29,189 bases of DNA. Origin: a virus. The position numbers were made by a program, and so were the translations under genes. The stretch spans positions 1 through 29,189 of IMG/VR virus record IMGVR_UViG_3300035698_015804. One strand, 5' to 3'. Each line of letters opens with the position of its first letter. Position 1 is the first letter of the stretch. Under the pieces are notes generated by a model. It was not told the DNA's origin. It saw only the letters and a program-made list of their open reading frames with translations, and made no database searches. Shown in pieces: positions 1 through 29,189 of the stretch.

Positions 1-2
1 AC

Positions 3-539
3 AAAAAAAGCACACGACCTCCCAGCATCGTTCTGACCGACGACGAACTCGACAAGTACTTGTCGGTGGGCGAACTCCGGGCAATCGCCTCGACGTACCA
101 GCACGCGCACCGAACGAACGTGTGGGAAGCCCTCCGACACAATCGCGCCCGTGCGGAACAGTTCGGAAGCGGAAACGTTTCCCCTGAGTTGGAGCAGGCG
201 CTGCAGACCACCCAGCGGTTCGCCTCCCGGTTGCTCCCGCATATCACCACGTCCACCGACCCACGTATGGCGCACCACCAGCTTATTATCAATTTGAAAA
301 CATTCCAAGAGAACGCGGAGGTGCTTCGCAAACTGAACACGATTGCCACCACCTTGGTGCAGAATCACGTCGCACAGCAGCGAGCACAGATAGCATACGT
401 CGCGACACTAGCAACGCCTGAGGAAGAGGAAGCTGAAGAGGAAGAAGAGGAAGCGGAAGAAGCAAAGGTACCCGAGGAAGGAGCTGCCGTGTCGGAAGAA
501 GAGGAAGAAGAGGAAGAAGAAGAAGAAGAAGAAAAATGA
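3..539 (+). CDS. Acidic-tailed protein of unknown function, 5' partial, GC-rich
   Basis: The reading frame is open from base 3, so the gene enters from outside the window; the TTG at 60 is probably not its start. The visible part is about 178 residues: a helical, Gln/Ala/Arg-rich body followed by a tail made almost only of Glu and Ala from about 421 on, ending in a long Glu run and Lys. The body DNA is clearly GC-rich with C/G third positions, unlike the AT-rich genes that follow. Its TGA stop (537-539) overlaps an ATGAGACTA sequence that looks like the start of the genes downstream, which argues that the join is natural rather than chimeric. Acidic low-complexity tails occur in phage prohead-core proteins, but I cannot assign a family. 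Confidence 0.6.
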   Translation, partial: KKSTRPPSIVLTDDELDKYLSVGELRAIASTYQHAHRTNVWEALRHNRARAEQFGSGNVSPELEQALQTTQRFASRLLPHITTSTDPRMAHHQLIINLKTFQENAEVLRKLNTIATTLVQNHVAQQRAQIAYVATLATPEEEEAEEEEEEAEEAKVPEEGAAVSEEEEEEEEEEEEEK

Positions 540-619
540 GACTAATGAAAAATAGGAGGACAGAGGGTAGCTCCCTTTGGTTGAATGCCACTACATCTAA
601 CCTAACTCCTTTTAAATAA
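536..619 (+). pseudogene. Short ORF starting MRL, possible remnant of a targeting-peptide gene
   Basis: ATG at 536 overlaps the upstream stop exactly as the M-R-L genes downstream do, and the first codons ATG AGA CTA match their opening. After MRLM the frame runs 27 codons with no likeness to the usual Q-x-Y-L-x-E continuation and stops at 617-619. It may be the stub of a gene disrupted when the endonuclease at 640 arrived, or a chance ORF. The stretch 540-639 otherwise holds a weak hairpin (AGGG-TAGCT-CCCT, about 564-576) and no recognisable intron core. Confidence 0.25.
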
Positions 620-639
620 ACCTTAGTGGGGGTAATATT

Positions 640-1521
640 ATGAAAAAACTTAATTATAATTATGTAAAGGAACAAATAGAGAAAGAAGGATATCAATTAC
701 TTAGCAAAGAATATGTTAATAATAGAACCAAATTAAAAATACAATGTAGTAAAGGGCATAAATTTGAAATGCGATATTGTCATTTACAACAAGGACAAAA
801 ATGTCCAAATTGTAATAATGATAACATCAGACTTAGTTATGATTATGTAAAGGAACAAATAGAAAGTGTTGAAGGTTATAAATTATTGTCACCAACTTAT
901 AAAAATAGTAGGTCAAAAATAAAGGTACAATGTAGTAAAGGGCATATTTATAATGTTACTTATGGTAATTTTTATATGGGATATAGGTGTCCATATTGTG
1001 CGGGTATAAAATGCCATATATATGATTATGTAAAGGAACAAATAGAAAGTGTTGAAGGTTATAAATTATTGTCACCAACTTATAAAAATAGTAAAACCAA
1101 ATTAAAAATACGGTGTGGTAAAGGACATGAATATGAGGTTGTATATGGCAGTTTTCATAGTGGTAGAAGATGCCCATATTGTAATAAATTTAAAGGAACA
1201 TCAAAAGCAGAAAAAGAAATTGATGAAATGGTTAAGGAATTTCTACCTAATGAAAATATAATAGAGAATGACCGTACTCAAATAATTAATCCACGAACAG
1301 GACACAATCTTGAACTTGATGTATGGATACCTTCATTGAAGAAGGCAATTGAATATAATGGCATATATTGGCATTCAGGTAATTTAACAAAAGAAAAAGA
1401 TAAGGAAAAAATAAAACAATGCAAAGAAAAGGGTATAGAATTGTTAATTATAGAGGAAGAAGATTGGTATAGTAATAAAAATAATTGCATTGAATTATTA
1501 AAGGATTTTATAAATGACTAG
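640..1521 (+). CDS. Homing endonuclease: three zinc-ribbon repeats plus Vsr-like nuclease domain
   Basis: The protein has 293 residues. Residues 1-185 hold three repeats, each with a Y-x-YVKEQIE helix, a C-(S/G)-KGH half-site and a CP-x-C half-site, reading as zinc ribbons that probably bind DNA. The C-terminal 100 residues carry a very-short-patch-repair/DUF559-like nuclease core: LELDVWIPSLKKAIEYNG, then YWHS and later IELLIIEEEDW. Free-standing phage homing endonucleases of the Vsr-like (EDxHD) kind have this layout. Repeats two and three share an identical 73-bp DNA stretch. Its 3' end overlaps the ATG of the next gene by 8 bp. The start has only a weak GGGGG upstream. The class is well supported; the target site is unknown. 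Confidence 0.8.
   Translation: MKKLNYNYVKEQIEKEGYQLLSKEYVNNRTKLKIQCSKGHKFEMRYCHLQQGQKCPNCNNDNIRLSYDYVKEQIESVEGYKLLSPTYKNSRSKIKVQCSKGHIYNVTYGNFYMGYRCPYCAGIKCHIYDYVKEQIESVEGYKLLSPTYKNSKTKLKIRCGKGHEYEVVYGSFHSGRRCPYCNKFKGTSKAEKEIDEMVKEFLPNENIIENDRTQIINPRTGHNLELDVWIPSLKKAIEYNGIYWHSGNLTKEKDKEKIKQCKEKGIELLIIEEEDWYSNKNNCIELLKDFIND
838..1093 (+). repeat. Perfect 73-bp direct repeat inside the endonuclease gene
   Basis: Bases 838-910 and 1021-1093 read identically over 73 bp, 183 bp (61 codons) apart. They code for the start of zinc-ribbon repeats two and three. The first ribbon (from 655) is diverged, so one unit was duplicated recently or is kept uniform by recombination. Confidence 0.85.
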
Positions 1522-2248
1522 ACTGAAACATTATATAGATGAAGAACTTATAAATGAAAGTATTAATGATAAAGGTATCTTACATGCCTGTTTTTTATCT
1601 GGAATGAGTGGAAGCGGCAAATCGTATACAATCCAAAAAATTAAAGATGGTTCTATTGAGCCAAGAATTGTTAACACCGATAAAATGACAGAGCATTTAA
1701 AAGCTTATGATATTGATAAATGGATTGATGTTGAAGATATTGTAAAAAGAACTACAAAGAACCAGTTAGTTCTTTATCTTAATAGCTTATTACCATTATG
1801 GATTGATGGTACGTCTGCAAAACCCGCTTCTGTAATGAGAAGAAGTGGTATATTAAAATCAATAGGATATGATGTAAGTATGGTCTGGGTTACAGTATCT
1901 CTTGAGACTGCCTTAATTAGAACTAAAGAAAGATCTAAAACTGGTCGTGAAGTACCAGAAAAAATAGTTATTAAAATGTATAATCAATTACGAGGACTTA
2001 AAAAATATTATTCTACTGAATTTAATCATTTTACAGAAATTAAAAATGATGAAGGGGAACTTACTAATAAAGTTATATTACAAGCATATAAAAGGGAGAC
2101 GACATTTTTCAATTCTCCCGTTAAAAATCCTATAGGTATACATCAAATAAATAATATGAAGAAAAATGGTCATAAATATCTTATTGATACAAAAGAATAT
2201 GATAAGAAATATTTGGATAAATTAGTATCCAGTTGGTATAGGAAATAA
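1514..2248 (+). CDS. P-loop kinase (zeta-toxin/polynucleotide-kinase-like) with capsid-targeting-like N-terminus
   Basis: The protein has 244 residues. It opens MTRLKHYIDEELINE, a version of the peptide shared by many genes here, with possible (I)-x-E cleavage points at YIDE and LINE. A Walker A motif GMSGSGKS lies at about 30-37, followed by VNTDK (about 55-58) and an Arg-rich lid-like stretch RTKERSKTGREVP, as in AAA_33/zeta-type nucleotide and sugar kinases. The likely reaction is ATP-dependent phosphorylation of a small molecule, nucleic acid end or protein; the substrate cannot be read from sequence. It overlaps the endonuclease gene and is followed 4 bases later by an ART-like gene. If the leader is a capsid targeting sequence, the kinase would be packaged and injected. 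Confidence 0.7.
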   Translation: MTRLKHYIDEELINESINDKGILHACFLSGMSGSGKSYTIQKIKDGSIEPRIVNTDKMTEHLKAYDIDKWIDVEDIVKRTTKNQLVLYLNSLLPLWIDGTSAKPASVMRRSGILKSIGYDVSMVWVTVSLETALIRTKERSKTGREVPEKIVIKMYNQLRGLKKYYSTEFNHFTEIKNDEGELTNKVILQAYKRETTFFNSPVKNPIGIHQINNMKKNGHKYLIDTKEYDKKYLDKLVSSWYRK

Positions 2249-2252
2249 ACTA

Positions 2253-2867
2253 ATGACGAGACTACAACAATACCTTATAAATGAAGAGTTTCAAGATATC
2301 AATAAATTAGTTGCAATGCTTAAAGCTGATTGTAAGCCCTATCTATCATTACTCAAAAGAACTGATAAAATGTTATGTAGAGGTATTGACTCTCCTCCTA
2401 AAACTAATATTTATGAAAATGAAGTATATTATTTTAAAAGTAAACCTCGTAAAGATCGTAGACCATTAAGCACAGGACCGTTAGTACATAAGCAATTAGA
2501 TGATCTGTTCAAAAAGAAGTTCGGATGGAAAGCAAGGAGTGAAGGAGTGTTTGTAAGCTCTGATTATGGAACAGCATCAGGATATGGACATACTTATTTC
2601 TTTTTCCCTATAGGACAATTTAAGTATGTATGGTCTCCCAAGGTAGGGGACATATGGATATATCTTAAATCACATATAAGCAGTAGAAAAGGAAAGAGTG
2701 AACAACCAGATTTATCAGCAACAGTAGATTCATATATAGATAAAAGTTTAGTGAAGGCTATAGAATTGGAGCATGAAGTGGCAATTAAATGTAAAGAGTA
2801 CTATATGGTTGATGTGGAACTTGATGGAGAAACCTTTTCAAGAGTATTTAAGGATGCATTGCTATGA
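2253..2867 (+). CDS. ADP-ribosyltransferase-like protein with capsid-targeting-like N-terminus
   Basis: The protein has 204 residues and opens MTRLQQYLINEE. Beyond the leader it shows an Arg-Gly strand (LCRGID), then KPRKDRRP, FGWKARSEGVFVSSD with a following A-x-GYG, and a late ELEHEVAIKCKEYY. The order R-G, (S)-G-V-F-x-S...A..YG, E-x-E resembles the R-S-E layout of arginine-type mono-ADP-ribosyltransferases such as T4 Alt/Mod. It has a clear paralogue at 26730-27458, sharing RG, KPR-x-DR-x-P, FGW..RS.GVF, KYVW and KCKEY. Its stop overlaps the next start (ATGA). The fold call is an inference from motifs; host target unknown. Confidence 0.6.
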   Translation: MTRLQQYLINEEFQDINKLVAMLKADCKPYLSLLKRTDKMLCRGIDSPPKTNIYENEVYYFKSKPRKDRRPLSTGPLVHKQLDDLFKKKFGWKARSEGVFVSSDYGTASGYGHTYFFFPIGQFKYVWSPKVGDIWIYLKSHISSRKGKSEQPDLSATVDSYIDKSLVKAIELEHEVAIKCKEYYMVDVELDGETFSRVFKDALL

Positions 2868-3295
2868 GTAGATTCCAGAAATACCTTTTAAGAGAGTGGA
2901 AGGTAAATAAATCCTACTCAGGTAGAAGCATGATAAAACCTAATAGTACTATTTTATGGCAATATATACCTTCTAAAGGTCTTGTTTACACACTTTCTGA
3001 TGGCACTACATATGTCAATAACAAAAAGATAGGTAAGATGATACGCTCGGATTCTCCACAAGCTACTCATAAGAAGCAATTAGCATCCTTTTATAGTGAA
3101 TTGGGGTTTAAGGATAAGGACAAGAGGCAATACATAGAAGATATATATGAAACTTTTGTTAGAGGAAGGATAGTAGACAAGAACATTTATGTGTATTCTT
3201 CTGATTATGTTGGTATAGAGGCAAAAAAGTACAACAGAACTATGGATAAGGCAATTGATATGATTTATAAATATGTTGATGAGGATTATAATTAA
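2864..3295 (+). CDS. Targeting-peptide protein, family B (DxYxY C-terminus), unknown function
   Basis: The protein has 143 residues and opens MSRFQKYLLREW, with a possible L-R-E cleavage point. The body ends with a RGRI...IYVYSSDY strand pair and a helix MDKAIDMIYKYVDE. Genes at 5594 and 26329 share this plan: W near the middle, a GRI-x-(P/D)-(G/K)-R/N-x-I-(Y/F)-V strand, then DKAI-x-x-(V/I)-Y-(K/R)-Y at the end. It directly follows an ART-like gene with a 4-base overlap, as its paralogue at 26329 does on the other arm. No enzymatic motif is visible. Confidence 0.7.
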   Translation: MSRFQKYLLREWKVNKSYSGRSMIKPNSTILWQYIPSKGLVYTLSDGTTYVNNKKIGKMIRSDSPQATHKKQLASFYSELGFKDKDKRQYIEDIYETFVRGRIVDKNIYVYSSDYVGIEAKKYNRTMDKAIDMIYKYVDEDYN

Positions 3296-3296
3296 T

Positions 3297-4721
3297 ATGA
3301 GACTCCAGAGATATATAAATGAAGCAAAGGAACAACTAAAGCAATGGAAGGACTATGTGAGGTCTAACAAAATGCTCAAAGCAGCTGTTAAAATATTAGA
3401 AAAAATTAATAAGAAAGGATACAAAGCATATATAGTTGGTGGAACTGTCCGTGATATAATCCTTGGAGAAAAACCTCATGATGTTGATATTGCTACTAAT
3501 ATGCCTATACCCGAAATAGAAAAATTATATAAGACCTATGATATTGGTAAATCTAAGACATTTGGTATTGTTGTTGTTAAAGAAGGAGGTTATGATTTTG
3601 AGCTGGCTTTATTCAGGAATGACGGGAAATATTCTGATGGGAGGAGACCCGAATCTGTTATTGTTACTGGTTCGTTTGAGCAAGATGCTTCTCGTAGAGA
3701 TTTTACTATCAACGCTATGGGAATCAATGCGAAAGGTGAAATTTTGGATTACTTCGATGGTAAGAAGGATATTAAGAACAAGGTTTTAAGAACAGTTGGT
3801 AATCCACATGAACGATTTGGAGAAGATTACCTTAGGATGATGAGAGCACCGAGATTTGCTTCTAAACTTGGATTTGATATAGAGAAGGGTACTAAGAAAG
3901 CAATCAAGAAACTATCTAAAAATATTATTAAGTTATCCCCTGAACGCATAAAGGATGAGATAATGAAATCAGCTGCTCAATCAGGAGACAAGTTCGCTAA
4001 GTATATCATACAGTTGGATAAGTTAGGTATACTCAAACATATACTACCAGAGATAAAACAGTTACAATATAGTCCTGAAGATCTAACACACCATCCTGAA
4101 ACTATCGGTAAGGGCGGAAGTCCATTTGCTCATACTATGGAAGCACTTAAAGTTTCTAATACAAGAGAACCTTTGAAGAACCTTGCTATACTTTTACATG
4201 ATGTTGGAAAGGGTGTTACGTTTTCTGATACAACACCAGGTAAGATTTATACATATTATGGACATGATGCTGAAGGTGTAAAACTTATAGAGGAAATTGC
4301 TAAGAGATTGAAGATGTCTAATAAGGAAAGAGATACTTTATTATTTACAGCGGCTAACCATATGAAATTCCACCGTATGAAGGAGATGAAACCCTCTAAA
4401 ATATTCAAATTAGTTAATGATGATAATTGGGATGCATTAATTTCTGTAGCTATGGCTGATGAATTTTCAAGAGGAGAGAAGTTCATGAGTAAGAAGGATT
4501 TTGATGCCTCTTTAAAGGCTGCTATAAAGATAAAAGAGAAATGGGGTAAGAAGGAAGTTAAAAAGAGGATGAAACTTGTGGATGGTAATCATGTGATGGA
4601 ATTGTTGGGTATAGGTCCAGGTAAAAAGGTTGGAGAAGTGATAAGGAAAACAACTGAATGGATATTAGATATGGATATTTCAAAACAAGAAGAAATAGAT
4701 AAGTATATAAGGGGTATATAA
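3297..4721 (+). CDS. cca: CCA-adding tRNA nucleotidyltransferase with HD domain and capsid-targeting-like N-terminus
   Basis: The protein has 474 residues from the ATG at 3297. That start is chosen over a GTG/TTG-type start at 3273 because it gives the MRLQRYINEA leader shared with neighbours. The nucleotidyltransferase core is complete: VGGTVRD (about 47-53), HDVDIAT (61-67) with the two metal-binding Asp residues, RRDFTINAM (133-141), and EDYLRMMRAPRFASKLGF (176-193). An HD phosphohydrolase-type domain follows with HT at 279-280 and LLHDVGKG (299-306). This matches class II CCA-adding/poly(A) polymerase family proteins with a C-terminal HD domain. The usual role is repair or completion of tRNA 3' CCA ends. 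Fusion to the leader suggests delivery in the virion, where it could restore cleaved tRNAs. Confidence 0.88.
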   Translation: MRLQRYINEAKEQLKQWKDYVRSNKMLKAAVKILEKINKKGYKAYIVGGTVRDIILGEKPHDVDIATNMPIPEIEKLYKTYDIGKSKTFGIVVVKEGGYDFELALFRNDGKYSDGRRPESVIVTGSFEQDASRRDFTINAMGINAKGEILDYFDGKKDIKNKVLRTVGNPHERFGEDYLRMMRAPRFASKLGFDIEKGTKKAIKKLSKNIIKLSPERIKDEIMKSAAQSGDKFAKYIIQLDKLGILKHILPEIKQLQYSPEDLTHHPETIGKGGSPFAHTMEALKVSNTREPLKNLAILLHDVGKGVTFSDTTPGKIYTYYGHDAEGVKLIEEIAKRLKMSNKERDTLLFTAANHMKFHRMKEMKPSKIFKLVNDDNWDALISVAMADEFSRGEKFMSKKDFDASLKAAIKIKEKWGKKEVKKRMKLVDGNHVMELLGIGPGKKVGEVIRKTTEWILDMDISKQEEIDKYIRGI

Positions 4722-4735
4722 GGAAGGGGTATATT

Positions 4736-4762
4736 ATGAGATTATAACAATATATAAGGAGG
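4736..4762 (+). pseudogene. Ghost targeting peptide: ATG AGA TTA then TAA
   Basis: The reading is M-R-L-stop-Q-Y-I. A single C-to-T change in a CAA codon would explain the stop (TAA at 4745-4747), because intact copies read ATGAGA-TTA/CTA-CAA-CAA-TA. After Q-Y-I the frame runs into AGGAGG, which now serves as the Shine-Dalgarno site of the gene at 4768. It appears to be the residue of a lost or reshuffled targeting cassette. Confidence 0.5.
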
Positions 4763-4767
4763 TTATT

Positions 4768-5103
4768 ATGAGTATACAAGAAAAAATAGAAAAATATTTG
4801 GTTAATGAAGGTAAAGATGAGTATAAATATGATACTATGTTAGCTGATAATATTGCTGATATTATTGAAACACATTTAAAAGGAAAAAACGCATATATTA
4901 AAGGTGAAAAACTTATCAAAAAGGAAATAAAAGAAGCTAAAAAAAGAACAGGATATAAAGGAAAAAATTGGAAAGAACTTTTACAAGATGCTGTAGATAA
5001 TCTTGAAATTATGTATGATTATGAAATACATGATGCACCTGTTAGTAGTAATAAAGGTAATAAAATATCTAATTTTATAGATATACTTGAGAAGATAAAA
5101 TGA
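4768..5103 (+). CDS. Small lysine-rich protein with diverged targeting peptide
   Basis: The protein has 111 residues and is strongly charged. It opens MSIQEKIEKYLVNEG, a longer, diverged form of the shared leader (Y-L-V-N-E in the right place). AAGGAGG at 4756-4762 is a strong ribosome binding site 5 bases before the ATG. The middle is Lys/Glu-rich and helical (KKEIKEAKKRTGYKGKNW). The stop overlaps the next ATGAGA start by 4 bases. I recognise no family. It could be a DNA-associated internal head protein, as many such proteins are small and basic. Confidence 0.6.
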   Translation: MSIQEKIEKYLVNEGKDEYKYDTMLADNIADIIETHLKGKNAYIKGEKLIKKEIKEAKKRTGYKGKNWKELLQDAVDNLEIMYDYEIHDAPVSSNKGNKISNFIDILEKIK

Positions 5104-5597
5104 GATTAGAACAGTATATAAATGAAGGTTCAGAAGAATTTTATGACATCTTAGCCTCCAACCACAAGAAATTTCATGAACACATGACCAGTATGGATGA
5201 AATGTTTGATAAGGATGTGAAGTTGGATAAACCAATGTGGGATGGTAAATATTTTACTGTAAAGTTCACTGTAGAAAATACCATATATACATTCAAAGCC
5301 ATGGAGAATGATAAAAATGAATATTCCATACTTTTTTACTCCTTCGACAAAAATTTATTTGACATAAAAGGTGATAAAAGATATGTAGGTGATGTGTTTT
5401 CAGGAGTTGTTAAATCATTACAAGCACTTATTAAAACAAGAAATGTGGAAATGTTTTGGTTTAACACTAATGAGCCTAAATTGATAAAACTATATGACAA
5501 GGTACTAAAGAAATTAGAAAGGAAGTTTAAAGGATATGAGTTTGATAAATCCTTAGTAGTTGATGATTACAAATTCTGGAGATTTGAGAAAAAATGA
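5100..5597 (+). CDS. Targeting-peptide protein, family C (DVFSGV motif), unknown function
   Basis: The protein has 165 residues and opens MRLEQYINEG. It shares MDEMFDKDV, an (A/F)-x-FKA strand, GDVFSGV and a basic C-terminal helix (LYDKVLKKLERKFKGY) with the gene at 6674, and more weakly with the gene at 24119 (SVMDGVAVVMKELI, then an IEYYIFA strand). The alternating beta-strands then helix then strand layout suggests a compact alpha/beta domain, but no catalytic signature is visible. It is linked to its neighbours by ATGA overlaps on both sides, so translation is probably coupled. Confidence 0.7.
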   Translation: MRLEQYINEGSEEFYDILASNHKKFHEHMTSMDEMFDKDVKLDKPMWDGKYFTVKFTVENTIYTFKAMENDKNEYSILFYSFDKNLFDIKGDKRYVGDVFSGVVKSLQALIKTRNVEMFWFNTNEPKLIKLYDKVLKKLERKFKGYEFDKSLVVDDYKFWRFEKK

Positions 5598-6013
5598 GAC
5601 TACAACAATACCTATTAAGAGAAGCAAGAGTAAGGAAGACAAATGCTGATGTCTTCTTAAATGATTACGCTCCTATTTTCATGTGGAGCCCTAAAGATGG
5701 ATTCTTATGGGCTGTATGGGATGAAGATGAGAGATGGATGCTATTTCATGGGTCAAAAAAATTGGAAAAAAGATTTGAATATACACATACTTCTTATACA
5801 CATCCCCAATTGTTAAATGCTTACAAGGGTAATGATAGGAACCTTGAAAAATTCATAACAGGAAGAATAAGCCCCGATGGAAGAACAATTTATGTGCATG
5901 ATTTCGGTAGTAGACCTTACCTTGCTGATACTATAACAACTATTCGTTATGATAAATATGTTGATAAAGCAATAGATAATGTTTATAGGTATATGAAGGG
6001 TTACATTAAATAA
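5594..6013 (+). CDS. Targeting-peptide protein, family B, unknown function
   Basis: The protein has 139 residues and opens MRLQQYLLREA. It is closest to the gene at 26329: both have A-R-V-(R/K)-x-TNA-(D/E)-(V/I)-FL, a (F/V)-(M/V)-W-S strand, (I)SGRI/ITGRI then G-R-T-I-(Y/F)-V, and a final Y-(R/K)-YM-(K/G)-GYI. The leader ends in L-R-E, a possible prohead protease site. The body seems to be a beta-rich domain with a C-terminal helix. It is a third member of the family after 2864 and 26329; function unknown. Confidence 0.7.
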   Translation: MRLQQYLLREARVRKTNADVFLNDYAPIFMWSPKDGFLWAVWDEDERWMLFHGSKKLEKRFEYTHTSYTHPQLLNAYKGNDRNLEKFITGRISPDGRTIYVHDFGSRPYLADTITTIRYDKYVDKAIDNVYRYMKGYIK

Positions 6014-6026
6014 GGAGATAATTAAT

Positions 6027-6341
6027 ATGAAACTAAAACAATATTTGCTGAATGAAGAAAGACTGAGTGGTGGCGACAAGAAGACCCTAAAGGGGTATAT
6101 CAAAAATCCTAAAAAAGCTTCCTTCTTGTTAAGTTCATTTTCCAAGAATTATGATGAATCGGAAAGAGAAGTAGATGTTGAGAAATTGAAAGATGGGGTA
6201 GAATTTACTTATAATATGGATCACTATGAACTGACAAATGCTTTAGTCAATATGGTTGATAGTATGGATGAATATCAATTTAGTACCAGTGGTGAAAAAC
6301 AAACCAATACCATGTACTTCAAGGTATCGAAGGAAAAATAA
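6027..6341 (+). CDS. Targeting-peptide protein, unknown function
   Basis: The protein has 104 residues and opens MKLKQYLLNEER. AAGGAG at 6013-6018 supports the start at 6027. After the leader come GGDKKTLKGYIKNPKKA and an acidic/polar domain with alternating strands; it ends KVSKEK. It carries no motif I can name. It sits between a family B gene and a gene without leader, which starts immediately after its TAA. Confidence 0.65.
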   Translation: MKLKQYLLNEERLSGGDKKTLKGYIKNPKKASFLLSSFSKNYDESEREVDVEKLKDGVEFTYNMDHYELTNALVNMVDSMDEYQFSTSGEKQTNTMYFKVSKEK

Positions 6342-6677
6342 ATGAGTATAACCTATACACCAAAGGGCACTCCAGCGATGAAAATTGGAAATTATCAATT
6401 AACCTTAACTTCTACCAGTGGGGATAAGGAAAAATGGAAATGGTTAACTGTTTCTACTGGCAGTAATAGAGACATAGTACCATTTACTCTTCTTGGTCTA
6501 AAACAAAAGGTGGTACCTCTAAAGCTCAGGAATAGAATGAAGAAAGTATTTAAGAAGTATGTTGCTAAGGATGGGTTCATATACAAGAAAGATGTAGAGA
6601 AGTTATGCAATGATCTTAGTATAATGGATGAGAGTGTTACTAACCGTATGGATGATTTACTGGATTTATTACTATGA
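6342..6677 (+). CDS. Hypothetical protein without targeting peptide
   Basis: The protein has 111 residues and opens MSITYTPKGTP. It lacks the Q-x-Y-L-x-E leader, unlike nearly all neighbours. The N-terminal half reads as beta-strands (YQLTLTST, KWLTVST); the C-terminal half is basic and helical, ending in DDLLDLLL. It starts directly after the stop of the 6027 gene and its TGA overlaps the next ATG, so it is co-translated with the cluster. It may be a second subunit for the 6027 product or lie outside the packaged set. Confidence 0.6.
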   Translation: MSITYTPKGTPAMKIGNYQLTLTSTSGDKEKWKWLTVSTGSNRDIVPFTLLGLKQKVVPLKLRNRMKKVFKKYVAKDGFIYKKDVEKLCNDLSIMDESVTNRMDDLLDLLL

Positions 6678-7204
6678 AATTTCAACGATATATGGATGAA
6701 GATGGACATATTGAAATTTTAACAAGTTGGGAATATCAAAATCAACTTCATGGATTTAAATCATTAGAAGAAATGTTTGATAAAGATGTTGAATTTGGTA
6801 AAGTAACAAATACTAAAGAGTTATTGATGGTAAACTTCAGCACAAGTAACGATAAATGGGCATTCAAAGCTAGTAGGGTATTAGGAGAAGATGATATATA
6901 TGGTATTTTATTTAATAAAGTAGGAGATAAACCTGAAAATATGTTTAATCCAAAGGGTGGTAGTGATTATACTGGTGATGTGTTTAGTGGTGTGTTCAGA
7001 TGTATTGAAAAATTGATAAAGGATAGAAATAGAAATGTAAATGGTATAGCCTTTAAAACTGTTGATAGGAAGTTGTTATCATTATATAAGAGAATGTCAA
7101 AATGGGTAGAAAAGAGATTCCCGAATTTTGTGTTTCAAAAGGAATTACATAAAAAAAACTCTACTGAATTCGTATTTATGAGAAAGGGGATTGAGATTAG
7201 ATGA
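6674..7204 (+). CDS. Targeting-peptide protein, family C (DVFSGV motif), unknown function
   Basis: The protein has 176 residues and opens MKFQRYMDED, a diverged leader with M-D-E in place of L/I-x-E. It is a paralogue of the gene at 5100: EEMFDKDVEFGK, WAFKASR, YTGDVFSGV, then a basic helix (LYKRMSKWVEKRFPNF) and a closing strand FVFMRKG. No active-site signature is seen. The end overlaps the next gene by ATGA. Confidence 0.68.
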   Translation: MKFQRYMDEDGHIEILTSWEYQNQLHGFKSLEEMFDKDVEFGKVTNTKELLMVNFSTSNDKWAFKASRVLGEDDIYGILFNKVGDKPENMFNPKGGSDYTGDVFSGVFRCIEKLIKDRNRNVNGIAFKTVDRKLLSLYKRMSKWVEKRFPNFVFQKELHKKNSTEFVFMRKGIEIR

Positions 7205-7932
7205 GACTAAAACAATACTTGAATGAGAAAAGGATTCGTAGATTTAGGTTTAAAAAGCAGAAGAAACGTATTGATCCTATAGTGCGCATAAAGAAGGCTG
7301 AATCTATAGTAAAGAAAGGGTTAGTTAAACTTACTAAAGAATTAAGTAGTGTAGGATGGAGTATTGAGTTCTTTGATCTTCTAAAAATCATGAGTTCAGT
7401 ATGGAAAAGGGATCGTATAAAGTTTATTCCTGATGAAGGATTGGTTCGTATGAAAGAATTAAAAAACGCCAAGTATATGGATTCTGGTGATACTGATATA
7501 GATGGTGATATAGAATTACAAATTACTACAAGAATTATGGATTATATTTCTAAAGAGCAAAACAAGGAAAGTTTATCCAGTATAAAGAATGAGTTTGCAC
7601 AAGAATTTGTTAGAGTGTTGTCTCATGAATTAGTACATAGAGCACAATGGCAATCTTATGGTGAGATAGTACATAAAAGCATTCTTAAAAATAGAAAGGT
7701 CAAGGATAGTTATGTACAGTATAAAGAGTACCTGAAATCTCCTCACGAAATGATGGCATACGCACAAGATGCAGCATATGAAATTTTTCAAAACAGAGAG
7801 CCTGGTATATACTATTTATATCAATATTGGTTTGATGATGAGCCAGAAGTCTTTAAAAGCTTTGTAAAAATAATGAAGAAATCCTATAAGAAAATCAGTG
7901 ATGGGGAAGAGTTGATAATCGAGGTTAGATAA
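7201..7932 (+). CDS. Zincin metallopeptidase-like protein with capsid-targeting-like N-terminus
   Basis: The protein has 243 residues and opens MRLKQYLNEK, followed by a very basic stretch (RIRRFRFKKQKKR). A zinc-binding HELVH lies at 142-146 in the context VLSHELVHRAQW. A further conserved-looking Glu lies in SPHEMMAYA (E183), fitting the HExxH plus distant Glu arrangement of zincins. I infer a metal-dependent peptidase; it could instead be an inactive fold relative. In a packaged, injected protein such an enzyme could cut a host defence or regulatory protein. No signal peptide is present, so cytoplasmic action after injection is more likely than secretion. Confidence 0.72.
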   Translation: MRLKQYLNEKRIRRFRFKKQKKRIDPIVRIKKAESIVKKGLVKLTKELSSVGWSIEFFDLLKIMSSVWKRDRIKFIPDEGLVRMKELKNAKYMDSGDTDIDGDIELQITTRIMDYISKEQNKESLSSIKNEFAQEFVRVLSHELVHRAQWQSYGEIVHKSILKNRKVKDSYVQYKEYLKSPHEMMAYAQDAAYEIFQNREPGIYYLYQYWFDDEPEVFKSFVKIMKKSYKKISDGEELIIEVR

Positions 7933-7934
7933 TT

Positions 7935-8249
7935 ATGAGATTTTTACAATACTTAAATGAAGAATTGTTTACAACAGGACAAACAGATACATGGGATAGT
8001 AAAAAATTTAAACCTCTTGAAGTTTTTATAAATCCTTCTAGAAGTGAATTAAGAGGAATATCAAAGCATGTTAGATATGTAATTGATAATAAAACTAAAA
8101 CACTTTATGCATGGAATGGTACATGGGCATTACATTCTGATGTATGGAAAAATATTCTAAAGAAGAAACTTAAAGATAGTAGAAATTTTGATGATGTTAC
8201 ATTAAGGCGTAGTAGTTATGCTACTGGTGATCGTTATCCTAATAGATAA
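7935..8249 (+). CDS. Targeting-peptide protein, last gene of the left cluster
   Basis: The protein has 104 residues and opens MRFLQYLNEELF. The body has a RYVIDNKTKTLYAWNGTWALHSDVW stretch that looks like two or three strands with Trp residues, then a Lys-rich helix. The strand text is reminiscent of family B (a W-containing hairpin), but the match is too weak to join them. It is the final plus-strand gene before the convergent uvsW gene; only 13 bases separate the two stops and no strong terminator hairpin is visible. Confidence 0.65.
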   Translation: MRFLQYLNEELFTTGQTDTWDSKKFKPLEVFINPSRSELRGISKHVRYVIDNKTKTLYAWNGTWALHSDVWKNILKKKLKDSRNFDDVTLRRSSYATGDRYPNR

Positions 8250-8262
8250 TAATCTGACACAA

Positions 8263-9693
8263 TCATAATTCTATTCTGTTACCCTCCTCTAACAATATTT
8301 CCTCAGTTTCAAATCCTTCAGAACCGTAATAACGAAACCTTACATTACCATGCTTGTTCAAGTATTTGGTGTGATCATGAATATCGAATATAATAGCACC
8401 TTCCTTCTTGTTAGCATGCTTCCTCAAAGCCCTACCTATACTTTGTAACACCCTTATCTTACTCATAAAAGGGCTCCCAAACACTATATACTTCAAATTA
8501 GGAATATTTATACCTTGTGCAAAAATGCCGTAGGTGGCAATCAGTATGATATCCTTACGTTTCATACACCTTTTACGCCATTTCTCCCTTTCTTCCACAT
8601 TATCCTTACCAGATAGGAACACAATTTCCTTTTTAGTTACCCCTTTAAGCCAATCCTTTAAGTAGTCTCCTTCCTTTTCTACTTTACCCACAAGTATAAG
8701 GACATTATGATCTAAAGAATTAACAATACTCTTAATCACATTCAACCTATAGTCATTAGTAAAAACAAAATCCTTAACTTCATTGTAATCTCCCTCAAAT
8801 TGGTTCTGATATTCAATATTGATAACCTTTACCGTGCATTTAGCTATGTAACCCTCTTCAGCAAGGAAGCCTGAGCTATAATCAGCAATTACAGGTCCTA
8901 AGTAGCTTAATGTATTGAGTAAATCTAATTTACCTTGATGAAGTGTGCCTGTAAAACCTAAACGATAATTGGCTAAACTATTAACTAAGATCTTTTTTAA
9001 GGAATGGGATTTCACTGAATGTGCCTCATCACATATAACACAATCATATAATTTTAGTTTATTGGGATTTTTAATTAATGTCTGCCACGTCGATATTACT
9101 ATGTTCTTATCCCATTCTTTAGCCTTTGCATACACCTTTCCTATAGAATACCTTTCACTCATTCCGTATTCTTCCATATCATTATAGAATTGCTCTACTA
9201 AAGATTTATTAGGGACTATAATGATGGACTGTTTTGCCTTTTTGTTTTCTAAAAGGGTTTTGAGGACATAAGCAATCACTAAACTTTTACCAGACGCAGT
9301 TGCCGATCTAATTATACCCTTAGTATACTTGAGGGATTTTTGGATGCAGTCCAATTGGAATGGGTAGGGTTTCAAGGAAAGGTCTTGTTTGATTTTGAGA
9401 GAAGGACCTTTGAATATAGATTTGACATCATCATCCATTACTAATGTTATACGGGGAAATGTTGTTTTGTTTACCCTCATAATTTCTGTAAGAAGCCCAT
9501 AAGGTAAAGAATTATCAGCTCTTATTAAACAGGTCTTACCATCCCAACCTCCAGATTTGAAAGCAGGCATCCAGTTATACCCATCAACGAGATAGGTAAA
9601 CTCTTTTTTGAGTAATTTTAAATAATCTTCATCTTCTGATTGAATCTGAATGTTAAGAAGGTCCCTACGGACTATATGAACTATGTTATCCAC
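8263..9693 (-). CDS. uvsW: UvsW-type superfamily 2 DNA helicase
   Basis: The protein has 476 residues from a GTG start at 9693, with AAAGGGA upstream. SF2 motifs are in order: Q-like FQLDCIQ (about 112), Walker A ATASGKS (131-137), DEAH (222-225), FTGT for motif III, ILIATYGIFAQGINIP, and motif VI QSIGRALRK. An N-terminal domain of about 100 residues precedes the helicase core, as in T4 UvsW. UvsW unwinds R-loops and branched DNA and switches T4 from origin- to recombination-dependent replication. Its neighbour two genes upstream looks like UvsY, which supports the assignment. Confidence 0.9.
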   Translation of the reverse strand: MDNIVHIVRRDLLNIQIQSEDEDYLKLLKKEFTYLVDGYNWMPAFKSGGWDGKTCLIRADNSLPYGLLTEIMRVNKTTFPRITLVMDDDVKSIFKGPSLKIKQDLSLKPYPFQLDCIQKSLKYTKGIIRSATASGKSLVIAYVLKTLLENKKAKQSIIIVPNKSLVEQFYNDMEEYGMSERYSIGKVYAKAKEWDKNIVISTWQTLIKNPNKLKLYDCVICDEAHSVKSHSLKKILVNSLANYRLGFTGTLHQGKLDLLNTLSYLGPVIADYSSGFLAEEGYIAKCTVKVINIEYQNQFEGDYNEVKDFVFTNDYRLNVIKSIVNSLDHNVLILVGKVEKEGDYLKDWLKGVTKKEIVFLSGKDNVEEREKWRKRCMKRKDIILIATYGIFAQGINIPNLKYIVFGSPFMSKIRVLQSIGRALRKHANKKEGAIIFDIHDHTKYLNKHGNVRFRYYGSEGFETEEILLEEGNRIEL

Positions 9694-9728
9694 TTACAAT
9701 CCCTTTCTTTCATTCTGTCCAAATTCTT

Positions 9729-10319
9729 TCATGTTACTATATGTTTCCAATTTTTACCATATTTTATACTACCTATTGTTGTTTTGGCTACATTATAAAT
9801 CTTAGAAATTTCCATATTTCCTTCACCTTTTTGTAATCTTTTCTTAATTTCTATAACTTCCTTTTCTGTAAGTTTAACAAGAGGATGTTTCTCTCCTACT
9901 CTACCATAACAAGGATTGTATATACCCTTTACATTAGCATGATTTTCTTTCATTTTTTTTATTGTTTTTTCGGAATGTTTTTTACCATACATAGGATTGT
10001 TTTTTCCTATATTATCATTTCCTCCCCAGGTAAGATTATATCCATTTTCAGTTTTAAAACTATGATATTGCTTTATATAATGGAATTCCATTTCATCTAA
10101 TTCTTCCTTAGATGAACATTCTTCAAGTATTTCCCATTCAAAATTTTCTTTCCCATACTTATTAAGAGCATTATGAAAATATATATTGTTATATTTAAGT
10201 GATTCTCTTAAATGTTCTAATTTCCTTTTATGTAAACCCTGAATAGTCTGACCTATATAGCATTTACGATTAATTTTATTAGTTGATTTATAAATTATTC
10301 CTAAAGGTTTTTCTTTCAT
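9729..10319 (-). CDS. GIY-YIG homing endonuclease with C-terminal DNA-binding repeats
   Basis: The protein has 196 residues from the ATG at 10319, chosen because AAGGAGC (10329-10335) sits 9 bases before it; a longer reading to 10403 has no such site. GIIY (7-10) and CYIGQT (20-25) form the GIY-YIG signature, followed by KRKLEHLRES and a Glu-rich EWEILEECSSKEELDEME region. NPMYGKKHSEKTIKKM and GEKHPLVKLTEKEVIEIKKR resemble NUMOD-type DNA-binding repeats, then a helix-turn-helix (MEISKIYNVAKTTIGSIK). It lies between uvsY and uvsW, the kind of recombination-gene site such selfish genes invade. Confidence 0.87.
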   Translation of the reverse strand: MKEKPLGIIYKSTNKINRKCYIGQTIQGLHKRKLEHLRESLKYNNIYFHNALNKYGKENFEWEILEECSSKEELDEMEFHYIKQYHSFKTENGYNLTWGGNDNIGKNNPMYGKKHSEKTIKKMKENHANVKGIYNPCYGRVGEKHPLVKLTEKEVIEIKKRLQKGEGNMEISKIYNVAKTTIGSIKYGKNWKHIVT

Positions 10320-10363
10320 TTTGATATAGCTCCTTATATAAATAGAATTGTATGGAGGGACAA

Positions 10364-10385
10364 TTTGGTAGATAGCTCCACCAAA
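10364..10385 (-). other. Hairpin in the leader of the GIY-YIG gene
   Basis: TTTGGT at 10364-10369 pairs with ACCAAA at 10380-10385 around a 10-base loop that contains a GGAGC copy on the minus strand. It lies about 45 bases upstream of the endonuclease start and could shape translation of its mRNA. Stem is only 6 bp, so support is modest. Confidence 0.35.
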
Positions 10386-10428
10386 CCGGATAAGTGGTAC
10401 CAAGCACCTATCCTTACCTTCATATATC

Positions 10429-10436
10429 TATTTATA
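10429..10436 (-). promoter_or_regulatory. T4-type late promoter box TATAAATA
   Basis: The minus strand reads TATAAATA exactly, the T4 late promoter -10 consensus recognised by the gp55 sigma factor. It lies in the uvsY to endonuclease gap, outside coding sequence, about 110 bases upstream of the endonuclease ATG. T4 homing endonuclease genes are often put under late promoters, so this fits. The box is short and AT-rich, so chance cannot be excluded. Confidence 0.5.
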
Positions 10437-10454
10437 TTTTTAAGCTAAAATTAT

Positions 10455-10871
10455 TCATATTCCTCTCCTTTCATTTTCGGAAAATACTTTAATATTCCAA
10501 CCCATTTGTTTCAATCCAGACATACACATTTGAAAAAATTCCACTTTTACCTTCTGTTTCCTTAATATACCTTTCATTTGCTTTACTTTCTTATCTTTTG
10601 GGAGATAATACTTTTCAATTTCTGTCTTTGTTAAACCTCTATCTTCATCAAATCTATAGTGATCATAACACTCTCCAGCAAGCACTTCCATTAACTCTTC
10701 CAGTTTTTCATATGCCATTTTCTCTCTGTTGTATAAATCTTGGTATTTTATTACCTGGAAAGCATTTTCTTTTAGCTTCTCCTGAAGGTCTAATTCATTA
10801 AAAGACACCATCTCCAATATGGGATGTTCTTTCATCAATTCTCTTAATATTACTTCTCTCTCATCTTCCAT
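10455..10871 (-). CDS. uvsY: UvsY-like recombination mediator
   Basis: The protein has 138 residues, matching T4 UvsY (137). It is helical, with a DLQEKL opening, LYNREKMAYEKLEELMEVL, and the region YRFDEDRGLTKTEIEKYYLPKDKKVKQM that parallels the UvsY Y-x-R/F-D...M-x-x-x-E-x-x...D-K-x-V segment; the C-terminal FFQMCMSGLKQMGWNIK corresponds to the UvsY LDFCSGALDAIKSRGF helix. UvsY loads the UvsX recombinase onto gp32-covered single-stranded DNA. UvsX is not in this window. No Shine-Dalgarno site precedes the ATG and the -10 box lies 6 bases upstream, so the mRNA may be leaderless. Confidence 0.75.
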   Translation of the reverse strand: MEDEREVILRELMKEHPILEMVSFNELDLQEKLKENAFQVIKYQDLYNREKMAYEKLEELMEVLAGECYDHYRFDEDRGLTKTEIEKYYLPKDKKVKQMKGILRKQKVKVEFFQMCMSGLKQMGWNIKVFSENERRGI

Positions 10872-10877
10872 TTACAT

Positions 10878-10906
10878 AATATAACACATTCGTACAGTAT
10901 TGTAAA
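10878..10906 (-). promoter_or_regulatory. Sigma-70-like promoter for uvsY
   Basis: On the minus strand, TTTACA (10906-10901) and TATATT (10883-10878) are 17 bp apart. Transcription would begin close to base 10871, the A of the uvsY ATG. The -35 lies inside the palindrome at 10900-10918. Confidence 0.6.
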
Positions 10907-10918
10907 CTTGATTTACAA
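10900..10918. promoter_or_regulatory. 19-bp palindrome covering both divergent -35 boxes (operator candidate)
   Basis: TTGTAAA and TTTACAA form perfect 7-bp arms around CTTGA. The left arm contains the -35 of the minus-strand promoter and the right arm the -35 of the plus-strand promoter. A dimeric repressor or activator bound here would control both directions at once. The symmetry partly follows from both promoters using TTTACA, but the arms extend beyond it. Confidence 0.5.
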
Positions 10919-10940
10919 CTTCAGAATTTTAGTGTATAAT
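10912..10940 (+). promoter_or_regulatory. Sigma-70-like promoter for the plus-strand replication block
   Basis: TTTACA (10912-10917), a 17-bp spacer and a perfect TATAAT (10935-10940). This is a strong host-type promoter ahead of the gene at 10978 and probably of the long plus-strand operon behind it. Confidence 0.7.
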
Positions 10941-10977
10941 AATTGTATGAATATTTATGAAAGGAGTGTTGATAGTG

Positions 10978-11346
10978 ATGATGGAATTGGAATTGGAATG
11001 TTACGCTGTAATTAGGAAAGGTAATAAATGGTCATTAGGGAAGATTGAAGGCTTAGAATTCATATCTCATAAGAAGATAAAAAAATTAGGTGATGTAAAA
11101 GATGTGTCCTCATATGTTTCCCTCAAAAAATATTTGGCTGACAATGAAATGGATGCTTCATTAGAGGGATTTATATTAAAAGAGATGGAATGTGATAGTA
11201 TGTATATTCTAACAAGTGAAAAATCATATGAATGGGATAAGAATTGGTGGAAGGAGTACAATGCTGAATGTATGAAATGTTCTAAGGACTGCAAACAAAG
11301 TTATTTAGCCGATATATGGAGTTGTAAAGATTATGACGGAGAGTAA
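10978..11346 (+). CDS. Cysteine-containing hypothetical protein, first gene of the plus-strand block
   Basis: The protein has 122 residues from the ATG at 10978. AAGGAG (10961-10966) lies 11 bases upstream, so GTG at 10975 or ATG at 10981 are also possible. The earlier ATG at 10957 would place that site inside the gene. The N-terminal part reads as a small alpha/beta domain; the C-terminus carries C-x-x-C-x-x-x-C and another Cys (NAECMKCSKDC, WSC), which may bind metal. Its position directly behind the strong promoter suggests early expression. No family recognised. Confidence 0.6.
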   Translation: MMELELECYAVIRKGNKWSLGKIEGLEFISHKKIKKLGDVKDVSSYVSLKKYLADNEMDASLEGFILKEMECDSMYILTSEKSYEWDKNWWKEYNAECMKCSKDCKQSYLADIWSCKDYDGE

Positions 11347-11662
11347 AATTACAGAATATCCAAATGGTGATAAAAAATGGTACTTAAATGGTAAACTTCA
11401 TAGAACAGATGGTCCTGCTATAGAATGTATTAATGGTGATAAGGAATGGTACTTGAATGGTGAACATCATAGAGGAGACGGACTTCCCGCTATAGAATAT
11501 ATAGATAGTACTAAAATATGGTGCCTGAATAATGAACTTCATAGGGAAGATGGCCCTGCTATAGAATATGCTAATGGTGATAAAAGATGGTTCCTAAATG
11601 GTAAACCAGTAACGCAAAACGAAGTAGAATGGAATGCTATAAAGGACTTATTTGTGCTATGA
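11333..11662 (+). CDS. MORN-like repeat protein
   Basis: The protein has 109 residues and four repeats of about 24 residues of the form NGDK-x-WYLNG-(K/E)-x-HR-x-DGPAIE, a W/Y-x-NG beta-hairpin repeat seen in many phage and giant-virus proteins and akin to MORN repeats. The C-terminus ends the array with KRWFLNGKPVTQNEVEW. It overlaps the previous gene by 14 bases and the helicase gene by 4. MORN-like repeats bind lipids or proteins in other settings; here the function is unknown. Confidence 0.75.
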   Translation: MTESKITEYPNGDKKWYLNGKLHRTDGPAIECINGDKEWYLNGEHHRGDGLPAIEYIDSTKIWCLNNELHREDGPAIEYANGDKRWFLNGKPVTQNEVEWNAIKDLFVL

Positions 11663-13059
11663 TAGAAAAGAATTTAGATAGTGATTTCCTTGAGAAACTT
11701 ATGATCAAGGCTATGTTAGTGGACAAAAGGTTCCTTGCCATATGTTCTTCTGTGTTTGAACCTGAATACTTTGATAATTCCTCCGCTTCTGCAATATTCA
11801 AATACACTTCCGACTACTTAGAAGAATATAATGGTATACCAGAAATGCTATCCATAATAAATTCCACTAAAGATGGTGATAGACAAGAGATAAAGGATTT
11901 TCTATCTGATGTGAATTCTGTTGATTTTAATATATCTAAGAATTATGATTTTCTATTCACCCAAACTAATGGATACCTTAAAGTCCAATCATTAAAAAAA
12001 GCAATCATGGATTCTGTTAATATTATTGATGAGGGTTCTGATGTAGAAGCTATAAGAGAAAAAATTGAAAATGCTCTATCTAAAGACCTTAAAATAGATT
12101 TGGGTTTGAAATATTTTGAGGATTTAGGGGAGCGTTTAAGAAGAATATTTACAGCAAGTAACATAAGGGTGCCCACATTTTTTCCTGTTTTTGATGAATT
12201 TATTTCAGGGGGGTTTCCACCATTCACATTATCAGTTTTGGTTGCTCGTATACATGGATTTAAGTCAAACCTACTAGCCAATTTTGCTACCCGCCAAGTA
12301 TTACATGGTAAGAATGTAGTACTCATGACCCTTGAAATGGCACAAGATGCTTTCGCTCAAAGGTTTGACTCAATTTATTCCTTATCTGATATCAATAGAA
12401 TGTATGTATCTGATGCGTATAAGATAAAATTAACCAAGGCTCTAAAGGAAGTAAAGGCAACGGAAGGAAGAGGTGAATTATTCATTAAGCAATTCCCTAC
12501 TGGTGATGCTTCCGTGAGAGATTTTAAAACATACCTAAGAGAGTTACTGATAAGGGATATAAAGCCTGATATTTTGATGTGTGATTATATAAATCTTATG
12601 AAACCCGCAATGAAAGGTAATGAGGGTATATATTCTTCTGTTAAAAGGATAGCGGAAGAACTTCGTGCTCTAAGTTTTGAATTTGAAGTTCCCGTTTTAT
12701 CAGTAAGTCAATTAAACAGAGAGGGAGGGTTTGTAGGATTTGAAGAATTGAGTTTTAATTATATAGCAGAATCATTAGGATTACCGGCAACAGCGGATTT
12801 TATGGCTATAATGGGTGTTGATGAGGATAGTTTAGTATATGAATCTGAACTGCATGGAAAGATAGTAAAGAATAGACTTGGAGGTAGAGTGGGGGAAAGG
12901 TTTACTATGTATTACGATTCTAGAACTCTAAAGATGTGGGATGAGTCGGAACTTAATGATTGGATTTTAGCAGGGGGAAAATCTGGAGATGAAAGAAATT
13001 TATTTGAGCCAGGAGAAAGAGGAAGGCAAACAAACGGAAGGAGAAGAAATGCCAATTAA
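11659..13059 (+). CDS. DnaB/gp41-type replicative DNA helicase
   Basis: The protein has 466 residues from the ATG at 11659, which overlaps the upstream stop (ATGA); T4 gp41 has 475. An N-terminal helical domain is followed by the RecA-like ATPase: GGFPPFTLSVLVARIHGFKS in the Walker A place, VVLMTLEMAQDAFAQR with the conserved Glu, Walker B ILMCDYINLM, and VLSVSQLNREGGFVG. It should unwind the lagging-strand template 5' to 3' at the fork together with primase. The Walker A is odd: ARIHGFKS keeps Lys-Ser but lacks the usual G before K and the first Gly. Primase is not in the window. Confidence 0.85.
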   Translation: MIEKNLDSDFLEKLMIKAMLVDKRFLAICSSVFEPEYFDNSSASAIFKYTSDYLEEYNGIPEMLSIINSTKDGDRQEIKDFLSDVNSVDFNISKNYDFLFTQTNGYLKVQSLKKAIMDSVNIIDEGSDVEAIREKIENALSKDLKIDLGLKYFEDLGERLRRIFTASNIRVPTFFPVFDEFISGGFPPFTLSVLVARIHGFKSNLLANFATRQVLHGKNVVLMTLEMAQDAFAQRFDSIYSLSDINRMYVSDAYKIKLTKALKEVKATEGRGELFIKQFPTGDASVRDFKTYLRELLIRDIKPDILMCDYINLMKPAMKGNEGIYSSVKRIAEELRALSFEFEVPVLSVSQLNREGGFVGFEELSFNYIAESLGLPATADFMAIMGVDEDSLVYESELHGKIVKNRLGGRVGERFTMYYDSRTLKMWDESELNDWILAGGKSGDERNLFEPGERGRQTNGRRRNAN

Positions 13060-13213
13060 AAAGGTAATAGGTGCTCTTTTATTAATGATGACCTTGGTAA
13101 TAGCTAATTCATGGTTGTTTATTGTATTGGGTTTTGGTGCTCTTGTTCATCTTTATAGTATATTATTGGTGATTTTCATGGGAGTAGTTGGAATATATTG
13201 GTTATTCTCATGA
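13049..13213 (+). CDS. Small two-helix membrane protein
   Basis: The protein has 54 residues from the ATG at 13049, inside the 3' end of the helicase gene and preceded by AGGAGA. It opens MPIKKVIG, then two hydrophobic segments fill the rest (about 6-26 and 30-52). It is followed by a 4-base overlap with the Mom-like gene. Possible roles are inner-membrane association or a holin-like function, but nothing in the sequence decides. Confidence 0.6.
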   Translation: MPIKKVIGALLLMMTLVIANSWLFIVLGFGALVHLYSILLVIFMGVVGIYWLFS

Positions 13214-13872
13214 AAGAAACTAATCAAACATATGTAGATGTTTCCAGAGTCAATGTGTTTCCTATAACTTGTAAGGATGCTAAACCTATAATAGTTAATA
13301 ATCATTACTCTCATAAATGGACTTCTTGTAGGTATGCTTATGGTGTTTATTATGATGAAATATTGATAGGTTGTGTTGTGTATGGCCCACCTGTAGGAAG
13401 ACAAGTAGTTGATTCCATTACCAAAACAATACCTTTAGAAAGAAAAGGAGTTATGGAGCTTACTCGTCTTTGGGTAGCTGATGGTTATGGTACTAATATT
13501 GAGTCTTATAGCATAGGTCAGACCTTCAAATATCTAAGAAAGGGAGGTATAAAGGTAATAATATCATATGCTGACCCTAATGTAGGGCATCTTGGTAAAA
13601 TATATCAAGCAACAAATTTTATATATCAAGGTAATCAAATAATGTTGGTAACGGCATACAAGTTTACAGTTAAAGGAGAAGTTCTACATCCAAGAACAGT
13701 GGTTGCTCGTTATGGAAGTATAAAGGATGTGGTATTGAGAGAAGTCGATCCCAATTACACAAAGAAAGAGGATTTAAGGAAGCATCGTTACATTTATATA
13801 TTGGCAGGTAAGAAGGAAAGAAAGGCTATAATAGATGATCTTAAACATGAAAAGAAGGAGTATGTAAAATGA
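13210..13872 (+). CDS. Mom-like DNA adenine modification protein (GNAT fold)
   Basis: The protein has 220 residues from the ATG at 13210 (ATGA overlap with the upstream stop). The pattern follows phage Mu Mom and its relatives: IIVNNHYS (about 27-34), GVYYDEILIGCVVYGPP, ELTRLWVADGYGTNIES (83-99), VIISYADPNVGHLGKIYQAT (116-135) and NFIYQG. Mom converts adenine in DNA to N6-carbamoylmethyl-adenine, protecting phage DNA against many restriction enzymes. No Com-like zinc-finger regulator is seen next to it. The fold assignment is strong; the exact chemical modification is inferred from the family. Confidence 0.82.
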   Translation: MKETNQTYVDVSRVNVFPITCKDAKPIIVNNHYSHKWTSCRYAYGVYYDEILIGCVVYGPPVGRQVVDSITKTIPLERKGVMELTRLWVADGYGTNIESYSIGQTFKYLRKGGIKVIISYADPNVGHLGKIYQATNFIYQGNQIMLVTAYKFTVKGEVLHPRTVVARYGSIKDVVLREVDPNYTKKEDLRKHRYIYILAGKKERKAIIDDLKHEKKEYVK

Positions 13873-14030
13873 AGTTTAAATATTTAGTGTTAGGGAATCA
13901 TCCTATATCGAAATATGTTAATAAGAGATGTTTAACGGGAGAAGAAGCAAATAATGTAAAGAATGAATTAGTAGCTATAGGATATGAAGTCATAATAGAA
14001 ACTATAAAGGAGGAGAACAATGAAAGATAA
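13869..14030 (+). CDS. Short hypothetical protein
   Basis: The protein has 53 residues, opening MKFKYLVLGNHPISKYV. It overlaps the Mom-like gene by 4 bases and the next gene by 11, and is preceded by AAGAAGGAG, so it fits the operon pattern and is very probably translated. Beta-alpha layout with a final strand (YEVIIETIKEE). No family recognised. Confidence 0.6.
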   Translation: MKFKYLVLGNHPISKYVNKRCLTGEEANNVKNELVAIGYEVIIETIKEENNER

Positions 14031-14379
14031 AGAATTGAGAAAGGCTATATCACTTGATGGTAATGAATTTGATTCATCCTATAATATACCTCGTAGAAAC
14101 ATGACTGATATAAAGAGGATGCAAGATGAGATATATTTACTAAGAAAACATGTGACATTACTAACAGATAAGATAGGATATGAGTTTAGGTATCAAAATA
14201 GTTATCCTGACGTTGAGTTAATTGAGGTTCCAAAAAATTATCCAGAAAAATATCCCGATAAAGATGTAGAGGAAGCATGCCCTCACTTTATATACCCCCA
14301 CTTTGTATGCCCTTATGAAGGATCTCTAAAAGAAGAGGTAGTCGTAACACCAAATCCATCAAGAAAGGAACATCCATAA
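14020..14379 (+). CDS. Hypothetical protein with short coiled coil
   Basis: The protein has 119 residues. The start is supported by AAGGAGGAG just upstream. A helix around IKRMQDEIYLLRKHVTLLTDKI looks like a short coiled coil; the rest is Pro/Tyr-rich (KNYPEKYPDKD, CPHFIYPHFVCPYEG) and probably extended. It lies between the Mom-like and dUTPase genes. Function unknown. Confidence 0.6.
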   Translation: MKDKELRKAISLDGNEFDSSYNIPRRNMTDIKRMQDEIYLLRKHVTLLTDKIGYEFRYQNSYPDVELIEVPKNYPEKYPDKDVEEACPHFIYPHFVCPYEGSLKEEVVVTPNPSRKEHP

Positions 14380-14396
14380 AAGAGGGGGTTTGCAAT

Positions 14397-15047
14397 ATGT
14401 TGATAAAAAATAAAGGAACACAACTGAAAATAGACTCTGATAAAGACAATCCTGACTTCACTATAAAAACTAATTTATTTGTAAAGAGTATATGGTATAG
14501 GATTACCTTAGCATATTCAACCCTTTTCAATAATGTGGAAATAACTTCTGTATGCAATTTCAATAATAATAAAGAAGTTGAACAAACCATAGATGTATTG
14601 AAAAGTATGATTGATATACCGACCTTCAATGTTATGAGATCTTTACCTGAAGCAATTTTACCTACTAAGGCCCATGCAAGTGATGTGGGGTATGATCTTT
14701 ATTCCCCTATAGAATTTAGATTGAACCCGGGTGAAACAAGACGTATAGACTTTGGTATCATTATAGATATAGACCCGGGATATGAAATACAGGTTAGAAA
14801 TAGGTCAGGAATTGTATGGAAATATAATACTATGATGGCTATAGGTACAGGTACTATAGATGAATCTTACAGAGGTCATATAATGGCCCCATTCTATAAT
14901 TTCGGTAGAGAACAAATGCAATTCAGTCGTGGGGACCGTTTAGCACAATTGGTAATAAAGAAAACAGAAGGGGTGATATTGAAAGAAGGAAAGGTAAATT
15001 TAGATACAGAAAGGAAGGATAATGGCTTTGGTTCTTCTGGAAAATGA
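14397..15047 (+). CDS. dut: dUTPase with N-terminal extension
   Basis: The protein has 216 residues. All five trimeric dUTPase motifs are present: ASDVGYDLYS (about 94-103), QVRNRSG, GTGTIDESYRGHI, RGDRLAQLVI, and RKDNGFGSSG at the end. The enzyme hydrolyses dUTP to dUMP and pyrophosphate, keeping uracil out of phage DNA and feeding dTMP synthesis. Typical phage dUTPases are about 140-150 residues; here about 75 residues precede the catalytic domain and look like an added alpha/beta region of unknown use. The stop overlaps the uracil-DNA glycosylase start. Confidence 0.93.
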   Translation: MLIKNKGTQLKIDSDKDNPDFTIKTNLFVKSIWYRITLAYSTLFNNVEITSVCNFNNNKEVEQTIDVLKSMIDIPTFNVMRSLPEAILPTKAHASDVGYDLYSPIEFRLNPGETRRIDFGIIIDIDPGYEIQVRNRSGIVWKYNTMMAIGTGTIDESYRGHIMAPFYNFGREQMQFSRGDRLAQLVIKKTEGVILKEGKVNLDTERKDNGFGSSGK

Positions 15048-15622
15048 ATCGTAAACAACAATTAATGCTTAAATTATTGAATAAGAGAATACAGATGTGT
15101 GAAAGATGCGGGCTTCATAGTGGTGGTAGATGTTCTCCATACTTTACAAATGAATCCAAATTTACAATCATAGGCGAAGCACCCGGTAAAAATGAAGTGA
15201 ACGACAATACTCCATTTTGTGGTACCGCTGGTAAGTATTTATGGGACATTATGAATTTATACGGGTTTCGTAGAGAGGAATTCCTTATTATCAATAGTGT
15301 AAATTGTAGACCTGTAAAGGATAATAAGAACGGTAAACCAACATACAAGGAAATGGAAGCATGTAAAGGATGGCTCTACAAATACCTTAGAGTATTGTTA
15401 CCAGAAGCCGTATTAATATTAGGTAATTATGCCATGTATTCAATGATAAATGAGAGTCAAGGAATTATGGGTTACAATGGTGATGTTATAGATCTTCATA
15501 AGTACCATACCAAAGGAGTGCTAAGTGTCCATCCAAGTTTATGTATCTATCGTGGTTCAGAAGGTAAACAAATGTTAAATGATAGTGTAAAAAAGTTTAA
15601 GGAGGTTGTGGATAATGACTGA
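15044..15622 (+). CDS. Family 4 uracil-DNA glycosylase (iron-sulfur)
   Basis: The protein has 192 residues. Likely [4Fe-4S] ligands are C19 and C22 (MCERCGL), C88 (NSVNCRP) and C107 (EACKGW). Motif GEAPGKNE (44-51) matches the family 4 active site; SVHPS (161-165) is the second motif. The enzyme removes uracil from DNA. It is co-translated with dUTPase, so the pair probably acts together against uracil in replicating phage DNA. A phage enzyme of this class may also damage uracil-containing competitor DNA, but that is speculative. Confidence 0.9.
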   Translation: MNRKQQLMLKLLNKRIQMCERCGLHSGGRCSPYFTNESKFTIIGEAPGKNEVNDNTPFCGTAGKYLWDIMNLYGFRREEFLIINSVNCRPVKDNKNGKPTYKEMEACKGWLYKYLRVLLPEAVLILGNYAMYSMINESQGIMGYNGDVIDLHKYHTKGVLSVHPSLCIYRGSEGKQMLNDSVKKFKEVVDND

Positions 15623-15803
15623 TAATGGTTCTTTTATTGTATTTGGAGTATTTATAGGTGCCTTTCTAATGTTTATTCTGTTGGCTGCTTTAGGAGATAC
15701 TTATAAGAATGGTCAAATAGATGCTTTGAGTGATACAGTTAAATATGAGTTGGTTAAACAAGACAATGATAGTGTTCAATGGCAAAGAATAGGGGATAAG
15801 TAA
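15615..15803 (+). CDS. Single-pass membrane protein
   Basis: The protein has 62 residues from the ATG at 15615. AAGGAGG at 15599-15605 is 9 bases upstream, which decides for this start over the earlier in-frame TTG. A hydrophobic helix spans about residues 5-28 (FIVFGVFIGAFLMFILLAAL), followed by a polar C-terminal tail. Function unknown. Confidence 0.6.
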   Translation: MTDNGSFIVFGVFIGAFLMFILLAALGDTYKNGQIDALSDTVKYELVKQDNDSVQWQRIGDK

Positions 15804-15815
15804 AGGGGGTTTATT

Positions 15816-16031
15816 ATGTATTATATTAAATCTTTAGATAGTAATTTTGATACAAATGAATTACTAAAAGCATCTAAGGCAGTATATATAGCTATTGATA
15901 AGGAAATAGCAGATCACTTATCTAATCTATTAGCCACATCTGCAAGTGAGATTGATTTATTAAGAAAAGATTTGAAAGTGATGGTTAATATGTTAGAAGG
16001 TAATCAGATGAATTGTGATAAATACATATAA
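15816..16031 (+). CDS. Small helical hypothetical protein
   Basis: The protein has 71 residues with a strong AAGGGGG-type site before the ATG. Mostly helical, with a Leu-rich middle (ADHLSNLLATSASEIDLLRKDL). No motif recognised. Confidence 0.55.
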   Translation: MYYIKSLDSNFDTNELLKASKAVYIAIDKEIADHLSNLLATSASEIDLLRKDLKVMVNMLEGNQMNCDKYI

Positions 16032-16053
16032 AACTTTTGAGGAAAGAGTAGAA

Positions 16054-16530
16054 ATGAAGGAATGGGGGATAAGTAAAATGGTAAATGAGGAATCAAAACA
16101 GGTAAAGTTCTATGGGTATAAACATCCGTTAAGTAATTTTTATGAATCAGATTTTCGTATAGGTAGTTTCATATATCCCACCATGGAACACTATTTCCAA
16201 TCCCAGAAGAGTTCTAATCATTGGGAACGAATAGATATATTGATGGCTGATGGTCCTAAAGAAGCAAAACAAATGGGGAGAGAAGTAGAAGAATTGAGAG
16301 ATAATTGGGAAACTAAGAGACTGATATATATGTGGAAAGGACTAAATGCCAAGTTTGATCAGTCTAAGTACCTCAAAAAATATTTATTAGATACTGGTAA
16401 TGCAGAACTGGTAGAGAATAGCCCATATGATTCATTTTGGGGTCGCGGTAAAGACTGGGAAGGTGAAAACAAATTGGGAAAAATGCTGATGAAGCTCAGA
16501 GAGGATTTGAAGGATGAAACTCAGACTTAA
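16054..16530 (+). CDS. NADAR domain protein (YbiA-like ADP-ribose-linked N-glycosidase)
   Basis: The protein has 158 residues from the ATG at 16054; ATG 16078 is an equally possible start just before the domain. The family hallmarks are clear: FYGYKHPLSNFYESDF, YPTMEHYFQSQKS, GPKEAKQMGR, LLDTGNAELVENSPYDSFWG and GENKLGKMLMKLRE. NADAR proteins are linked to NAD/ADP-ribose chemistry; some remove ADP-ribose from guanine in DNA and act as antitoxins to DarT-type toxins, and YbiA relatives cleave an N-glycosidic bond in riboflavin metabolism. In a phage the first role would be an anti-defence function. The choice between these activities is inference. Confidence 0.85.
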   Translation: MKEWGISKMVNEESKQVKFYGYKHPLSNFYESDFRIGSFIYPTMEHYFQSQKSSNHWERIDILMADGPKEAKQMGREVEELRDNWETKRLIYMWKGLNAKFDQSKYLKKYLLDTGNAELVENSPYDSFWGRGKDWEGENKLGKMLMKLREDLKDETQT

Positions 16531-16807
16531 AACTTTAAATGATCTAAAAAAGGAATTTGGAGTAGCCAATATAGGTTCCACACTAAAGCTTAATGGTTGT
16601 GAGGAAACAATTACTTCTGGTATGGAGAAATATTTTGATGGTGAAGAATTGGAGGTAACTGAGTTGAAAGAGGAAGGAGAAGGTGTATTCATAGAATTTA
16701 ATGTTGATGGTGGGTATTGGTGGATTAATAGAAAGTGGATTGATAGAGGCTATAGAATTGATTATGATGATATAGACTATTTATTTGAGAAGGAGGTTGG
16801 TGGGTAA
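16514..16807 (+). CDS. Hypothetical protein, paralogue of the gene at 17157
   Basis: The protein has 97 residues and overlaps the NADAR gene by 17 bases. It shares with the gene at 17157 an opening R-(L/F)-K-x-L-x-D, a EKYFDG/EEYFTG turn, an F-x-x-(G)GGxW strand pair, a W-I-D-(R/N)-G segment and a closing YDDI-x-x-LF. It appears to be a small beta-rich domain. The two copies are separated only by a GIY-YIG gene. Function unknown. Confidence 0.65.
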   Translation: MKLRLKTLNDLKKEFGVANIGSTLKLNGCEETITSGMEKYFDGEELEVTELKEEGEGVFIEFNVDGGYWWINRKWIDRGYRIDYDDIDYLFEKEVGG

Positions 16808-17160
16808 TGAAACATTTCGTATATGAAACCACAAATTTAATTAATGGAAGAAAGTATATAGGTAAGCACTCTACTAACAATATGGAGGATGGGTATTTAG
16901 GGTCAGGTACAGGAATATCTTTAGATATTCAAAAATATGGTAAAAAGCATTTTAAGATAAAAATACTCAAGAAATTCAAAACTGAAGACGAGGCTTACCA
17001 TTATGAAAGTAAGAAGTTAAAGAAAATAATGGAGAGTAAAAGAGAATACTACAATAGGATTTCAGGAGGAACGGGTAAAAAGGTAAAGGTCACAAAAGAA
17101 AAGAAGGAAAAACCTAAAAATATACTGAAATCTTTACAAGGGATATTTAAAAAATCATGA
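16807..17160 (+). CDS. Short GIY-YIG endonuclease (Seg-like)
   Basis: The protein has 117 residues. The GIY-YIG fold shows as FVYETTN (GIY position) and RKYIGKHSTNN (YIG position), then the helix and YGKKHFKIKILKKF, with a candidate catalytic Glu in AYHYESKKLKK. The C-terminus is short and Lys-rich, probably binding DNA without a dedicated domain. TAATG and ATGA overlaps join it to both neighbours. It sits just upstream of DNA polymerase, a common place for free-standing phage endonucleases. Confidence 0.82.
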   Translation: MKHFVYETTNLINGRKYIGKHSTNNMEDGYLGSGTGISLDIQKYGKKHFKIKILKKFKTEDEAYHYESKKLKKIMESKREYYNRISGGTGKKVKVTKEKKEKPKNILKSLQGIFKKS

Positions 17161-17408
17161 ATATACGATTTAAAAGATTGAAAGACATAGATAACAGATT
17201 TGATTTAACTGGTTCTATAGAAGAGTATTTTACGGGTAAATCATATGAGATAATAAACAAATCGGAACCTTATAGAGCAGAGGGGTTTGAATGGGTTACG
17301 ATAGATTTTCCTCACGGAGGTTCGTGGCGGTTCCAAACAGACTGGATTGACAATGGACCTATAATATGTTACGATGATATATTGAATTTATTTAAGGAGG
17401 AACTGTAA
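17157..17408 (+). CDS. Hypothetical protein, paralogue of the gene at 16514
   Basis: The protein has 83 residues. Core features match the gene at 16514: GSIEEYFTGKSYEI, HGGSWRFQTDWIDNG, CYDDILNLF. It is shorter by about 14 residues near the N-terminus. Its end contains the AAGGAGG that serves the polymerase gene. Function unknown. Confidence 0.65.
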   Translation: MNIRFKRLKDIDNRFDLTGSIEEYFTGKSYEIINKSEPYRAEGFEWVTIDFPHGGSWRFQTDWIDNGPIICYDDILNLFKEEL

Positions 17409-17409
17409 A

Positions 17410-19953
17410 ATTTTTATTAATAGCTTTTATGAATCTAAGAACTCAACCATGCATATATGGGAACAAGTAGACGGTGAGAATAATTATTTTTCTGAATACT
17501 GGGTACCATATATCTTCATTCAAACCCCTGTAGGTAAACTCAAAACTATTGATGGTCTACCAGCATCTAAAAGAGAGTTTGAAACCTATCAAGATTATTA
17601 CTCCTTCAATAAGAATTATCATGACAATATATTAGAGAATAATGTACGACCTGAAATACAATACCTTGCTGAAAAGTATCATGATATACCTGATAATGAC
17701 ATACCTACACCCAAACTCACCATATATTATATAGATATTGAATGTTATGCTCCGAAAGGTTTTACTCATGCTCATTTAGCTGAACATCCTGTTACAGCAA
17801 TATCGGTAAGGAACAGTATTACAGGGAAAACGGTAACCTTTGGGGAAAAAGAATATTCCGGTAATGATAAAAATATTATATACATCCATTGTCCGAAAGA
17901 GAAAGAGTTACTTAGAAAGTTCTTTGCCTATATGAATAAGTACCCACCTTCAATTGTTTCGGGGTGGAATATATGGGGGTTCGATATCCCTTACCTCATA
18001 AATCGAGACAAGAAGATCAATAGAGGTAAGTATTATAGTGGCTTATCTCCTATTAATATTGTCAGGACATGGAGAAGTAAAAAGAGTGGTGAACTGAATA
18101 TTGATATAGCAGGTATTACTATACTTGATTATATGGATATCTATAAATGGTACTCTCCTAATAAGTTAGAGCGTTATAGCTTAGAATATGTCTCTCAGTT
18201 TGAATTGGGTAAAGGTAAGTTAGATTATTCTGATGATGCTGAAGACCTTAGAGAGTTGTATAATAAGGATTGGAACAAATATATTGATTATAATGTAATG
18301 GACTGTGAACGAGTAAACGACTTAGGTAAAAAGCTTGGTTACATAAGACTAATACAATCACTGTCATTACTTACAAGAGTTCCGATGCGTTATTACAATA
18401 CCATGACTAATTTAATTGAGGGTGCTCTACTTGTTCATTATAGGAGAGAAGGACTATGCGCTCCTCAAATGTTTGGCGGTTCACAAGAATATTTTACAGC
18501 GGCATATGTGAAAGAACCCCAAAAGGGTATGCATGATTGGTTATTTAGCATTGATATTCAGAGTTCATATCCGTCGCACATCATAGCCCTTAATATGAGT
18601 ACGGAAACATACTTTGGGAGAATTTTAGGATTAAACGAGGATACTATTATTGAATGTATGAAGAATAAGGAATTTCCTCCCTTTAAGATGTCAAAACCTA
18701 ATGTTAAGCCTGTTGATTTTAGTAATAAGAGATTGGAAGGATTTAATAAAGCTCTGAAAAGGAAATTGTTTTCTATTGCTCCTTGTGGTACTGTCTTTAT
18801 CAACGGTAAACCAGGTGTTATAGCCACTATTGAAAGAAATATATTCGAAAAGCGTTTAGAAGTTAAAAAATTAATGAGAGAATCTAAAGGAGAAGAAAGG
18901 GAAAGATATAGAGCAGTTCAATTATGTTTAAAGATTTTACTTAATAGTATGTTTGGTTGTACAGCAGTACCTTACTCCAGATATTTCAATACTAATATAT
19001 CAGAAGCTATAACTTCGTGTGGTAGATATACAGTTAAATCAGGTGAAAGATATGCTAATAAATATATGAATGAAAAAGTGGGAACAGATGAGGATTTTAT
19101 TGTGGCTATTGATACGGATTCGTTGTATATTCGTATGAATGATTTCTGTGAACATCATATAGGAAAGGGGATATGGGCATCTAAGACAGACAGGGAGAAG
19201 GTTGATATAATTGATGATATTAGTAACTATATTAATGATTATATAAACCAACATATATATAGTAATGTTCAATTAAATATTTATAATTCTATCGTAGAAG
19301 ATTTTCCTATAAGGTTTGCTAAGGAGAAAATAGCTAAGTCCGGATTGTTTGTGGCTAAAAAGATGTATTCCGTTAGATGTTTGTGGATTGAAGGTTCGTA
19401 TCTTGATAAAATTTCTACAACAGGATTAACAATAGTTCGTGGTGACAGTTCTGAAGCTGTTCGTAGTCGTTTGAAAAATATAATGGAAATGATTATGAAA
19501 GATGAACCCGAAGAAGATATCATTGATAAGATTGGTAAGTATAAGAAAGAATTGAGGAGTGTGAGCTTAGAAGAATTGGCCGCTAATATAGGTGTATCAA
19601 ACATAACAAAATGGGTAAAAGATGAAAAAGCTATTAAAGGTACACCTTGGCATGTTAAGGGTGCCATAAATTACAGGAAGCTATTGAAGTTATTAGAATT
19701 GAAAGATAAATATGAAGATATAAGTGAAGGTATGAAGGTCAAGGTGGTATATGTAAAACCTAACCAATGGAATATAGAAACCATATCCTTCTATAAGTGG
19801 CCTAAAGAGTTTGAAAAGGTAATTCAAATTGATAAGGAAAAAATGATAGAAAAATTCTTCCTCAAGAAGGTGGGTATTCTATTGAAGCCTATGAATAAAT
19901 TATATATGCTATCAATGGATTCAGGAAAGTCACTGGGACTATTCTTTAAATGA
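17410..19953 (+). CDS. Family B DNA polymerase, probably starting at ATT
   Basis: The protein has about 847 residues from ATT 17410, or 834 from ATG 17449. Counted from the ATG, exonuclease motif I YIDIEC is at 95-100, then SGWNIWGFDIPYL, DYNVMDCERV, polymerase motif A SIDIQSSYPS (D369), motif B KILLNSMFG and motif C IDTDSLYI (D555, D557). This is a proofreading replicative polymerase of the T4 gp43 type. The reading frame upstream of the ATG is open and codes KIFINSFYESKNST, which fits the FY-x-N/S first strand of gp43 relatives. AAGGAGG (17394-17400) lies 9 bases before ATT 17410, while ATG 17449 has no ribosome site. I therefore favour a rare ATT start. Confidence 0.93.
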   Translation: MFINSFYESKNSTMHIWEQVDGENNYFSEYWVPYIFIQTPVGKLKTIDGLPASKREFETYQDYYSFNKNYHDNILENNVRPEIQYLAEKYHDIPDNDIPTPKLTIYYIDIECYAPKGFTHAHLAEHPVTAISVRNSITGKTVTFGEKEYSGNDKNIIYIHCPKEKELLRKFFAYMNKYPPSIVSGWNIWGFDIPYLINRDKKINRGKYYSGLSPINIVRTWRSKKSGELNIDIAGITILDYMDIYKWYSPNKLERYSLEYVSQFELGKGKLDYSDDAEDLRELYNKDWNKYIDYNVMDCERVNDLGKKLGYIRLIQSLSLLTRVPMRYYNTMTNLIEGALLVHYRREGLCAPQMFGGSQEYFTAAYVKEPQKGMHDWLFSIDIQSSYPSHIIALNMSTETYFGRILGLNEDTIIECMKNKEFPPFKMSKPNVKPVDFSNKRLEGFNKALKRKLFSIAPCGTVFINGKPGVIATIERNIFEKRLEVKKLMRESKGEERERYRAVQLCLKILLNSMFGCTAVPYSRYFNTNISEAITSCGRYTVKSGERYANKYMNEKVGTDEDFIVAIDTDSLYIRMNDFCEHHIGKGIWASKTDREKVDIIDDISNYINDYINQHIYSNVQLNIYNSIVEDFPIRFAKEKIAKSGLFVAKKMYSVRCLWIEGSYLDKISTTGLTIVRGDSSEAVRSRLKNIMEMIMKDEPEEDIIDKIGKYKKELRSVSLEELAANIGVSNITKWVKDEKAIKGTPWHVKGAINYRKLLKLLELKDKYEDISEGMKVKVVYVKPNQWNIETISFYKWPKEFEKVIQIDKEKMIEKFFLKKVGILLKPMNKLYMLSMDSGKSLGLFFK

Positions 19954-20009
19954 AAATATTTACATATAGGTTTGAATATGATAAGATAGACTAATGAAAG
20001 GAGATTAAA

Positions 20010-20363
20010 ATGGAAATTAAAAGATCGTCGTGGCATTATAAATTGAATCATATGAGTAGGTCTGAAAATAGTAATGATAATCTGTGTTTATATTTTTGGA
20101 GTTTAGTAGGGAAATTAGCATTCATCTCATTTACTATTTCTATACTGGGTATTTTTGTCTTCGCCTTTTGTACAAGCCCATTTATAATTTCTAACACAAT
20201 TTTGGTTTTGTTTATACTTTCTTTAGCAATCATTCCTCCATTAACAATTCATTATATCAGGAAAATGTTGGGAAAACCTCTTGAAATGCCTGGTGAGAAT
20301 ATTGTAATAGAATATATGAAAGCAAAGAAAGGAAAATTTTGTCCGTTTATAAAATATGTATAA
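20010..20363 (+). CDS. Two-helix membrane protein
   Basis: The protein has 117 residues with AAAGGAG before the ATG. A polar N-terminal 30 residues precede two hydrophobic segments (about 31-56 and 57-80), then a basic C-terminal region (MKAKKGKFCPFIKYV). It could be an inner-membrane protein made during infection; nothing more specific is visible. Confidence 0.6.
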   Translation: MEIKRSSWHYKLNHMSRSENSNDNLCLYFWSLVGKLAFISFTISILGIFVFAFCTSPFIISNTILVLFILSLAIIPPLTIHYIRKMLGKPLEMPGENIVIEYMKAKKGKFCPFIKYV

Positions 20364-20411
20364 AAAGGCATTAAGAGAAAGGAGGATTGAATAAAAGATG
20401 GGAGATAAATT

Positions 20412-20657
20412 ATGAAACTTAATCGTTGTCCAAGGTGTAACTCAGAGATGAAAATAAGTGATATAGATGGTGATATAAAAAATTCTCCTAAAGTAACATT
20501 TTATTGTTCTAATCAAAAATGTTTATGGAATATGACCTGTTTTTGGGATGACCTTTCAACAAAACCTGAACATAGCAGAAAATTTCTATTGAAGAAGATG
20601 AAAAAACAATGGAATGAGGGAACTAGAAAATTTAGGAAGAAGGTTAAACTATGGTAA
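20412..20657 (+). CDS. Zinc-ribbon protein, Lar-like
   Basis: The protein has 81 residues. RCPRCNSEM and FYCSNQKCLW give two C-x-x-C / C-x-x-x-x-C half sites, and the C-terminal helix ends with KKMKKQWNEGTR, like the W-N-x-R ending of Lar-type restriction alleviation proteins. The zinc ribbon is clear; the Lar relationship is only a likeness in layout. A basic tail suggests nucleic acid binding. Confidence 0.55.
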   Translation: MKLNRCPRCNSEMKISDIDGDIKNSPKVTFYCSNQKCLWNMTCFWDDLSTKPEHSRKFLLKKMKKQWNEGTRKFRKKVKLW

Positions 20658-20695
20658 TATTGATTAATCAGGATTGGTGAAAAGAGGAGTAAAAT

Positions 20696-20919
20696 ATGGA
20701 ATGGTTAACTACAAGGACATGGGAATACAAAGTTGAATATAAAAAGTGCTGGCATACGTGGTTTGCATGGCATCCTATTGTTATCAAAAGGTATCCTGAT
20801 GGGTCCTTAAAAAATTATGGTTAACAAGGGTATTAAGGAAGGGTGAAATTTGGACTTGTTGGGATGATCAAGGTTTTAATTATGAATACAAGAAAATTGT
20901 AAATGAAAAATCTATCTGA
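20696..20919 (+). CDS. Small Trp-rich protein with -1 frameshift
   Basis: The zero frame from ATG 20696 (AAGAGGAG upstream) codes MEWLTTRTWEYKVEYKKCW and on to LKNYG, stopping at 20822-20824. The -1 frame continues without a stop from the six-A run at about 20811 as LWLTRVLRKGEIWTCWDDQG, ending at 20919 and overlapping the next gene by 17 bases, which is the normal spacing style here. Joined, the product is about 74 residues. The switch point TTAAAAAAT contains A-AAA-AAT, which fits the X-XXY-YYZ slippery pattern. A real programmed frameshift, a recent mutation or a homopolymer sequencing error are all possible. Confidence 0.55.
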
Positions 20920-21244
20920 ACGAAAAGCAAAGACAATGGAGGAATTTGAACATCTCTTCTGGTTGGCTGCAAGAGATATAGTATTCTTTTCAACATTTAA
21001 TGAAGATTTGGATGATTGGGATGATGGATGGCATGCAGTAGTAGTTTGTAATGATATGTTTATTTATGCTTCAGCAGATGCAACCTCAATAGCTGAAGGC
21101 AGAGAACATGAAGTTAGAGAAATATTTGAAAAGTATGGTTGGGGTGGAGTAACTGCTTGGTGTTCTATTGAAAGAGGATTAGAACCTATTAAAGAGATTC
21201 AAGATGAACAGTACCATAAGGCATTAGAGGAACTAAAAATATGA
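20903..21244 (+). CDS. Hypothetical protein
   Basis: The protein has 113 residues. It is acidic, with DIVFFSTFNEDLDDWDDGWHAVVVCNDMFIYASADA in the middle, cut here by a W-rich acidic loop, then a helix (EVREIFEKYGWGGVTAWCS). Looks like a compact alpha/beta domain. No family recognised. It overlaps the frameshifted gene upstream. Confidence 0.6.
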   Translation: MKNLSERKAKTMEEFEHLFWLAARDIVFFSTFNEDLDDWDDGWHAVVVCNDMFIYASADATSIAEGREHEVREIFEKYGWGGVTAWCSIERGLEPIKEIQDEQYHKALEELKI

Positions 21245-21259
21245 AAGGGGAATAATACC

Positions 21260-21862
21260 ATGAAAAACAAAGATGATTTTTTGAATATGTCAGATAAGGA
21301 TAAGGATAAGGACAAGGATAAAAGTATTAGTAGTATTTTATCTAATGATGAAAAGGATAGATTTATTTATTTGAGTGGTAGTGTAGATGAAGATAAAGCA
21401 AAAGATGTAATTGAAAAACTTTTAGAACTTCAAACGGCAGACCCTATGGAAGAAATTACGATGGTTATTAATAGTGGCGGTGGGGATATCTATTCTATGT
21501 TTGCTATCACAGATATGATGGATAATATTTATACACCTATTAGAACTATTTGTTTAGGTACAGCCCAGTCAGCAGCAGCATTTATTTTTACTTGTGGTAC
21601 TAAAGGTAGACGATTCATGACTAAACACAGCAGTTTAATGATTCATCAAGTAAGTGGGGGTGCAGGTGGAACAACAAAGGATATAGATGTACAAGTTAGA
21701 GAAATAAAATTCCTTCAAAATGAAATGAATGAAGAGATTACTAAAAGAAGTGATTTAAGTAAAAACGAAATTGAAAAACTTATAGATAGGGATTTTTATA
21801 TAAGACCCCAGCAAGCAATTGAATATGGTTTATGTGATGATATTATAAAAAGGATAAGTTAA
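21260..21862 (+). CDS. ClpP-like serine protease
   Basis: The protein has 200 residues. The ClpP/crotonase fold is clear: RFIYLSGSVD, MVINSGGGDIYSM, CLGTAQSAAAF with the nucleophile S104, MIHQ with H129, and IDRDFYIRPQQAIEYGL with D178 as the third residue. The catalytic triad looks intact. Residues 11-21 are an Asp-Lys repeat from hexanucleotide repeats in the DNA. It may cooperate with a host Clp ATPase, or replace host ClpP. S14-type proteases also serve as prohead proteases in some phages, but its location among small early-block genes does not favour that. Confidence 0.9.
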   Translation: MKNKDDFLNMSDKDKDKDKDKSISSILSNDEKDRFIYLSGSVDEDKAKDVIEKLLELQTADPMEEITMVINSGGGDIYSMFAITDMMDNIYTPIRTICLGTAQSAAAFIFTCGTKGRRFMTKHSSLMIHQVSGGAGGTTKDIDVQVREIKFLQNEMNEEITKRSDLSKNEIEKLIDRDFYIRPQQAIEYGLCDDIIKRIS

Positions 21863-21867
21863 AAAAG

Positions 21868-22074
21868 ATGCTAGTAATCAAACCTTCTGTAAATTATTGT
21901 GCTATTGATGAAGAGATATGGATTCATAACATTAGGATGTGTAGTAATGGTATCTTTGAATACCGTATTAAGAAGCCTGAAGGATATGACCATCATAAAA
22001 TATATCATAAAAGAAATGATGGATGGAAAGTATTGACAGAAAAGGTGTTGAGGATACTGAATAAAAATGGATGA
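21868..22074 (+). CDS. Small hypothetical protein
   Basis: The protein has 68 residues, opening MLVIKPSVNYCAIDEEIWIH; beta-rich with a C-terminal helix. AAAAAAG-type weak site upstream; overlaps the following gene by 8 bases. No family recognised. Confidence 0.5.
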   Translation: MLVIKPSVNYCAIDEEIWIHNIRMCSNGIFEYRIKKPEGYDHHKIYHKRNDGWKVLTEKVLRILNKNG

Positions 22075-22498
22075 TAAATGGGTAAATGAAGTATTATTGC
22101 TGATTAAAGCTTCTTCCGATAAAGATGCTAAAAAATATCTCAAAGAAGCTTTAGAAGAATCCTTTTGTGATGGTCATGATGAATCCTTTGAAGAGGGTGT
22201 AGACCAAGGTTATAGAGATTGCTTGGATGAAGAAAGAGAAGAATGCTCGGATGAAGATGAATTACAAGAAAGATATGATGTTGGTTTTGAAAATGGTCAT
22301 GAAGAAGGGTATAATGAGGGGTATGATGGAGGACGTGAAACCGGACGTGATGAAGGACATGAAGAGGGTCACAATGAGGGGTATGATGGAGGATATGAAA
22401 CTGGACGTATTGAAGGACATGAAGAGGGCTACAATGAAGGGTATGATAACGGTCATGAAGAAGGATACAATGAAGGAATTAGTGAAGGTAGTATATGA
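22067..22498 (+). CDS. Acidic Gly-Glu repeat protein
   Basis: The protein has 143 residues. A helical acidic N-terminus (about 75 residues) is followed by repeats built on GHEEGYNEGYDGG and (Y/R)ETGR-x-E, with a Gly about every four residues. The 4-residue Gly spacing (E-G-x-x-E-G / Y-x-x-G) suggests a long regular helix or elongated rod, similar to E-G-Y repeat proteins seen in other phages. Function unknown; it precedes the lysis-type gene with a 4-base overlap. Confidence 0.65.
   Translation: MDDKWVNEVLLLIKASSDKDAKKYLKEALEESFCDGHDESFEEGVDQGYRDCLDEEREECSDEDELQERYDVGFENGHEEGYNEGYDGGRETGRDEGHEEGHNEGYDGGYETGRIEGHEEGYNEGYDNGHEEGYNEGISEGSI
22295..22480 (+). repeat. 60-bp tandem coding repeat
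   Basis: Units start at 22295, 22355 and 22415 with GG(T/A)CATGAAGA; a shortened 36-bp step leads to a last partial unit at 22451. Copies differ mostly at third positions, so the repeat is kept at the protein level. Confidence 0.75.
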
Positions 22499-23097
22499 AA
22501 ATTAATAAAGCAACCATTAAAGATTGTATATTACTATTAATAGTTTCAATGTTTTTGGGGCACCTTCTATATATTATGGGTAAACAACCTATAGTAGAAC
22601 AAACAAACATTGTGCCTGATTTAACGTTTGTAATGGATGCTGAAGAAAATGATTCACAAATACCCAATACTTCTGATATGATAAGGTATTTGAATCCAAA
22701 GGTTGATATTCAGATAGCTGACCTCATTGCTAAAAGTGTTGATACCCATAGAGGTTACTTTCCAAAAGAATTAATAGTGAGTTTAATTTTTAGGGAGAGT
22801 AGCTTTAGACCATTGCTCATAAGTAACGCTGATTGCCTCGGTTTGATGCAAATAAACCCCAAAGCTCATAAGGAAAAGGTTAAGGATTTTAAGAGGTATG
22901 AATTATTTTACATAGACACTAACATAAAGATGGGATGTAAAATATTAAAGGAGTATTATGAAAAGAATAACTCTATAAAGGATGCCTTGATAAGATATTT
23001 AGGAGCTAACAACAAGAAATATATGGAAGATATCATGTTCAATTTTGCTAACCTCATGATGATTAATACATATGAAGTTAAAGGTGAAGAAAAATGA
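22495..23097 (+). CDS. Membrane-anchored lytic transglycosylase
   Basis: The protein has 200 residues. A hydrophobic segment (about 11-28) forms a signal anchor. The SLT fold follows: LIVSLIFRESSF with catalytic E101, CLGLMQINPKAH, and GCKILKEYYEKNNSIKDALIRYLGA. It cleaves the glycan strand of peptidoglycan from the periplasmic or outer side. It may be the phage endolysin of a signal-arrest-release type or an accessory wall enzyme. Overlaps the next gene by ATGA. Confidence 0.85.
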   Translation: MKINKATIKDCILLLIVSMFLGHLLYIMGKQPIVEQTNIVPDLTFVMDAEENDSQIPNTSDMIRYLNPKVDIQIADLIAKSVDTHRGYFPKELIVSLIFRESSFRPLLISNADCLGLMQINPKAHKEKVKDFKRYELFYIDTNIKMGCKILKEYYEKNNSIKDALIRYLGANNKKYMEDIMFNFANLMMINTYEVKGEEK

Positions 23098-23408
23098 GAG
23101 TATTTGTAATTGTGGCAGTAACGTTTATTTTAGCGGCATGGCTTGGCTGGGTGATTGGGTTACCATTTCCTCGAACTGATATTGAACAAACGGTCGAGAT
23201 TGGTGATGTTTGTTTGGATACATATAAGGTGTCAACGCAATTGTGGATATACCGTTATGGTAGTTTAATTTTAGATACTTGGTATAGTAATGGTAAAATA
23301 AAATGCTCCGATGTGCAACTAATCAAAATAGCTCAAATGAAGGCGGTAAAGGAAAGGTGTGAAGTCGTTGAAAAGTGCCTGAAAGATTTTAAATATTGTG
23401 ATGATTAA
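23094..23408 (+). CDS. Small exported or membrane protein, Cys-rich
   Basis: The protein has 104 residues with an N-terminal hydrophobic segment (VFVIVAVTFILAAWLGWVIG) suited to a signal anchor, then a region with five Cys residues (DVCLD, KCSD, ERCEVVEKCLKDFKYC), which suggests disulfides in the periplasm. It follows the transglycosylase gene directly, so a lysis-related or spanin-like role is possible but not shown. Its TAA overlaps the convergent gene's stop. Confidence 0.6.
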   Translation: MRVFVIVAVTFILAAWLGWVIGLPFPRTDIEQTVEIGDVCLDTYKVSTQLWIYRYGSLILDTWYSNGKIKCSDVQLIKIAQMKAVKERCEVVEKCLKDFKYCDD

Positions 23409-23698
23409 TAATATTTCTCAATAATTGCATCTATTAGTGATTCAATATTATAACTCATATCATTTTCACCAATCCCATTCATCCAAATAGTAATTTCATA
23501 TTTAAAATTCTCCATTTCATTTTCTGTTACTGATTTAGACAAACTAATAGCTTTTTTACCTATTTCATCGTAAAGGGAGGCACGGAGTTTTTTTCTTTTA
23601 TCAATATAGGATTTTATGGATTTTTTTATGATGGAGATATCAGAATTTATATTTCTATCTTTTTCATCCAGTATATAGTGTTCCAATTTATGCTTCAT
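23405..23698 (-). CDS. Targeting-peptide protein, helical, unknown function
   Basis: The protein has 97 residues from the ATG at 23698, chosen because it gives MKHKLEHYILDEK, a diverged form of the leader with I-L-D-E; the longer start at 23716 adds only MKRRRK. The body is helical and Lys-rich in the middle (KKSIKSYIDKRKKLRASLYDEIGKKA), ending acidic. It overlaps the upstream gene by 11 bases and the convergent stop by 3. Function unknown. Confidence 0.6.
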   Translation of the reverse strand: MKHKLEHYILDEKDRNINSDISIIKKSIKSYIDKRKKLRASLYDEIGKKAISLSKSVTENEMENFKYEITIWMNGIGENDMSYNIESLIDAIIEKYY

Positions 23699-24119
23699 TT
23701 TCCTTCTCCTTTTCATTATCCATATCTTTATCTACTACATCTCTTACATCTTCCTCATTATCTTCTGGTTTTTCCGTTGGTACCATTCCTTTTGCATGGG
23801 CACGCGTCTGCGGTATGATACCAGCCTTCTTCCCGATTGTGCTTACTACTTGTCTTAAAGCTATTATATGTTCCGATTGCTCTTTTTCCATATTGGCAAG
23901 CATAAGTCCTATAGAATACTGAAACGAGGGCTGGTCTTCAACTTTTTCAATCTCTGATTCAATCTCCTCAATGAACTTATCCATATGGTCTTCTAGCTTT
24001 CGGAGCCCATTCATTAATGTTTTCTTGGATTTCTTACGAGTAGAATCAGCCTTGGCCATTTTCCGTTTCTCATCATCCGTCATGCCTTCTTCATTCAACC
24101 AGTCTTGTAATCTTCCCAT
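23688..24119 (-). CDS. Targeting-peptide protein, charged and helical
   Basis: The protein has 143 residues, opening MGRLQDWLNEEG. It is strongly charged: a Lys-rich helix, an acidic helix (FIEEIESEIEKVED), and a very acidic C-terminus (DNEEDVRDVVDKDMDNEKEKE). Such charge patterning is typical of prohead core or scaffold proteins, which fits a head-targeting leader, but no family is recognised. It starts within a TAATG overlap. Confidence 0.65.
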   Translation of the reverse strand: MGRLQDWLNEEGMTDDEKRKMAKADSTRKKSKKTLMNGLRKLEDHMDKFIEEIESEIEKVEDQPSFQYSIGLMLANMEKEQSEHIIALRQVVSTIGKKAGIIPQTRAHAKGMVPTEKPEDNEEDVRDVVDKDMDNEKEKENEA

Positions 24120-24637
24120 TATTTTTTACTCCTTTCCAACCTAATTTCTATACCGTTTATCTCAATATCAATATCATCAGGTAATTCGTAAGGTAACGAC
24201 TTCTTTCTTTCTGCATATGCGTATCCTTTGAACACATCCGTATGTTTTTTGAGTATATATTTTGATATTTTTCTGAACATATCAATTTTACGCTTTTCTG
24301 CAAATATATAATACTCTATAGCCTTAGGTCTAATAGTTTCTATAAGTTCCTTCATAACTACAGCTACACCATCCATCACACTAAATGGCGTATGTTTATT
24401 GGTTATATTAGCCAATATGCTACCTGTTGGGTCATTGTATGTAAATGATAAATGATAAACCTTATTACCTTTATGGAAAACATTAACAGTATAATAATCC
24501 TTACCAACCCAAAAATACCATTCATTCTTACCTTTCCATTTTACTACAGTCGTTAGATCAATAGCTTCATTAATACCATTGATATAATTATTCTCATCCA
24601 CCGTTGACCAAAATTTATAATATTCCTGCAACCTCAC
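24119..24637 (-). CDS. Family C protein with split targeting peptide
   Basis: The protein has 172 residues from a GTG start at 24637. It opens MRLQEY, but the usual L-x-E follows only after an insertion of about 16 residues (YKFW...NYING) as INEA. The body resembles the genes at 5100 and 6674: WYFWVGKDYYTVNVF strands, SVMDGVAVVMKELIETI helix, an IEYYIFA strand, and a basic MFRKISKYILKKH helix. Function unknown. Whether the broken leader still works is open. Confidence 0.62.
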   Translation of the reverse strand: MRLQEYYKFWSTVDENNYINGINEAIDLTTVVKWKGKNEWYFWVGKDYYTVNVFHKGNKVYHLSFTYNDPTGSILANITNKHTPFSVMDGVAVVMKELIETIRPKAIEYYIFAEKRKIDMFRKISKYILKKHTDVFKGYAYAERKKSLPYELPDDIDIEINGIEIRLERSKK

Positions 24638-24649
24638 TCTGTTTCTTTT

Positions 24650-24901
24650 TTACTCCTTATCCAGCATTTCCATAACACTTTCATATGTTTTCTTTTTTTT
24701 CTTTTTCTTACCAACCTTCATATTATATTTATCATTACCTATAGATGTTATGACTATTTTATCATTTTTTATATCAAATTGTAAACTCTTGCCTGAACTT
24801 GTGATATTTTTAGCATCCCATTCAGCAAAAATATGAGGATTACTTGACTTCAACATATTCATTATTGTTTGTGCTACAGATTCAGGTAATTTTTGTCTCA
24901 T
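24650..24901 (-). CDS. Small protein with poly-Lys stretch
   Basis: The protein has 83 residues, opening MRQKLPESVAQTIMNML. A run of seven Lys residues (VGKKKKKKKTYES) follows a beta-rich middle (LQFDIKNDKIVITSIGNDKYNMKV cut in two strands). No targeting leader of the usual form. Starts immediately after the DHH gene's stop. The basic patch suggests nucleic acid binding. Confidence 0.55.
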   Translation of the reverse strand: MRQKLPESVAQTIMNMLKSSNPHIFAEWDAKNITSSGKSLQFDIKNDKIVITSIGNDKYNMKVGKKKKKKKTYESVMEMLDKE

Positions 24902-26332
24902 TTAGTCCTCCAATTCCTTATCCTTCATGACCTTTACGATTTCAGTTTGTATTTTCCTCATAAAATCAGTAAAACCTTTACCATAAAAGTTTAGACCACT
25001 AACGTTCGTGATATCTTTATGGCCTCCTGACTGGCTCATTACTAAATCCCATAAACTTATACTTACCTTCTTCAATATACTCTTTTGTTCCTTTGATAAT
25101 TGTGTATATGGTTTATTAGTAATGTCCTTTATCATACCTTCCCATCTATCATTTCCTTTCAAACCTTTGATATCCTTTTCAAATAGAGCCATCATATCCT
25201 TGAAAGTGAAACCCATTGATTCTGCATTAAATGATTTATCCTTCTCAAAGGTGTATTTTATGTAATCCAGAGTTACCTTTATAGACTGCATTTTACTCTT
25301 GAATTTAGGCAATACTTTTTTCATTACTATATCACCAAGATGGTATGGATTCTTACCACCCTTGAATGGGTTTTTACTCAATTGTACCAAACCCATCGGC
25401 CACACAATAGTATAGAAATCTGCTGTAGGGTGGTTTTTAAATGGTGTATAACGGTCATAAAGATTTCCCTTACCCATAAAACCACCACCATATTGTACTA
25501 TAGTGGTACCTATTAATATGGAAGCACCGCTTTTTAAACTCTTCACGTCACTTAATTTACCATTAATCTTAATTTTACCTTTAACTTGCTTAATATATTT
25601 TTCTTGATCTGTTTCTAATTGTTCAGGTGGTCTATAACCAGCTTCTTTAGCTATTTTAATTGTTGTATTATATATAGAAATGAGTGAAGGTTTTGCTTGC
25701 ATTACCAAGTCTGTAAGGAAATCCTTTTTGTTTTTATGGGCTAATATTAATTTGTTTGTAGCGAAACCCATCATTTGGTGATTTACCTTACCACCTTTCC
25801 TTTTATCAACCTTGAATACCGCTCTCATAATATCATCGGGCGTAAGATCCTGTGAGCCAAAATCTGCCGAATCAACTGTGGATATTATCTTAACATCTTT
25901 CGGTGGAAATAGGTCATTAGGAGATAATACTTGTGATATATAGGCTGCATTAGAAGGGGTCTTAACAAAAGAAGTGGAGGTTCCCTTTTCTACACCTATC
26001 TGGCCTTCATGGTGGTCGGTGTGTATATTCATTACAGGTTTACCATGTGCGAAATCAACCATACAAACCAATGTCTTATTTTTTGGTTTAGGCACTGCAT
26101 ACTCTTCTCCTCCGTACTGAATAGGATGTGCATCAATAGTTTTGATCCTATATTTTTGTAAATAAGCCTTCAATCCTATAGCTGAAGTAACACCGTCAAG
26201 TCAAAGATCCTTATGGAAGTAGATTTCTGCAGTCTTGTATTCTTTCGCAAGATCAGTAATATTGCGCAAACCCGATTCCATAAGGACCGATAATACCTCC
26301 TCTACGTCATTAAGTCTTTCCAAAATATTCAT
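24902..26332 (-). CDS. DHH-family phosphoesterase interrupted by an in-frame TGA (possible ribosomal hop)
   Basis: From ATG 26332, which overlaps the upstream gene by ATGA, the frame codes 43 residues ending YFHKDL, meets TGA at 26203-26201, and continues in the same frame as LDGVTSA. Without the six bases TGACTT the text would read HKDLDGVTSA, a perfect H-x-D-x-D-G DHH motif. Downstream come VDFAHGKPVMNIHTDHHEG with the DHH signature and STVDSADFG with a late Asp, then about 300 residues of accessory sequence. DHH proteins hydrolyse phosphodiester bonds in nucleic acids or dinucleotides. The stop is flanked by identical CTT codons, as needed for hopping; a plain mutation is the other explanation. 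TTG 26173 would be a poor start inside the domain. Confidence 0.75.
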
Positions 26333-26733
26333 GCTATGTAACCTCCCATATATTTATATACTGCATTTATGGCTTTATTCATTCGTTTTTCAAATTTTTT
26401 AGCAAGAAGTATGGGATTTTCTTTATAATTAAAACCGTTAACAAATATTGTACGACCTTCAGGATGTATTCTTCCACTTATAGTATTACTTTCATAAAAT
26501 TCTTTATTAACAATTTCCATTAATTCCCAATGTGCAAACCAAGGTTTATTAGAGGAAACCTTTTTTATTTCTTTATTATTCTTATAAATTATCCATTTTG
26601 AATCTTTATAGATAGACCATAATAAACCTGTAGAGTCTGACCATACAAAAGTGGGTACATATTCTTTTAAAAATATTTCAGCATTTGTTTGTTTTACTCT
26701 CGCTTCCCCTAATAAATATTGTTGAAATCTCAT
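26329..26733 (-). CDS. Targeting-peptide protein, family B
   Basis: The protein has 134 residues, opening MRFQQYLLGEA with L-G-E as possible cleavage point. It is the closest paralogue of the gene at 5594 (ARVKQTNAEIFLKEY, ISGRIHPEGRTIFV, NAVYKYMGGYI) and a more distant one of 2864. As on the left arm, it follows an ART-like gene with a 4-base overlap, so the two-gene order is conserved. Function unknown. Confidence 0.7.
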   Translation of the reverse strand: MRFQQYLLGEARVKQTNAEIFLKEYVPTFVWSDSTGLLWSIYKDSKWIIYKNNKEIKKVSSNKPWFAHWELMEIVNKEFYESNTISGRIHPEGRTIFVNGFNYKENPILLAKKFEKRMNKAINAVYKYMGGYIA

Positions 26734-27458
26734 ATTATTAGTTCCTTTATAATTAACTGTAATTCATATGAATGGTCTACTGCCATTACTATATATTCCT
26801 TACATTTAAATATTGCTTCAAAATTATATTTGTCAGAATTGGGTACTAATCCAGATGTTTTGTAATCCTTGGAATAAATATCTTCAATCTCTAATTTAAA
26901 ATCATTAAGAAATGTCAATGCATCATCAATATCTTTTTTACTTTTATCAATAGCAGACTTTTCAACATCTTTAAAATAATCAATCCAGTCATCTTTATTA
27001 GATTCATTAAATTTTTTAATATCTTTCAAGTGTTCAGCATGATAATTATAACGGTCATAAAGATCATATATATCATCCGTATTCTTTATCCATACATATT
27101 TATAATTACCAGAAGGTATAAAGATAGTTTTTTGTCCATAAGTTTTAGCCTTCATATGATTACCAGTAAATACACCATCACTTCTTATATTCCATCCGAA
27201 CAACTTCTTACCCATTTTATTCATAAAAGCATGAAGATCCTTGTTTATAAACCTCGGTAATCTATCTGTTCTTGGTTTCAATACTCTGAAAGTTTTTACA
27301 TTTTGACCTTTTAGACCACGATATATGAAATTGTTCCTTATATAGTCTTTTCCAAACTCTTTAAGGAAAGGCTTGCAGTTATTAGCAATATAATCACTGA
27401 GTTGTCCTCTTGTTCTATTACTCAAAGTGTTTTCATTTATATACTGTTGTAGTCTCAT
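26730..27458 (-). CDS. ADP-ribosyltransferase-like protein with capsid-targeting-like N-terminus
   Basis: The protein has 242 residues, opening MRLQQYINEN. It is a paralogue of the gene at 2253: FIYRGLKG, LKPRTDRLPRF, KKLFGWNIRSDGVFTGNH, AKTYGQ, FIPSGNYKYVW, and a closing FEAIFKCKEYIVM. The R-G, S-x-GVF...YG and final Glu features suggest an ADP-ribosyltransferase fold. In place of E-H-E of the 2253 copy it has N-F-E, so target residue or activity may differ. An insertion of about 50 residues (HLKDIKKFNESNKDDW region) separates the motifs. Overlaps both neighbours by 4 bases. Confidence 0.6.
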   Translation of the reverse strand: MRLQQYINENTLSNRTRGQLSDYIANNCKPFLKEFGKDYIRNNFIYRGLKGQNVKTFRVLKPRTDRLPRFINKDLHAFMNKMGKKLFGWNIRSDGVFTGNHMKAKTYGQKTIFIPSGNYKYVWIKNTDDIYDLYDRYNYHAEHLKDIKKFNESNKDDWIDYFKDVEKSAIDKSKKDIDDALTFLNDFKLEIEDIYSKDYKTSGLVPNSDKYNFEAIFKCKEYIVMAVDHSYELQLIIKELII

Positions 27459-27979
27459 ATGTTTTTCACTATTTTTAATTTTTTAGTGTTAAACCATACA
27501 GTTGATTCAACATCCCATGAATACAATGATGATGACAATGATGATAAATTTTTATTTTTTCGTACACCATTTGAGGTAACATATAAAGCATCATAAACCT
27601 TTGAAAACTTTACAAAGTCTATATAGGTGTTATCCATTCTCAATTCGCTTTCCATAAATTTATAAGGGAATTTTTCTAATAATTTTTCAAAATGGGAACT
27701 ATTGTCTATAATATACATACTTACACCCGGTTGGATTTCTAAAACTGTACCACTTGAAATATCACCATAACCCTCTCCTTCAGACCATTCAGCCCACTCA
27801 GACCATTTATCACCTTTAAGGGTGCTTGTCCAGAATCCATTATCAGGTTTATTTAAAAAAGCTTGTTTATTAGTGGTGTTCTTTTTAACGGGTTTTAAAC
27901 TTTTTATAGCAGGCATAGCTAATTGATATCTATAACCTTTTGCTACCGCCTCATTTATATATTTCTGTAGTCTGCTCAT
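27455..27979 (-). CDS. Targeting-peptide protein with WDVESTVWF motif
   Basis: The protein has 174 residues from the ATG at 27979; the GTG at 27982 adds one residue. It opens MSRLQKYINEA. The body has GFWTSTLKGDKWSEWAEW, VLEIQPGVSMYIID, VKFSKVYDALYVTSNG and a closing SWDVESTVWFNTKKLKIV. The combination of a W-T-S segment, a DALYVT strand and a W-D-x-E-S-T-V-W ending looks like a conserved domain present in other phages and bacteria, possibly an enzyme of the ART-like class, but I cannot name it with certainty. Confidence 0.65.
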   Translation of the reverse strand: MSRLQKYINEAVAKGYRYQLAMPAIKSLKPVKKNTTNKQAFLNKPDNGFWTSTLKGDKWSEWAEWSEGEGYGDISSGTVLEIQPGVSMYIIDNSSHFEKLLEKFPYKFMESELRMDNTYIDFVKFSKVYDALYVTSNGVRKNKNLSSLSSSLYSWDVESTVWFNTKKLKIVKNI

Positions 27980-27981
27980 CA

Positions 27982-28419
27982 CTAACTCCCTAACATCTTA
28001 CCGAAGCGTGTCTTAGGTTTCTTAACTTCTACCACTTTCTTTTTTTCCACTACTTTCTTTTCCACCACCTTCTTTACATCAATATTCAGCTTTTTAATCT
28101 CTTTGATATCTTTGACCTTGGCTTCTACTACTACAGGAGATTCAATTTTTATAGTATCTTCCCATGGCACTATATAGGTATCATCAGCTATAATTTCCAG
28201 TTTAGCTTCTATATTCTCATCTATAAGTTTACCTTTAATCAAATCACCCAATGCAGGTATCGTTACATATATAGAACTATCTGATACTTGAATAGGGAAC
28301 CCATATTCTATATCTTCTAATACAATACGCATAGCACCTTTCAAATTTTCGACTTCTACACCTTGTACAGAAATATCAAACTCTATGGATTTAGACTCAT
28401 TAGTGTTTAGTGTTATCAT
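27982..28419 (-). CDS. Beta-rich structural-type phage protein
   Basis: The protein has 145 residues. The first 105 residues are beta-strands: IEFDISVQGVEVENLKG, MRIVLEDIEYGFPIQV, IYVTIPALGDLI, EAKLEIIADDTYIVPWEDT. The C-terminus is a Lys/Val repeat tail (VVEKKVVEKKKVVEVKKPK) ending RFGKMLGS. Proteins like this are common in large myoviruses near head or prohead-core genes; a head-assembly role is likely but inferred. No targeting leader. Confidence 0.65.
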   Translation of the reverse strand: MITLNTNESKSIEFDISVQGVEVENLKGAMRIVLEDIEYGFPIQVSDSSIYVTIPALGDLIKGKLIDENIEAKLEIIADDTYIVPWEDTIKIESPVVVEAKVKDIKEIKKLNIDVKKVVEKKVVEKKKVVEVKKPKTRFGKMLGS

Positions 28420-28606
28420 AATCTTTAATCTCCTTTACTACTATATATTTCTCTTTACTCTTTTCATCAATTTTGACCCTATTAATTCTGACAATAGGTT
28501 TTCTTTTTTGTATAGGCCCTCCGCCCCCACCGCCTGAACGTGTAAATATTGCGTTCCTTGTAGGAGGACTGGCGAATTTACCCATGGTTGCAATTGAAAT
28601 ACTCAT
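28400..28606 (-). CDS. Small glycine-run protein in the late block
   Basis: The protein has 68 residues, opening MSISIATMGKFASPPTR, with a run of six Gly and a basic C-terminal half. AAGGA upstream supports the start at 28606. It overlaps the following gene by 20 bases. A late promoter-like box lies 11 bases ahead of the start. Probably a minor structural protein; family unknown. Confidence 0.58.
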   Translation of the reverse strand: MSISIATMGKFASPPTRNAIFTRSGGGGGGPIQKRKPIVRINRVKIDEKSKEKYIVVKEIKDYDNTKH

Positions 28607-28616
28607 ATCGTATCCT

Positions 28617-28624
28617 TATTTATA
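28617..28624 (-). promoter_or_regulatory. T4-type late promoter box TATAAATA
   Basis: The minus strand carries TATAAATA exactly, in the 22-base gap between the fibre-like gene and the 28606 gene, so it is not constrained by coding. Transcription would start a few bases downstream and read the minus-strand cluster of head-targeted genes, which fits late expression. Confidence 0.55.
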
Positions 28625-28628
28625 TATT

Positions 28629-29189
28629 TTAGTCGGCCACAACAATTCTTATACTAACCGAATCTACAGGCATCCAAATTCTTAAAAGTGAAGAGCTCAC
28701 AGCACTTACTTGATATGGTAAAATAGATTCATTGTCATCATTGTCCCAGCATTGATAGTGAACGAATTGTGTTCCTATTGTAGAAGTATCGATATCACTG
28801 TAATATAGTGTGTCACCTGAAGGTGTCCATGAATTTACAACTGTTGAAAGACCCACAAATGATGTACCAGATGATCCACTTGTGCCTGAGCTACCAGAGG
28901 AGCCTGAGGAGCCTGAGGAGCCACTCGTTCCTGAACTGCCTGAACTACCATTCGTGCCTGAAGTTCCGCTTGAGCCTGAACTGCCACTACTACCACTCGT
29001 TCCTGAACTTCCGCTTGTGCCTGAACTACCACTCGTTCCTGAACTTCCGCTTGTGCCTGAACTTCCGCTTGTGCCTGAACTACCACTCGTTCCTGAACTG
29101 CCACTACTACCACTCGTTCCTGAACTTCCGCTTGTACCAGAAGAGCCACTCGTTCCTGAGCTTCCGCTTGAGCCTGATGTCCCTGAACT
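28629..29189 (-). CDS. Fibre-like protein with collagen-like Gly-X-Y repeats, 5' partial
   Basis: The frame is open to the right edge and ends with TAA at 28631-28629. About 105 residues of Gly-X-Y triplets (mainly G-T-S and G-S-S) lead into a C-terminal domain of about 75 residues, from FVGLSTVVNSWTPSG through YYSDIDTSTIGTQFVHY to IRIVVAD. Gly-X-Y arrays form triple-helical stalks in phage tail fibres, and the C-terminal part may be a trimerisation or tip domain. The GTG at 28856 is internal, not a start. The N-terminus lies outside the window. Confidence 0.72.
   Translation of the reverse strand, partial: SSGTSGSSGSSGTSGSSGTSGSSGTSGSSGSSGTSGSSGTSGSSGTSGSSGTSGSSGTSGSSGTSGSSGSSGSSGTSGTNGSSGSSGTSGSSGSSGSSGSSGTSGSSGTSFVGLSTVVNSWTPSGDTLYYSDIDTSTIGTQFVHYQCWDNDDNESILPYQVSAVSSSLLRIWMPVDSVSIRIVVAD
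28866..29189 (-). repeat. 18-bp-type tandem repeats coding Gly-Thr-Ser / Gly-Ser-Ser
   Basis: On the minus strand the units read like GGAACGAGTGGTAGTTCA and GGCACAAGCGGAAGTTCA, repeated with codon-level variation to the window edge. The protein triplet is constant while DNA varies, so the repeat is selected at the protein level, though near-identical units also allow length change by recombination. Confidence 0.75.

Follow-up and report, generated by a model that had tools for sequence, protein, structure and literature searches.

Unrelated proteins of an uncultivated T4-like virus share a two-part N-terminal leader that probably targets them to the prohead

Why would so many otherwise dissimilar genes of one virus begin with much the same short peptide? 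The window analysed here is the whole 29,189-nt stretch of IMGVR_UViG_3300035698_015804, part of the genome of a T4-like bacterial virus that has not been cultivated. All 17 genes listed by the first-pass annotation are present as ORFs, 11 on the plus strand (1514-8249) and six on the minus strand (23405-27979), for which that annotation had given the low coordinate in five cases and the start in one (27979). Genes are named here by the position of their first codon (Table 1). To call their leaders near-identical, as had been done, slightly overstates the likeness. The strict pattern M-(1-4)-[LFI]-x-x-[YFW]-[LIMV]-(0-1)-x-E is matched by 15 of the 17, while the diverged leader of 4768 (MSIQEKIEKYLVNE) and that of the GTG-initiated 24637, in which a long insert separates MRLQEY from INEA, are variants. 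The leader peptides of the window include MRLQQYINEN and MTRLQQYLINEE. Also encoded in the window, at 21260-21862, is a ClpP-like protein recognized by eye.

Table 1. Leader-bearing genes of the window and an associated promoter-like element.
Feature	Position	Strand	Supporting evidence
Zeta-toxin/polynucleotide-kinase-like P-loop protein; leader MTRLKHYIDE	1514..2248	+	Zeta_toxin 2.7e-8, AAA_33 2.6e-9, phrog_12810 4e-20
Relative of the Atu_ph07 CDS 53-63 array, possible ADP-ribosyltransferase; leader MTRLQQYLINE	2253..2867	+	phrog_11975 3e-30; ADP-ribosyltransferase motifs by eye
Family with 5594 and 26733; leader MSRFQKYLLRE	2864..3295	+	
tRNA nucleotidyltransferase (CCA-adding)/poly(A) polymerase with HD domain; leader MRLQRYINE	3297..4721	+	PolyA_pol 3.8e-33
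Protein with diverged leader MSIQEKIEKYLVNE	4768..5103	+	
Putative GNAT-like domain; leader MRLEQYINE, then a second possible site SMDE/MFD before the domain	5100..5597	+	DUF6934-related via G003 homologues
Family with 2864 and 26733; leader MRLQQYLLRE	5594..6013	+	
Leader MKLKQYLLNE	6027..6341	+	Orthologues in G003 and L042/L044, leader on each
Putative GNAT-like domain with SLEE/MFD ahead of it; leader MKFQRYMDE	6674..7204	+	
Possible metallopeptidase; leader MRLKQYLNE	7201..7932	+	HELVH stretch by eye
NPS-family protein; leader MRFLQYLNE	7935..8249	+	
Leader MKHKLEHYILDE	23405..23698	-	
Probable coiled-coil family; leader MGRLQDWLNE	23688..24119	-	Weak CorA match
Putative GNAT-like domain; split leader VRLQEY...INE	24119..24637	-	
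Family with 2864 and 5594; leader MRFQQYLLGE	26329..26733	-	
Related to the Atu_ph07 array, possible ADP-ribosyltransferase; leader MRLQQYINE	26730..27458	-	phrog_11975 6e-17
phrog_8582-related protein; leader MSRLQKYINE	27455..27979	-	
TATAAATA(AGGA), the T4-type late-promoter consensus; precedes the right-arm genes, which run leftward	28617..28624	-	

Because the strict pattern was written after the leaders had been seen, its counts in the window are descriptive: it occurs in 15 of 21 arm genes and in none of the 28 other listed genes (Fisher 3e-8), and shuffled N-termini gave a mean of 0.04 matches with a maximum of 2 over 2000 shuffles. Four further arm genes (6342, 24901, 26173 and 28419) lack the leader. 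Elsewhere the pattern matched one of 409 ATG-initiated ORFs in T4 and eight of 1557 in Agrobacterium phage Atu_ph07. An independent repeat was provided by a sister contig, G003, where a slightly looser pattern recovered leaders on 23 of 68 ORFs outside the core and on none of the 21 core ORFs. The leader also recurs on orthologues in relatives. Codons at the conserved positions vary (CTG, CTA, CTC, TTA and TTG for Leu; TAT and TAC for Tyr; GAA and GAG for Glu) while the residues stay, so conservation is of the peptide. The remainders of the proteins are, as that annotation had it, mostly unrelated. The 17 proteins form about 12 families: 2253/27458, 2864/5594/26733, 5100/6674/24637 and nine singletons, a count that sets aside a handful of weak matches over short stretches taking in the leader itself.

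The leader has two parts, a hydrophobic-x-x-aromatic pair followed by a hydrophobic-x-Glu triplet. We scanned 87 N-termini (21 window arm genes, 31 genes of G003 and 35 of relatives), and 62 carried the pair with a Glu at +3 or +4. The residue two before this Glu is Leu or Ile in 55 of the 62, and Leu, Ile, Met or Val in 61. Position +2 from the aromatic is hydrophobic in 19 of 20 leaders with Glu at +4, versus 3 of 42 with Glu at +3. The hydrophobic residue therefore tracks the Glu rather than the aromatic, and the whole triplet shifts together, the behaviour expected of a cleavage site. There are exceptions: one G003 leader ends in LND, two related leaders end in LGR/IGR, and 9 of 11 loci of the coiled-coil family have no aromatic ahead of the triplet.

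This anatomy recalls the capsid-targeting sequence (CTS) of T4 internal proteins (IPs). In PMC9026906 and PMC3012670, T4 IPs are described as otherwise unrelated proteins that carry a short N-terminal peptide. Mutations in IPIII place targeting at residues 4 and 7 and processing at residues 8 and 10, and gp21 cleavage follows L/I-X-E (PMC9026906). The positions conserved in the leader are the ones that these mutations single out, and MTRLKHYIDE aligns without gaps with MKTYQEFIAE. A profile of the leader gave a mixed ranking of T4 starts, with IPII/IPIII 11th of 742 candidates, IPI 308th and Alt 317th.

We consider it probable that the leader acts in the manner of the T4 CTS, as a prohead signal with one part for targeting and one for maturation, carried by a virion-packaged set that is injected into the host. 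The hydrophobic-x-x-aromatic pair would dock each protein on the prohead core. A gp21-type prohead protease would then cut at (L/I/M/V)-x-E, freeing the mature protein inside the head. Tagged proteins would be made late, packaged alongside the DNA and delivered into the host when the phage next infects. The capsid-targeting reading of the first-pass annotation is well supported by the anatomy and gains further from the independently moving (L/I)-x-E, the late-gene context in relatives and the virion cluster of Atu_ph07; it is weakened by the poor T4 profile ranking and by the lack of a gp21-type protease in the clade fragments. The S77 protease (PF03420, phrog_207) was absent from the clade contigs searched, all of them fragments, in separate rounds covering 9, 15 and 20 contigs. 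A gp23 (PF07068, phrog_138) was likewise absent from the clade contigs searched, again all fragments. As controls, the phrog_207 and phrog_138 models found matches in Atu_ph07; PF03420 and PF07068 matched in no control. Scans of viral contigs with other clade genes recovered no clade contig with capsid genes. Incompleteness of the contigs may explain why both are missing.

Relatives place the leader in a genomic context. Local phmmer searches with T4 and Atu_ph07 proteins found homologues of gp4, gp5, gp6, gp25, gp46, gp55 and uvsX, and the leader genes sit among those of gp4, gp5, gp6 and gp25, segregated from the replication genes. Among the further loci, a gp20 turned up in one contig alone, the distant L142, while L037 and L142 each gave gp13-like matches. 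The CCA-adding enzyme has a leader in all eight loci with a complete N-terminus, the window included, and in five contigs (G010, G011, L131, L133 and L135) its gene lies between gp5- and gp25-like genes. Distant contigs L136-L139 and L141 have gp5- and gp25-like genes, and no CCA gene was detected in them. In the 'KAL' family, 14 of 14 loci have (L/I)-x-E leaders; these are of two types, with 10 distinct peptides in all, and their linkers vary. The leader is missing from the gene of G003 orthologous to 7935, which lies at 10681. The late-promoter consensus TATAAATA precedes the right-arm genes at the same place in the window and G003, and precedes the orthologous gene in G010 and G011, both of which encode gp55 homologues. 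Across the window this motif is not enriched (13 versus 8.7 expected).

Such surroundings also suit a leader that serves as an assembly or docking helix for the baseplate, neck or tail, its bearers being structural or tail-borne proteins outside the head. Mass spectrometry of Atu_ph07, moreover, points to the virion and not specifically to the head. We nonetheless regard this alternative as unlikely: a mobile (L/I)-x-E fits a prohead-protease site and has no obvious reason to be kept in a tail protein, CCA-adding, kinase and GNAT-like enzymes would be unusual baseplate parts, and the same two-part plan is seen in the T4 CTS. More doubtful still is a role unconnected with virions, in which the leader would guide proteins inside the host to where replication takes place, to a partner or to a protease, for example the phage ClpP. 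CCA-adding enzymes and kinases do work in the cytoplasm, and the window has its ClpP-like protein (by eye), but leader genes have late, structural neighbourhoods in relatives, the leader is found on 0 of 28 other window genes and 0 of 21 G003 core genes, and the Atu_ph07 homologues lie inside a virion cluster. Finally, mere ancestry, with the leader a functionless remnant in duplicated genes, is very improbable: three paralogous families do occur in the window, but the leader is found on about 12 families with no kinship detected among them, its residues are kept despite varying codons, and orthologues retain it even where one of its two types has replaced the other and the linker has changed.

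If the leader is a prohead signal, what would it carry? Two proteins of the window, 2253 and 27458, have matches in an 11-member array of Atu_ph07 (CDS 53-63, numbered by order on the record), whose members start with M[RK]Wx[QD]L[TNI]E in ten cases and MRLFQLLE in one. The array lies inside the cluster CDS 31-76, from which 29 proteins, counted for the whole cluster, were found by mass spectrometry of virions (PMC6102473). By eye, the Atu_ph07 homologues show YRG, STS-like and E-(I/V) stretches, and 2253/27458 are possible ADP-ribosyltransferases. No PDB relative was found at E <= 1; the structure model of 2253 has a pLDDT of 34.5 and was built from three sequences only. Comparison of 2253/27458 with Alt, ModA and ModB by hhalign gave weak, unconvincing matches.

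The 1514 protein has its match in the kinase part of Atu_ph07 CDS 53 (1e-21), a protein that fuses modules matching 1514 and the GNAT-like domain, with VTE, LTE, LNE and ITE visible by eye at its module joints. Structure prediction suggests a GNAT-like fold for 5100/6674/24637. The model of 5100, the sole member modelled, has a pLDDT of 69.8, low before residue 33, and GNATs make up nearly all of its best 50 rows against the PDB (Z up to 9.2). With Foldseek alone, the best PDB match of this model (1.4e-3) fell short of the E <= 1e-3 cutoff, and tblastn of 5100 in phages returned no match. Equating the domain with the N-terminal part of T4 Alt was rejected, as profile comparison aligns only 15 columns around ITELFDE. 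No more than one effector domain was recognized in each leader protein of the window, and most members may act as effectors. The clade cargo would be a large modular set in which a CCA-adding enzyme, a zeta/PNK-like kinase, GNAT-like domains and a possible ADP-ribosyltransferase stand beside many proteins of unassigned function. Some modules of this set are fused in 'polyvalent'-like proteins of Atu_ph07 and split here into separately tagged genes.

With slightly less than even confidence, we propose that this uncultivated T4-superfamily clade deploys a 'distributed polyvalent' arsenal, in which several dozen tagged late genes stock the head with a combinatorial assortment of enzymes (CCA-adding, GNAT-like and kinase modules among them) and the swapping of tagged modules replaces Atu_ph07-style domain fusion as the way to change the injected set. 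If the prohead-targeting reading is right, the first ten residues would tell which unknown genes of the clade reach the virion, and dozens of anonymous genes would become testable injected proteins. The internal-protein principle of T4 would extend beyond the T-even phages and be tied to polyvalent proteins. Short tags of natural origin would also become available with which to load proteins into phage heads. A full-text literature search, with subscription papers largely outside its reach, showed no earlier account of such leader families outside T4 among the papers listed.

Among known systems, the T4 CTS shares with this leader a hydrophobic/aromatic pair three residues apart, then (L/I)-x-E. 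The two differ in sequence (MKTYQEFIAE versus the diverged MRLQxYLNE) and in scale, with many more genes here, 17 in 29 kb, and enzymatic cargo; the leader here may also hold an extra hydrophobic residue between its two parts. T4 Alt is a packaged, injected ADP-ribosyltransferase. It begins MELITELFDE, G003 relatives begin MRLQHYITELFDT, Foldseek matches the GNAT-like model weakly to phage proteins of the Alt type (E 3e-3 and 6e-3), and a possible ADP-ribosyltransferase (by eye) belongs to the window set, whose modules, unlike those of Alt, occupy separate genes. Atu_ph07, a 490-kb cultured phage compared here with an uncultivated fragment, has homologous cargo (2253, 27458, 1514 and the GNAT-like domain) and leaders closing in L-x-E, but its leader is shorter (MRWxQLTE) and several modules are joined in one protein. 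Polyvalent proteins of phages were reportedly described by Iyer and co-workers. According to PMC7824862, ADP-ribosyltransferase and GNAT domains of such proteins are injected with phage DNA. Polyvalent proteins are large multidomain chains, whereas in the window every module is encoded by a separate gene and bears a leader of its own.

The window is a complete 29-kb IMG/VR virus record and itself a genome fragment, with a T4-like replication set in its middle and short genes, many of unknown function, on both sides (see table). Seventeen of these had been ascribed a common leader in the first-pass annotation. All 17 are present as ORFs, and the observation was confirmed and extended to the sister contig G003 and to orthologues in relatives. 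A strict leader pattern, written after the leaders had been seen so that its window figures are descriptive, matched 15 of 21 arm genes and 0 of 28 other window genes; shuffled window N-termini gave a mean of 0.04 matches. G003 (55.8 kb; PolB 71% identical to the window PolB) repeats this distribution, with leaders in 23 of 68 ORFs outside the core and 0 of 21 inside, ORF counts that contain some spurious ORFs. The PolBs of three contigs with other sample numbers (L003, L004 and L006) are 100% identical to the window PolB over matched residues, indicating repeated sampling of this virus or of a very close one. G+C is 43% in the window's first kilobase versus 29-37% elsewhere; a chimeric contig end is possible.

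Features of the window other than leader genes
Position	Feature	Basis or remark
1-539	Glu-rich protein	character quite unlike the rest
8263-23408	T4-like replication set	
within 8263-23408	UvsW-like helicase	
within 8263-23408	PolB	
within 8263-23408	DnaB-type helicase, dUTPase, uracil-DNA glycosylase, ClpP, lysozyme-like genes	by eye
16015-16530	presumed YbiA/NADAR-like protein	by eye; could be of interest beside a possible ADP-ribosyltransferase (ART)
24902-26173 (-), upstream to ~26330	DHH-phosphoesterase-like gene	shares 83% identity with G003 29457 across 423 aa; relative to it, in-frame TGA near the N-terminus, hence the ORF as listed begins at a TTG further down
28629-29189	collagen-like Gly-Ser-Thr repeat protein	matches tail fibre families; runs off contig end

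The scan covered 87 N-termini (21 window arm genes, 31 from G003 and 35 from relatives). In 62 of them an aromatic follows a hydrophobic residue at a distance of three and is itself followed by a Glu at +3 or +4; some of the other 25 genes had never been candidates for a leader. Two positions ahead of the Glu stands L or I in 55 of the 62; counting M and V as well raises this to 61. Position +2 from the aromatic is hydrophobic in 19 of 20 leaders with Glu at +4 versus 3 of 42 with Glu at +3 (Fisher 7e-12, descriptive only, as the sequences are related); the window and G003 alone give 14/15 versus 1/22. Thus, the (L/I)-x-E triplet moves as one unit relative to the hydrophobic/aromatic pair.

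In T4, mutants of the internal protein IPIII assign residues 4 and 7 to targeting and 8 and 10 to processing, the gp21 protease cuts after L/I-X-E, and Asp at position 10 prevents cutting but not targeting, as reported in PMC9026906. MTRLKHYIDE carries the same kinds of residue as MKTYQEFIAE at exactly these positions, in both pair and triplet; a single G003 leader ends in LND. The leader is best read as a putative targeting signal of the T4 capsid-targeting kind. Counting against this, the proposed profile comparison with T4 leaders ranked IPII/IPIII only 11th of 742 candidate starts, IPI 308th and Alt 317th. A small T4 protein, gene 61.1 (NC_000866 18966-19130), starts MKTFKEFIKED, similar to the IPII/IPIII leader.

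Orthologues were sought by a PolB alignment scan covering the best 80 of 126 loci, with contigs of 132 and 107 kb among them. The CCA-adding enzyme (3297) bears the leader in all eight loci whose N-terminus is complete (window, G003, G010, G011, G014, L131, L133 and L135). Not counted were L039, which shows a truncated view of G014, and L042, L044 and L134, truncated ahead of the N-terminus. In G010, G011, L131, L133 and L135 it is flanked by gp5- and gp25-like genes, which would be an odd site for a tRNA enzyme unless it were a late or virion protein. In L136-L139 and L141, more distant contigs that likewise carry gp5- and gp25-like genes, the CCA gene was not detected. Members of a small family with a KALxLPEP-like stretch have a leader in 14/14 loci. 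These leaders comprise 10 distinct peptides and fall into two types, MRLQRFLNE and MLIEKYLGE; the linkers behind them vary in length. In the probable coiled-coil family (24119) all 11 loci retain an (L/M)-x-E triplet, but nine have lost the aromatic ahead of it, which can therefore be dispensed with. Against the targeting reading, the leader is missing from the G003 orthologue of 7935.

The T4 late consensus, TATAAATA, lies 18 bases ahead of the small gene heading the window's right-arm genes; G003 has it in the corresponding position, and the surrounding block is conserved. Two divergent leader genes of G003 are preceded by it as well, as is the 28419 orthologue in G010 and G011; both of these contigs encode gp55 homologues. 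Across the whole window it shows no significant excess (13 versus 8.7 expected).

All-against-all comparison and profiles resolved the 17 proteins, described initially as mostly unrelated behind the leader, into ~12 families, upholding that description. Three have several window members (2253 and 27458; 2864, 5594 and 26733; 5100, 6674 and 24637) and the others are single. Besides the CCA-adding enzyme, the leader-bearing proteins include a zeta/PNK-like P-loop kinase (1514) and, in G003, amidoligase-like, PNK-phosphatase/HAD-like and additional GNAT-like proteins. The 5100 family has a predicted GNAT-like fold: the model of 5100 (pLDDT 69.8 on average, with low values up to residue 33) retrieved acetyltransferases as nearly all of the best 50 PDB rows (Z up to 9.2); plain Foldseek against the PDB gave no match at E <= 1e-3. 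Three proteins of the cultured Agrobacterium phage Atu_ph07 are among its ten best viral structure matches, with Alt-type phage proteins as weak matches lower in the list.

Atu_ph07 offers a link to the virion. Its two records were the only tblastn matches of 27458 in cultured phages (E <= 0.01). In its 11-gene tandem array, ten genes begin with M[RK]Wx[QD]L[TNI]E and one with MRLFQLLE; by counting annotated genes, a numbering that agrees with gp2, gp128 and gp132 of the paper, the array is CDS 53-63. Mass spectrometry reported in PMC6102473 assigns most detected virion proteins to three clusters; CDS 31-76 is one of these and accounts for 29 proteins, a figure for the whole cluster of 46 CDS and not for array members singly. 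Virion packaging of the clade's leader proteins is putative, at one remove. Also counting against the targeting reading, the proposed search for a gp21-type protease came up empty: the fragmentary clade contigs searched yielded no S77 protease and no gp23, whereas the control Atu_ph07 was positive with the phrog models for both. Two genes downstream of the Atu_ph07 prohead protease gene (phrog_207, 164585-165217) lies a gene (MF403008 165981-166637) that starts MSIRKFLNIINES, fifth of 2974 candidate starts by the window-clade leader profile.

T4 Alt, packaged and injected according to PMC9026906, starts MELITELFDE, and G003 genes start similarly (MRLQHYITELFDT). Injected polyvalent proteins contain ART and GNAT domains, as described by Iyer and co-workers (PMC7824862). 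The leader cargo resembles polyvalent proteins in dispersed form, under putative T4-type capsid targeting. Atu_ph07 CDS 53 joins in one protein a possible ART, a 1514-related kinase (1e-21) and two GNAT-like domains akin to the 5100 family; by eye, V-T-E, L-T-E, L-N-E and I-T-E stand close to or at the module joints, whereas the corresponding window modules are separate, each with a leader. The window set looks like the polyvalent idea with its modules split and tagged one by one.

Follow-up and report, generated by a model that had tools for sequence, protein, structure and literature searches.

The first ten residues of the internal protein IPIII of phage T4 suffice for head loading, residues 4 and 7 mattering for targeting and residues 8 and 10 for processing (PMC9026906, sections available to us). 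In phage P1, an N-terminal signal puts the anti-restriction protein DarB into the head, and the N-termini of the Dar proteins have no consensus among them according to the available text (PMC9024508). For RNA ends, cREC, HAD and kinase-type domains as well as CCA enzymes have been assigned to RNA repair against host nucleases (PMC7824862, available part). The toxSAS enzymes pyrophosphorylate the CCA end of tRNA, which is reversed by a hydrolase of Salmonella phage SSU5 (PMC11559606, available part), and MenT toxins are reported to extend tRNA acceptor ends.

CCA-adding enzymes of phages include gp031 of RaK2, gp18 of Atu_ph07 and CB7_179 (PMC3622015, PMC6102473 and PMC7344957, each in its available text). 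CB7_179 is mentioned once in the main text available for CB7, outside the virion MS table (PMC7344957). Among the titles and abstracts listed in searches of the open literature, none reported a CCA enzyme in virions, and in the published descriptions that we found, phage tRNA repair is made after infection. The CCA-adding enzyme described here begins with a leader that resembles the T4 head-loading tag, which raises the possibility that a preformed enzyme for tRNA repair enters the cell together with the phage DNA.

The window and its CCA-adding enzyme

The stretch of DNA analysed (the window) is the complete IMG/VR record IMGVR_UViG_3300035698_015804, 29,189 bases of AT-rich DNA from an uncultured phage. 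Its family B DNA polymerase, for which the best matches in the phage collection were mostly T4-like cyanophages and a Pelagibacter phage at about 30% identity, belongs to a replication/metabolism block at 8263..23408, together with ClpP and others. On three short contigs with three other sample numbers (L012, L013, L015), the DNA polymerase is 100% identical to that of the window over the matched part, which indicates that the phage recurs. Homing-endonuclease-like ORFs were noted at 640-1521 (+), 9729-10403 (-) and 16807-17160 (+), two of them GIY-YIG-like by eye and one matching CapR, treble-clef and, weakly, REase_MTES_1575. A low-complexity ORF at 22067-22498 (+) carries EGYxxGxExGHEE repeats, and the right end of the record (28808-29189) is low-complexity and repetitive.

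The sequence-only reading of this DNA had claimed a complete nucleotidyltransferase plus HD protein beginning with MRLQRYINEA, and this was borne out. The ORF at 3297..4721 (+, 474 aa) is intact, with domains over the Pfam cut-offs (PolyA_pol 3.8e-33, PolyA_pol_RNAbd 7.9e-14, HD 2.9e-05) and a further match, tRNA_NucTran2_2, under its cut-off (7.1e-04). The nucleotidyltransferase head domain, with GGxVRD, DxD and RRDxxxN, occupies 3426..3791 (+; PF01743, residues 44-165), the RNA-binding neck domain 3870..4058 (+; PF12627, residues 192-254) and the HD domain 4182..4400 (+; PF01966, residues 296-368). GGxVRD, DxD, RRDxxxN and EDxxR, the motifs of class II CCA-adding enzymes, are all present and unchanged in 11/11 aligned rows, and H279, H301-D302, H323, H355 and D388 of the HD region, some of them just beyond the Pfam stretch, are likewise invariant in 11/11.

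The best NCBIfam match was CCA tRNA nucleotidyltransferase NF009814, strong but, with 268 bits against a cut-off of 290, short of the equivalog threshold; PHROG 2244 (tRNA nucleotidyltransferase) matched at 2e-80. The AlphaFold2 model reached a pLDDT of 86.3, with residues 1-10 (mean pLDDT 55) and 111-120 among the least certain, and was used for a Foldseek search, which returned 46 matches at E<=0.001, the CCA-adding enzymes 1miv and 6qxn being the best (1miv 7.3e-18; E about 1e-17). By its motifs and modelled fold, the product belongs to the class II CCA-adding enzymes and carries an HD domain; CCA addition is its predicted activity. The start codon was placed at ATG 3297, one base past the stop of the previous gene and with a Shine-Dalgarno-like GAGGA, read directly from the sequence (3281..3285, +), 11 nt upstream. 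The longest frame opens earlier, at ATG 3273; homologues begin at the place corresponding to ATG 3297.

The leader peptide in the window and in relatives

The leader of the CCA enzyme, MRLQRYINE (3297..3323, +), has a predicted prohead-protease cut after E9 (INE|A), based on the leader pattern and the comparison with T4 IPIII. Leaders were counted with the pattern M(x0-3)[RK][LFM]xx[YWF][LIM]x(1-2)E; the patterns were composed after the sequences had been seen, and shuffles and cross-record exclusivity served as controls. In the window, 15 of the 51 non-overlapping ORFs of at least 60 aa carry the pattern, the CCA enzyme and fourteen others, whereas shuffling residues 2-40 of each ORF in 2000 rounds gave 0.022 on average and never more than 2; the core pattern has 0 occurrences in 8339 internal residues. 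All 15 genes lie in two islands, 1514-8249 (+) and 23405-27982 (-), and none of the 25 ORFs of the replication/metabolism block between them has a leader (hypergeometric 2.4e-6). Over 114 leader ORFs of the clade, distinct in their first 60 residues, the consensus is [RK][LF]xxY[IL]NE.

In the left island (all +), the CCA gene is accompanied by a P-loop kinase, polynucleotide-kinase-like or zeta-like by Pfam and PHROG (1514..2248, MTRLKHYIDE), and by a protein of the LYRG family of alignment A6 (2253..2867, MTRLQQYLINE), of which Atu_ph07 gp53-gp63 are members. Further leader proteins, assigned by the pattern, are encoded at 2864..3295 (MSRFQKYLLRE; by eye resembling those at 5594 and 26329), 5100..5597 (MRLEQYINE), 5594..6013 (MRLQQYLLRE), 6027..6341 (MKLKQYLLNE), 6674..7204 (MKFQRYMDE), 7201..7932 (MRLKQYLNE) and 7935..8249 (MRFLQYLNE). 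The protein at 7201..7932 has an HELVH motif and is metalloprotease-like by eye only, with no Pfam match at E 0.01. The right island (all -) encodes leader proteins at 23405..23698 (MKHKLEHYILDE), 23688..24119 (MGRLQDWLNE), 26329..26733 (MRFQQYLLGE) and 27455..27982 (MMSRLQKYINE), and a second LYRG family protein, assigned by alignment A6 and leader pattern, at 26730..27458 (MRLQQYINE).

Two side questions on these genes were followed. For the LYRG family (2253, 26730), the R47 and E214 columns gave a hint, by eye, of an ADP-ribosyltransferase, which we do not claim; the AlphaFold2 model had a pLDDT of 70 and no Foldseek match at E<=0.001, and a second structural comparison gave Arr at Z 4.5 and rmsd 4.5 over 96 residues, amid unrelated rows. 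A T4-type late promoter, TATAAATA, as the driver of the leader genes was dropped, because it was not clearly enriched in the window or over 90 leader genes. It was present upstream of 5/90 leader genes over seven record sets (3.05 expected) and, in the window, ahead of 1/15 (0.58 expected), with 13 sites overall compared with 8.7 expected; one copy ends 23 bases ahead of the CCA start.

Among relatives, records were removed before counting where the CCA protein was the same as in another record (G003 as G002, G032 as G033) or belonged to the L011 lineage (L007, L008, L009). A leader is present on 17 of the 18 distinct CCA enzyme members, window included: 11 are strict, five are variants of the form MxFxx[FY]Y..E as judged by eye (MRFEKYYFQE, MRFKEFYIFKE, MRFDDFYEFAVYMNE, MRFSTFYTTHFLLE and MDFRRFYLFE), and one, in G035, is of an unrelated class, MxxAxx[IL][IL]xx[LI]xE. 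The remaining enzyme, that of G028, has none, and the capsid locus of G028 (L065) has a leader-like gene. Three distant CCA homologues (31-33% identity) are without the leader. The G035 class was found on 11/37 ORFs of G035 (shuffle mean 0.073, maximum 2), one of which (8896) is a piece of a capsid gene and probably a chance match, and on 0/51 window ORFs; conversely, the window leader is on 0/37 ORFs of G035. The CCA enzyme thus wears the leader in use in its own phage.

In the L011 lineage, the CCA gene is split after the neck, and both halves (276 aa, MRLENYLNEN; 250 aa, MRLMNFINEQ) begin with strict leaders. L008 is identical to the L011 split, L007 shows a single residue difference, and on L009 the first 253 residues lie at a contig end; the four may represent one phage population. 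A tentative reading, part of the repair-module proposal given below, is that the address is strongly selected, both halves having kept or gained a leader after the CCA gene broke.

Split phage CCA genes were observed in five lineages (L011 10001-11580, L078 9995-12500, L010 8712-11104, L215 4772-6258, L217 6067-7623), in four of them at a shared HPE(T/G) junction ahead of the HD domain, and in one (G009, L010) near residue 111. A short tail, YVRKIIE-like or TVQKIIYD, closes the first pieces, whereas starts that resemble KLGPKxxYDPxNPEHxDPxKY are found on the second pieces. The junction peptides of L011, L078 and L010 differ at synonymous sites and therefore look conserved as protein. An endonuclease-like ORF lies between the pieces in L010 (GIY-YIG-like) and L078, and Rfam found no intron between the CCA pieces. 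Perhaps homing endonucleases left these genes in pieces, together with a pair of junction peptides that is portable.

Capsid loci and isolate phages

The T4 ipIII product, read directly, begins MKTYQEFIAEA, and L3, Y6, I7 and E9 of the window leader are spaced as residues 4, 7, 8 and 10 of IPIII, one residue closer to the start. All 24 gp23-type capsid loci in relatives (20 distinct N-termini) show [LIF]xE with A, S or T as the next residue, in an alignment by eye with FLTE|A, the cut position of T4 gp23; the corresponding site of the Atu_ph07 capsid protein is LME|N. In L045, L050, L052, L056 and L057, small genes whose leaders are of the MSFxxYLxE type form clusters (two to five genes each) no more than 10 kb away from the capsid gene, as judged with a loose pattern used without a shuffle control, which had at least one match at 18/24 capsid loci, several apparently by chance, and none at 6/24. 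In G009, a 264-kb record that holds both protease and capsid genes, a leader pattern is matched by 8/434 ORFs, compared with 0.5 after shuffling.

Neither the window nor any of the strict-leader relatives searched, all of which are fragments, had a match to the T4-type protease and capsid families. Both families were over the cut-off in G009 and G038, and in G035 the capsid was over and the protease under it. For the capsid genes of the window clade, the matches from MCP scans and family searches were confined to other relatives; on L181, from the same sample as G033, an MCP match of 58 residues is not attributable to the G033 phage. As side observations, the 205-kb record G038 has two gp23-type capsid matches (C1:175352-176563 and 13987-15258), and the major capsid gene of G035 is in pieces with a group I intron between them (RF00028, 82.6 bits; L101 11366-11620, -) and an adjoining GIY-YIG-like ORF.

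Among isolates, a LYRG-family leader protein of the clade matched Agrobacterium phage Atu_ph07 at five places (query residues 1-256 in two pieces, 26.6% identity). The products of eleven consecutive Atu_ph07 genes, gp53-gp63, open with xxLxE preceded by M[RK]W or MRL, and [LVI]YRG is present in each of them. For this phage, 131 virion proteins were detected by MS, 29 of them within CDS 31-76, of which two were predicted to be structural (PMC6102473, available text). The genes gp53-gp63 sit inside this cluster rich in virion proteins, which is a statement on their location and not on their detection; the gene numbering was verified via gp18, the tRNA nucleotidyltransferase (PMC6102473, available text). 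Tandem arrays of LYRG-family leader genes were seen in Atu_ph07 (eleven; L199 11626-22734) and in G033 (about eight, by profile search; L115 4544-13503).

The CCA enzyme of Atu_ph07 itself, gp18, has no leader and is encoded outside CDS 31-76, which, together with the leaderless enzyme of G028, indicates that packaging is not general. A leader was absent from the CCA enzyme N-termini of all six isolates inspected (PcCB7V, GAP31, RHph_I1_18, Vibrio D181, Tunturi_5 and Atu_ph07), PcCB7V being a genus-mate of CB7, and the homologue in Salicola phage SCTP-2 is without a recognisable leader.

The sequence-only reading had the CCA enzyme addressed to the capsid. In favour of this are the spacing shared with the T4 capsid targeting sequence, the [LIF]xE sites of relatives, the lineage-matched leaders, the two leaders of the split enzyme and the Atu_ph07 cluster; against it stands that the clade's own capsid genes were not found. 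On the sequences and their analysis, we consider it likely that the leader is a capsid address and, with slightly less confidence, probable that this CCA enzyme is packaged in heads.

Putative repair proteins, proposed mechanism and alternatives

For a survey of further leader-bearing cargo, 103 of the 114 leader ORFs were scanned with Pfam, after removal of eight further copies or first halves of the CCA enzyme and of three near-copies from L070. Six P-loop kinases, three cREC cyclic-phosphate domains and two 5'-nucleotidases (HAD) were found, and one or two each of NUDIX, ATP-grasp and peptidase folds. In alignment A4 of these 103 proteins, RimK ATP-grasp, C39 peptidase, Zn-protease, NUDIX and amidoligase domains were noted, a diverse set of possible injected effectors. 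The cREC genes have a leader in G001, G002, G019 and G040 and none in G009 and G022.

The kinase at 1514-2248 had been placed two genes upstream of the CCA gene, with the same leader. The leader is present; the position is three genes upstream, since two other leader genes intervene. It matched polynucleotide kinase phrog_505 (9.2e-12) and AAA_33 (2.6e-09) but, over the cut-off, also Zeta_toxin (2.7e-08), and its best PHROG was 12810 (4.4e-20), which is without function. The suggested end-healing step is one candidate role for it. RNA ligases of PF09414, found in six records of the window clade (five distinct: G010, G019, G031, G032/G033 and G034; G019 below the cut-off), carry no leader, so that a complete cut-and-seal kit in the capsid is unsupported and restoration of 3' ends is the better reading.

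Immediate repair of tRNA ends had also been proposed, and it is as repair rather than maturation, without the full kit, that the proposal is favoured. The tRNA genes of three relatives mostly encode CCA (G031 24/25, G033 34/36, G009 43/48; T4, by the same reading, 4/8). The enzyme would therefore be unneeded to finish most of the phages' own tRNAs, which disfavours their maturation as its task and points to the repair of damaged ends. This argument rests on G031, G033 and G009, because no tRNA gene was found in the window or in the near fragments scanned.

The mechanism that we propose is as follows. The leader MRLxxY[IL]NE would be a capsid-targeting propeptide of the T4 internal-protein type, docking its cargo in the prohead core during head assembly, whereupon the prohead protease would cut past the glutamate ([LI]xE|). 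The CCA-adding/HD enzyme would be one such cargo, ejected along with the DNA, and would at once restore or clean tRNA 3' CCA ends, whether of the host or of the phage, before phage gene expression, with the nucleotidyltransferase re-adding C, C and A, and the HD domain possibly removing 2',3'-cyclic, 3'- or pyro-phosphates. To this whole chain of leader address, virion delivery and immediate tRNA 3'-end repair, in which cleavage, packaging, ejection, activity and anti-defence role are predicted steps, we assign a probability of roughly 57%. A wider proposal is more tentative, and we would put it somewhat below even odds: that an uncultured T4-superfamily lineage packs a tRNA 3'-end repair module (CCA/HD, in some members with cREC, HAD nucleotidase and polynucleotide-kinase-like proteins) under the same cleavable leader, injected to undo acceptor-end damage (CCA pyrophosphorylation, extension or trimming, for example) ahead of any phage transcription.

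The leader could be a capsid address while the enzyme works in the producing cell, or rides along, and serves ordinary late tRNA maturation or repair. Many phages encode CCA enzymes (matches were found in 460 of 50,697 phage records), the six isolate enzymes are leaderless, and the literature speaks of maturation or repair enzymes, packaging being unmentioned in the available text of PMC7824862 and PMC3622015. Such a role fits poorly with tRNA genes that already encode CCA, and a passenger would hardly be expected to have a leader in 17 of the 18 members and on each half of the split enzyme, so that we regard this explanation as unlikely. Alternatively, the leader could be a tag of another kind, directing proteins to a scaffold, membrane, compartment or partner in the infected cell, with nothing packaged. 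The evidence for packaging is indirect, the protease and capsid matches are absent from the window and the strict-leader relatives (fragments), and late-promoter enrichment is not clear, all of which this explanation would accommodate; the agreement with the T4 spacing and with the [LIF]xE sites of head proteins, the leader genes adjoining capsid genes in some relatives and the position of the Atu_ph07 family members within the virion-protein-rich cluster argue against it and make it improbable.

The protein might instead be a poly(A) polymerase or another RNA-tailing enzyme, as the head domain is common to both, PcnB of NCBIfam (TIGR01942) matched with 175 bits (cut-off 306), and all CCA equivalogs stayed under their cut-offs. 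The higher score of NF009814, the match to PHROG 2244 and the best Foldseek hits, 1miv and 6qxn, favour CCA addition, and we hold a tailing enzyme to be very improbable.

A virion-borne CCA-adding enzyme would shift the translation counter-defence to the time at which the DNA enters the cell. Candidate injected proteins of uncultured phages could then be listed from sequence alone, by a rule that combines a lineage-specific leader with [LI]xE and that could be tested on existing virion proteomes, e.g. that of Atu_ph07.

Compared with known systems, the enzyme is probably a new cargo for a known targeting principle, the parts being known and the combination new as far as our search of the open literature shows. 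With the capsid targeting sequence of T4 IPI-IPIII, which is cleaved by gp21, the leader shares an N-terminal propeptide of about ten residues, the aromatic/hydrophobic spacing, [LI]xE and its occurrence on otherwise unrelated proteins. It differs in being one residue shorter, in usually starting with M(R/K)(L/F) and in occurring on 15 ORFs within 29 kb, including a 474-aa RNA enzyme, with packaging and cleavage here predicted. DarB of P1 likewise has an N-terminal head-loading signal, but its cargo counters DNA restriction, whereas here it is a tRNA enzyme. The CCA enzymes of jumbo and other phages (PHROG 2244; RaK2 gp031, Atu_ph07 gp18, CB7_179) belong to the same family as that of the window, but in five of the six isolate enzymes the GG motif is preceded by 6 to 32 residues, compared with 47 in the window. 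With T4 Pnkp/Rnl1 and the RNA repair sets of jumbo phages (cREC, HAD, RNA ligase), the leader proteins of the clade have domain types in common, namely P-loop kinases, HAD nucleotidases and cREC; as a difference, the PF09414 RNA ligases here are leaderless, so that only end processing would be delivered in advance.
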